64,000 bases of DNA from Apostichopus japonicus (taxonomy: Eukaryota > Echinodermata > Holothuroidea > Aspidochirotida > Stichopodidae). The translations under genes and the position numbers were made by a program. The notes under the pieces were generated by a model that ran no database searches, had not been told where the DNA came from, and saw only the letters and a program-made list of their open reading frames with translations. The number at the start of each line of letters is the position of its first letter. The stretch's first letter is position 1. This document shows positions 1 to 64,000 of the stretch, in pieces. The stretch is taken from assembly GCF_037975245.1 (NCBI RefSeq), contig NC_092562.1, positions 2,701,001 to 2,765,000 of the forward strand, given 5' to 3'.

Positions 1-330
1 TAGCAAACTGACAGAGACACTGGAAAGATGGCTCAATGTGACGATGAGATATTCAAATTGACATGGACCAAATTAACATACTAATGATTCACAAGGTGTG
101 GACCACAGTAAACTGACAGAGACACTGACAAGATGGCTAAATGTGACGCAGAGTTATTCAAATTGGCAAGGACTAAATTAACATAATGAGCACTCCCAAG
201 GCGTGGACCTTAGCAAACTGACAGAGACACTGGAAAGATGGCTCAATGTGACGATGAGATATTCAAATCGACAAGGACCAAATTAACATTATGAACACTC
301 ACAAGGCGTGGACCTTAGTAAACTGAAGTA
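1..330. repeat. 105-bp tandem repeat at the left edge
   Basis: The motif AAACTGACAGAGACACTG recurs with the preceding AGCA/AGTA at about 2, 107, 212 and, truncated, at 317, giving a period of 105 bp. About three copies are visible and the array continues out of the window on the left. Copies differ by scattered substitutions. No coding potential is seen. Confidence 0.9.
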
Positions 331-378
331 GTAAACATAAAGATATTAACGATAAAATTAAGAAAAGATTTACATCTG

Positions 379-3300
379 TCAGCTGCTTTCTTTTTTCTTC
401 TTCTGTGATTTTGACCTCGTTGATGAGATGATGTCGAGAGGGATTCTCTAGGTACCGAAGCGTCCGCCTCATCCAGCCTAGAAAGAGAAATTAAAACACA
501 ATGGCTTGATCGTAATCTCAAAAGGAAAATTTAATGAAGACTCTTTTGGTGTATATGACAGAGATCTTTGTGAAAAATAACTGCCCCAACCAGCTGAGAA
601 AATCTTGCTCCGTTTGGGAAATATCCTAGTCTAAAATGTTGTGTCCGGGAGCTTACATTTTGTAAATTTTGTGATGTCATAATGCCACTAGAATAGAAAA
701 ACTATTTCCTGTTCCTTTTTTTTTCATTTCCTATTTTTAAGGTAGAATATTTTCAAATGTTGGCACTGTAGCCAATGCCATCATTAGGGCTGGTAAAAGA
801 GGTTTCAATATTTTAGATTTGACATTTGCAATATCCATTTCCAATACCCAAAAATATAAAATTTAACCACATGAGGCTCGATATTTGGACTTGACCAAGT
901 CTTCAGCCTTATGCGAGAAAAGATATTGAATCTGTGACATTTCCCAAATTTACGGTGTTCGGGGAGTTGTTCCTGCCAGTTACCATTATCACATAGGCTA
1001 ATAATAATGGTTGGGTTTGTGCAAAGGAAAAAAAAAATTATCCACATGAGCCTCGATGATTTCATATTTGGACTAAGTCAAGTCTTCAGCCTTGTGTGAG
1101 AATAAAATTACTGATTCTTGTGACACTTCCCAAATTTATGGTGTTTGGGGGAAGTTTGGAGAAGTTTTTCCTGACAGTTGAAATGAAATGTTGTAACAGC
1201 GTTAGGTTCGAACTGGCAAAACTTGCTTTCAAAGGGAAAATTTTGCTATACAATAAAAATGAATTAGAACCACCAATATTTACAGATGTGTACAATACAT
1301 CTTACATAGATATTTATAGCACAAACCTTACAGGGAGTTATATACTATCTAACATCAATGTAGGTATTTAGCATGCACTGTACCGTAGTACATGGCGATA
1401 TAGCAAATGCATGACATGTAGATATACTTATGTCATTTAAAAGATGCTAATTTTGTTCTTAAATACTAAACAACTCACGGTCTATATCTGTGCTGGGATG
1501 TAGCTCGTGCGGCAGTGGAAATACTGTTCAGTTGAACTGATACCTTGCTCGCATTGTGGTGGAATTCCTGTAAAATATTGTAAATACCAAATGTTTTGTA
1601 CATCATGGAGTAAGGGTATCATGGAGTAAGGTAGATTACAATATGTGTGTTTTGATTGTTGCTCATAGCGACTCATAGCACTGACTAAATTTTTTTTTTT
1701 TTAATTAAACCTGTCATGACAGCACACAAAATAATTTGATATAACAATATGAATTGTGGACATCTTAATCTCAGTTGCCATGACAACTGTCACTCATAGT
1801 GCTGTTTTATAGCAATTTGGTCCAATTTCACTAACCTTTGGACATTCAGATCTTTGACATAAACGTGCTGTAAGAGAAATGGTGTTAACCTAGTGATCCA
1901 TGCAACTTAATGGAAATATTTTACGGAATGGATGTTCGCCATCGAAATGTCCCTGTAAAACAACCCGGACCTGACGGAAGATAGCCATTGTGAAACTCAA
2001 CGATCTGACAATTCCGTGGGATATCAAGTTCATTCTTTCGACCGGGAATTGCTACAAAAAGTTTAGAAATGCTGCAGTACCCTTTTCTCTTCCTCACCTC
2101 TTTTAACTTATCAACTCGTCTTGCAACTTCCTTCGTGTCTCCGTGTTGACTAGACAAGTCCACGTCGTATCTTATCAGCTTTGCTCGAACTATTTCGATT
2201 TCACGATAGAGAGAGTCGCACTCACGTTCCACCTGTCTTTTCCTGAGATGCAATCGATGGGAAAGACATCAAAAAATCAGTAAGACATGGACGATACTTT
2301 CATTTCATTTTCTTATAAAGAATGATTGAGGTTTGATCTGTTTATAGTGAATTCTTAGTAAGCTGCAATTGTCAATAGAAACAGTCTTGACAGTGCAATT
2401 TCTATCAACATTGCCAAAATATGTGGCTTACATTGGATTATCGGAGTACATGTATCAAGCAGGTATGAGCCTGGGGTAAAAAAAATCACGGAACTTTGCC
2501 AAAAATTGCGGTATAGGCTCCAGTTTGAGTATGCTACAGTGTGTTAGGATAATAGTTTTTGTCCCCGAGGTAGAAAAGAAATCATGGATATTCCGCGAAT
2601 TCGCGGTAGAGCTCATGCCTGATCAAGCCCGTTCCACTCACAACGGAAGCAACAGATATACTACTGCTGGTAGAGCCTACCAATCAAGTTATGGTGCACT
2701 TCCTGGGTGAGAGAAGAAATGCTACATATATACATAAAATTGTGCTAGTTACATTATGATACCAGGTGAGAAGTAATTAAATATGTCATTTTACTAATTG
2801 TAGTAATTTGGGATATTCAACTCATCCAGCTGCACAACCATACAGTAAATGTCAAAAGCACAAACTATCTTCTTCTTTTTTCGATTACATGTTACAAGTA
2901 TTGTTGAATTCCTCACAATTCATGAACTTCTGCTGTGATGGCCTCCTTCCAGTCTCTACCGACGGATAAAGTGGGCTCTGCGTCTGATCGCCTCTGGATC
3001 TCCATCTGGTGTTTCAGTTCCTCTAGCTTGCCTTTGACATCCCTATGGAAACGGTCCACCTTCTCCTCTGTCTGCAAATGCACCCCATCCTCGGACATTC
3101 TCTGTCGGAGGGATGCGACCTCCTGCTCGAGGCCGCGGAGACGGAGAGCCCCCTTCTCATTATCACGTTCAAGGGTGAGAACTTGCCTTGTGAGGTCTTC
3201 TATGGTCTACAAAGGAAGGTGAAAGCTATCTGCATTATTCAGAATTCCAAGTGCCCCTCAATGCACCTCATTCTCTGAGTATTTGCATGGATAATTGAAA

Positions 3301-3635
3301 CACTTGGGTATAAACCGCAGAGCCCTGCACTGGTGGAGACCTAGGCAGTTTATTCATATTTCATCACAGTAAGTAACTAATATGTACTACACCTTAGTTG
3401 AAGGTAAGTCAATGGGTTCAAATTTTAAATTTGTCTTCTTTGTTTTTAATATATATCTCATAGATCACTGGGTCAAACTGATCTTATATTTCTTTTCACT
3501 GATTTGCCATTGTACATTTCAGCTTGTTTTAAGGATGATCACAAAGGAACCACTCGAGACTTGAAACGTACCTTCCCTTGACGCTCAATTTTCTCCGATA
3601 AAATTGCCACCATCCCACCTGCATGGTCGTTCTGT
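379..3635 (-). CDS. 3' exons of an unidentified coiled-coil protein gene (partial)
   Basis: Three exons on the minus strand join in one frame with GT/AG junctions: 3635-3572, 3206-2917 and 2242-2098. They encode about 165 residues of charged, heptad-like sequence (for example SEKIERQGK, then TIEDLTRQVLTLERD, then VERECDSLYREIEIVRAK), which is typical of a long alpha-helical coiled coil. The last exon is ambiguous. A strong acceptor just after 478 gives a stop almost at once (477-469). A weaker acceptor gives 447-379, a basic tail ending KKKKESS and then TGA. The 5' exons should lie between 3636 and about 7500; I could not place them with confidence, although 4842-4791 is a possible one. I do not recognise the family. 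The gene is head-to-head with SPEF2 and an X-box lies in its last intron, so a ciliary role is possible but inferred. Confidence 0.6.
522..1920. other. Intronic or 3' flanking stretch of the coiled-coil gene
   Basis: AT-rich sequence with two related segments, about 815-960 and 1030-1170. Both contain wording such as ATGAGGCTCGAT/ATGAGCCTCGAT and CCCAAATTTA followed by GGTGTT, so they look like diverged copies of one duplicated block. Apart from the X-box at 1774-1787 I see no gene. Confidence 0.5.
1774..1787. promoter_or_regulatory. RFX X-box motif
   Basis: GTTGCCATGACAAC matches the palindromic RFX-family X-box consensus (GTTGCCATGGCAAC type) at 13 of 14 positions. X-boxes are the standard cis element of ciliary genes. 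This one lies inside the coiled-coil gene rather than at an obvious promoter, so function is not established. Confidence 0.5.
2460..2621 (-). mobile_element. MITE copy A (162 bp, 6-bp target duplication)
   Basis: A 162-bp non-coding element with terminal inverted repeats CAGGTATGAGC and GCTCATGCCTG (10 of 11 paired), flanked by a direct repeat ATCAAG at 2454-2459 and 2622-2627. It is the reverse complement of the copy at 16017-16179, with roughly 90% identity by eye and a shared core including GCGAATTCGCGG and CTCGGGGACAAAAA. No open reading frame, so non-autonomous. It sits in an intron of the coiled-coil gene. Confidence 0.85.
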
Positions 3636-3969
3636 CTAGAATAAGGACCGTAGGAGACGTCTCGAGAATGTCTCGGTGAAAATTGCTTCGGTGGTTGGTA
3701 AGAGTCCAGTGGATAGCTTCGTTGGTAACTGGAAGAATCTATTTAATCAAGAACAGATGGGAAATAAAACTTACTACGACTCAGGGGCATCACAACCTTT
3801 AATCACAAAGACATTATACAATACAAATAACGTCTCATATCAAAATTGTAGTAATTATGTTTCAAAGTAGTAGCTGCATTGACATGCATGTATGCTTGTA
3901 TGTAGAGAGGCATTAAACAACACCACAAATTCATACTAAGTTGTTGCAATGATCCTAGTACTTAACAGA

Positions 3970-4537
3970 AATAGTCCAGTCTATCCAGGTCAATGTTTTG
4001 TTTTGATATGTTAAAGAGCAACATAATCTAAGCATTCTGGTGAAATTTGCATTCAATTTCTATGTACCATTTTTGAGATATTGACAGTTGAAGTTGCCAC
4101 CTTTCGTACCAAAAGTGAACTTGGAGCAAACAGGTGTGACGTCATTGTTGCACACTGATAAAAAATGTTTTGTTTTCCTTTAAAATTTATGTCTAATATT
4201 ATTCTCCACAATTGAATGCATCCATAATGTGAATGTACCATAGGTATTGGTATTTTATAAACTTCACATCCCCTTTAGACAAACTAGTATCCCTATCCAA
4301 TCCAAGGTGAATTCACTAGACAGAAAAATAAAGAAAAAAAGAACATTATTTGTCAGTGTGCAACTATGACATCACACCTGTTTGCTTCAAGTTCACTTTT
4401 GGTAGAATATCAGATAACTTCAACTGTCAATATCTCAAAAATGGTACATAGGAATTGAATGCATGCAAATTTCACTAGAATGCTTAGCTTATGTTCCCCC
4501 TTTAACATATCAAAACGAAATTTTGACCTGGACTATT
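3970..4537. mobile_element. Fold-back (inverted-repeat) element of about 570 bp
   Basis: Two arms, about 3970-4195 and 4320-4537, are imperfect reverse complements. Matching anchors include ATAGTCCAG against CTGGACTAT at the tips, and TTTTGAGATATTGACAGTTG against its complement further in. The arms flank a spacer of about 120 bp containing CTTCACATCCCC. This architecture is typical of a fold-back or long-TIR MITE. I found no clean target duplication. A partial related copy lies at 5160-5240. Confidence 0.75.
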
Positions 4538-4539
4538 CT

Positions 4540-7500
4540 TTTAACACACCCATTATGTTTTGTGACATTTAAGAGTGTCATATCCCTCTTCCCCCAACCG
4601 CCCGCCCTCCCTCCCTCCCCTCCTCCATCCTTTATGCAGTTGAAAAATCCTAGCTGAGTAACAAAAAGTTGTAGAAAGACTTACTGTGAGGGTGTGATGT
4701 CACATTAATACAAAATTAAGTTCATCTAACTCTTTAACTATAACTGTGAGAGTACTTTTAAGAGTTAAAACTTTCCTCGTACCCTCTGAATAACTTGATA
4801 ATCCATTTCTGTAGTTTGCAGAATCCAATGCTTGCTGAGGAATGGATAGAAAAATATGATATGATAATATTACAACAATAGTATTGACTTGTGAAGAAAA
4901 CACTAAAAATTTAGCCCTAATAAGGATCTTATGGGGTTTTTTTAATATTTTTTATACGAAAGTAGCATTGTTAAGCCAGATACACCATAGCTCTAGAAAT
5001 TTAGTTTTCACTTTATCGTGTTGACCTTGGATTGGCAAGAGCAACATCTGTACCCATAGGGATGAGAAATTACCAATATGCCAGTGACTGAGATGTGTTC
5101 ATAATGAGATGTATTCCAATTTGAAGTAGGAAATTGGATGTTAATTTTGAAGAAAAACATAAAAGATATTTGTCACTGTGCTTCTATGACATCACACCCG
5201 TTTGCTTCAAGTTCACTTACTTTTATGGTACAATCTATGACCAAATTGCATCACTACCTAAATTACACTATGTAGGAATTGCTCACAGATTTAGCCATGA
5301 TGTGTAGAATATGTTCCTCTGGCAAGTCAAAAAAACAGATCTTCCTCTGAACCATTCCACTTAAATATCTCTTTGAAACATACCAAATCTTTCCAGTTTT
5401 TGCTTACTTTGTCAATTTGTTTTGAATTCATGGCTTCACTGAAATACAGATCTGTATTACTCACTGACAGAACAGTAATACACCAAGCATGGCATTAAAA
5501 TTCATCCAAGCTATTTCTTCAAATGTTATTGCAGGTGCAGTACGTGTAACACACATGCAAGACCCCATCATTTCTTCAGCCTTTAGATGTAAGAAATTCA
5601 AAAGTATATCTTGAGTTGGATCACATTGAAAATAATTGCTTTAAATCTTACCCTTGCCTTTGAGAGATGTTTTTCTGTGTCATTTACAACATCGCCAAAC
5701 TTTCTGTCCCATGAATACATTTGGCTTCAGAGCTCTGCCTGCTTCTGTCTCTACATTAAGATCACTGAAGAAAAGTCACGACCAGTTATAAAGTAGGCTT
5801 TTGGCATGGCTTGGGAGAGGTGGCTAAGAAAGCAGATGAAATTAGGTGTAGCCGACTTTTGTATAATCCTAATCAAGGACCTGTAAAACCGTAGCATTAC
5901 AGTACATTCATTTGTTCTCACTTTCTGACACCAAACGAAACATATATATACATGTGGTAATTTACAGGTAGCCTAGGGTGTAGTGTCTAAAAAAAATAAT
6001 AGAAATTTGATAGGGAATTATCAATGATTGAATGGAGCAAAGAAAGTTTTAGCTAGAAATTTGAATAGGATTTGAGGGTCAAGTCCTGCATTATTAAACT
6101 AAGCAGTATCCCAGTCATTGGGATCGGCCAGAATTATTTGTAAACACGACGAATAAATAGCTCTTTCATTGGTGGGGCTGGGAAGGGAAGTAGGCTTATC
6201 ACTGCAGTCAGATTCAGAAGCTATACTGCAAAACAGTGGTGTTTAATTATGAAACCACCCCACTGTCATTTTATAAACCTTACTAAATCCATGCTGCTAA
6301 GCATAACTTCATGCTAAGGATCTTCATGGATATTTATTTCTAGGCCAAAGTTGTCCTAAGCTACCTTAACTGTTTCACTATATTAACCTGTGTTACAGAA
6401 GGGTAGGCTAGCCTAACTTCTCATGTCAAGTTCTTGACACTTGTGCCTTGTGGTTCTTAAAGTTTCTTACCATGGAAGTATTCCGTTCGTAAGAGATGAT
6501 AGAAGTATATCGGTGTCCAACGAACAAGTCAATGAAACCGTTGTATCAATCAGGTAGCCTATATTTATGGTAGGTTATACTAGACTTTTACGAGAATCAG
6601 CCACTTATATGTATACATTATTTAAATTTCAGTGGATCAGCAATATCGTTAATTTCCTGAAAAGACCAGATACGCGACATATATTTGTGTCTACGTTTCT
6701 TGGGAGACGTTTGTGTTTGTGTTCGTGCTATGGAACGCCACTCACTGATTCCAAACTTAAAGATCCTTCTCAGATACTCTAAAAAATCGTTATATTCTAG
6801 GCTTATGATAGTTATTTAATATGGATTTCTTCCTCAGAAAGTTTATATTTTCGGAATTAAACATAACATAACTTGACCATTTGCAAACGGTATATTTATA
6901 AATTTAAGAAACCCTCCTATCTCAAAATCATGACCGCGGCATCATTGATGTTTCTACGGTTTCTTTTGATACCGGAATTGAAGAAATGAAAAATTGAAGA
7001 AAAGAATGGCTACATGTTATTCTTCATTTCTTATTCATGTACTTCAAACTTCATTCTAACTACCTGTTATACAATTTGATGTTTGTAAAATCTCATCAGG
7101 AATCTCTACAATGAATGGTAACACAAGACATTGGGCAGGAGACTAATGGCAGGAGAGGGGGAGTACGTACATCGGCAAAATGAGAGCGACATTTGAGATT
7201 CCGGTAACGCAATCTGGCGTAGAAGTCGCCGATGCGAGCGTTGTGGGTGAAGCCAGGGGCCGTCAAAGAGCCACTGGCTTCACCCCCCCTTCCCTTGAAG
7301 GTTTGCGGTTTTCATCATTTTCAGAACTTGTATCAAGCTCAGTTTCAGATCAGCTAGTGTTAGTAAATTATACTGCGTAGAAGTAAAACGCTTAAGTATC
7401 TTCCTACCTGGATATGACAAGTACACTTTGGGAAAGCACGTGAAATGCCCATGTTGGGCCATTTAAATTGTGTCTTCAATTGGCTAGAAGAACATTTATT

Positions 7501-7990
7501 CAACAGAGACGTGCATGAAGCAAGCTGTAATTGTTACTTTATGTGTGTCTAATGATAAGGTCAACAATTATCTGTCAATTCATCATGTTCTATAGGTTGT
7601 TACTCGTTTAAGTGTAAAAATGACAATGCTTGTGTGATTTGTGCTTCTCATCGTTCCCTTGCCCAATTCTTCTCCTATTCCTGCTCACTTTTTTCTGCCC
7701 TGGCATTTTCTCTGGGCCCATTTCTACTTGGTCACTTCTCCCTGCATTCCCCTCCCCCATATAGCTTATTTATTTATATTTATGTGTAACAGTAAGTGGG
7801 CCTGACGTTTTGATCCTACTCTTGCATTAACACATTCTCTTACACAGGCTCTTTAGTGGATGAGCAGTTTGCTAACAGTTTTGTTTTATTTTTAAATATA
7901 TAAATATTTTTTCAGAGCAATATGTGGTCTTGGTGTCTCTAAAGGCGTTCCATAGAGCTTGAAGCTGGGGAACAGTGCTGAAGAATTGAA
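4540..7990. other. Intergenic / upstream region without a recognised gene
   Basis: Mostly AT-rich sequence. A C-rich tract lies at 4588-4630, and a short CpG-containing block lies at about 7139-7290, on which open frames exist on both strands without a recognisable protein. The 5' exon or exons and promoter of the minus-strand coiled-coil gene probably lie here, but no start could be defended. Confidence 0.4.
5160..5240. mobile_element. Partial relic of the fold-back element
   Basis: The stretch with TGTCACTGTGC, ATGACATCACACC and GTTTGCTTCAAGTTCACTT repeats the inner part of the right arm of the element at 3970-4537 (compare 4350-4405). Only about 80 bp align, so it is a solo fragment. Confidence 0.6.
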
Positions 7991-8002
7991 CACACAGAAG
8001 CG

Positions 8003-8016
8003 GTAACCATGGTCGC
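8003..8016. promoter_or_regulatory. X-box-like RFX site upstream of SPEF2
   Basis: GTAACCATGGTCGC lies about 580 bp upstream of the SPEF2 start codon. It has a good left half-site and centre (GTAACCATGG) with a degenerate right half. A ciliary gene controlled by RFX factors would be expected to carry such a site. The position fits a promoter or 5'UTR intron, but the match is imperfect. Confidence 0.35.
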
Positions 8017-8598
8017 AGACTTCTCGGCTAGTGTGCAATACTACTTACTGCGCATTCATTAATGTAATTCAGTGCAATCTTGGCCATGTATGTTGATCAG
8101 ATCAGACGACCATCACAGAAATGTTATCTACAGTTGCTTGAATCCTAGCCCAAGTACAGTAAGGCTGCTATGCATGTTGAACTTAAAAAGTTACTAAGCT
8201 ATACGAGTGCTAGCAGCACAGCTTATTCAGGCCAAAAGTTGTAACTTATTCTTAAATTAACTTCGAGTTTGTAGCCTGTTACAAAGCGTATCAAGTAGGC
8301 TACCAGAACCAATGTGAAAACTGTTTTCATCTTGAACTGTGACGTTTAGTGTTCAAGGAAATTGGTCTATATCGTTGCAATGAAATCGTAATTGAAGTTT
8401 ACTAACCTAACCTGAATTGCAGGCTGGGCCTAACGTGTCCTTGACTGAGTTGAGGTCCTGGTTAGTTCTAATTCTGTAACGACAGTCTGATCAAACTAAT
8501 ATAAACTAGGTCTGTCGTCAATATATTTTGTTACCTAATATTAGCCAAACTTTCTACTGAAAGCGATACTTGGCCACTGAGACAGCAGGACCATTACA

Positions 8599-10722
8599 AT
8601 GACAGAGATTCTGTGCAGATGGTTAAATGATGAACTGGGAATATCAGAGAGTGCAGGTAGGCCTATGCTGAGGAGATTTGTAATGATTCATTTCATAATA
8701 AATTTGTGTCAGGTAATTACCAGTGGTTTTCCAGATGCTGGACTCGCATCATCAACTGGAGTCCCTTTATTATCTCTCTTTTTCATGTACATCAAACTTT
8801 TATTGGCCAAAAGAATAATTCAAAATATTGGTTACTTTCCCTGATGCATGAGTTAAAGTATGTAGTCTATTGAACAAAGCATTAACACATTAATTGTCCA
8901 TTATCCTGGAATGTTTTGAGACAATAGCATAAGCCTGTTTTTAGTGTTAATCTATGATCTAGGCTAGACAGGCCTATAATGTGCAACTGTATGGTCTAGC
9001 GCTAGGCTTAAACTAAAAGCACCTGTGCTCAGTTATTAAATTTTAAAATATAAACTGTTGTAAACTTATTCTGACACTGGTACTTGAATCCTAAAAAGCA
9101 GTAGGCCTAGGCCATTAAGCCAACTTGAACTATAGTATAGGCCTAGGTACTTGATACCGGGAACTTCAGTCTTCAGATAATGTGTAGTAAGTCAACTACA
9201 TGCAACACCTAATATTTTGTAAAAACCTGAGTGGTGTTAATGACAAAACATAACTAAGTTAAGTACTTTGTTATAAAAATATCAGTCCTCAAAAAAAGCT
9301 TAGTTGTTCACTTTGCAAATACTTCAGGAATTGGCCATACTAGCAAACATGTTTGTGGGAAGTTCAGCAAGGTTTTCCAGCCTTGGCAAACATATAGCCT
9401 ACTGTGATGGTTTTCTTTAAATTACAGGTCTTCAATTACTCATAAAATAAGGGAACCTGTGATTCATTATTTTCTAACTCTCTCATTTCTAGATCAAGTG
9501 AACTTTGCTGAAATCTTTGCATCGGGATATTTGATTGGTGAAGTTCTTCAGAAGTATGATCTGCAAGATGACTTCCACTTTTTCTCTCAGAGCAGGTAAA
9601 GTTTACAACACCTGCTTTTGTCCATGTTTAAATTGAATGATTTAATGTGTCACAACAGCGGCAACTTTATGATCCCACATTATCTTGGTCTAATTTTTTC
9701 TGTAGAAAGTGTCACATTTTCTACCTCAGCATTATCAATTTATATTTGCACTTTTTACAGTCTTCTGCACTCCATGTAATCCAAGATGCTGTCTTGCGAG
9801 ATAGTTTTTTCTTTTCAGGTGGTCAGCCTTAGTACGTTTAGGGCAATATCCTTCTCCCCCCAATCACAACATCGTCTGTCAGTGACACTATTCACACTGT
9901 GTTGGGTAAACAAATGTTTGGCTCATCAATTGCTCATAATTTCAAACAAAAGAATGTAAGTATTCAATGCTCGAATTAACCTTGAAGGACATCACTTGGC
10001 TCATTGTAATCTTCAGTATTTTGAACACATCCTCTCCAATGGTAACCTATATCGGCAAAGGCTGAAGTTTCTTGCTAATATTTGATGAGCACCCCAAATA
10101 CACCCCATATTGGTAGATGCTAAAATGGTGTTGGAATTTTAACTGGTAAATTTTTACAGAAAAGTGAGAAGGGTCATGGATATACAAGTCAGCTACCTTT
10201 GCTGATCCTTACAATTAGCTTTGAAGCAAATATTACTATAAAAAAATGTTGGAAAATAGCAAATAACATTTTGGCTAGAAGAGGATTCGAACCAGTCACT
10301 CTTAGGGTTATTCATGAGGTCACAAGTTCAAATCCTAAATTGTCGAAGGTATCTTGGGTCTAATACAGAGAGGCTACAACAGTAGTCTACCTAAGTTGTG
10401 TGTGTTCACCATATATTACCCTGGTTATTGTATATATACATGTCACCATCCTTCCACACAATGCAACAGGACAACAGACTCCAAGCTCAACAATTTCACT
10501 CGGTTGGAACCTACGTTTCGTACCCTGGAAATCCCGTTCAATACCAACACTGCCCATGAGGTGATGACTGAGAAACCGGGAGTAGCGACGAGACTCGTGT
10601 CGCAACTCTACATTGCCCTTAACAACAAGGATGAGGCCAATTTAACTGGAGTTGCCATGGAAACCATGAGAGCCAGAGCCCCTGTGAAGTTAGAAAGTAT
10701 GCAGAGAGTCCCCTATAAAGAG
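8599..10722 (+). CDS. SPEF2: SPEF2 exons 1-3: calponin-homology-like N-terminal domain
   Basis: Residues 1-138 are encoded by 8599-8656, 9493-9595 and 10470-10722. Family landmarks are LCRWLN, then FASGYLIGEVL and KYDLQDDF in exon 2, then SKLNNFTRLEPT and EKPGVATRL in exon 3. This is the SPEF/CH-like module (DUF1042 type) shared by SPEF1 and SPEF2, and in CH-family proteins it is associated with microtubule or actin binding. Exon 1 ends in phase 1 and exon 2 in phase 2. The start codon follows ACAGCAGGACCATTACA and no in-frame upstream ATG is needed. Confidence 0.93.
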
Positions 10723-13700
10723 GTGAACGTGCGATTTGAATATTTTCATAAATACCCCTGACTTCGATATCCCCATACCCCTAAATTTCAGTCTCAAAGA
10801 TTCTGAGAGATTAAAGCTCATCAAAGCTCAAGCAACCAGTTGTGAACCACTGCGCCCTGTCTGCCCGATCTATGTAGCTTGTCATTAAAATAAAGTTGCT
10901 ATATTGGAGATAAACTTGTCAACTCAGAGAGGCACATTCCACTAGTTTCCAATGAAATTGTTTGTACTCGTGGATAACTTCAAATGTCACCAAAATTAGG
11001 TAACAGAATTAGAAGCAATAATATTTACCTCCCTCCCCTCACACCCCCTCCCTCCCACCCCCCCTCACCCACCCACCCACAACTACCTGAAGCTGATCAA
11101 CACAGATAGCAGCCAGAACCAGTTGAAAAGGAGGTGCTATGTGTGGAGTACTTGAATTACACATGACATTTATTGTACTGATCGACATGAATTAACAATT
11201 GATTGATTGTCGTCAGTTTGGCACAAATTTTCACGTCAGCCCACAGACATATAACCGTATTCCTGAAACTCTTCCATTCTGCAGCGACTGAAGATCCTCA
11301 CTCCCCGGCAGACAGATCTCAATCTCGATCAATTGGTGGACAAGTTCCGAGAGAGGAAGAAGCAACACTTGGACGTGGAATTCCGCACAAGATACGAGCA
11401 GCAAGAGAAACAGAGGCACTTCCAGCAGCAGGAGAGGATGAAGGAGCTGGAGAAAGCCGCCCAGGCTCGACAGAGACAGACCGAGCTGGTCGCTAGGATA
11501 AAGTAAGAGTGCTATGTCAATGACTTTGTGAGCTGTACAAGATATCAGCCTTCTCACATCAAGACACTCGGAGACTGATAGTACACGAACAGTTGCCGAG
11601 TGTCTGATGATAGAAAGGGATATTCATACTGTCAGTACAAGTGCTTTTGAAAAAGTTGAAGCACAGCACAAAAGTACAGTATATGAATTACAACTGTCCA
11701 AACTGTGTGAATGAAAGAAACATTAAAATTTATATCATGAATATTTGTGGGACACAAAACTTGATTGAATTTATAATCGCTACTGATACAGAACAGTTAA
11801 TTTGGTTGAAACTTGAAAATGGTATCTTTCAATTGGTTTGATTTAGTGTTAAATATTAAGCTACAGTTAGGTCCAAGTATTTCAATGGAGAAACATTATG
11901 ACCGAAAGGCAAAACACATCTTTAAAAAGAACTGATTGCTTGTCATTAATAAATAGTTCACAGAAGTCAAAAGTATTCAATCTATCCATTTGTGCTTATG
12001 ATCATACAGTCGATAGTCAGTCATGTATGGTAATTATTATCTTACTGTCTTTCAAAATACACACATTCGTCTAACTTTGTGTAATTGCTCTTCAGCGCTG
12101 CGACCATAGAAGTACCGAGAACTCCACCAAACAGAACGTTAAAGGCTCTCACAATTAAGAGAGAGCTGATGAAAAATAAGGAAGCTGAGAAGACCATGAA
12201 CGCCATCTCAGATTTTGAATTTCAGTTGAGCAAAACCTTACCTGCTGGTGTGGAAAGTCCAAACGATAAGTGAGTATACTTTACCTGATGTTGTTAGCCC
12301 TCTTTATTTTATCAAGCTTTTACACAGACAACAGTATGTCATGATTAGTTTTCCATTTTTTTATTTTACCATTTAGAATAATACTATTGACATATGAACT
12401 AAAAGTCTGAATGAGTGTTTAATATGAAAAATAAAGCTGCTTGAAAAATGTGAAAAAAGAAGTAAACCTAAACTACACAAACAAATGATGATGTTTTTAT
12501 AGAGAAGAGTTTTGCATCCAAGGAAGTAAGTAACACACTATCAGGGTGGGCAATCGTCCAACCAGTAAATTATTTTGCTAATGCAGCTAATTGACCTTGC
12601 CCATTGCCCACCCAGTAAATTATCATATTTATATGTTATCATTAACATTTTTTTATTAGTTTTATTTTTCATTTTCATATTTTTCAGTAAAGATAGCTTC
12701 TAAGCTGTGTTTTTTTTTAACAATGTTGAAACCAGTATTATATAATTATATGGAAAATCAGAAAATCCAATGTTGACCATTCCAGTAAATTGGACATTAG
12801 CTAGTGGGTGCAGGCAGTAATTTGTTCAGCAACCTGTTGCAACAAAATGCTATACAAAAAAGCCAAATTGCTATACAAAGATGTGTACATAGCAGCTTTT
12901 GTACAGAGGAATCATCATAAATAAAAGAGACAAAATTCATAGACTTCCAACTTGCTACACAAGAACATTTAACACTAAATCATTCCCCTGTGGGTAGGCG
13001 CATAAACATTAAAGCTACCCACCCAGAAATAACATTAATTTGTATTTACTTCATTGTTTGCGTCAGATAAATATGGAGTCATTGGTTCTCTGAAAACATA
13101 TTTTAATTCTGTCGTGATTTCTATTTTTCTACTTTTACCAGAGCCGCTGATGACGAGGTTGCATCTTACTTACAAAGACCCGAAATGTCCGAGAAAGAAC
13201 AAGCTAATCTCATCAAGGTATATTCTTCATCACTTTATATCAGGTCCAAGAAAAGATGCAGGGCACTTGGGAGCATGTCCAGAACTATAACTGTAGCCTG
13301 ATTAATTTAGTTTTTGGTTTCATTTATTTTGTTTCTCACACCATGCATTTAATATTTACAATAAGCAGAGGATAAGAAGAGAGTCATGAAAGAGACATGA
13401 TGTGAAGGAAGTAGCACAAAGAAAACCCTCACAGGCTTGACTGAGTGCCCTACTCCCTATGAGTGAAGTATTTAGAAAGAAATATTACAGTATATAATAG
13501 CAATATAAACAAACACACACAAATAGAACAGTACCCTATTCCCCTGTATACTCTGTTTTATAATTAAGGGAACAATGGTAGAAACTGACTGGATAATTAC
13601 ATACAGATTATTCAAATGTGATAAGGGTTTTTGATAGAACATGGTGAGCTGTATATAAGGCTCAATGTAAGTACTACATGAATATTAATCTTCATTACTC

Positions 13701-16700
13701 TATACATGATGGTACATTTTAAAGAGCCTTTCAATGTCATCGTTACAGCCGGCGTCGAACGATGAATACATCAATAAGATCAGGAAGAGGTTGCAGGAAG
13801 ACGCAGGAGCCAGGAAAGAGAGAGAAAAGAGAAGAAGGAAGGTCCTGGTAGACCAGCTCAAAGCCCACGAAGAACAAGAGGTAGATTAGTATGATTAGGA
13901 AGGTCCTGGTAGACCAGCTCAAAGCCCACGAAGAACAATAGGTAGATTAGTATGATTAGGAAGGTCCTGGTAGACCAGCTCAAAGCCCACGAAGAACAAG
14001 AGGTAGATTAGTATGATTAGGAAGGTCCTGGTAGACCAGCTCAAAGCCCACGAAGAACAATAGGTAGATTAGTATGATTAGGAAGGTCCTGGTAGACCAG
14101 CTCAAAGCCCACGAAGAACAAGAGGTAAATTAGTATGATTAGGAAGGTCCTGGTAGACCAGCTCAAAGCCCACGAAGAACAAGAGGTAGATTAGTATGAT
14201 TAGGAAGGTCCTGGTAGACCAGCTCAAAGCCCACGTAGAACAAGAGGTAAATTAGTATGATTAGGAAGGTCCTGGTAGACCAGCTCAAAGCCCACGAAGA
14301 ACAAGAGGTAGATTAGTATGATTAGGAAGGTCCTGGTAGACCAGCTCAAAGCCCACGAAGAACAATAGGTAGATTAGTATGATTAGGAAGGTCCTGGTAG
14401 ACCAGCTGAAAGCCCACGTAGAACAAGAGGTAGATTAGTATGATTAGGAAGGTCCTGGTAGACCAGCTGAAAGCCCACGAAGAACAAGAGGTAGATTAGT
14501 ATGATTAGGAAGGTCCTGGTAGACCAGCTCAAAGCCCACGAAGAACAAGAGGTAGATTAGTATGATTAGGAAGGTCCTGGTAGACCAGCTCAAAGCCCAC
14601 GAAGAACAAGAGGTAGATTAGTATGATTAGGAAGGTCCTGGTAGACCAGCTCAAAGCCCACGTAGAACAAGAGGTAAATTAGTATGATTAGGAAGGTCCT
14701 GGTAGACCAGCTCAAAGCCCACGAAGAACAAGAGGTAGATTAGTATGATTAGGAAGGTCCTGGTAGACCAGCTCAAAGCCCACGAAGAACAATAGGTAGA
14801 TTAGTATGATTAGGAAGGTCCTGGTAGACCAGCTGAAAGCCCACGTAGAACAAGAGGTAGATTAGTATGATTAGGAAGGTCCTGGTAGACCAGCTGAAAG
14901 CCCACGAAGAACAAGAGGTAGATTAGTATGATTAGGAAGGTCCTGGTAGACCAGCTCAAAGCCCACGAAGAACAAGAGGTAGATTAGTATGATTAGGAAG
15001 GTCCTGGTAGACCAGCTCAAAGCCCACGAAGAACAAGAGGTAGATTAGTATGATTAGGAAGGTCCTGGTAGACCAGCTGAAAGCCCACGAAGAACAAGAG
15101 GTAGATTAGTATGATTAGGAAGGTCCTGGTAGACCAGCTGAAAGCCCACGAAGAACAAGAGGTAGATTAGTATGATTAGGAAGGTCCTGGTAGACCAGCT
15201 CAAAGCCCACGAAGAACAAGAGGTAGATTAGTATGATTAGGAAGGTCCTGGTAGACCAGCTGAAAGCCCACGAAGAACAAGAGGTAGATTAGTATGATTA
15301 GGAAGGTCCTGGTAGACCAGCTGAAAGCCCACGAAGAACAAGAGGTAGATTAGTATGATTAGAGTGAGGGACACTTACAAACACACATTCATGGTTTCCT
15401 GAACATCTTTTCTTATTGACATATATTTAGTTCTCATCTGATCAGAGTTCTAGCTGAAAATAACAGCATATGCAATGGTTCATTGCAAACTTTTCTCTCT
15501 TGGAAACATACCTGAAACATACCTTGGAAACATACCTGAAAATACCAGCTATGCTCTAGTTTGATATCAAACAATTCTATAATTGGCAGGTGTTTTGGTA
15601 AAAAAAAAAAATTAATAAAAAAAATTAATAAAAAAAGTATTAAATAGCTGTTGAGCATATTAAGTTGTATGAATCACATTACAGGATACAAGACGAGAGG
15701 AATTATTGGTCAACTGTCTGATGAGACAATCGCAACAGGAGAGAAGAATCGCCACCCAGCTGATGCAGCTACGGAACGAAAAAGCAGTCATCAGAGAGAA
15801 CCGCATCTTCAGGGAGAAGCAGTTTGAGGAGAGAAGACAGAAGGATTTCCAAGAAGCTCTGGATAGGGAAGCAGTAAGTCTACTCCTCCTACCCGTTGTT
15901 TCTCACTCCAGTCATGCTGGAATAAAGCCCATCATTCAAGAGGCCGATCCTACCAATCCGCAAGATTCCTACATACCCATAACAAAATGATTACCCTGGG
16001 ATTGGAAACCATATCTCAGGCATGAGCTTTTACTGCGAATTCGCGGAATATCCGTGATTTTTTTGTACCTCGGGGACAAAAAAATATTTTCCTAACACAC
16101 TGTAGCATACGCAAACTGGAGCCTATACCGCAACTTTTGCAAAGTTCCGTGATTTTTTTTTATCCCAGGCACATCCCTGATATCTAGATTTAGACTTTAA
16201 TATTGAGATTGTTTTTTTTTTTTTATTCTCTCTTACCTGTAAGTGTCATATATGTCTGCTACCGGGAGTACCCCCGTAATTTCTAAAAAGGAAACGGATT
16301 ATGCAGGATTAATAGAGAGAGACTCACCTTATACATTTTCAAAAAACTTATAAATGTAACATTTTCAGGAACTGGCTAACCTCGCAAAGATTGAGTATGC
16401 CGAACAAGTCAAGCGAGACAAGGAACTTCACGACAAGATCGCGGAGGAAAGAGCTGAAGCGAAGTACCGGAAACACTTCAACCACTGTGAGGAGATTCTC
16501 CTCGATCTCGTCGACTTTTCTTGTAAAGTCGGAAAGTACAGAGAGTTAACGAACAAGTAGGACATTTCCCCTTCTTTTTTGTAAACTTTTCACTGGTAAC
16601 TTAGGGCTTACCATCAGTTTTTTTGGGGGGTATTAAATCATTATCTTGTATCTATTTAATAGCTCCCATAGTAATTTCTGTTTTCATTTTCAAAACTGGA

Positions 16701-19700
16701 GATGGTTTTTGTTTTGTTATTATTTATATTTTTATACTGGATGTTTCATATGTGGGTTCATTCAGTGATTCCTGAAATTTCATTCTAAAGAGACCGTAAT
16801 GTTTTCAACACTTGAAATGCATTTTTTAAATTTCTTTCTATTTATCTTTTTATTTTTGTAATATTTAATTAGTATTATTCCCAATTTTGTGGAGTTAAGA
16901 AGGCTTGGCAAGGAAATAGATGTTTGCACCAAAGTTTTGTAAAATTTACAGTCACTTATTTCTTCGATTTTGATCAATTTTTCCATAATATCCAATACCA
17001 AAACCCATATGGCATTCATTGGCTGGACTATTTATCAACTTCCGTGGTTTGAAGAATTTAAGAGTTTTAAAAACAGTTCTGATTTGCTTTTCAGTTGCAT
17101 GTGATTATTCCATTAGCCAATGAGGAAAAGGTGTCTGGTTGACATTGTATTTAGAATCATATTGAATAATGCGTTAGTCAAAAGATATGTTCAAATGATG
17201 AACCGTGGTCCAGAACCTGAAGCCAAACCCAAGATTTTACTGAAAGTGAGACTCCTTTCAAGTCCCTCAGATGATATAGTTTGCGCTTGCTGTCTTTGGT
17301 ACACATAATGGCTATTGTTATCTTTCTTTTTCTTATAGACTCCTACCACCAAAGCTTATGAGGGAATGGACATTACTGTTTACCTCAGGAAAACCTCTCT
17401 ATGAAGAAAAGGTACTTTTGCCAATTTTGTTTGCTTTATACTGCTTCAAGTAGCATAGTTTTCGTATGGAACGCAAAGTCTTTGAGTCAAAATGTCACAT
17501 TCAGTTTCATTTTCAATTTGAATATTGGAAAATGACCATATTTCTTGTCAACAACGGAACAACAGCCAGATCTATTTCAATGCTCTTTCGCCAACGATGA
17601 ATTGAATGGTAACTTTGTGATCTTCTGCCTAAAATGTTACACTCTTGGTAAAAAAAAATGAGAGAAGAGGCTTGAATATGCAACAAATTTTTTCACAATT
17701 TCCTCTATCGTACATAGTAGAAGGTCTTATATAAGTTATGAAAAAATTAAAATCAGCATTAATTTCTTGCTTGTTCTTATTGAACTAATGCTTTTCATTT
17801 GGATTCCTTGGTTGTCATTAAAGTTATGGCATTTTTCCGTCTCTTCTTGCAAGTTTGAAAAGACCACACGTAAATGTACAAATGATACGCAAAGATAATT
17901 TCAATAAAGATGGCATCAAAAAGAAAAAAGGAAAAAAAAGAGTTGAATGGTATTATACAGTATGAAATAATATTAATAGTTGTCATATGGCGATGTGGGT
18001 AAGGGAAGTGTGGTACAGGGAGGTGTAGGTAGTAAGTACCTGGCATTCTGATACATTAAAACCATCAGTTTCCAGGAAACATCCAGGGAAGTCTTTGTGA
18101 GGAGGGAGGGAATACAAAGTGAAATGAAAATGTCGGGAAATTTTTAAAATGATAACTTACACATGAGTGTGGTGTCTATAATCTCTAATACTGTTTTGTG
18201 AAGTTTTACCTTATAATTTCATCCTGTCAGGAGCAAGCTCAAGAACTGTCAAAAGAGGTACCTACGATGGAGATTCCAGAGCCTTCTGATAATGTGGTGG
18301 AGGAGGAGAAGAAGAAGGTTTTAGACGAGGGAGACTTTATGGAGTACAAGGTAAACTAATAAAGTGATATGTTAAAATAAAATATGGGTGGAGGATGGCT
18401 ACTTTATGGAGTAGAAGGTAAACTAATAAAGTGATATATTAAAATAAAATATGGGTGAAGGAAGGCGACTTTATGGAGTACAAGGTAAACTAATAAAGTG
18501 ATATATTAAAATAAAATATGGGTGGAGGATTGCGACTTTATGGAGTAGAAGGTAAACTAATAAAGTGATATATTAAAATAAAATATGGGTGAAGGAAGGC
18601 GACTTTATGGAGTACAAGGTAAACTAATAAAGTGATATATTAAAATAAAATATGGGTGGAGGATTGCGACTTTATGGAGTAGAAGGTAAACTAATAAAGG
18701 GATATGAAATATGGGTGAAGGAAGGCGATTTTATGGAGTACAAGGTCAACTAATGAAGTGATATATTAAAATAAAATATGGGTGAAGGAAGGCGACTTTA
18801 TGGAGTACAAGGTAAACTAATAAAGTGATATATTAAAATAAAATATGGGTGAAGGAAGGCGACTTTATGGAGTACAAGGTAAACTAATAAATTGATATAT
18901 TAAAATAAAATATGGGTGAAGGAAGGCGACTTTATGGAGTACAAGGTAAACTAATAAAGTGATATATTAAAATAAAATATGGGTGGAGGATTGCGACTTT
19001 ATGGAGTAGAAGGTAAACTAATAAAGGGATATGAAATATGGGTGAAGGAAGGCGATTTTATGGAGTACAAGGTAAACTAATAAAGTGATATATTAAAATA
19101 AAATATGGGTGAAGGAAGGCGACTTTATGGAGTACAAGGTAAACTAATAAAGTGATATATTAAAATAAAATATGGGTGAAGGAAGGCGACTTTATGGAGT
19201 ACAAGGTAAACTAATAAAGTGATATATTAAAATAAAATATGGGTGGAGGATGGCGACTTTATGGAGTAGAAGGTAAACTAATAAAGGGATATGAAATATG
19301 GGTGAAGGAAGGCGATTTTATGGAGTACAAGGTAAACTAATAAAGTGATATATTAAAATAAAATATGGGTGAAGGAAGGCGACTTTATGGAGTAGAAGGT
19401 AAATTAATAAAGTGATATATAAAATAAAATATGGGTGAAGGAAGGCGACTTTATGGAGTAGAAGGTAAACTAATAAAGGGATATGAAATATGGGTGAAGG
19501 AAGGCGATTTTATGGAGTACAGGATAAACTAATAAAGTGATATATTAAAATAAAATATGGGTGGAGGATGGTATTTTATGGAGTACAGGATAAACTAATA
19601 AAGCGATATAAAATATGGGTGAAGGAAGGCGACTTTATGGAGTACAGGATAAACTAATAAAGTGATATATTAAAATAAAATATGGGTGGAGGATGGTATT

Positions 19701-22700
19701 TTATGGAGTACAGGATAAACTAATAAAGCGATATAAAATATGGGTGAAGGAAGGCGACTTTATGGAGTACAGGATAAACTAATAAAGTGATATATTAAAA
19801 TAAAATATGGGTGGAGGATGGTATTTTATGGAGTACAGGATAAACTAATAAAGCGATATAAAATATGGGTGAAGGAAGGCGACTTTATGGAGTACAGGGT
19901 AAACTAATAAAGCGATATAAAATATATGTGAAGGAAGGAAACTTTATGGAGTACAGGATAAACTAATAAAGCGATATAAAATATGGGTGAAGGAAGGCGA
20001 CTTTATGGAGTACAGGGTAAACTAACAAAGCGATATAAAATATATGTGAAGGAAGGAAACTTTACGGAGTACAGGGTAAACTAACAAAGCGATATAAAAT
20101 ATATGTGAAGGAAGGAAACTTTACGGAGTACAGGGTAAACTAACAAAGCGATATAAAATATATGTGAAAAAGGAAACTTTACGGAGTACAGGGTAACTAA
20201 TAAAGCGATATAAAATATATGTGAAGGAAGGAAACTTTACGGAGTACAGGGTAACTAATAAAGCGATATAAAATATATGTGAAGGAAGGAAACTTTACGG
20301 AGTACAGGGTAACTAATAAAGCGATATAAAATATATGTGAAGGAAGGAAACTTTACGGAGTACAGGGTAACTAATAAAGCAATATAATGCAATAACTGTT
20401 TGGTTCTGGTGTGCCTGTGATAGTAGAAGCATATATACAGTAGATGTCTGTGTACTTAGTTTCAAGATTCAAAAAGAGTCAACACAAAATAGTCATAGCT
20501 AAGTTACTAGATCTCTCTGTATCTAAGCAGACGATGTCCATCAAATTCATTGTAATGTTACTTTATTTAGGGTCGTCTTTGCCCTAGTCGGCTTAAAGAT
20601 ATAGTTCATTGAATCAAAACAAATATACAGGGTACTATACATAACCAGAAAAAACCCACTAGAGAAGTAAAATTTACAGAAAAACCTTCAAATGATCCAT
20701 ATGGGTCATTGCTTGTTTGTACCATGAAGAGTCCACCCAAGGTTATGACTTTTTTTCTTATCCTATCTAATGACCTCTTTTACCATTTCTTTTCTTCAGA
20801 GCATGGTCGGTGAGTGGGAGCCACCAGGTGACTGTGGAATTAAAGGACCACCAAAGGATAATGCCGTATTAGGACATGTTTTAGCCAATATATTCAGCAT
20901 CGTTGCTCCCCCTACAGTAAGTAGAAGCATAATTTCACATCTTTTCACTTTTGTTCTGTTCAATGTATGGTAAGAAATTTTATCTTCTATCGAGATGTGA
21001 ACCTAACAATAAGTGTCATAATAAGCTTGCTATAAACCTGTGTATCGCATTGTATAATATCAACCAAGCTTTATATACAGAGCTATTATCATACTGTAAC
21101 AACAAATTTAAGAAAATTTTTTATCACCATTTATATTAACTTCTTAAAGCAAAAACTGTGGGCTCATATGCAGGATTTCATTTCCAAAGAGTTACCCTTT
21201 AGTGTGGTAAATTGTGATACATAGTTTGCCACTTCTACCCATATTCTGTCATGTACACACACACACAAAGATAATGAACAAAAACTAGTCAAATTATTAT
21301 TATAAATTTGGACAGAGATTCAAAAATATCATAAAACTGAAATGCAGGAAGTATTTCTGTAAAAATGAATTACTTGATTTGGAATAGCCGTAATTTGCTG
21401 TATTCTGATTATTTTCCACATTTTAATTTTGCAGCCACCTCTTGCTCCTCCTGACATGCCTCCGTTTCCAGTCAAAGCTTGCTTTCTTGGCAAAGCATTC
21501 TCTGGCAAATCAACGGCTGCTCAACAAATGGCAAAGGGTAAGTATTTCTTATTTAAATTATTACATTTAGTTTAAATTTTTCTCTTGCAATTTAGACTTA
21601 AACAAGATTGTACCCTATTTGCCCAGATCCTAGTATAAAACATTACACTGATGCCTCAGATGGTGCCTCCCCCCCCCCCCTCTCCCTCTTCTTCTTTATT
21701 TTCTTGTCATTATATTAAATTGATTAATTTTTGTTTAGGTCATGGTTTAGCTGTGCTGAATGTGGATGAGTTAGTCCAAGAAGCTGTGGATGCTTACAAA
21801 GCTGGGGAGGCTCTGGAGGTTACCCTTGTGCCTGAGGTATGTACAGTTCTAGTTTCCATTCCAGACCTCATGCTTGAGGTATGTTAGTTCTTTCTCATTC
21901 CATACCTCAAGTTTGAGGTATGTTATTTATAGTTCTCAATCCATACCTCATGTCTGAGGTATGTTAGTTCTTTCTTATTCCATACCTGATGTTTGAGGTA
22001 TGTTATTTATATTTCTCAATCCATATCTCAGGCATGAGGTATGCTAGTTGTATTTCTCAATGCATACCTCATGCCTGAGTTGTTTTTTTTACTTTTTTTT
22101 TTTTTCATTTCTGTGCTGTGATCTCCAGGTAGAACCCCCCATGCCTGCATGAGATGTGTTCCTACATTACTCACTTTATGTTAATGTTTTCCACAAAGTA
22201 CTCTTGTTTCTTTAGGGCATAGTTTCTTAATCACTAGAATCATGCATGACTTGTATCCAAAGAGGAAGGCCCTGATTTGAGTGTTGGATAAAACTACCCT
22301 ACAATCTCCTACAAAACAGTTGTTCAAAGCTATCACAACCGACATCAACATTCTTGATTTCTTTCTCAGGCTGAGGTTGCTGCAGGGGATGCAGACAATA
22401 TAGCCACCCCTAAGCCAGGGGAAGCATCTACTCAACCAAGCTCAGCAGATGAGCAGAAAGAAGGTTTGTGGAAGTCCTTCATCTAATTTGTAAAACCGTT
22501 TATTGTACAGTGATGTTATTAACAACTAAATGAACTCTTGTAGTGAGTATGTGAAACAAAAAATTCTGATGAAATGCCCCAATAAAGGATATCTGCATTT
22601 CTGTCTTTGGGGCCGGTTGATCATCTACAGTTTTACTCTGCTATAAAAGGAAGAAAGAGTTTCTTTAAAGCTGTTGTTTAAAATATAACATAATGCTAGG

Positions 22701-25700
22701 CACAAAAACATGTCCCTTTTTTTTTCATAGCAAACGATGTGCAGGATATATTTACTTCTAACTTATTATATTTCAAGAAAAGAAGATTTGCTTTTCATTG
22801 TGAAACTGACACAACTATGGTACGAAGATATCAAGCCAAAATAAGAGATTATCCATAGTTTTCTCTCAGCATTGGTATGGATTATTCTTACTGCATTGTC
22901 TCATGCACTATATAGTCACACGGAATATTTGAATACATTTTAAAAATTTGCTCGATTTGGCGTTATTTTTGTCATCAGTCACTCCTTCTCCAGTGGCCCC
23001 TCCAGTAACCACGGAAACAGCAGGGACAGTCGAAACATCAGAGAAAGGTGAGATCTCGGTCTTTTCGGTTTTACTTTTAGCAAAACAGCTATCAGTAATT
23101 GCAAAAAATCATGTTAATGACACATATATTCCTTACCTGTACATTCCTGTAAAATCTGGTCAGTGCTACTTAAAAGATAAAATTGTCCATTACCTGTGTT
23201 GGTTGAACATGATGTCATTGAGTCCTGAGATAAATCAGTTAATGTTAGACATAATGACATAATAAAGTTTGACATTTCTAATAGGATCAGCATCTGGTAC
23301 TAATCTTTATATTTGCCAAGTGGCAAAATCCTTAGTCTTTTAGTAAAAAAAAAAATTACTTTAAGTACACTGTAAAGCTTGAATTTGAACCCTGTACAAC
23401 AGTTGCTAGCATAGTAGTTGCTTTGGAATCTTGTCTTCAGTAGGATTCCACCCAATTCTGATATTCCAGGATGAACTTGTCAGGATATCATTGAAATGTT
23501 TGCTCAAACTTGAGAACCAAAGTGGAAAATGTGATTACAATACGCAGCTTTGAATAATGACAACATTGTTCAATTGTTTAATGAAGTGAACATTGTTCAA
23601 TGAAGTATACATTGTTCAATGAAGTGAACATTGTTCAATTGTTCAATAAAGTGAACATTGTTCAATTGTTCAATTAAGTGAACATTGTTCAATTGTTCAA
23701 TGAAGTGAACATTGTTCACAATGAAGTGAACATTGTTCATTGAAGTGAACATTGTTTAATGAAGTGAACATTGTTCAATTGTTTAATGAAGTGTACATTG
23801 TTCAATTGTTCAATGAAGTGAACATTGTTCAATTGTTGCCATGAAGTGAACATTGTTCAATTGTTGCCATAAAGTAAACATTGTTCAATTGTTCAATGAA
23901 GTGAACATTGTTCAATTGTTCAATGAAGTGAACATTGTTCAATTGTTCAATGAAGGGAACATTGTTTTGTGAAGTAAGGTCAAACTGTCTCTGACTCTGA
24001 GAGGTTTATTCTGTTTTCACATATTTCACCTTTTCTATTTCTGTACCGTCACATTCAGCTGATGATGAAAAACTAACAGAGGGCAAAGAAGAGGATAATA
24101 ATAATTCAGCCCGAGATGGCAAGAAACTAAAAGCAGAGGTAAGGTCTGTCCCCTCACGCCCTTCCCACCCTCCCACCCTCCCGGCCCCTCCCCTCTTTTC
24201 AGTGGATGTGTTGTTGCGGCATACTGTAGTGCTCCGGAAGTGAAACATATGTTAGTAATAAATATCATTGTCTAGTCAAAGGGGAAACAAAGCACTCTTG
24301 TAAAAATTAACTTCAATCCTTCTTTTTCAACTGCACTGCAGTAAACGTACTCATTACTTTGTTGTCACTGCAGTAAACATACTCATTACATTTGATGTTG
24401 TTTGTTTTATTTATTTCAGCTCACACCGAGGGCAAAATTGGGACAAAAGGCTTCCAGACTCATCAAGAAAGGCCTTCCAATCAAAGATGAATTTCTGGTA
24501 GATGTGATGACAGAAGCTGTCAAGTAAGTTTGCTTTTCATATTTAAAACAGATTAAAACTCACACTTTAATCTGACTTCACAGTACTTTATCGAGAAGTA
24601 ACATTACAGCTTTGTGTTGACTCATTATAAGTAACGTTAGAAGTACTAATTACTCTCTCAATGTGAACAAATGATGAAATAATGAGCAAAAGAAATTGTC
24701 AGACAATAGAATTTTTAACTTGATGATTAAAAACAATACAATGGGTTGTCTTAATCCATAAAAATCATAAGTGTTATACCAGCACATACGATTCCTGTAT
24801 TCGGTAGTTAGCCCTTTTATTGGAAAACTTTCATTTCATTGCACAAAGGGACATCCAATTGGGCTACATTTGCTGGACTCCCCCCCCCCACTCCCCCCCC
24901 CTTGTAGATGTATCCATGCTGTGTACAGGAAATTAAGAAAAATCACTTGCCAGAGTCCTGTCTGGTGTATTAGCAGAAGGTTGTAGGGTGAGTGTCAAAC
25001 ATGGATTTGGCAAACGGTTTAACATACCATGACTCTAAGTTATACATCAGTAATAGCTCACATTAATATGTGGTAGCATTCATAAGTTAGATAACCATCC
25101 CAGTATAGACTACAGATGGTGATAGGAGGCCATTTTCTCTTTCTTTATTTCTTTTTTTCTCCCATAAATGATACACTTTTGTTTTGAAATACATGCATTT
25201 CATGCATCGTCGTTCTTACCTTCAGACGAGTCAAGGAGGAGAGAGGATGGATCATGGACGGGTTTCCAGCTACGGTGAATCAAGCTAAACTCTTAGAGAA
25301 GGCGCTCAGCGGGTACGATGCCAATGCCAAACCATCCAAGGCCAAGCTGAAGCAGAGCAGATTGGCCCCCGATCCTAACCCACCAAAGGACCCACCTCCC
25401 CCCATCAGTGGGATTGACATGGTGATACTCCTGGATGTATCCGATGACCTGGCTCTCAGAAGGGCGGCGGGTCGTACGTGTAAGTTTGTCTCTGGCAAGT
25501 GGGGGAGGAGTGGGAGGCTGTGAGAAACAGCAACTCATTAGACAGTAGTTTTATAGTATATGATACTTCAAGAAGTGGTGAATGGTGACCAAAATTGCAA
25601 CAATCTTAATTGCTAGATAATCCCAAGGGATACCATGATGTACTACTGCCACAAAAAAAGAAAAAATGACATTGGCTTCCTTTTTTTTCTCTTTCTGAAC

Positions 25701-28700
25701 TTTCCATAATGACATGTCATAATAGTTATCACTTGAAGGCAAATTTGTTACAATCTTGGATGTTCTGACATTTGCGGTCACAAAGAGATCTTGTGCGAGT
25801 AATTTGCGCTCTTTTAATCTGTATTTTCAATTTGCAACAGCCCAATGTATAAGCTGTTCTGTCTGTTTGCTTGCTGTGAAATTTACACCATTTGAACCTT
25901 AAAAATGGATCATAGCAGTTGAATGTTTGGTGATATTTAAACAGTGGAATCTCTCACTCTGGGATGAGAATAGAGATGAAGAGAATTTGCTTGTTTATAG
26001 AGTTAATTATGGAATTCCAGTTGATCTCAATGCTTCAATGCTCGCTTGGTAAGCAGCACTGGGGACAACGTTGCACTGGCATTCATCCCTGCTTCCCAAA
26101 CAGTTTCCTTGGAGACGAATGTCATGGAGGCTACTCACAACACACTGAATGTCTAAGATACAAAAATCATCCAGTAGATACTCTATGCACATTGAATGAT
26201 TAGATTGCACATTGATTGATCGTTACTAAAAACCAACATCCCAGAAACATTTATCAAAACTGGAGAAACTGTTATTGTGTGTCAAGACGTTCAAACTGTG
26301 AGATCCCATTGGAAACATTGTTTACCAATTAACTGTATGTTATCTTCCTACCGATCCCACGACCCACCCGAAAAAGTTTTACCACCCATGCTTGGGGGTT
26401 GTAATCCGTGGCTTGGAAAGGTGGGTCTACCCATCGTCTTTCCTAATGTATCCGTCATCTGTTTTCAATCGCCAGTTGCTAGTCAGTCTGGAGAGGAATA
26501 CCAGCAAGAATTTAAGCCACCACCAGATGGGAGCACCACGGGCGTAGGTAAACAGGAGAAGGTGTTACCCATGAAGGATGCGGCACACGACCAAGAGCAG
26601 ATACAACATAGGTCGGACATACTTTGCGGTCAACTCAAACCTTTTTGTTTAACTTTTGGAGACATATCGATATAGATTTGCAATGCGATGTTTGAAACTA
26701 ATTCCTCTGCTAGAATGAACTAGTTTACCTCATTGGACACACAGGTGTTTCAATAGTTGTTTGTTTGTCCTGCGGTGGTAATGGTCAAACTCTGTTTATG
26801 AAAAAGCTGCAAAACGTTTGAAATGACATCTTAGTCTGAGGAGACAAAAAGGATAGTTTTGCAGAAACAAAACACTGATTTTTGACAAAATAAAACAAGA
26901 AACAAACCACAGGTTCAGCAACGTGTGGTGAAATAATCCATTGTTCCGCAGGCACGTTCTTCCGTAAGACGAATATTTCTCATTTTTCGTTCTAACATGT
27001 TTCTTCAATTCACCAGGTTGACAGGGTTCCAAGACTCCTGGAAGAAACTAGATAAATGGTATTCGTCGTTTGGAATTTTACTGAAGTTGGAAGCAGAAGC
27101 CAAGAAAGAAGAACTCTTCATCTCAGTGGAAAACCTCATGGAAACTGCTAAAGATCAGGTAAGTTATAAATAACTGTCACTTTTACAGTTATTACTCCAT
27201 TATTTGTTCTCGAGGAGCAATTTTACTACAGTAGATATAACAATAGTACTGGCCTGGAAGGCAGTTATTTTGATGATGCTATTAGCAGAAACATACGAAC
27301 GTGGAACAAGCCAAATGGCTTCACGTCTGTTGGTTATCCAAGTTACAAGGTTAGCTCTGTTTTGGATCTTAGAATTCTTAGGTCTGAAAATAAATCTTGA
27401 AAATGATCAAAAATTTTGACAGGTCTTGTTGCAATAAAAGGAACCTACAATGTCATGTGTTTAAGTTGCTCGTGATTTCATACATTTCCTTTTTGCGTTT
27501 GGTTTGTTGTCTTGCTTTTTCTCCTCTTCTTTTGGGGGGATTTGGGTGGTTTATTTTAAAATTTTTAGTGGGTTTTTATTTTTGGTTGAGGAAATTGGTA
27601 CTGATAGAATATTCACTCTTTGAAATAGTTATGTCAATCTCTCATGAAGATTTACATCGAAACAATGAATCTTCTGTAATCTTACTCAAGACAATAACTA
27701 CTAACTATAAAACAACACTCGCTGCAAAACTGACTGATATTTCATCTTCCCTCATCGTCAGATATCTTCCTAAATCATCTTTTTAAGCTAGATCATTTGC
27801 ATACACATCTGATGGATTTTGTCACAGACTGCAAAAAGTGACCAGATTTTCGATATCGGATAACTTTCCTTTTTAAGATTCTGCAAGCGAGGACGGAAGC
27901 TATAAAGAAAGAAGAGGAGGAGGCGGAGAGAGTCCGATCCGAGGCGGCCCTCGCAGAGGAGCAGCTGTCATCGCTATCCACCGGTGGTTTGGACTCGGGA
28001 GCACCTCAAGCAGGAGATGTACAACAAGTCAGTATAGCCCAGACATGTCCCCTTTCAACCTTCTGTTCTTGTATTAAACACCATATCCATATGTCTCGAA
28101 TGTTTAAGGGCTACAGTTTGTGCTGTGGAAGCGTGAATGGACTATGCTGATCATCAGTTTGGTTGTCATTATAGGAACCATGTGCGGCCATCTGAAAAAG
28201 TTAACTTTCTGTTGCTTGCAAATAACGTTTTGTTGGTGTCGCTACAAAATGCAGACAGTAATGAAACGTGATACCTTAATTGTTAACTTTAGCTGGACCT
28301 GAGATGTCCATCACTGTATTGTTTATACACTGTGCTGTGGGTATTGACTGCAGTTGTATGTTCTGACTGTACACTACTGTCTAATTACCGACGGTAGCAA
28401 GCTGTGTGTGTATTTTCTGAGATCGATGGTGGTGTTTAACACTTTTTTCTTTTTGCGTGAGTATTCACACCCTTTAAGACATGAATGCAACCAACCGACC
28501 AACAATATTTGAAAGCTTCTGTTCAAGAATGATTTCATAGCGAGAGAAATTACGCCGCAGACGGTCCCGACTGCAACGAATGTTTCTGTATTGCAATGGA
28601 ATAACCAGAACTCGTTTGCATGGAATGTTCTTACCTGAGTAAACCTGAGGATGAGGAAACGAAATGGTTTTATCATTGCCAATGTCTGTTATTATTATTA

Positions 28701-31700
28701 ATTTTCTAATTTGCTTCAAATTGCACGACACTGTCATACGCATTGTCACGGTGATTCAGTCGTACTCGGATTTTCACGTAACGCTCTTGTTTCCCTTTCA
28801 GGCATCCGATTCAAGCAAGGTAACACCCTCGCCTAAAGGATCCAGATCAGGTAATGCTTGCGTACCTTGTATTTTAAAAGGAATCGAGACTCTTCTATTA
28901 AATAATTGGTCTTAACTGCTGTAAAACTCATAAAGCAAAATGGAACTCACTGAAACCCTAAATTACCAGCATGGAAATTGTAAGGATTAATACTATCAAA
29001 ACTAGATTAGATAACATGCTAAAAAAAGAAATTGCTCATTTTCAACTAGTTGTCCAACATTTGACTTAGAACTCAACAAAGCTGGACAAATCAAATCACA
29101 GAAACAAAAGTTTAGTTTGTTCAAGATTGATGTATGGACCAACTGAAATCTGATTCCCTAAAATTTGAACACACGGAACCGAAGACCCACTGACATCTGG
29201 TTGCCCAGTGTTGAAATTACCAAATCACTGGGATCTGTTTCTGCAATATCGATCACTTAGGCTCACCAAAACTGAAGAAATCAGAACAACAAAGTTCCAT
29301 TTTTTAAAGTTTTTTAATTTTTTTTTTTTTTACTTCAGGTTCAGCGAAAAGAGGTGGTTCCGGAAGGAAGAAGTCCCCCAAGAGAGAGAAATCTCCGAAA
29401 GGTAAAGATAAAAAGAGAACTCCGAGTGCCCGTTCACGAAGTGGAAGTCCAAAACGATCTGCTGGAAGCAAGAAAGGTAAATTATCGTATAACAGCATTT
29501 ATATAAAGTTTATATAGAGTAAAAGAGTTCATGGGTTCAAGACTTGAACTTTGTTGAATGTTTATCCAGAAATGGATCTGTAGATATAACACCGTTTTTT
29601 AATCTATTTGTCAAGTGTTTGATGTCTGCCTGTAATTCTTGCTGTGATAGTGGGTAAGCATCTGTAGATAACAGAACTTCTATAGACTAATAGACTAGCT
29701 GACTTATTTAGATGACTTTTAACAGTGGTAACTTCTGTAGAGAAATCCTTTACAGCGGTAACTTTGGTAGTACCTGCTTTACCTCTGTAACATTTGTAGA
29801 AGCCTGTACTTCTGTAGAAGACAGTTAATTGTGTTAACTTTTGTAGATGACTTTTAACAGTGGTAACTTCTGTAGAGAAACCCTTTACCATAGTAACTTT
29901 GGTAGTACTTGCTCTGCCTCTATAACATTTGTAGAAGCCTACTTTACTGGAATAACTGATTCATACACTTGCTTAATGTCGACCAGGAAATTGGATCTTA
30001 TGTTGTACTCATTCTTTTAGTTAGTTTCAACTATTTTTATTTAAGACTTTGGTTTTCAATTTGTTTTTAGAAAAAGGAGGAAGGGGTAACAAAACAGGTA
30101 TCCTGACAATTTCTTCAATTAACAGCATGTCCACCACAATGTAATACATTTATTAACAGGATACTCACAAGCATGTGCACCACGATGTAATACATTTATT
30201 AACAGGATACTCACAAGCATGTCCTCCACGATGTAAAACATTTATTTACTGGATACTCACAAGCATGTCCACCACGATGTAATACATTTATTTACTGGAT
30301 ACTCACAAGCATGTCCACCACGATGTAATACATTCATTAACAGGTTACTCACAAGCATGTCCACCACGATGTAATACATTCATTAACAGGATACTCACAA
30401 GCATGTCCACCACGATGTAATACATTCATTAACAGGATACTCACAAGCATGTCCACCACGATGTAATACATTCATTAACAGGATACTCACAAGCATGTCC
30501 ACCACGATGTAATACATTCATTAACAGGTTACTCACAAGCATGTCCACCACGATGTAATACATTCATTAACAGGATACTCACAAGCATGTCCACCACGAT
30601 GTAATACATTCATTAACAGGATACTCACAAGCATGTCCACCACGATGTAATACATTCATTAACAGGATACTCACAAGCATGTCCACCACGATGTAATACA
30701 TTCATTAACAGGATACTCACAAGCATGTCCACCACGATGTAATACATTCATTAACAGGTTACTCACAAGCATGTCCACCACGATGTAATACATTCATTAA
30801 CAGGATACTCACAAGCATGTCCACCACGATGTAATACATTCATTAACAGGATACTCACAAGCATGTCCACCACGATGTAATACATTCATTAACAGGATAC
30901 TCACAAGCATGTCCACCACGATGTAATACATTCATTAACAGGATACTCACAAGCATGTCCACCACGATGTAATACATTCATTAACAGGATACTCACAAGC
31001 ATGTCCACCATGATGTTATACATTTATTACAGGATACTCACAAGCATGTCCACCACGATGTAATACATTTATTAACAGGATACTCACAAGCATGTCCACC
31101 ACCATGTAAGACATTTATTAACAGGATACTCACAAGCATGTCCACCACGATGTAATACATTTTTTAACAGGATACTCACAAGCATGTCCACCACGATGTA
31201 ATAAATTTATTAACAGGATACTCACAAGCATGTCCACCACGATGTAATATATTTATTAACAGGATACTCACAAGCATGTTCACCACGATGTAATACATTT
31301 ATTAACAGGATACGCACAAAAGCATTATTTCTATTGAATTCTTTACCTCTTTAAAATGATAACTGCTCCCCCTCCCTAAAAAAAAAAGAATGTTACATGA
31401 ATTTAGGATTTTTTTCCGTCCACGAAACACAGCATTCACTTACCCTATACATTCATGGCATACCTTGTGAGTTTTGTGCAATACCAGGACTTTCTTAATG
31501 AGGCTTGTTTGCAAATACTGTCTGGATCTTCGCAACAACTCATGTTTCATCCTTCTCTATTGATCAGCTTGTAAGCTGTATTAAATCTTTTCATATCATT
31601 TATCATTAGGCATCATTTGATAAAATCTGAAATTTGTAAGCTAAATATGATTAAGAAAGATTCTGTAAGCTGAGTGAAAAATCTATCTCTCTTGCCTGTA

Positions 31701-34700
31701 TTATCGTGTAGCATTTAAACATGGTAATTATGTCTTCCTCTGTATACATCAACAGTATAAGGCTGAAGTTAGTATTGTTGTCAAATATAGACTAATGCAG
31801 AGAATAATTGACTGTTCAAATATTGCACAATAGTTTTGAATTTAGTCTCTCTTGCCTGTATTATTGTGTAGCATTTAAACATGGTAATTATGTCTTCCTC
31901 TGTTTACTTCAACAGTATAAGCCTGATGTTAGTATTGTTGTCAAATATAGACTTTAAGGCAGAGAATAATTGACTGTTCAAAGTTTGTACAACAGTAGTT
32001 TTGAAGGCTCAGATGGTTGTCTCTTATTAAATACTATGTTACCTTTGTAAAACATTGCTATACATCCTTGGACATGTGTAGCAATTTGACCATCTTGCAT
32101 GGTATTTTGCGATGCGGAACCGGATAAATTATTCCCTGTAATGTAAAGAGCAAGTAGAACAGAAGTTTAACATAGAAACATATAGATGGTATTTCTGACA
32201 GAAATGTATGATCGGACGATTACAGAAAGTTTTAGCAGAGAATTTCGTACCATCTTTTAGTCACCTTTCTTTGTTTTTTGGTTAGGCTCCCCAAAGAGGA
32301 GTAAATCTCGTAGCAAGTCTCCAAAGAAGAGAACACCAACTCTGGAACCAGAGCCTGAACCGGAGCCACAGCCCCCTCCCGGCCCACCTCCTTCCCGTCC
32401 CGGGGACGAAGATTGGGTCTGGGTCGAGGCCAACATAGACCCAGTGAGTGTAATGTTCAATAGCCAAAAATTAGTTTAACTATTTGTCTACCTTATAGTG
32501 TGTATGATGTAAAATGGTATTACTTGTTGCATAGAGATACTTGCAGCCGAGGTCTGTGGGGGGCCGTTTGAATACATACGATTCCCCAGCTAAGTCAATG
32601 GGAATGCTCAGCATGTTGCACATTGATTACCACAAATCACTCTTAGACTTGGCAAGGGTCTGCAAAATTTACCCTAGAATATATTATGCTGGACTCGAGT
32701 ATGCCGGAAGGTTTGCATGCAGGCGGGATTTTGAGCAGCGGTACGGAGGGACAGGACTGGCATAGGGACACTTATGTCACTGGGCACTCTTTTGATGTTG
32801 TCTCTTTTTCCATAGTTATATTATGAAAATAAGGGTACATTATTCTTAATTCAGTTTTTCCCTTGCCCCCCCCTCCCCCCTTAATCACTGTGTTGCCACA
32901 GTGGAATTTTATATCAAGTTTGCAGGCGGCAATACTTTAAGTATGTATCAACTCCTGTGACAAAAACCAAAATTATGACATTAGAGGAGACACATAGTGG
33001 TCTATGGGATAGAGATAACTGTCATGACCAACTTCCCCAAACAGCTTAAGAAAAACCTTATTCCATTTGGAAGATTTCATAGATTTAGTGTTTTCTTCTG
33101 TACTCATGACTACAGACTTGATCAAGTCTAAATATGACATCATCAAGCCACACGTTCTTCAATTCCTTATGTTTTTCTTTGTTTATTACAATGGTTGTTT
33201 TCTGTAAATGCCGAATGTAACATATTGAGCCTCTTAACATGACTTAATGGTGGTATCGGTTTCAGTGTCAACACTGTTAACATTCTACCATCTGTTTTTC
33301 TGTCTCCTTTGTTGTTTGTTTTTATTTATTATACTATAATTTACTATAGAACCTAGCCCATACCCTAGCACCGCTGTGGGAGAATACCGAACAGACCTAC
33401 ATCTCCACCAACAAGCACACGTTCAGGGACATCCGTACCGAGCGTGAGAACATCTACCATTACTTCTTCTACATTCGCAAAGAGTTTGAGGCCTACCTAC
33501 GTCGCCCCGACAGCAAGCAGGAGTTCGTCTCCGCATTCCAGAGAGAATACAACGAGATTGCGGAAGATATGCGGGAGGACGAGGAAACAAAGGCGGAACT
33601 CCATCAGAGAGTTCAGGTTAGTCCCTTGTGTGCTCTTCTCATATTATCGGGGACACTCAGTATTTGACTCGTCACCCTCATATATTTCTGATCGGGTGCC
33701 GTGTAAACTCCCGGTCATTTTCAAAGTCCTGCCAAAGAAGATGGATGAAATGGTTTAGACCTTTGACCTTTTGGTTGCAGACAGATTTGGGCAAGTACGG
33801 ACTGCCTGATGGAGCAGTCTTAAACGTGAATTAAAAGTCCAAAAACTTTGGAAAAGTCATTTCAAATGGCTAAATCGCAGGATGACCTCACTGTTGTGTT
33901 TGTTCATCAAGAGACATTTATGGAGTCATCCCGATGTGAAATGATGCATTTAAGTTTGTTCAGTTATAAAGCTGGCCTGACTCAACACGACTTGTCACCG
34001 TGGTGACCTGAGTTTTTTTTTTATTATAGACGTCAACTTAAGTTGTACAACTGACCTTCGGTTCACTTTAAGGAATGGTTTCACAACACTCAACGAGTGT
34101 TTTCTGTTAATGAGCAGCTGTGCCCATTCAGAAAAATGTTTCTCAGATTTAACGAAACTGTTGTTTTCTTCGTAATCTCTATTAGGACTTGAAAGAGCAA
34201 CTTTGGGAGATGTCAGACAATAGAAAGCAGGATGCAGAGAATGAGAGGCAGAAAGTGATGGAGGAGGGATGGTTAGAGGATAGACTAGGCTTCCTGACTA
34301 ATAACTACCTCACCCTGATGCAAGTAAGTATTAAAAGTAAACAACAGAAAAACTATAAGTACATCGTTGTTGAGTTGATAAGGGATCAGGTATATTTTCC
34401 ATTGTTAATTGAATTGTTAATCTAATGAAATGCATTGCAATGGAATTTCAATATTTAATAGATTGGGTGGGTGTAGTATTTAAAATTATCCATAGACCAG
34501 TATGCTGATGCATGCAAGGCTATAACGTATCAATTTGTCGATAAATGCGAAGTCAGAAACATATATATATTTTTATATTAATATTCAAGCTGCGTCCATT
34601 TTATTTTTCTTATTCATATTTTTCAAGGGGTTTGGTCATTTTGTTACTTAACATTACTTAAAACTCACTTTTTCTTTTTAGGAATTTCATCGTAAATCTA

Positions 34701-37700
34701 TATTGTTTGTAAAATTATTCCTTCGTTTATATATTTTTTTTATATTAATATTAAAAGCTGCGTCAATTTTATTTTTCATATTCATATTTTAAGGGTTTTG
34801 TCATGTTTGTTGTCATTGTAAAGCGCTCTTGAACATGCTTAAGCATGTAAAGAGCGCTATATAAATCTGGTAAATAATAATAATAAAAAGAGACGAGTCT
34901 CAAGAATATTGACAAAAAAGATAATTCCCAGCTTAACATGAGTTGTTTTTGTCGTATAGTGTGAGGTGGACAGGTACCAGGACACGTTGCGTCTTCTGAA
35001 GGACTATTACCAGGGCGTGGAGGGTAAGATTCCAGAGGAGTACGACTGTCTCTTCACCCGTATTCCGCTGATCGACCTCAGCACCAGCGCGAGGGTGGGC
35101 TCGGCAGCTAACATGAGCGTAGCTCCCAGCGATAGCCAGACGAGGGCGGTGACACCGACCACTCCATCGGCCAAGGGGAAGAAGAGTAAGGAACCGCCTC
35201 AGACAGAGGGAGATGGAGACGAGATGGAGAAGAATCCAAAGTAAGTTTTATTTGTAAAATGTCATATTTCGAGAAAAAAACAGATAAATTTGTCAAATGT
35301 GAATATGTAATATGTCAAATTTCTGGCATGCTGCTCCCTTTAAAGCTAACTTGATAGTGTCTTACACCCCTCAGTTCAGGCTTAAAGATCTGCTTTATTG
35401 GCTCCAATTATAGCATGCTATAGCTAGTAAAGTTTTTGTGATTACGTAATCGACCTGCCACGGTCGTAAATCCACCTCAGGCTCTAAGATTAGCCTGCAA
35501 AGCTTCTAAACACCATTAGGCTCTTTGTGTAACCACTGTGTGGAAATATGTTCATGTCTACAGTGTAGTTAATCATACAGCGTTCACACAAAGACCCTCG
35601 TACAAGAAAAAATATGTGGCAGGCGTTGCAGACTAATCGGTAAAAAGAGGTCATTTTACGACCAAGGCAGGTTGATTATTAAAGTAATCTCAAAAACTCT
35701 TCCATGATAGCATGCTATGGTTGGGGTCTATACAGCAGACCTTTAAATGTTAATTGTTAATCCATTCCTTCATGAGTTTTAATAACTAGAGCGGAAACAT
35801 GTTTAAATTTATAGTAACAACAAAGCAACCCTTGGATGACACTCAACATCTATTGTACTTACCTTGTAAACATGTTATTTGAGGCCAATACAACTCCCAT
35901 GTACACATATTGAGCTTTGTGTTGCATATTAAGGAACTGACCAAATGTCCCAGTGTTAGACTAACTAGTCCTGCCACTTTAATTTGGTTAACCACAGATG
36001 TTTAAAGGACTTATTTTATGGTCATTTATTCAGAACGATTCTAAAATAGTTCCTCCACTTTGGTATTTTGTCTGCTAGGATCCCTCTGGTGCCCAGACGA
36101 CCGACGTCCGCCGAGGGCTTCTTTCCGATCCAGACACCCGCGGGAGACAAAGGGGGCGGCAAAGGTACCAAGAGCAGGGCCGGTAAGAAAGAGAAAGAGA
36201 AACTGGTCCCTACTGCCAGCATCGAGGAGGTATCAGAGAGTCCAGTACCACCCATGGATCCTGATGAGAAGGTAAAATAACTAACCCGTAACAACCAACT
36301 CAAAGTCTTCAGTGTTTAGGGTCGCTGTAAAGACAGGCTTCTAAGGATTGGGTGTGGGTTATATGAGTGTGTCAACAGTACATACGCGCAGGGAGATAGA
36401 AAAACAAGGAAAGAAAGAGTACTGAAGACACACATAGTATAGCAGTTTAGAAACCAACAGTGAACGGTACAGAAAATACAATGTGTGTGAAGCCCTCAGT
36501 GACCCATTGATAGTAATGAAAATTACAGAAACACACAGACAGTTACAAACAAGGTCGTCAATTGCAAAGTAGAAACCTATACAGAGCCTTATAGAGAAGT
36601 AGTAGAGAGCAAAGTAGAGGCTAAGTAGAGACCTATAACCATATAGGCAGGTTTGCAAGGAGATTAGGACAAATCAGATAAAAACTCAGGACCCCCGTGG
36701 TCAAAGCCAGCGCTAGTAACCAACCGTAGGATTCAGAGCGGAAGTGTATTATGGAGATTTAGCCTTACAGACACTTATGGGTGGTAAGCTATGATGCTGA
36801 GCAAGATGAGAAATTGTTCAACATTACAGTGACATCTGAAGAGATAAAAACAACTGCAGAAACAGATGTAAGGCACAGGTAAATTCCAGTTCTTAGGGAG
36901 TGTTAGCTCAGTGGTTAACACCGGTGCCTTTCAATCATAAGGTCCCGAGTTCAAGTCACTCCAAGATTAATGTATTTCGTCCAGTTACAGAGTTGTTTGA
37001 CAATTGACAATTCATAATCATGGACGTTAAATATGAATGTAAGACACTGACTTTGGTCAGCTTGCGGCTTTGATAAGCCAATGATGGCTTCTTCGCGAGT
37101 TCCTGTTTGCAGGAGGATCTAAAATACATACATAAATACATACCAGCCAAATGTTTAATAATTGTATGCATCGTTGTTTTCCTGTAGGTTGTAGGTAACT
37201 CCTCCCTGAGGCTGCTTTATATTTTGGGAGTTTGGTATTTCTCATCTGGTTTGTTTTTCTCTTCTTTCTTTCTTTTCGCATCAGCTCGTGTCCGATGCCT
37301 TTCTGTTTGGGCTGATGAAAGTATCAGAGTTGGTGAGTTCATTCAATTTCAAATATTTTTGAAATGTTTTCTTCTGTCAACACCTGACAAAAGGTCCAAA
37401 GTTTTAGAAATTGAAAATCTAAGTTTGTTTTGTATTCTCAGCCGGGTAGGACTGTATGGAATTGAACAGAAAATTTATACAGTTGATTGAAGATTTTTAT
37501 ATTGTTATCAAGTTTGATGTAGAGTAGAGTCCCTCACCTTTTCACCAGGGATTTTCACATCCTGCTTGATGATAAGCCTACATCTCAGATAATAACATTT
37601 TTATCTATTTTATAAGGTCACTGAAATATGTTCATAGTCAAAAGAAAATGGGAACTGGTTTATGTCAATCCATCAAAACAAAAAACAAAACAATGAACGA

Positions 37701-40700
37701 ACGAACACAGCCAAAGAAATATTGATTCATTTCATATCTGTTATTCTTGACTAGCTGTCCGTATATGGAAATCAAAGAAAGATAGTAATTTGGTAGAATA
37801 CTGTAGTTATAATGATCCATAATGATTTCTGTCTGTTTCTAACATTAGTGAGATAACATAAAAATAATGTAATAATTGGCTACGACCTTCGTTCTTGTCC
37901 TCATAATTCATTTTTCTGTATTTGACAGTTGCTGTTTATATATGTTATGAAGTTATGAATATTACAGCATTCATAAAGAAATCCATACTCCATCTCTAGG
38001 CCTACTACTTCTTACCTCTATATCCTAGATATTTCAAACGTACTACATTTCCTCCCAAATACAGACGTCTTTAAATCCATTAATCAGGCCCTTTAAACCG
38101 ATGCAGCAAGTAAGTTCTTTCATGTATCGGCGTGTAATTTCATCCGGACATTAAAATTATTCATAAAGAAAAGAAAGAATTTGGTAGATTTCCTCTTGAT
38201 TAGAAGCAAGGAGACAATCTGTCTATCTGTCTGTCTGTCTGTCTGTCACTCTGTTTATGTTTCTGAATCACTGCATGATTTTATTATTTTGCTCTCTGCA
38301 TGCCATTGTAGTCTGAAGGTTTTCAGAAAGCTCTTATGGTGAGTAGAGATATCTAGATGGGGGAGTTTTTATCAGCACACAGACCAGATTCATACAGAAA
38401 TCTTCAAGTCCATATATACAAATAGTGAAATGCTTACAATAGCAAAGTTTCAAAAATGTAAGGAGAAAGAGAGAAACATGTTTCAAATTTATCTGGCATG
38501 AGCATTTAAAGCTCATATATATTGCTAATTGGGGATAATAAAAAAAACCTCCCCACCCTTTCCCAGACCCTCTCTCCCTCCTCCCCCACCCCAATTCTTT
38601 TATCCTACATCCCACCTTTTACCCTCTTTGCAGCTTATAGCTTTCACCCTTCTCAAAAATAGAGAAGTCAGAATGTAAACTCAATTGTACGGTGGAAATT
38701 GTGAATTTTGTGACATGAGACCCAGTTTAATATACCCTCCGTCTCTGTCACTGGCCTAGTAGTTTGTTCACACAATTTAATCATTGATGTATGAATTTGG
38801 TCTGTGTGATCAGTTGGATTGCTGTGTTTTTCACTAACCACCCTCACAACATGTAAATTGTGGTCTGCTGTGTTTTGTAGTGTTAATAATATATATTACA
38901 TTGCCTGTGCCGGGAGGTGAAAGTGTAGAAAAGTTATGTCCTGTAAACTGTTTATCTGTTGTGTTAATAAATCATCGTACCACAGAACAGAAGTATGGAT
39001 GGCAGATCGACAAACTAGTAGAGTTAATAAAGTACTTTTACCAAAAGTACAGAGGGCAGAAAGTAATATTGAACTATGAAATGAAGTATAGATAGTAAGG
39101 GAATTTAACTTTTGATAGTTTTGGTTAGTGAGTGATGCAACCTACCATGCAATGGAAGAGTGGAAGGCAGCTTAGTGAATGCTAGATAGTCATGTAGTAT
39201 ACTGCAATGTAGTCATGTTAGAAAGTACCATACTGCAAAATAAAAGAACATGGCAAATCTGTAAGGATTTTTTGTGGGTGTCACTTGGACCACCAGGTCT
39301 TACCTTTTGGTTGAACAAATTTGGTTGTCCGAAGAAATGAAACAACCTGCAAAAAATGACCAATGTAGGAGAGATGTGTAGGTTTTAGAACAGCAATATG
39401 TACACTGTAGGAGAGATGTGTAGGTTTTAGAACAGCAATATGTACACTGTAGGAGAGATGTGTAGGTTTTGGTGAATAGAACACCAATATAATAATAATA
39501 ATAACTAAGATTTATAATGCGCTAATTATAAACAAAATAGTTGTCAAAAGCGCCATACATATAAATATGAATAGAAAGAAAAGCAAAAATAATATGTGTA
39601 CTGTAGGAGAGATGTGAAGGTTTGGTGAATAGACAGCAATATATACACTGTAGGAGAGATGTGTAGGTTTGGTGAAAAGAACAGTAATATGTACACTATC
39701 GGTGAGATGTGTAGGGTTGGTGAATGGAACAGCAATATATACACTGTAGGAGAGATGTGTAGGTTTTGGTGAATAGGACAGCAATATGTATACTGTAGGA
39801 GAGATGTGTAGGTTTGATAAATAGAACAGCAATATATACACTGTAGGAGAGGTGTGTAGGTTTGATGAATAGAACAGCAATATATACACTGTAGGAGATG
39901 TGTAGGATTGATGAATAGAACACCATCAGTGGGCCAGTAAACCTCCCTGGCCTTTGGGTGTCTCAAAGGCCTACCACTATTTTGGTTTTGAATTATCTAC
40001 AAAGTGATGGTGGGTGATACCAATTTATCCTTCTATGGGGGTGTATTTAGTTACAATGCCGTCAGCATCTGATATCACTGAACAATAAGTTGTCCGTCAG
40101 AAAACCTCGAATGCTGTTTCCGGATGTCAGAACAGAAATTTGGTCGTCTTGGGTGACCTGACGACCTCTAAAAATTTAGGTAGTTGCATTTTATAAAATA
40201 TGTTACAATTGTATGAAAGCATGGAATGGAGAGGTAGAAATTCAAAACTTTTATCAGTTGTGTCTATGTATCCTACCGTACATAGAATGAAAGTATGAAA
40301 CCCAGATCTATAGTTCCTTAGCCGTCACCAAATTATAGACAATGGTGACTTTCAAACAATTCTGTGAGGAAGTGAAGTCAAGCAAACAAAGTAACTAGTT
40401 TCAATTTGATAGGAACCCTTCAGTGGTGAGAAATTAAAAACGAGTGGCTAACCCCCCTACCTAACAGTAATAATTCATTAACATTCATTAACATTCATTG
40501 AAACTGATGACAATCCATATAGAGAGATAGGCAGTGTTTGTTGGAAATGTTAAAGGTAGTGAAGTCTCACAAAAAGTGTTTGAATTTGATTGCTTGCAAA
40601 AGTCACATTTATCAATCAAGGGACTGCTGTCTGAGTTAATATGCTGGTAGGTACCATATAAGGAATGCACATTACACCTCCATATTAATACTATACACTC

Positions 40701-43700
40701 ACCAACCTGAATGTAACATTTGTCAAGTTAACATTTCTGGGTAAGCCTGAATAAATTAATCCATAATGTTTTAACCCTACATTTGACAGTGACTTGAGTT
40801 TGTTTCTGCAAAGACATTAACAAATAAATGTAACATTTGTACTGTGTGAGGCTTCGAGCTAAATGCAGTCCACCCCAAGGATTTGTGTGGCTCGGTAGAT
40901 TTAGTTCACCTTATATGGAACACTAATATGGATGATAAATGTCTCACATATTTCACTCAAAGAGATTAATGTATGTCGTCCAGTTACAGAGTTGTTGACA
41001 ATTGACAATTCATAATCATGGACGTTAAATATGAATCTAAGAGACTGACTTCTGTCAGCTTGCGGCTTTGATAAGCCAATGATGGCTTCTTCGCAAGTTC
41101 CTGCTTGCAGGAGGATCTAAAATACAAACATACTGTACATATATACATACATACATACATACACGCACACATACCCCCATACATGTATGTTGTTGGTTAT
41201 GATTCTTGATCATAAATGAGGTATGATAATTGTCTTGATTAACAGACTGCAGCTGAACTTGCTGCCAAGGAAGCTGAAGAAGCTGAGAAGGAGAAAGAAG
41301 CAGAGAAAGGAGGCAAAGGTGGCAAAGGAAAGGATGCTGGCAAGAAAAGAAGCAAGAGCAAATCCCCATCAGGTACTATTCCATATACTGGTAGTGTAAG
41401 AGCAAATCCCCATCAGGTATTATACAACACCTAATTGTATTCTGGTCATTTGATTGGCCAATTGCTCGTTGATTGCATGCAAAATCCGCTCTATTCCATT
41501 CTATGAAATAGAACAATGGGTTTTACTTTTTTGGTAGCACTTTTTTCAATGGTAAGAGAGCAGGGAAACCTGTCTGTTCAAAACAATCTGTTGCATGAGT
41601 GCATTTTACCCATCTTAATATAATATGTTGTATAAAACAAATAATGAATGGTTTCCATTCGTGCAATAGTGCAAATATTTCATTCGTTGAAAGATGTAAT
41701 TTGTTCCAAATTACATCTTTCAACGAATGAAATATTTGCACTATTGCACTCATAACCATTCATTATTTGTATACTATTCCATATACTGGTAGTGTAAGAG
41801 CAAATCCCCATCAGGTACTATTACATATACTGGTAGTGTAAGAGCAAATCCCCATCAGGTACTATTACATATACTGGTAGTGTAAGAGCAAATCCCCATC
41901 ATGTACTATTACATATACTGGTAGTGTAAGAGCAAATCCCCATCAGGTACTATTACATATACTGGTAGTGTAAGAGCAAATCCCCATCAGGTACTATTAC
42001 ATATACTGGTAGTGTAAGAGCAAATCCCCATCAGGTACTATTACGTATACTGGTAGTGTAAGAGCAAATCCCCATCAGGTACTATTACATATACTGGTAG
42101 TGTAAGAGCAAATCCCCATCATGTACTATTACATATACTGGTAGTGTAAGAGCAAATCCCCATCAGGTACTATTACATATACTGGTAGTGTAAGAGCAAA
42201 TCCCCATCAGGTACTATAACATATACTGGTAGTGTAAGAGCAAATCCCCATCAGGTACTATAACATATACTGGAAGTCTAAGAGCAAATCCCCATCAGGT
42301 ACTATTCCAATATACTGGTAGTGTAATGAGCAAATCCCCATCAGGTACTATTACATATACTGGTAGTGTAATGAGCAAGTCCCCATCAGGTACTATTCCA
42401 TATACTGGTAGTGTAGAGTAAAATACTCATAAGGTATCACTAGTAATACTGGTAGTATAATGATGAAATCCCCATCAGGTGTCATTCGTAGTACTGTTAG
42501 TGTCATGTCCCAAGTCCTTATCAAGCACTGTTCAAAGTACTGGTGGTTTAATGATGAGTAACAGTACTGTTATCATTAGTAGTAGTAATAATAACGGTGA
42601 TAATCATTTTCAATGCCATGCACCAATCAGCAGACAGATTTCATTATTATGAATATGCAGTTTCAAAGAGGATGTAAAATAGTCGTCATTGTGAGTGTAT
42701 ATTCTGTTACTTCTTTATCTCTGTAGGCAAAAAGTCACCTTCTGGAAAGAAATCCCCAGTAGGGAAGAAATCACCCAAGAAAGGAAAGAAGGCAGCCACA
42801 CCGACACCACCTCCTACGCCACCACCTGTGGGTGAGTCTTACTTAGACTAAAACTGAGTTGTAATGAGTTGTAACGAGTTGTAACGAATCAATAGATTCC
42901 AAAAGTGAAATGACTTGACCCAAGTTTTTTTACCGTAGAGATGATAATACAGACTCAAGTCAGTGACTCCACTTTAAGTCACAATAATTACTAGCTTAAA
43001 TGACTCGACTCAAACTTAAGTTGAAGTGACTTACTACGACTGTTTTCTTCAAGCAGCTCTTTGTGTTTTGTTGGCCATTTTACCAAACTTTGCGAGTATT
43101 TCCCAAAATGAGATTGCAAAATAATCGCACTTAGCCAGCATTTTAAGTTCATTTAAAAGCAGAAGTTTAATCAGTACATAATTTACTGACATTGTAAAAG
43201 AGTCATACATAATGCAATTTAAATTTTTGGAAACATTTTTTACTTTCTACGTTGAAAAGTTTGGTATTTGCAATTTTTTAAAAGAAACTTACTTTAAGCT
43301 TCTGTATGACCTGGATTTGGGATTTAATTTTTTAATTCTTCTTTGTTTTAAGTTATTAATTCATATTATTTTAATCAAAACCCTGTTAAAAAGTACCTTC
43401 AAAGTTTGTACAATGGGTTTTCTTTGAAAGTGACATATTGTTTGTGCAGCATTTATTATTAAGTTCAAGATTTATGTTAAGGTAGGTTTTCATTCCTAAT
43501 TTTTTTATCATTTTTTTCCCCCATTTCAGCGGAAGTTTCCATGACGCCCGAACAACAAGAACTTCACGAGCGAACAAAGAAGGAATATTTAGCAGCTATA
43601 TCTCATGAGGGTATAGTGGATCTTATCATTATGCCAAAATAATGTGGTTTGAAATCGGGTTGTATTTTGAAAAATACTGTTAACAGATTTTGTAGCAAAT

Positions 43701-46700
43701 TTCTTGCATCATTGATAAAAATTGAAAAAATTCTCGTAGAACTCCCTAATTGTTGCACAGGTAAAGAATTCTATGAGATTGTCTGGTATGCTTGATCACG
43801 CCAGATATAAAGTACTTTGGCCCTCAGGTTTATTTGCAAATCACTCATGAACAGAAGAAAAGTAACCTTTTGGGGGTGAGGGGGGGGGTATTTGGACAAG
43901 AAGAACAAGTTGATTTAAAAAATGGATCACATGTTTGTGAAGTCCTGATGCTAAAGTAAAAATTTAAACATATAGAATAAACATCAGATACACGACGTAA
44001 AATAAAGAAGTCAAAAGAACGTGGTGTTGGGATGAGGTTTCACACGGCAATGTGACTTTTTATGACTTCCATATCAAGAATGCCATGTTGCTAGCCATAT
44101 GTCAATCCTGTTAGATGATAATCTCCCTTTGACTTCTCTACCTGACTTTTAATCCATCCTCTTATTACTGGTTCCTCTCAATGCGGATTGGAAAATAAAT
44201 TCTTAATCACAAAATATCAAGTTATTTTTCACAGTTTAGTTTTTTATGTTTTAGAAATCAGTTATTGAATCAATCATTAAGATTTTTTTTGGTTCTTCTA
44301 GATACTAATTGTAAAGTAAATCTTAATCTCAAAATTTTTAGTTTTTCACTTTTTAAATCTATATTTTAGAAAGCGGTCTGAAAGCCAGGATGGAGTTAAT
44401 CAAGTTCCATGCCATTCAAGTTATGCAGGACCTTAAAGCTAAAGCCGAAGCTGCGTACAGCGATATGGACGATTGGTTAGGGGCAAGGTTCCAGTCAGAA
44501 ATGAAGAGGTGAGTCCTTAAACCAGGGGTTCCCTAACTGGGGTGCATGAACCCCCAGAGGGTGCGTGAGTTCATCCCAGGGGGTTCGTGAGACGTTTCTG
44601 AAAGTCAAAACTTGAGTCATTTTTGTTGAACTGAAATCTGATGTATCATATAATTTAGTAATGTACAAAAGTCGTACCTATCGACAAATTCTTTTGGGTT
44701 TTTTTTTCATTACAATATTAAACTATGACATTGATCTTTTACGAAGCACTGTGATGCATATTATAGTATAATAATGACTCAAATCGTGTCTCGAAAAGTT
44801 GGGGGTTCATGGACATCTCTGACATCCTCAGGGGGTTCGTGGGGGGATAAAGTTATGGAAACCCTGGACTACAGTATCTTATCTTCTCACTATCGGAGAG
44901 ATTCATTAACTTAACGAGTAGGAAATTGACTGGAATAGAAGCAGAAAGGGAAATGACAGAAATGGTTGGAATTAGTAGTATCTTTATTAAAACTACTAAT
45001 TAAGTGATTAGCAATCCTAAAGATGTCAGTAAAGGAAAGTCTCACCAATTAAAACTGATTTGTTTCCTTTCTTGCCAAACTTAGACTAGTTTTAGGTTCA
45101 CTCCATGCAAGTTGTCATAACCACGGTGCCAGGGTTTTTTCTAAATTTGACATTGCAGTTAAATGTTAAGTATTGTGTGTGCATTTTATGGTGGTATGAG
45201 GGGCTCCCTCTGTGATATTTTTATGGTGGTATGAAGGGCTCCCTCAGTGATTAGTTTTTGGTGGTATGAAGGGCCCCCTCTGTGATTATTTTATGGAGGT
45301 ATGAAGGGCACCCTCTGTGATTATTTTATGGAGGTATGAAGGGCTCCTCAGTGATTAGTTTATGGTGGTATGAAGGGCCCCCTCTGTGATTATTTTATGG
45401 AGGTATGAAGGGCTCCCTCAATGATTAGTTTATGGTGGTATGAAGGGTCCCCTCTGTGATTATTTTATGGAGGTATGAAGGGCACCCTCTGTGATTATTT
45501 TATGGTGGTATGAAGGGCCCCCTCTGTGATTATTTCTTGGTTGTATTAAGGCCCCCCTCCGTGATTATTTTATGGTAGTATGAAGGGCACCCTCTGTGAT
45601 TATTTTATGGTGGTATGAAGGGCACCCTCTGTGATTATTTTATGGTGGTATGAAGGGCCCCCTCTGTGATTATTTTATGGTGGTATGAAGGGCCCCCTCT
45701 GTGATTGAAACGTGCCTACGAGAGATTTGACGACTATCTAACAAGCACTCATAAATACGTTCCTTGTATCTTTCAGTATTGATGAGGTGTGTGTCATCTT
45801 TGGGGCAGCCATCGAGAAGCAGAGCAAAGTACAGTCTGAGATCATTCTCATCCAGGACCAATTCATCATCAATAAGGTAGGTGGTCCTGACACCTCGTCC
45901 ATTAGGAGGTCAACTAGACCAGTAGCTGCTGTTTGGATGAAGCTTTGTTCTTATGCTAATGATTTGCATCGTTCCTGCAAAATTAAACAACTCACGATTA
46001 ATATAGCCCAGTGGTACTTACAATATCTAAACCACATTAATTATTCATAAAGCTACCTAGTATCCCAGCATCGTGAATAAATTAACAATCAAATCATGTC
46101 GTGATCCACATCATGCAAGTTTAATTCAACTTGGATTGAAAAACATGAAAAGCCTGGCCTATGGCTTTCAATTTGCCCGCTAGTGTGACTTTTTTTTTCT
46201 TTTTTTGTGTATTTACAAATAATATATAATAACTAGCTTCTTAATAATATCAGGACTTTGTGTATCTAATATGTTTGTCCCGACTGTTTAGGCATTTATG
46301 GTCGGTTTGGAAGTGTGCCTCATTAGTGAAGGGCAGAAAATGTGCTATGCAGTTTTAAGGCTACTGTGGTAAAAAGTGTAAAATTGAAGCTGCTGTGTAC
46401 TGATGGATATATTACCAGGAATAACTATGTTTATATATATGGATATATAACCAGGAATAAGTATATATTTATATTTATGGATATATAACATGGAAAAACT
46501 ATATATTTACATTTATGAATCTATAACCAGGATAACTATATGTTTACATTTATGGATATATGACCAGGAATAACTATATGTTACATTTATGGATATATGA
46601 CCAGGAATAACTATATGTTTACATTTATGGATATGTGACCAGGAATAACTATATGTTTACCTTTATGGATATATAACCAGGAATAATTATATGTCCACAT

Positions 46701-49700
46701 TTATGGATATATAACCAGGAATAAGTATATATTTACATTTATGTATATATAACCAGGAATAACTATATATTTTACAGATATGAATCTATAACCAGGAATA
46801 ACTATATATTTATATTTATTGATATATAACCAGGAATAACTGTATGTTAACATTTATGGATATATAACCAGGAATAACTATGTGTTTACATATATGGATA
46901 TATAACAGGAATAACTATGTGTTCCCATTTATGGATATATAACCAGAAATAACTATATATTTCCATTGATGGATGTTTAACATGGAAAAACTATATATTT
47001 ACATTTATGGATATAAACAGGAATAGCTATATGTTTACATTTATGGAGATATAACCAGGAATAACTATGTTTACATTTATGGATATATAACCAGGAATAA
47101 CTATGTTTACATTTATGGAAATATAACCAGGAATAACTATATGTTTATATTTAAGGATATATAACCAGAAATAACTATGTTTACATTTATGAACAGGAGG
47201 TGAAGGTTTTCAACACCCCAAGCCCACCTCCGAGACCAAGCCCGGTAGAGACCTCTCTTTCTGATATCTTCACCGTGGAACAGATTCAGACCCTGATGGA
47301 GCAGTTTAGAGCCTCTGCTCCGTCCGGATTCATCTCGACGAAAGGATTCATAGATACCTTGTCAGACCTGACAGCATTGACTGTAAGTTATTACTTAGAT
47401 CACTCACGGTGTCAACATATCATGGAAATCAGGTCCACAATATATAGGTCATAGTACACACCGTTCACTTTAATAAGCCAAGCTACATACATTCCCACGT
47501 ACATACATACATACAGAGAAAAGCCTGCACCAGCTCGGCAGAGCCAAGGTCCCTTTGAGAATGGCAAAAAGATGTTGATAATTGTTTTGAACATTTTAAA
47601 ATCAATATATGATTCAAGATGCTCTAGTAGGTGTTCCCTAACTGGGGTGCATGAACCCCCAGGGGGTGCATTAGTCCATCCTAGGGGGTTTGTGAGACGT
47701 TTCTGAAAGTCAAACCTGGAGTAATTTTTGTTGAACTAAAATTTGATATACCATATAATTTAGTCATGTGCAAAAGTCATACCTATCGAAAAACTCTTTC
47801 GCGTTCAATACGCATATGTTGCCATAGTAGTACAGTACCGTGCATGTGATCTTTGATATTTTATGAAGCACTGTCATGCGTATTATAGTATAATAATGAC
47901 TCAGATCGTGTCTCGAAAAGTTGCGGTTTCGGAGGAGATATGCAGATGTCAGAATTAGTAACCCTTGTATCTCTTCTTTTCTTTGGTTTTTGCAGCATGG
48001 CACAGAGACCTTGCCAGACCAGTGGCTCAGTATGACCACAAATCAGGTACGAAAATTACATTTTAGATCTGTTTTCATATATGTCGCAAATGAATGTCAT
48101 GAAAGTTGCAACTTTCCATATTGGTTCATAATAATTAGAAATGATTTGATAAGGTCTAGATAATCAACTATGTCAGGAAATCTGGTACTCCTAAACCAGC
48201 CACAGAACCAAGGGGAATTCTGGTAGCCTCAGATACAGAAGTACAGACTACCCTAATGGGATTCTGATAGTCCAAATAAACTCCTGAAATCAACAAAATT
48301 CTGGTAGCCTCATATGTAGTCACAGAATTCTGTGAAATTCTCACACAAAAAGTCCCCCAAAAAATCCTGTTGGCTATATGTTCTTCTGACCTTTCCCTCT
48401 CAAGTGATTTGAAGTTTTGTTAGAATGTTTGTACCATTTGATTTCCCTTGAGGAAAATGGCTTATTATTCGTATCAACTCTTGGCTACCAACCAGTATGT
48501 TTTAAACCTATTCATCGATGCCTTGGCATAAACTGCATCACAGTTTCTTCATTTCTAACAAAATGCACAAACTAACATCACATTTCCTTGCAAAGATACC
48601 AGTAGAGAAATCTGGGTCATAGATGATCTAGAGAAATTGTGGGAAATTTGGATGTTGGCGTTAACCTCCGACAATTAAGATTGGGAACATTTTTTTTGAA
48701 AATCAGGCAAGTCAGTAAGAAATATCCAAACCATGGATATATGTTTGTGACTTTATGGCCGGAGCCTGGACCTTTCCACTGAATGCTTCATGAGCCCATA
48801 AAACCCATACCTTTGCAAATGACAATCAACAATACTAAGGCTAAACATGAACACTGGGGCTCCTTGCATTCATGGGCTGCTAGGTAAAACTATTCTGTTA
48901 ATAAAGATTTCAGAAAATAGCAGTTTGGCAGATCTAAGCTACCATATTTGCTCAGATGAGGCAGTTGACACTGTTTTTCATAACCCTTTTATTTTGATCA
49001 GTTGGAGCAGTTGGCGGGAACTTTAGCTCCGGACTCTGAGTACATAGACTGGAGGGCCTTCCTCCTGCAGGCCACGCACAGCTGGCCGAAGCCCACCCAG
49101 GCGGAGCTCCTGCAGACCCTGGAGAGGTTTAAAGGTGTCGATTCTGAAAAAACAGGCAAGGTCACACGAGACCAATACTCAAGGGTAAGTGAAATAATTT
49201 TTACGAAATATACTACAAAAAAACAAAAAATCAACTGTAAGTATATATCGGATGTAATGTCAAACATTTTCATATTTTACGATCGAAATTTGCAAAAATG
49301 AAACACCTCTGTAAGAAACTTGTTTTTTTTCATTAGCTTGACCAGTCAAACAATAAGTGAAAGTTTTTCAGATGTTCGAATTTGCACTTTGATAAATGAA
49401 TTGTCATACATTAAAATCCATTGAATTAGATTGTAATAGTTTTCTGAACGTCACCGTACATAAAATGTGAAATGATATTGTGTTTCAAAAATGATGTTCC
49501 TTAAATTTCCGTTTCATATCCCCCCCCCCCACTCCACTCCTCATTCTCACCCTCCTTCACACCCTCCTTTCTCAATCTTTCACCTCAGAATTTCTTTTGA
49601 ACCTAGTAAATCTCAGTATCTTATGGAGTGCTGTCTTCTCCTATATACAGGTATCTCTGTGGTATGATCCAGAGGAGAGGCCCCCCACTCCGGACGATCC

Positions 49701-52700
49701 CAGCGAGCCTCTCCCGTTTGATCGGATCACCAGTAACCAAGAGAAATTCTTTGACATATTTGCAGATTTTGATGCCGTCCCTCCTACACTGGATTACACT
49801 CAAATGGTAACTTCTAGGATTATCTTTGGCATATTGTTGACCTCTGGTTACATTCATGTTTGAGTCACTAGTTTAATTTATAAGCCTTATAGTTGATGAT
49901 GTTTTGTTTTGTTTTGTTATCCTATGCTGTCATGTTGTGCCATGTTATGTTATGCTAACATCTAAAAGTTTTGTTTTAAGAGCTTAGTTTCCGAGCTCCC
50001 TCCACCAACACTGTGCAGCTACACCGATATGTGACATATTCCTACCCCTCCCCTCCCCTACCTCCATTCATCCTCTTTGAGTCAAATCCTTTAGACTCCT
50101 ATATGCAATTGCATTACCTTATTTGTCTCTAAAATGTCTTTCAGAAAAGGGTTTACCGTTTTTTAGGTTACAACCGTATCTGATTCTATTTATTGATTTT
50201 TTTTCCCATTTGTCTGGTAGTTGATGTACTTCAGCATTGATGCTGATCCAGTCAATGGCTTCTTCAGAGCCCTCAGTGTCGCCTCTCACACCCACATGCC
50301 GAGACCTCAGGAAGAGGAACTGCTGGAGCAAACAGAGGACGAGAAGCTGGAGAAACGGGTGAGTGACGTCAGGGGATTAATCAATCGATATGTGGTCGAA
50401 ACTGGTGCATCTGTATTACGTCTAATAGAGACTTAATACATTCTACATCGTGGTCAAATGTGTCAGTATTAATATATATCATACTGCATGATGGTGATGT
50501 GGTAATGTAATATCCTATAGCCTGAATCGCTTGTTTGTGATCAGTTGTCCATGAAACACACTTCGTAGCTTGAAATGTTTATTTAAGAGAGGTGACCGAC
50601 AAGTACCACATATTTAGTAACCTGAGGTTTAAGTTATGAGTCTTTCAAACACACATAACCAGAAATTGTAGGTTTAGGTCATGTGTGCCCATCAGACACC
50701 GAACACTCATAGTCTGAAAATGTAGTATTAAGTCTGATGTTTTCTGGGGGATTGAGCCTTCGTATTATTACAGTTTTAATGTTCTTTTTATTTGATAACA
50801 GATAGCTGATCCTGTCTCAGAAGAGGATGAACAATCTCCAAATGTTATTAACACCACTCTGGGTCCACCAGAGGAAGGCATCCCAGCCAGTGCCACCAAG
50901 GCCCTCGTTCCTATCGATGCATTGGTTAAGGTTAGTTGTAATTTAGTTTGTTAGTTTCCGGACCCAGGTGTGTCCTTCAAAGAGGTAGCACTGTTATAAA
51001 AAAAAAAATTCCCCTCTTCTTATCCACATTTATTTTACAACAAACGGTATTTTTTTCAGCAGTCTAATTTTGGCCAACAACAAATCAATTGATCACCATT
51101 CTGATGTACTCTGATGCACTTCAATTATGAAATAACCCAATCATCAGAATTATTCTACCTGGCAACAGTCATGGGGTTTCCATTCATCCAAATGATGTAC
51201 GGGACTTCTATGCTTCTCGACAAATATCAGATTAAAGGAGCATTAAGCATGTGACGACCAACTTCCATCAAGGTTTTACCCAAATAAAGTTGAAATGATC
51301 AAACTAAGACATACTCCTTTAAGATGACTTTCATTTTTTGGGGGGTCCTGAACTGATTGAAGAGTTTTATTACTAATAATATTATCATCAAGACAATTCT
51401 CATGTCATATTATATCACCTGCCAAACCACATCAGAAATTTTTGTCAAGTTTTTAACCCAACATACGATTGCAGGTGATCAAAGACAAAAGACACCATCC
51501 TGGATTCTTTTTGTATTTTAATATCGTTCTTTATTTATTTACTTCACATGAATGTAAAAACAATCATGTTTCATGTTATATACATCATGTACTGAAGCAT
51601 ATCAGAATTTTTTTCATCCTTCCTTAAGTTAGTATTCAACATATCTAGTCAACCTAATGACATATATATTAGTTTGGGATATTAGAAGCAAATTCTGTTT
51701 AAAAAAAAATAATTGAATACAAATCTAACAAAGGAAGCTTCCGTATGAAGCAAGTTTTAGGCGAAATACAATATCGCAAATAGGTATGCTTCATCAGCAG
51801 TGTTATCCCATCACCCCTCAGGTGTTCCACCACGGACAGCCGTCTCTTGGAGACAGCCATCGGTTCAGTGTCACAACAGACCCGGAGGATACCTTCTCCT
51901 TTGAACGGATCTCCGGCGTCTACAAGGAACTCGGAAGCCAAGCCCTCCAACCCGTACCGTTCTTCACTCTGTTTGGACATCCGATCATTCTCGACTGCCT
52001 GTCTCTCAGCAACAGATTTAAAGCACCGGTAAGGAACGCACATTTTGTTAGCATTCTGTAAAGGGAATACCTCCCCACGAGGGAAGTGGGATATTTCTCC
52101 CACTGTCGGGATAAGGGAATACCCCCCACGAGTGAAGTGGGATATTTCTCCTACTGTCGGGATAAGGGAATACCTCCCCACGAGGGAAGTGGGATATTTC
52201 TCCCACTGTAGGGATAAGTCGACTGTCTTCAGGTAAACAGATATGTTACACGTAGCTCACAAATTTGATTTAATGTCAGAGTAGCAAACTGAAATATTCT
52301 GAACTTAAAGATGAGTGCATTGTTTCAAATGCTGTTACTTACTCCTCCCCCCCCCTCCCCCAAAAAAAGATATGAGCATACCTTTGTGCCACTCTAAAAT
52401 CAACACCGCTATTAGATTGTTCATCAAATTCTACAACCTAATTGCCTGTAGTCTTGTGGTATTTTCTACAGAATAGAAATGGATGTTAGAAAGGCTTGAA
52501 TGTTGCCACCTCCTTGTTACCCCTCAAACCATTTTTTTTTTTATTCTTTCCAATCACTCTTCTTTCTAAATTTGTCTTGACCTAATTTTCACCAAGACCT
52601 TCAACAACTTGAGAAGTCTCATTTTGTTTTTTTTGGGGGGGGGGTATTTAACACGGCCCTTAATTTCTATCTTTCACTCATTCATTTACCCTCAGGATTT

Positions 52701-52767
52701 TAGATCGGTATTTACCATCCAGGTACCGCAGCTGGTGGAGACAGACGCACAGAGTACCATGTCGTAA
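8599..52767 (+). CDS. SPEF2: Sperm flagellar protein 2 (SPEF2/CPC1-type), 44 coding exons
   Basis: Orthologue of SPEF2, a protein of the central-pair C1b projection of motile cilia and sperm flagella (Chlamydomonas CPC1), known to bind IFT20 in vertebrates. Exons: 8599-8656, 9493-9595, 10470-10722, 11285-11502, 12096-12269, 13142-13217, 13749-13880, 15685-15873, 16369-16556, 17339-17411, 18231-18350, 20800-20916, 21435-21537, 21739-21836, 22370-22463, 22979-23047, 24059-24138, 24420-24523, 25226-25479, 26476-26611, 27017-27158, 27878-28027, 28802-28850, 29339-29476, 30071-30097, 32286-32443, 33350-33616, 34186-34323, 34960-35240, 36079-36271, 37285-37332, 41246-41372, 42727-42831, 43530-43610, 44370-44508, 45777-45876, 47197-47382, 47996-48046, 49002-49184, 49651-49806, 50221-50358, 50802-50930, 51822-52028, 52696-52767. 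They sum to 5,904 nt (1,967 codons plus stop). All junctions are GT/AG and phases are continuous. The start MTEILCRWLN matches the family N-terminus. Exon identity rests on recalled similarity to vertebrate SPEF2; the shortest, exons 23, 25 and 31, are supported mainly by phase. Confidence 0.95.
10260..10340 (+). repeat. Possible tRNA-like (SINE head) relic
   Basis: TGGCTAGAAG followed about 50 bp later by AGTTCAAATCC resembles a degenerate RNA polymerase III A box and B box spacing. It sits in SPEF2 intron 2. There is no clear SINE body or tail, so this may be chance. Confidence 0.25.
11285..18350 (+). CDS. SPEF2: SPEF2 exons 4-11: coiled-coil stalk
   Basis: Residues 139-528 form a highly charged helix-rich region. 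Hallmarks shared with vertebrate SPEF2 are PRQTDLNLD, NRTLKAL, DEYINKIRKRLQEDA, LMRQSQQERRIA, NRIFREKQFEERR, KDFQEALDREA and the ILLDLVDFS segment of exon 9. Exons: 11285-11502, 12096-12269, 13142-13217, 13749-13880, 15685-15873, 16369-16556, 17339-17411, 18231-18350. Exons 7 and 11 both end at a minisatellite that repeats their last bases and their splice donor. Confidence 0.92.
13836..15360 (+). repeat. 61-bp minisatellite across the exon 7 splice donor (25 units)
   Basis: Twenty-five units of exactly 61 bp begin inside SPEF2 exon 7 at 13836 and run to 15360 with no length change. Each unit has 45 bp copied from the exon 3' end (ending GAACAAGAG) and 16 bp of intron start (GTAGATTAGTATGATT). 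Unit 1 therefore supplies real coding sequence and the real donor at 13881, and the other 24 carry the same junction inside the intron. Variants (AGCTC/AGCTG, GAAGAAC/GTAGAAC, AAGAG/AATAG, GTAGAT/GTAAAT) define a higher-order repeat: units 7-13 recur as units 14-20. Confidence 0.97.
16017..16179 (+). mobile_element. MITE copy B (163 bp, 6-bp target duplication)
   Basis: Inverted termini CAGGCATGAGC and GCACATCCCTG (9 of 11 paired) are flanked by ATATCT at 16011-16016 and 16180-16185. It is the opposite-orientation partner of the element at 2460-2621. It lies in SPEF2 intron 8, between exons ending at 15873 and starting at 16369, and has no coding capacity. Confidence 0.87.
18333..20387 (+). 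repeat. 67-bp minisatellite across the exon 11 splice donor
   Basis: The array starts with the last 18 bases of SPEF2 exon 11 (GACTTTATGGAGTACAAG) and the donor GTAAAC at 18351, then repeats for about 2 kb (about 33 units). The full unit is 67 bp. Shorter subtypes lack part of the TATTAAAATAA stretch, and the distal units are of a different subtype (GAAACTTTACGGAGTACAGG, GTAACTAATAAAGCG). Most units preserve the AG/GT junction, while some have GATAAAC instead. Each unit also holds in-frame stops downstream of the junction. Confidence 0.95.
20800..27158 (+). CDS. SPEF2: SPEF2 exons 12-21: divergent adenylate-kinase-like module
   Basis: Residues 529-927. Exon 12 carries MVGEWEPP. Exon 13 carries a P-loop-like GKAFSGKST at about 586-594. 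Exon 14 carries NVDELVQEAVDAY, where adenylate kinases have the strand and helix after the NMP-binding region. Exons 15-17 insert about 80 low-complexity acidic/Thr-Pro residues. Exons 18-19 carry TPRAKLGQKA and IMDGFP (DGFP about 761-764), and exon 19 also ILLDVSDDLALRRAAGRT. Exon 20 ends DQEQIQHR. The P-loop is not the canonical GxPGxGKGT of active adenylate kinase, so catalysis is uncertain; in the family this module may be structural or nucleotide-binding. Exon 16 (69 nt, phase 1-1) could be skipped without a frame change. Confidence 0.9.
21829..22082 (+). repeat. About 40-bp degenerate repeat spanning the exon 14 splice donor
   Basis: GAG/GTATG junctions recur at 21837 (the true donor), 21879, 21918, 21959, 21998 and 22039, and a final GAGTTG at 22079, spaced 39-42 bp. 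Several units contain a dyad (ATACCTCA, short loop, TGAGGTAT) that would pair the donor with upstream sequence. The array starts at the end of SPEF2 exon 14. Confidence 0.85.
23551..23977 (+). repeat. 27-bp minisatellite in SPEF2 intron 16
   Basis: GAAGTGAACATTGTTCAATT and its truncations recur about 15 times, ending 80 bp before exon 17 (24059). The unit contains nested repeats of ATTGTTCA. It is not linked to an exon end. Confidence 0.9.
27878..32443 (+). CDS. SPEF2: SPEF2 exons 22-26: Glu-rich helix and Lys/Ser/Pro linker
   Basis: Residues 928-1101. Exon 22 (27878-28027) encodes an acidic helix (EEEEAERVRSEAALAEEQ). Exons 23-26 (28802-28850, 29339-29476, 30071-30097, 32286-32443) encode a basic SPK/KSP-rich linker and then PEPEPEPQPPPGPPPS and DEDWVWVEANIDP; the last resembles the EEWVYVNEPVPE-type motif of vertebrate SPEF2. 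Exons 24 and 25 are both phase 1-1 (138 and 27 nt). Exon 24 also contains an internal GTAAAG donor after SPKREKSPK. The 27-nt exon 25 is supported by phase and splice signals only. Confidence 0.82.
29711..29940 (+). repeat. Tandem duplication of about 135 bp in SPEF2 intron 24
   Basis: GATGACTTTTAACAGTGGTA at 29711 recurs at 29846 with the following wording (AACTTCTGTAGAGAAA, TTGGTAGTAC, AACATTTGTAGAAGCCT), giving two copies. No function is evident. Confidence 0.85.
30117..31314 (+). repeat. 46-bp minisatellite after exon 25 (about 26 units)
   Basis: The unit AACAGGATACTCACAAGCAT plus GTCCACCACGATGTAATACA plus TTCATT repeats from 20 bp after the SPEF2 exon 25 donor to about 31314. Some units read AACAGGTTACTCAC and so contain CAG/GT, as at the exon's own end (AAACAG/GTATCC). 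The resemblance to the exon end is short (about 10 bp), so a link to the donor is weaker than at exons 7, 11 and 32. Confidence 0.93.
31687..32005 (+). repeat. Tandem duplication of about 159 bp in SPEF2 intron 25
   Basis: CTCTCTTGCCTGTATTAT at 31687 recurs at about 31846, followed by the same text including GTGTAGCATTTAAACATGG and CAGAGAATAATTGACTG. Two copies. No coding content. Confidence 0.85.
33350..36271 (+). CDS. SPEF2: SPEF2 exons 27-30: conserved central region
   Basis: Residues 1102-1394, from 33350-33616, 34186-34323, 34960-35240 and 36079-36271. Conserved landmarks are LAPLWENTEQ, REDEETKAELHQRV, LGFLTNNYLTLMQ, RYQDTLRLLKDYYQG, FTRIPLIDL and IPLVPRRP. Vertebrate SPEF2 has the same order, including the DDEETKAELHQRV and TKRLLQDYYWG motifs. 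No enzymatic motif is evident, so this is probably a structural part of the central-pair projection. Confidence 0.92.
34560..34885 (+). mobile_element. Duplicated AT-rich block ending in a retroposon-like tail
   Basis: About 80 bp (TATATTAATATT, AGCTGCGTC, TTTTATTTTTC) is present at 34570 and again at 34740. It is followed by a short palindromic piece (AGCGCTC, then GAACATGCTTAAGCATG, then GAGCGCT) and ATATAAATCTGGTAAATAA with an (ATA) tail. The AGCGCTATATAAATC-plus-ATAA ending is a common 3' end of dispersed invertebrate retroposons. Assignment is from texture only. Confidence 0.5.
36896..37143 (+). mobile_element. tRNA-derived SINE, full-length copy
   Basis: A tRNA-like head has an A box TTAGCTCAGTGG (36903-36914) and a B box region GGTCCCGAGTTCAAGTC (36941-36957). 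It is followed by a unique body (GTCCAGTTACAGAGTTG, CAGCTTGCGGCTTTGATAAG, TTGCAGGAGGATCTAAAATAC) and a (CATA) tail. It lies in SPEF2 intron 30, on the sense strand. The body recurs at 40953-41175. Confidence 0.88.
37285..45876 (+). CDS. SPEF2: SPEF2 exons 31-36: KSP linker and helical segment
   Basis: Residues 1395-1594. Exon 31 (37285-37332) encodes LVSDAFLFGLMKVSEL. Exon 32 (41246-41372) encodes an Ala/Glu/Lys helix and a GKG/KSKSPSG tail. Exon 33 (42727-42831) adds KSP repeats and TPTPPPTPPP. Exon 34 (43530-43610) has TPEQQELHERTKKEYLAAI, exon 35 (44370-44508) ARMELIKFHAIQVMQDLKAK, and exon 36 (45777-45876) ILIQDQFIINK. Exons 33 and 34 are symmetric phase 1-1. The intron between exons 31 and 32 (3.9 kb) holds two SINE copies and a candidate microexon. 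Confidence 0.87.
38217..38247 (+). repeat. (TCTG)n microsatellite
   Basis: A short tetranucleotide run of CTGT/CTAT units lies about 65 bp upstream of the candidate microexon, and it contributes to the pyrimidine-rich character of that region. Confidence 0.9.
38312..38338 (+). CDS. SPEF2: Candidate 27-nt alternative microexon of SPEF2
   Basis: The string TGCCATTGTAG precedes 27 nt encoding SEGFQKALM, followed by GTGAGT. The phase is 0-0, which fits exactly between exon 31 (ends in phase 0) and exon 32 (starts in phase 0). Joining exons 31 and 32 directly aligns without gaps to vertebrate SPEF2, so this would be an optional, lineage-specific insertion. Evidence is splice signals and phase only; chance is a real alternative. 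Confidence 0.3.
39361..39925. repeat. About 58-bp minisatellite in SPEF2 intron 31
   Basis: Units contain TGTAGGAGAGATGTGTAGG and AACAGCAATATGTACAC, with periods of about 55-60 bp. The array is interrupted at about 39487-39590 by an (ATA) tract and a fragment with ATTTATAATGCGC and AAAAGCGCCATA. Long open frames on the minus strand here (repeating THLSYSVYIAV) are by-products of the period. Confidence 0.88.
40953..41175 (+). mobile_element. tRNA-derived SINE, 5'-truncated copy
   Basis: A direct repeat of the body and tail of the SINE at 36896-37143, with identity around 90% by eye. It lacks the tRNA-like head and ends in a longer (CATA) tract (41142-41163). It inserts about 70 bp upstream of SPEF2 exon 32. 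Confidence 0.88.
41355..42490 (+). repeat. 44-bp minisatellite across the exon 32 splice donor
   Basis: It starts with the last 18 bases of SPEF2 exon 32 (AGAGCAAATCCCCATCAG) and the donor GTACTA (41373). The 44-bp unit then repeats about 17 times with the AG/GT junction preserved, decaying into diverged units after 42418. Between the second unit (to about 41416) and about 41775 the array is interrupted by an insertion with a long hairpin. Confidence 0.95.
41420..41775. mobile_element. Insertion with a 65-bp hairpin inside the exon 32 array
   Basis: About 355 bp of unrelated sequence splits the 44-bp array. Its 3' part is a near-perfect inverted repeat: an arm at about 41637-41702 and an arm at 41707-41771, with about 5 bp between (GTTCC region). 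The arms share AAATAATGAATGG and TTTCATTCGTTGAAAGATG with their complements. This may be a fold-back element or a replication-generated snap-back duplication. Confidence 0.75.
44523..44866 (+). mobile_element. hAT-like non-autonomous element, copy 1
   Basis: It begins CAGGGGTTCCCTAACTGGGG and ends GGAAACCCTG, an imperfect inverted pair typical of hAT-superfamily MITEs. The interior has GGGGGTTCGTGAGACGTTTC and, near the end, GGGGGTTCGTGG. No convincing 8-bp target duplication was found. It lies in SPEF2 intron 35. Confidence 0.6.
45184..45706 (+). repeat. 35-bp minisatellite upstream of exon 36
   Basis: The unit TTATGGTGGTATGAAGGGCC plus CCCTCTGTGATTATT repeats about 15 times at 35 bp with few indels, ending 70 bp before SPEF2 exon 36. 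Variants alternate GGTGG/GGAGG and GGCCCC/GGCACC/GGCTCC. Confidence 0.93.
46404..47196 (+). repeat. 38-bp minisatellite running into the exon 37 splice acceptor
   Basis: The unit GGATATATAACCAGGAATAA plus CTATATGTTTACATTTAT repeats about 20 times. The last unit is truncated at TTTACATTTATGAACAG, which is the actual 3' splice site of SPEF2 exon 37 (47197). Most units contain ATAACCAG/GAATAA, an acceptor-like AG/GA junction similar to the true ATGAACAG/GAGGTG. Confidence 0.92.
47197..52767 (+). CDS. SPEF2: SPEF2 exons 37-44: EF-hand-like region and C-terminus
   Basis: Residues 1595-1967. Exon 37 carries VKVFNTPSPPPRPSP and FTVEQIQTLMEQF. Exon 38 carries LPDQWLSM. Exon 39 carries EYIDWRAFLL and an EF-hand-like loop beginning DSEKTGKVT at about 1720-1728. 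Exon 40 carries LWYDPEE and LPFDR. Exon 41 carries FRALSVASHTHM. Exon 43 has the segment ending FFTLFGHPIILDCLS. Exon 44 is a short non-conserved tail ending in TAA at 52765-52767. The EF-hand-like loop lacks a full set of acidic ligands, so calcium binding is doubtful. Confidence 0.93.
47631..47935 (+). mobile_element. hAT-like element, copy 2 (3' truncated)
   Basis: A direct repeat of 44523-44830 (TTCCCTAACTGGGGTGCATG, TGAGACGTTTCTGAAAGTCA, GTGTCTCGAAAAGTTG). It ends abruptly after CGGTTTCGG, about 60 bp before SPEF2 exon 38. It has an additional segment (TTCAATACGCATATGTTGCC) missing from copy 1. Confidence 0.75.
52062..52218 (+). repeat. 52-bp tandem repeat with internal dyad after exon 43
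   Basis: Three units of 51-52 bp contain GGGAATACCTCCCCACGAG and the dyad AGTGGGATATTTCTCCCACT. They begin about 35 bp after the exon 43 donor (52029). The exon end itself is not part of the unit. Confidence 0.93.
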
Positions 52768-52871
52768 TCAGCTGGCACTGCTTAATCCCAATGTACCAGG
52801 CAAAGACTTAATATATTTACATTTACACAGCCACAGCTGTGTGACGAGAGACCACCCACATTCAAAAAGAA

Positions 52872-53004
52872 AATAAACTCTGGTAACATACCTTAAATGA
52901 TTTCTGTTCATTTTTACAGCATTCATAAAAATGCCTCACTCTGTAGCGGTGTGGCTGAGAATTTTGCACGACCTTGTGTTTAACTTCAGTTTTTGATGAA
53001 TAAA
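52872..53004 (+). terminator. Poly(A) signals of SPEF2
   Basis: Two AATAAA hexamers follow the SPEF2 stop codon, at 52872-52877 (105 bp after TAA) and 52999-53004. Either could direct 3'-end cleavage. The sequence after 53010 becomes strongly T-rich. Confidence 0.6.
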
Positions 53005-53009
53005 AGTTT

Positions 53010-54914
53010 GCCTTACAATAAGTTTCTAGTGATAGTATTTTATCGTAGCAAATGTCCTCAAACTAAATTGGGTCCGTTCCTAATTTACCTTTTTGTGCCA
53101 TTATTTCTGTTATTTGGTCTTTCACAAATTTATCATTTTTTTCTTGTGATGTTTTTTTTTTTTTTCCGCTTTCTTTGGCTCTATTCATTTCTAGTTTTTA
53201 TTTACTCATAAAATGTTCCCAGAGAGATTTAATTGAAGATCTACGTAAAGAAAGGATTATCTTTCTTGATGTGCGAGTTACACTCAAAAAGGTAATTAGT
53301 AAATTAGGAAGATGATTAATTAGATACGTTGTGCCATCAATTAAACAAACGGAGAAAGCATTTAAGACAAGTCAAGATCCCATCCAGTTAGAAGTCCAAA
53401 ACTACATGTTACACAAAGATAACTATTTTAATATGAGATGTGTAATTAACTTTTAATTAAACATGTTCAAGTGTATGAACTTGAAAAAAACAGGCATAAA
53501 GAGACAAAATGTTACAAGCATTTACTGTATTAGGCAGAGAATTATATTATAAATAAACAGTTTATTCTATTTTTGAGAAATTTCTAGCCAATTTGTAAAT
53601 ATGTTTTGGTAACTGTGAAAAAATGGGACCTCGACTTGCGATTGTTACACCTAGGTGAAAAGAATTCATAAGTATAAACAGAACAATTCCATCTACGATT
53701 TTAAAAACAGTTTTTCAACCAAAGACAATGCTATTTTTTCCTGTGGGTACTTTCGAAATATTCAAAAATATTCCCCACATGTTCATATAAATATTCCAAA
53801 ATATCACCTTGAAAGTTCCTCAAAAAGTTTTCATTCCATCTAAAGTTTAAATATGACATATTTTTTATTATTCATCACCTTTATTTTGATTGAATTCAAT
53901 GGAAATAATATTTTGCAAGTTGCTGATGTGCTGTGTTTTGTAGAGAAAAGTTTACAGTTCAATTTCTTGTAGAAAATGATTCAAATAAATTTCCGTCCGT
54001 CAAGTTTGGAGTGGTCGTTGTATTCAGTAAATTTCATCAAATAAAACTATGTACACCCTGATAACTTTAACTTTGCTGTTTTGTTTCTTTCAAAGTTTTC
54101 ATAAATAACTAATTCTTAAAGGTGATCAGTAAATGTGTCCCTAAATTATGGCATGCTCAGAATAGCTGGCAGTTGTTTTAATGTTTTTAGTGAGAGACTT
54201 TGATCTTCCAATATAATCCCATGCCCTATTGAGGATTATTAAATTGACGATTAAATATTTTGTCTCATATAAATTTACTATTATAGTGACTGGTAGTGAA
54301 CTGTGTGATGAAATTTGAGCTTAGGTGACCGTTTTCTGACTTTCTAGCATATTCTAGCATATTTGAGGGCAATATCAACATTTAAATCTCCATCTGGCAT
54401 TTACCAATGTAGCACTGAACTAAACTTGATTGTGTTCTTTTCTTTTGTTTCTACTTTATTTTAATTTTTCTTTGATCCATTTTAATTTTCTCTTTGTCTC
54501 TTCGTTGAAGTTTTCATAAAAAATGTAAACAAATTGTAATATAATGAACAAAATTTTACAATTCTTTAAAACATCTTGGTGTTGGGGCATATAGAACATT
54601 AGAAATCGATATAAACTGGAAGCTAGTGAGTGAAGATGATTATCTACATCATTTCTTAATATTCATAATACATACTTTTGACTCTCAACGATCGTCCGTA
54701 CTTTCGATTCGCCGAATTATATTTCGGCATCAGAGTTCAAAGAGAGAGGCAAAAAAGAAAAGATAAGGAACAAAATACATAAAACAAATATAAACACCAC
54801 AAAAACGATTGACACCTAGGTAGTGTGGTTGTAAATGACTTCACCATAACCACAGCATGGTACTGCGAGAAACTGTCTTCGACCAATCAGCATTCGGGAC
54901 GATGACGTCACATC
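53010..54914. other. AT-rich intergenic region between SPEF2 and the dynein light chain gene
   Basis: No exon-like sequence on either strand. The stretch probably holds the 3'UTR of the minus-strand dynein light chain gene near its right end. Confidence 0.6.
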
Positions 54915-55487
54915 TCATTCGAAATAGATGGCGTAAACAATTACTAAAGCATAGAGTTCCTTGTTCCGATATTTCACTGTCACGTGACCGTCAGTTTTAT
55001 CGTCGCTCAAGCACCTGCTGACCACGTGGAGCCCTTGTCCCTGGACGTTACCCATGGCAACATGGACGACAAACTTGTGTCGTTTGAAACCCAACGTCTT
55101 GATCCGAGACAAAACCGCATCACTCAATTCTGACGTCATCTTAGACAAAGTCACGGGGTCATAGGTCATATCTGTCATCTTGACATCCAAGAGACTTTCG
55201 ACAGCTTTCTTAACTCTCGATTCCCGGAACTGTATCTCTGTGTCCGGTCCAAGTTTATACGTGTTCTCCATCTTCGGCCATCTCAGGGACATCGGTTCAG
55301 GATTTCTTTTCTGCAAGTTCATATCTGGGATTCTTCGATTCCTGTTTGTATCCGTAACATCTTTGCCCGACTGATCCGAGGCCGCGGTAGCGAGATACTT
55401 GGAATGGGAAGACACGGGACGGGATCGAGGATCAGTGGTAACCGGCGATCTATCCACGCGTGTAAGAGTGTGGCTTGTTTGTTCCAT
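54915..55487 (-). CDS. Tctex1-domain dynein light chain (TCTEX1D1/DYNLT5-like)
   Basis: An uninterrupted 190-residue frame with ATG at 55487 and stop at 54917-54915. Residues 1-70 are a polar Ser/Thr/Arg-rich tail. From about residue 75 it matches the Tctex1 family: ENTYKLGP, FRESRVKKAVESLL, TSELSDAVLSRIKTLGF, RHKFVVHVAMG, GQGLHVVSRCL and the C-terminal LYALVIVYAIYFE. ENTYxLGP plus the AxxxVYAxYxE end points to the TCTEX1D1 (DYNLT5) subgroup, which supports axonemal or cytoplasmic dynein cargo functions. The usual RCLWD Trp is replaced by Ser. An acceptor-like TTTTAG lies at 55515-55520 just upstream of the ATG, so a 5'UTR intron is likely and the CDS is in one exon. It is convergent with SPEF2. 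Confidence 0.9.
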   Translation of the reverse strand: MEQTSHTLTRVDRSPVTTDPRSRPVSSHSKYLATAASDQSGKDVTDTNRNRRIPDMNLQKRNPEPMSLRWPKMENTYKLGPDTEIQFRESRVKKAVESLLDVKMTDMTYDPVTLSKMTSELSDAVLSRIKTLGFKRHKFVVHVAMGNVQGQGLHVVSRCLSDDKTDGHVTVKYRNKELYALVIVYAIYFE

Positions 55488-55520
55488 GGGTTAACCAACT
55501 CGGCACAAATATCTAAAAGG

Positions 55521-58500
55521 GAAAAAATCAAGAACGCAAATAGTCAAGCTCAGCGGGTAGGAACACATACACAAGTTTGAGATTTTTTTGGGGTTTTGAT
55601 GATAATCGTAACCTATGCATTCATGATGGCGTATATGTGTGTGTGTGAGTGCGTTTGTGAGGCCCAGCTTGTAAACACGATATCTCAAGAAGGGAAGGTC
55701 AGACCAAGTTAATAGCTAGTGTCTAGAAGTATCACATTGAGTACTAGAACCCTTTCGTTTTTTGGTGGAGTTCAAAGGTCAACCTTGTGAACACGATATC
55801 TCAATACTGGAAGCTTGGGCCGACCTTTAATTTAGTGTGTAGAAGTACCACATTGAGTTAAAGAAGCATATTATTTTTGGTGCAGGTCAAAGGTCAATTA
55901 GGGTCATCAGAGGTCAAATCGTGAAACCCTTGTAAACATGTACACCCTCACTATACATTACATCAGATTCATGAAGAAAACTGCTCATGTTACATGATCG
56001 AAACCACAATGCATTTTTGCATTTTGGTTATTCAGTTATTAGACTACTTGCGTTTGACCTAATTAATGGTCCAAATATTGACCAGAATTCATCATATTTG
56101 ACATCTTCCTGGTCTGACATTTAAGATGAGTCTAGCACTTTGATGAATTCGATGAATTAATATCATAATGTTCCTGAATTAACTTCCAGTCGTTATCTAT
56201 TTTCACGATATTTAACTCCGGCTATAATAACGTCTGTCATTTTTATTAACATTGCAACTTGCATGCTTAGCAGGTTTTCAAAATCTGTCAGAGGTACGAT
56301 TAATTTACATCTGAATGAGAACCGGATATATGCATCTAACGTTATTGAAGATGAGGTGCTATCAGTCTCCGTTACAACTTGAATAAATATGTATATGGAT
56401 GCATGAGTAACATAGGCGTAGGAGAGCTGGGGGCTGCAGCCCCCCACCCCCACCCCCCCCCCCCGCAATCAAATATTTTTTTGAAACTTCGGGCACCTAC
56501 TGAAAGCAAACTAAATTGCAATTTGTTTTTCAAGCGAAATCAGCGAAAAACACATTTTGTACCTGACTTATGCATTTAAGGCTGCAAGCTAAAATGTTGA
56601 ACAGTAAAATCATTGCTTGCTTGTTTTGGTATCCCGGGTTACACGGGACTCCAAGCTTTAGAATTTGTGTTAAGATCAATTGAGTCATTGCATGCACACA
56701 TCGTTATTGGCAGATGCGGCCTTTTACTCACCATTCAAGTCCAACAGTGTACTGTAACGGCCCCTTTTTTCAAGTCCTCTGGCTAAGCTTGTATCCTTGT
56801 GCACAAAATATACAAGGGGTCCCCTATCTTGTGGAGAACGGTGTAAAAACTTCCGTAATGTTCAAAGTGTTGTTACAAATAGTTCCGTTTGTCAACCGAT
56901 TGCAAGAGTATCATAAAATACACTCCACGTATTCCTGAATCATTAAAGTCCATTCACTCTGCAACAGGCCTAGTTTTTATTTAGGTCCGTCTATGAACTT
57001 GACAACCGACTAAGTATGCACCTGAGACATTCCAAGTAGAAGCAGCAAAATAATCCTTCTAAAACCCTTTTTGTATTTGTGTTTCTTTCTGTGAGGCCGC
57101 CTTTTTCTTTCCATTGTGTAATAAGAAAGGTGGAAAGAGTGCAAGTCTCAAGAGGGGTAGTTTAATAGGATTAGAAATTAAGTCAAATTAACTTACTTCT
57201 CAGTCTATTGACTCGTATTATGCCTTTTTCCCTTGGTAGTTTTCGAGACCTATGGCCCGCTATTTTGGGACTAAAAAGGGGTTGAAATTGATTGAAGAAT
57301 GAAGCGAAGTTTCACAATCTCGTGAATAATATAGGCCTACATACGATAAATAGGTAGGCATACAATACAACCAGAGCAGAATAGGCTACCATGCATCTAA
57401 AATCGTCGACTGGCATTTCTAAGGGAGTGAGGATGCGTGCGTCTGTGTGTGTGTTTCTTGCAGGACGAGTAATTAAGCAAGTTGCGTTATGATTAAAACC
57501 CATACCGTACTATGTGGGTCAGCCAGGGGGGGTAGGAGCCGGGGGCACCCGGGAAAGTGTCCCCCCCCACTTTTCCAAAATAGCAAATGTGCCATACTGG
57601 CAAATAAAATGTGCCCCTTTGATGAAGAACTGTCTTTTGGATATCTTAAGCCTTTGTTAAGTTTAATATTTTATTTTAATTAATTATTTTTTATATTCTT
57701 AGTCTGTACATGCTATTTTGAAAATGGCATCCCATATCATTTTGTAGCACGGTTAACAATAAATAATCTCAATAAATAGTATTGATAGCATACTAACACA
57801 TCATATATATTTAAGTGATATGGCCGGTGTGTATCGGTTTATAGCATAACGAGTGGTGGTTGTGGAATGAAAAAGTGCCCCTCTTATGTTGTGCCCCCTC
57901 CCCCACATTTTAGAAGCTTCCTACCTCCCTGAGGTCAGCTTAGGGTAAGGTGTTCACTGTGTTCTCCCTAGCAACAGATTCAGGTTAAATGAATGAAAAG
58001 CTGCCGATCATGTAATATTATCATTATCCATGATGATGATGGACTAATGGCTTTTGCTTCTTTTGTCCTACAGCAAAAGCCATGAATATGTCCAGTGCAT
58101 TGTGCCCTGACAATGCTGTGCATAAATTTAACTTTCTCATCTCCATGACTCCCCTATCTCCGTGCCACGCAATATATTCATTAATATGCTATAACGAACG
58201 GTTCGTCAATTTTCCGCGAAATGTCAAATTGCTTTCTGAGACAAAAGATAGGCTAAAATGTATATATATTTCTTGTTAGAAATTGTTAAACACACAAACA
58301 TCTGGAAGGTGAGTGATTCTTCAGTTATTTTGCAAAATGTTTCAAGAATATGCCGGTGATCAAAGCTGACCTATTCAAGAAAAGTGTGAATTTTCTGCAC
58401 GAGTGAACGAAAAGCCACTCTGGATTATAGATATAAATAAGCTAACTTTTGGAAAAGTTTTTATTTTTTATTATTTCACTGGTAAAAGCCAATAAATCGA

Positions 58501-59416
58501 CATCTTCATGTCAAAAGAGTATCAATGGTGTTTCCACAAATACAAAATAATAAATATATAGGCTTATATACGGTACCTCCCAAAATGAATTTAATGGAGC
58601 CTGAATTCAGAGTGCATTGACCTCTACGTAAACATTCCTATTGTATTAAATTTCAAGGAAAAATACAGAACAAGATTTTAAAACAGAGGGAAAATAACGA
58701 TTTTGAAGAACATGACAGACCACCTACGGTGATCCAAGTCTTGGGTTTATGATCGAGGGGTTTGGTAACAATATATCATCTTTCGGTCAACCATATGTAA
58801 ATCTTTCGTGATAAATGTTAGTGGGTTCCATGAAAGTGTCACGTTCACTACCACTGGTATATTCCTGTAAATTACCAAGCAGTAAGAACAAATCAATATA
58901 TATATATACACAATAAAGGCTAACTCCACTACATTCTGTCGAAAATAAAAAGTTCAGTGGCGTGCACATGATATCATAATTTTAGTGGTGTTGGGATGGG
59001 TTGGGGGGGGGGTAAGCTAATTTTCTCCTAACTGACTAAGGTAGGGGTATCAGCTATTATAGGAGGGCATGAGGTGGATCCATGATCTTATAAAGGAGGG
59101 GTGTTGTCGCAGGGTCGTTGAAGCCAACAACTCCGATATTAGGAGGGGGTATAAGTCTGGTGGTCCTCCCGACTGGAAGTTTAGATGCTTCGACTATAAA
59201 TATATCTAAAGCAGGGAACTCTCAATTTGACTAGACATATATAATTCAATGTTAGTTTTAAGTCGATCATCCTTCTTGAAAATAAAACTCTGTTGTAATT
59301 TGTAGTTGGGTTTATACGCACACCAGTCGGCTGTAAGGAACTCCCAAAAGCTGAATAATAAAAGCTGAAAAAATCTGTCCGTGTTAATAGTGACATAGAA
59401 AGACTGTGATGAAAAC

Positions 59417-59451
<35 letters not shown>

Positions 59452-60343
59452 TAGAATAAACAAACCAACTTCTACTGCAGGGGCCCTCTCTCGCATGGGT
59501 CAGAAAAGTCAGGAATGACTGGACATAATCCACCTCTAAGAGCATTCTTTGGAAAAAAATAATAATAATATACACTTTCTGTCCAGGTGGTTCATTGTGT
59601 GCCCATAAAAGAAAAGGACCGAAAATATTTAAAATATTCAAGCGTCCTATTTTCGTACCTTGGTACCGTAATTTGTATAACTCTGATTCAAGACTATGTG
59701 GATTGTAGTATGAGAAACTTCCAACCTTTAACGACTCTCTATAATAACGGTACTTTCACGCGACTAATATCGCTGTCTCGTCTAGTAGAGTGCACAGGGT
59801 TTCAATGGTGAATATTTGTGTGGGGGATTCTAACCCCCCCCACCCCCACCTGATATAGGTAGGGGAATCAACATTGATGGACGGGATAGCAGGCGAATCA
59901 AGGATTTATAAAGGAGGTAGGGAGGGGCCGGTTGTCGTCCTGCGATCGCTGACGCCAACTCTTATGTTAAGAGGACTTTGGGGGTCAGCACATGGTTTCA
60001 AATGTGAATGGCGTGTGGGAGGGGGGGGGGGTCTTAATATCCAACTCTCGTGTTTAACAGTGGTCTTTCTCAGAGAACAATTACAAGTTTAGACGTTAAA
60101 TGGTGGATCCTGATGTATATTTTGACTATCAAATAGATATATTATAAGAACTAGACGTAAGGTTGTGCGATACATACTCTTGATGTTTCGTGGGGTTTAA
60201 GAAGGGGTGGGTTGGGGTGTACACCCATAGCAGTGGTCTAATTCTTATTCGGCCGAATAAAAAAATCAAACTGAACCATTTCCCCCCGACGGATGAACCC
60301 CCTACACCTCCCTATAATAACAGAATATGTGCGTACGCTTAAC
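55521..60343. other. Gene-poor region with repeat relics
   Basis: I see no supported exon. It contains G/C homopolymer tracts typical of degraded mobile elements (56420-56465, 57528-57575, 59000-59030, 59825-59850), a (TA)n tract at 59420-59447, and a possible 5'UTR exon of the dynein light chain gene that I could not define. The block GGGGGCACCCGGGAAAGTG at about 57541, and the GTGCCCC pieces near 57603 and 57874, suggest one decayed element split by later sequence. Confidence 0.45.
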
Positions 60344-60420
60344 CTGTTTCCCGAGGCACAGTTTACAGCAGTCGGAGCGTTTAATTGAGGGCGTACTTCA
60401 AGAGATTCCATCTCCGACAT
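60344..60420 (-). CDS. Possible isolated first exon (low confidence)
   Basis: On the minus strand ATG at 60420 opens 25 codons (MSEMESLEVRPQLNAP and on) ending at a GTTAAG donor. The surrounding 200 bp is CpG-richer than its AT-rich surroundings. No acceptor partner was identified. If it spliced to the dynein light chain exon at about 55514 the frame would stop before that gene's ATG, so it would be a 5' leader with a small upstream ORF. It could equally be chance. Confidence 0.2.
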
Positions 60421-60631
60421 AGTTTGACAGAGCTGATGGACTCGCTCGCGTATGGTAAATAATATGGAATAGTTCACGCACGCAGCCGCATACAGCATAT
60501 ATATATGAAATGAAATTAGCACTTTTTTGGCAAAGAAAAGAGAGAGGAAAATTTGAGTAATGGAAAGACTAGGTTCACTCACAGTAACCCAAAAAAACTA
60601 TTCCGTGAATGTATGTGTCGGGGTGTAATAA

Positions 60632-60633
<2 letters not shown>

Positions 60634-60712
<79 letters not shown>

Positions 60713-60759
60713 GCCTAAATATATATATTTTTCAACTCACTACGAGTTCAATTATATAA

Positions 60760-60823
<64 letters not shown>

Positions 60824-60850
60824 TATATATATATACATATATATATATAT
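60634..60850. repeat. Two long (TA)n microsatellites
   Basis: Pure or nearly pure TA runs at 60634-60706 and 60765-60850 are separated by about 58 bp of unique sequence (AAATAGGCCTAAATA, CAACTCACTACGAG). Frames translating as repeated YI here are artefacts. Such tracts can extrude cruciforms and are prone to length error in assemblies. Confidence 0.95.
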
Positions 60851-60859
60851 GTATACATG

Positions 60860-63530
60860 ACTAGGCGCACAGGCCTTTCATCACTTACTACTTGTGCGCA
60901 TGCTCAACGGACCGGCTATAAAGTTTGGGCATCAGGAGAACTTCAGAAATATTCTTTGTAATTTCAATCGGTTTTGCGGAGGGTAAACAACTTTTCACCC
61001 CGATGACTTTCGCCTCCAACCGCGAAGACCCGCCCTAATAACTCAGCTAGTGTATGGTACGTGATGTTCGGTGTTTTCATTTCGGTTCACACAAAACATA
61101 TTCTATGTGGTAGGTCTTGAAATTTCTTCCTCGGAGATGAAGAAGAAGAAAAAGAGAAGGGTAGCAGAAAATATTCTCGACTGTGTACATGAAAGTTTAT
61201 GAACTTTTAAAACCCATTTACCTCTGGGTGTGTAACTGCGGCTCTCGTTCCAAGTATATAGTAATGACCAGCTGGAAAAGTATATAATAATAACAAGCCA
61301 TCTAGTAAACACAACAAACGGAACATAGCAATTAGGCCTAGTTTAGTTTTTTTATTGAAGGTAACGCTGTTTGTTAGTATTCCTATACAGAACTCGTTCG
61401 ATCTGGCATGATTTAGTTGGAAAGTGTGAAAGATGATTCTAGCCAGACGTTTAATTTCAAGTGTCGATTTTTTTGGGGGGGGGGGCGGGGGGGGCTTCAA
61501 ACTAGGTGGTTTGTCTTACTGACTCCTTGAGAGGCATTTGTTATTAGAATTTCGCTCAATTGTACTGTCCTACGCTTAAGTATGCGTGACCCATCCTCAG
61601 CCCATTTCCTTACTGCATACAGACACACACCTGGTGCTATTTAGTAAATTTCTACAAGCCCGACAAGCGTAAAAGCTCACTTTAAAGAAGCAAAGGTTGT
61701 TGTTTTTTTTTAGTTCGGTCGGACATTTTTTAACAAAAGAAATGAGTAATTCTTAATGTAACATTGCAAATGCCCAAACTAGAACGTCCTTCTGAATATA
61801 TATTTTTTTACCCAAATCAATGTAATTGACTAAAAAAATAATGAATTTGATTTTTAATATTCAACATTTCTTTTACCGGACACTTTTCATAGAAGGCCTA
61901 AATATTATCACACATATATGTAAAAGCAAATTTTCAAATATGGTTACGTTTTGATTCACCATGCACTTGATATAAAACTTGACAAAACAAACTAATGTGT
62001 TACTTTGGCTATCGGATTTTACTATGGACTGGTATTGACAAATTGATCAATTCCAACTCAGAAAGCTGCTTTAAGTACCAAAAAAAAAATGAAAAGAAAG
62101 AAGGAAAGGTTGATACTGTTATATAGACAACAAAAAAAACCTGCAATCAGTCCAGATTTGCATATCTTCACCACTTTAAAGTTTTGGAAAAAATATACCC
62201 CTCACTATTTGAAACGTTTGAAGCTCATCAATGAAATGGACTGGGTGAGTATATCTAACATAGAGCAAATCTGTGTCAGTTTATCAGATGCAGTACAAAA
62301 CTCGATAACTTCAAAAATCATGTTTTGGTAAATGTTTCAGCAAATTGTACCAAAATGAATTTATATTAACATTTAGGCCTGCAATGAAGAAGTGTAGTTA
62401 TATACTCGTTTGAACAAAAGCAGTCACAAAATGTTCATATTAAATATCTTGAAAATACATAATAAAATATTAAAACGTTACAAGAACTCAAATTTGACTA
62501 TTTCTTTGACTATGACATATCAAGACTATATATTCTGCCTATTATTATTATTATTATTATCATTATTGTCATCCCGTAAGATTTTATAAATAAAGAGTCA
62601 GGCTCTGCTATGTGGTAGAGAAATTGGTTATAGGACTTAGGTTGTCATTGTTAATGGTAGTTGGGTAACTGGTTAGGTATTCCACGTGGAACAGGGCGGT
62701 TCGTGTGGGCTATGTATAGTTAATTGTCTCCGCAGGGAACAACGGTAGGGCCTACTATCACCTTTAAGATTAGTTCACCTGGGCACGTTACGTTCTGTCT
62801 AGTAGCTGAGCCTTATGCAATATGTAAATGAAGATTCGTACATCTGGAGATATGAGTCTGTGGCGTCATGTTGGGCTTGCTTAAAGTGGATTGACATAGA
62901 CATCTTAACCGGGCACTTTCATCTTGTAAATTATGCGCAAGGACGCTTTTAATATCTTTTAAATTTTTTGTTTATCTTGCAAGCACGGTCAGTGTAACCT
63001 ATATATTTTTTTTTCAAAGTAAAACTGGTTGTGGGCAGAGAAACATATAAATACAAACCATGTTTATGAGTTTGTTTCTCTCTGGGAAATGCCAATGAAA
63101 TATAGACATTACCCCTTGATGTCCATAACAAATAGCCAATAAAAAGTACGCCCTCACATTCACTGATGTATATATCATATATATATATAGAAGAAGTCAG
63201 CATTCTATGTGAATTATAACTAGAGGCCGCTGTTTTGACAGAACCTGACAACATACCAGTTCTGCTCTCTGTACAGATGCATTCCCGTTCACCACTTGCT
63301 TAACTCAACTACCCGTCCTTTTTTTACTCTTGTAAAGACCTATTGTACATAAAAATAGAACACAAGTGAATTGAGCTGCTGCTGCATTCCAGACATTGCA
63401 AACACGTGTCCAGTTTTACCCATCACCTCTGCTGCAACTCCCTGCAGTGATGCTGAACTGATGAACATAGCAACAGTTTCTTGGGATGCCATTTTTTGTT
63501 CTCTCTTCGTGCATCGTAATGTATCCTGTC
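60860..63530. other. No gene seen
   Basis: Mixed-composition non-coding sequence. It includes a G-rich tract at 61475-61493 and a (TTA)n run at 62542-62561 followed by a retroposon-like GTAAGATTTTATAAATAAAG. No exon with recognisable protein. Confidence 0.45.
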
Positions 63531-63536
63531 TGAATA

Positions 63537-63559
63537 ATATATATATATATATATATATG
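63537..63559. repeat. (TA)n microsatellite
   Basis: A run of TA dinucleotides followed by GTGAATAAATATATATC. It makes spurious YIYIY frames on both strands. Confidence 0.9.
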
Positions 63560-63885
63560 TGAATAAATATATATCACCGGTTCCTCTGAATAGCAAACCA
63601 CGGCATGCAGGGCGGGTGGGTGAGGGGGGGGGGTGGGGTGGATGCATGGAGCTGAAAGCTTTAAGCCGGCTACTCAATAGTTGAATATGTATAGGGCAGC
63701 TATATATATGAATAAACGAACCAAACACAACATGCAGTCCCATATGCCAGTCTGAAATCAACCAAGCCTAACACGTTGTAATTAATTGCCACCCAAATAT
63801 ATGTCACAGCATTCGACCATCAAGACCGTGGAAAGCCCTGGCTTCGTGGGTGTTCTCTTCGTCAGAGGTTGTGAGATCCTCGGAT

Positions 63886-63999
63886 TTACTGTCTGCCCAG
63901 GAGAAGGTCAATGTCTTCGTTACGGATAGCATATAGACCAACATCGTGTATAACGCCGTTCTTCTCAGTGATAGGCCATTCTGTCAGTTCAGGGGTTTT
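63886..63999 (-). CDS. 3' part of an unidentified protein at the right window edge
   Basis: Reading the minus strand from the edge gives 37 codons with balanced amino-acid use (TEWPITEKNGVIHDVGLYAI, then RNEDIDLLLGRQ) followed by TAA at 63888-63886. The sequence is markedly less AT-rich than its surroundings. The same bases also offer a splice donor (GTAAAT two bases into the last sense codon), so it may be an internal exon rather than the C-terminus. I do not recognise the family. Confidence 0.45.
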   Translation of the reverse strand, partial: KTPELTEWPITEKNGVIHDVGLYAIRNEDIDLLLGRQ

Positions 64000-64000
64000 A

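Follow-up and report, generated by a model that had tools for sequence, protein, structure and literature searches.

Mirage-type minisatellites spanning 5' splice sites in several introns of the SPEF2 gene of Apostichopus japonicus

Minisatellites that spread splice signals from an exon-intron boundary into the adjacent intron, termed 'mirages', are known from the Adh3, TnC, globin Gb6 and Gb9 and PGBD5 genes of amphioxus, and in the papers concerned (PMC3087553, PMC3902484) splicing is held to be undisturbed by them; instability in length and in somatic tissue is a further trait of mirages. Two other systems are related: internal tandem repeats at exon-intron boundaries in human segmental duplications, with a mean unit of 30 bp (PMC2812944), and the gain of introns by tandem duplication around AGGT (ATP2A1 and the RdRp gene of potato), in which the duplication includes the splice signals (PMC4974935). 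Here we describe arrays of the mirage type in the gene encoding sperm flagellar protein 2 (SPEF2) of an echinoderm.

The gene (8599..52767, plus strand) lies in a 64-kb stretch of contig NC_092562.1, referred to as the window, and has about 41-43 exons, of which the last is the least certain. The gene model was obtained with our own dynamic programme and tblastn with six animal SPEF2 proteins (output listed for three); one 48-nt exon of doubtful status (37285-37332) was removed, and homology served to fix several exon ends by hand. Exon numbers are those of the original prediction; they shift a little from model to model owing to two tiny exons of uncertain status. The product is 58% identical to the starfish and sea urchin proteins and 47% to that of Branchiostoma lanceolatum, its best matches in the PDB are 9ijj (SPEF2) and 7n6g (CPC1), and in a Pfam scan SPEF2_D5 scored above its cut-off and CH_2 and ADK under theirs. 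In a tree the protein falls inside the echinoderms, with the sea urchins as sister (SH-aLRT 92, under the star level), and apart from Branchiostoma. An Rfam scan at gathering scores gave no match.

The original prediction held that exons 7, 11 and 32 each terminate within the first unit of a tandem array, and TRF combined with direct reading of the sequence confirmed this for all three. The last 45 bases of exon 7 (13749..13880, plus strand, donor GAG/GTAGAT) open array A (13836..15362, plus strand), in which a 61-bp unit of 45 exonic and 16 intronic bases is present 25 times with 98% matches, including 24 decoy donors. The last 18 bases of exon 11 (18231..18350, plus strand, donor AAG/GTAAAC) open array B (18333..20386, plus strand), with a unit of 58-67 bp (67 being 18 exonic plus 49 intronic bases) in about 33 copies, 32 decoys, and a divergence that grows with distance from the exon. 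Exon 32 (30 or 31 in our models; 41246..41372, plus strand, donor CAG/GTACTA), which was placed by coding score and frame only and had no tblastn match to the animal SPEF2 proteins, has its last 18 bases in array H (41355..42480, plus strand), with a 44-bp unit (18 exonic plus 26 intronic bases) and 16 decoys. The first two donor copies of this array precede an interruption of about 350 bp (gap at about 41419-41771) and the others lie at 41772-42480; the interruption holds a foldback (41661..41749, unstranded), a perfect 43-bp inverted repeat with a 3-nt loop that is MITE-like by appearance only.

The 24-mer around the donor (-12..+12) recurs in its own intron with at most 6 mismatches at 3 of the 40 donors, namely in 24, 28 and 16 copies for A, B and H. 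At the remaining 37 donors the best match in the own intron has at least 8 mismatches, and under the same test none of the 40 acceptors recurs. With up to 8 mismatches allowed, the decoys number 24, 32 and 16, or 72 in total. At E 0.01 the units match only their own array within the window; copies dispersed over unrelated sites, the mark of introner elements, were not seen in these 64 kb. That the repeats were falsely expanded during assembly, in the way that one mirage seemed aberrantly assembled in the draft genome of amphioxus (PMC3087553), is highly improbable, since the units carry recurring variants and divergence is graded in B and H, which argues that the arrays are real (for H, the units compared for edges and divergence include one of double length and omit the interruption).

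A weaker version of the same arrangement had been proposed for exon 14 (21739..21836, plus strand) and was indeed found: the donor GAG/GTATGT lies at the edge of array C (21829..22079, plus strand), which consists of palindromic units of about 41 bp (GAGGTATG...CATACCTC) with some 8 exonic bases, and donor and array are more similar than expected from random gene segments (P about 0.0015). The proposed possible case at exon 25, a frame-compatible open reading frame of 27 nt (30071..30097, plus strand) that is absent from the automatic model, was rejected as a mirage: array E (30124-31319) begins 26 nt past the donor, copying from that donor is not demonstrable, and the similarity between donor and unit is not above chance (two query lengths gave P 0.16 and 0.09). 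Two other candidates were also rejected. Array J, considered as a mirage on the acceptor side, stops 5 bp short of an acceptor whose 24-mer does not recur, and the array at 1-326, considered as the mirage of a neighbour on the minus strand, begins 46 bp past a putative donor without spanning it.

From 45 overlapping TRF rows we counted ten arrays within the gene, each of about 150 bp or longer and with three or more copies; the starts of H (41355) and C (21829) were set by hand and the rows of D and of G merged. Short rows, a repeat of 1.9 copies at 31686-31996 and, outside the gene, the array at 1-326 and the TA repeats were left out. Donors are spanned by 4 of the 10, against 0.40-0.60 expected by random placement (P 0.0004-0.0018; P 0.006-0.016 for the three clear cases alone, both post hoc and for one gene), and acceptors of SPEF2 by none. 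Six of the ten starts lie between -45 and +32 relative to a donor (1.2-1.6 expected), one of them hanging on the unproven exon 25, which was added only for this proximity test and the comparison of donors with acceptors; at acceptors there is no excess (1 of 10). Of the earlier suggestion that three cases exceed chance and point to a process, the first part is supported within this gene by the donor-side excess, obtained post hoc in a gene that the reader had picked; nucleation exactly at AG/GT is unsupported, since the donor sits 45, 18, 8 and 18 bases inside the start of A, B, C and H, respectively.

Such varying offsets are also in line with coincidence and survivorship, that is, some founder duplications in a minisatellite-rich gene would hit junctions by chance and a harmless duplication of a donor would persist, with no donor-directed process. 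We hold this to be possible, somewhat short of an even chance. The four introns concerned (A, B, C and H) are short without array sequence (about 270-460 bp), the window was picked after the fact and chance alone yields the 0.4-0.6 donor-spanning arrays given above, against which stand the four observed and the crowding of array starts near donors. In a null model conditional on the intron, each of the three clear arrays has a chance of about 10-12% of spanning its donor.

We also found purine-rich exonic tracts ahead of the three clear arrays, at 13796..13835 (90% purine, directly 5' of A), 18293-18332 (80%, ahead of B) and 41315-41354 (82.5%, ahead of H), all on the plus strand. These 40 bases belong to the top 0.7, 4.7 and 3.5% of the exonic 40-mers of the same gene, and a rank test over 40 exons gave P 0.001 for the three cases (n=3, post hoc, after two measures had been tried). 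Around the same donors GC skew ranks 5, 1 and 8 and purine content 3, 2 and 4 of 40. A mutational bias on the donor side, in which a purine-rich, G-skewed exon end would form R-loops or triplexes or stall the polymerase and so promote tandem duplication just downstream, would fit these values, but we consider it unlikely. Exon 14 fits poorly (purine rank 31 of 40 around the donor and 10 of 40 before the array, with 55% purine ahead of array C), the six other arrays have only 52.5-65% purine upstream, and exon ends rich in purines also serve as splicing enhancers, so that the same pattern would arise through survival of the first donor. Equally doubtful is the broader reading that tandem duplication at donors occurs as a general, transcription-linked process of mutation in invertebrate deuterostomes, in which purine-rich exon ends, prone to R-loops or triplexes, would repeatedly seed junction-spanning minisatellites just downstream and thereby give rise to longer introns and to reservoirs of silent donors of functional strength.

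The decoys had been described as identical to the true donor; over the whole 24-mer this is so for 15 of 24 in A, 9 of 32 in B and 0 of 16 in H. The GT is kept in 65 of the 72 (7 of the 32 in B are without it), and 49 of the 72 score at least as high as the true donor on a generic donor matrix, so that strength does not explain which donor is chosen. Under our gene model use of any GT-keeping decoy leads to a premature stop (65 of 65). Variants of the intron copies, proposed to be fed back into coding sequence, were not seen there: the unit in exon 7 is the TRF consensus unit of array A, though in 4 of the 24 decoys the exonic bases contain a stop codon (GAG to TAG).

Compared with the starfish, sea urchin and amphioxus proteins, the junction of exons 7 and 8 falls at the same residue and adds no amino acids, and from exon 11 to exon 12 the alignment is gapless both with the SPEF2 chain of 9ijj and with the amphioxus protein. 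As judged from these proteins, which require it, the first donor is the one predicted to be used at exons 7 and 11; the same is presumed for exon 32, and the decoys are presumably silent in RNA. The peptide encoded by the repeated part of exon 7 is conserved in the starfish, sea urchin and amphioxus proteins, and therefore the exon is the source of the unit of array A. Given that decoys are strong, that their use leads to a stop and that the first donor is required at exons 7 and 11, the choice is probably positional, by exon definition. According to PMC9225289, when competing 5' splice sites of a long intron ('long' as defined in that paper) are of near-equal strength, exon definition prefers the upstream one, a proximity rule that resembles the situation in SPEF2. 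In near-equal competitions overall the upstream site wins only 60%, and thus some 20 competitors may be too many for exon definition to silence by itself; the SPEF2 introns differ from the cases in that paper in having many near-identical competitors in one intron.

The original prediction also raised the remodelling of introns by AGGT-containing tandem duplication (the Rogers model), by which intron borders would have been made or moved. The units do contain AG/GT, and PMC3087553 suggests that mirages can give rise to new introns, yet we regard this as the case only with very low probability. Intron gain of this kind implies an exonic duplicate with the new intron between two AGGT copies; the SPEF2 units have genuine intron sequence inside and array edges off AG/GT, and decoy use always gives a stop. 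Creation or moving of introns is unsupported, as the proteins of the relatives examined are continuous over the ends of exons 7 and 11, with no added residues, and the units include intronic bases.

We consider it likely that three SPEF2 introns, or four with that of exon 14, carry mirage-type minisatellites through chance duplication of a junction, minisatellite turnover and position-based splicing. A short segment happening to span an existing exon/donor/intron junction would have been duplicated in tandem and would then presumably have grown through slippage and unequal exchange, as minisatellites ordinarily do. With splicing set by position, the first copy would keep working as exon end and donor: at intron lengths of 1.3-2.4 kb, exon definition would pair the donor closest to the acceptor of its own exon, a donor that is also the first to be transcribed, and later identical donors would stay silent. 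Since decoy use leads to a premature stop, selection would tolerate the arrays only while they are ignored. The arrays can be seen as natural experiments on splice-site choice, with up to 32 near-identical donors of which apparently only the first is used; they make models of exon definition and of first-transcribed-first-used directly testable and offer live material for ideas on intron growth.

Because mirages have already been published for amphioxus, the SPEF2 arrays extend a known, though little-known, phenomenon to another phylum rather than constitute a new one, and the presence of three to four of them in a single gene indicates that the process may be common and overlooked. Both systems have tandem units across the exon/intron boundary and decoy splice signals in the intron. 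They differ in host (an echinoderm here, cephalochordates there), in that the three to four arrays of this one gene are all donor-side whereas amphioxus has both boundaries, and in copy number (17-33 copies against 6 and 3 units in globin Gb6, PMC3087553). The human repeats in segmental duplications (PMC2812944) are likewise minisatellites at exon-intron boundaries, but they vary between paralogues and change transcripts, whereas exons 7 and 11 of SPEF2 show no coding change relative to related proteins. AGGT intron gain (PMC4974935) shares with the SPEF2 arrays a tandem duplication that includes splice signals; there a new intron was made, whereas the SPEF2 introns most likely existed before their arrays.

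Three exons of the SPEF2 gene, numbered 7, 11 and 32 in the original prediction, do end inside tandem arrays as that prediction held, and these arrays are real. Array A (13836-15362, + strand; 25 copies of a 61 bp unit) begins 45 bases before the end of exon 7, array B (18333-20386, + strand; 58-67 bp unit) begins 18 bases before the end of exon 11 and array H (41355-42480, + strand; 44 bp unit) begins 18 bases before the end of exon 32. When a 24-mer centred on each of the 40 donors was sought in the following intron, allowing up to 6 mismatches, exons 7, 11 and 32 had 24, 28 and 16 copies, respectively; for the remaining 37 donors the best intron match had at least 8 mismatches, and none of the 40 acceptors had a 24-mer copy. 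Past its second donor copy, array H is interrupted by an insertion of some 350 bp (41419-41771) containing a 43-bp perfect inverted repeat with a 3-nt loop, by appearance a MITE or foldback.

The SPEF2 gene lies on the + strand, with tblastn matches between 8599 and 52028. In a scan of eight open frames SPEF2_D5 was found above its Pfam cut-off (E 2e-20) and CH_2 and ADK below theirs, all three being domains of SPEF2, and a spliced model of 1773 residues matched the PDB entries 9ijj (Sperm flagellar protein 2) and 7n6g (CPC1) over most of its length. Most exons were matched in order by the SPEF2 proteins of starfish, sea urchin and amphioxus, the three of six query proteins for which tblastn matches were inspected; the low-complexity exons, exon 32 among them, had no tblastn match to these three. 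The gene model came from a simple dynamic programme with generic splice matrices and a homology bonus, which yielded 42 exons, or 41 after hand corrections, the latter being used for counts. Exon numbering differs between models because two small + strand exons (30071-30097, 27 nt, and 37285-37332, 48 nt) are uncertain; exon 32, for instance, is exon 30 in the counting model.

The proteins of starfish, sea urchin and amphioxus run on from exon 7 to exon 8 at the same residue, and the junction of exons 11 and 12 is gapless in the 9ijj SPEF2 chain and in amphioxus, so that these proteins hold no array sequence there. Since the part of exon 7 that is repeated codes for a conserved peptide, the exon is the source and the array the copy. 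At exon 32, the case for the first donor is limited to frame-compatibility with the next predicted exon. Local strength does not distinguish the true donors, since 49 of the 72 downstream array copies (decoys) score at least as high on a generic donor matrix (A 20 of 24, B 16 of 32, H 13 of 16). The GT is lost in seven decoys, all of array B, and use of any of the 65 that keep it would, in the gene model, lead to a premature stop, for 64 of them within the retained array. According to one study, exon definition favours the upstream 5' splice site in long introns with sites of similar strength, and upstream sites win only 60% of near-equal two-site competitions overall (PMC9225289). The first donor is therefore likely aided by something more, such as purine-rich exonic enhancers.

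Identity to the exon unit drops with distance from the exon in arrays B and H (Spearman -0.75 and -0.68), and array A shows no such trend (0.05); being 98% uniform, the latter is young or homogenised. The suggestion that intron variants feed back into coding sequence found no sign in the comparison of the array A decoys with the end of exon 7: TAG replaces the last GAG codon of the exon in 4 of the 24 decoys, and the return of such variants would be harmful.

Chance placement was evaluated for ten arrays within SPEF2. With founders placed anywhere in array-free introns, 0.40-0.42 spanned donors were expected versus four observed (P 0.0004; P 0.006-0.007 for the three clear cases alone), and with arrays keeping their own intron and length 0.6 were expected (P 0.0015-0.0018 for four, P 0.016 for the three clear ones). 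An array start lies no more than 50 bases from a donor in six of the ten cases, one of which depends on the doubtful exon 25 (1.2-1.6 expected, P 0.0004-0.0015); the end of one array lies equally close to an acceptor, against 1.2-1.6 expected. The donor excess thus goes beyond plain chance inside SPEF2, but these statistics are suggestive only because they are post hoc and concern one gene.

The 40 bases preceding arrays A, B and H consist of 90%, 80% and 82.5% purines, placing these tracts in the top 0.7, 4.7 and 3.5% of SPEF2 exonic 40-mers; the same value is 52.5-65% for the six other arrays. Among the 40 donors, exons 7, 11 and 32 rank 6, 3 and 1 for purines 18-58 bases upstream (P 0.001), 3, 2 and 4 for purines from -50 to +30 and 5, 1 and 8 for GC skew over that same interval, the corresponding ranks of exon 14 being 10, 31 and 13. 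These data fit either of two readings: the purine tract may be mutagenic (via an R-loop or triplex) and seed the duplications, or it may act as a splicing enhancer and preserve the dominance of the first donor, which lets the array persist.

Exon 14, proposed as a weaker version, held up as such: it adjoins a palindromic array (21829-22079) that repeats about 8 exonic bases, with donor-like GAGGTATG alternating with its reverse complement CATACCTC, and 99.8% of random gene segments match this array less well than the exon's donor segment does. For exon 25, put forward as a possible case, donor/array similarity did not exceed chance (P 0.16 and 0.09). Other arrays lie close to splice sites as well: one with a 38-bp unit (46403-47191) ends 5 bp short of the acceptor that precedes the 47197 exon, which makes the 3' end of the intron array sequence, one with a 52-bp unit (52061-52218) begins 32 bp past the donor of an exon late in SPEF2, and one with a 105-bp unit (1-326), which reaches the window edge, starts 46 bp past the putative donor of a minus-strand gene.

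In best local alignments the SPEF2 protein is 58% identical to those of starfish and sea urchin and 47% to that of Branchiostoma lanceolatum. A quick tree of 24 SPEF2 proteins, whose names include no sea cucumber or brittle star, placed it within the echinoderms (support 100), on a long branch and as sister to the sea urchins at an SH-aLRT of 92, which falls short of the star level. The adjoining Tctex-1 family gene (54918-55490, - strand) encodes a protein with three database matches (99%, 54% and, for Holothuria leucospilota, 46%). A sea cucumber is the most probable source of the sequence.

Overall, the arrays are probably of the mirage type (minisatellites across an exon/intron boundary), having arisen from tandemly duplicated junction segments with the first donor kept by position, an explanation slightly weakened by the absence of homology support at exon 32. 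The most fitting name for them is mirage minisatellites, here in an echinoderm gene; the kind is already known from amphioxus, where the original paper reportedly dates from 2002. Searches of open-licence papers for hemichordates, sea cucumbers and echinoderms brought up none about arrays of this type there, judging by titles and opening abstract lines. For the amphioxus mirages, published work regards splicing as undisturbed, describes somatic instability at Adh3 and proposes a role in intron gain (PMC3087553, PMC3902484). Related to the SPEF2 arrays are the human minisatellites at exon-intron boundaries (PMC2812944) and the known introns made by duplication (PMC4974935).
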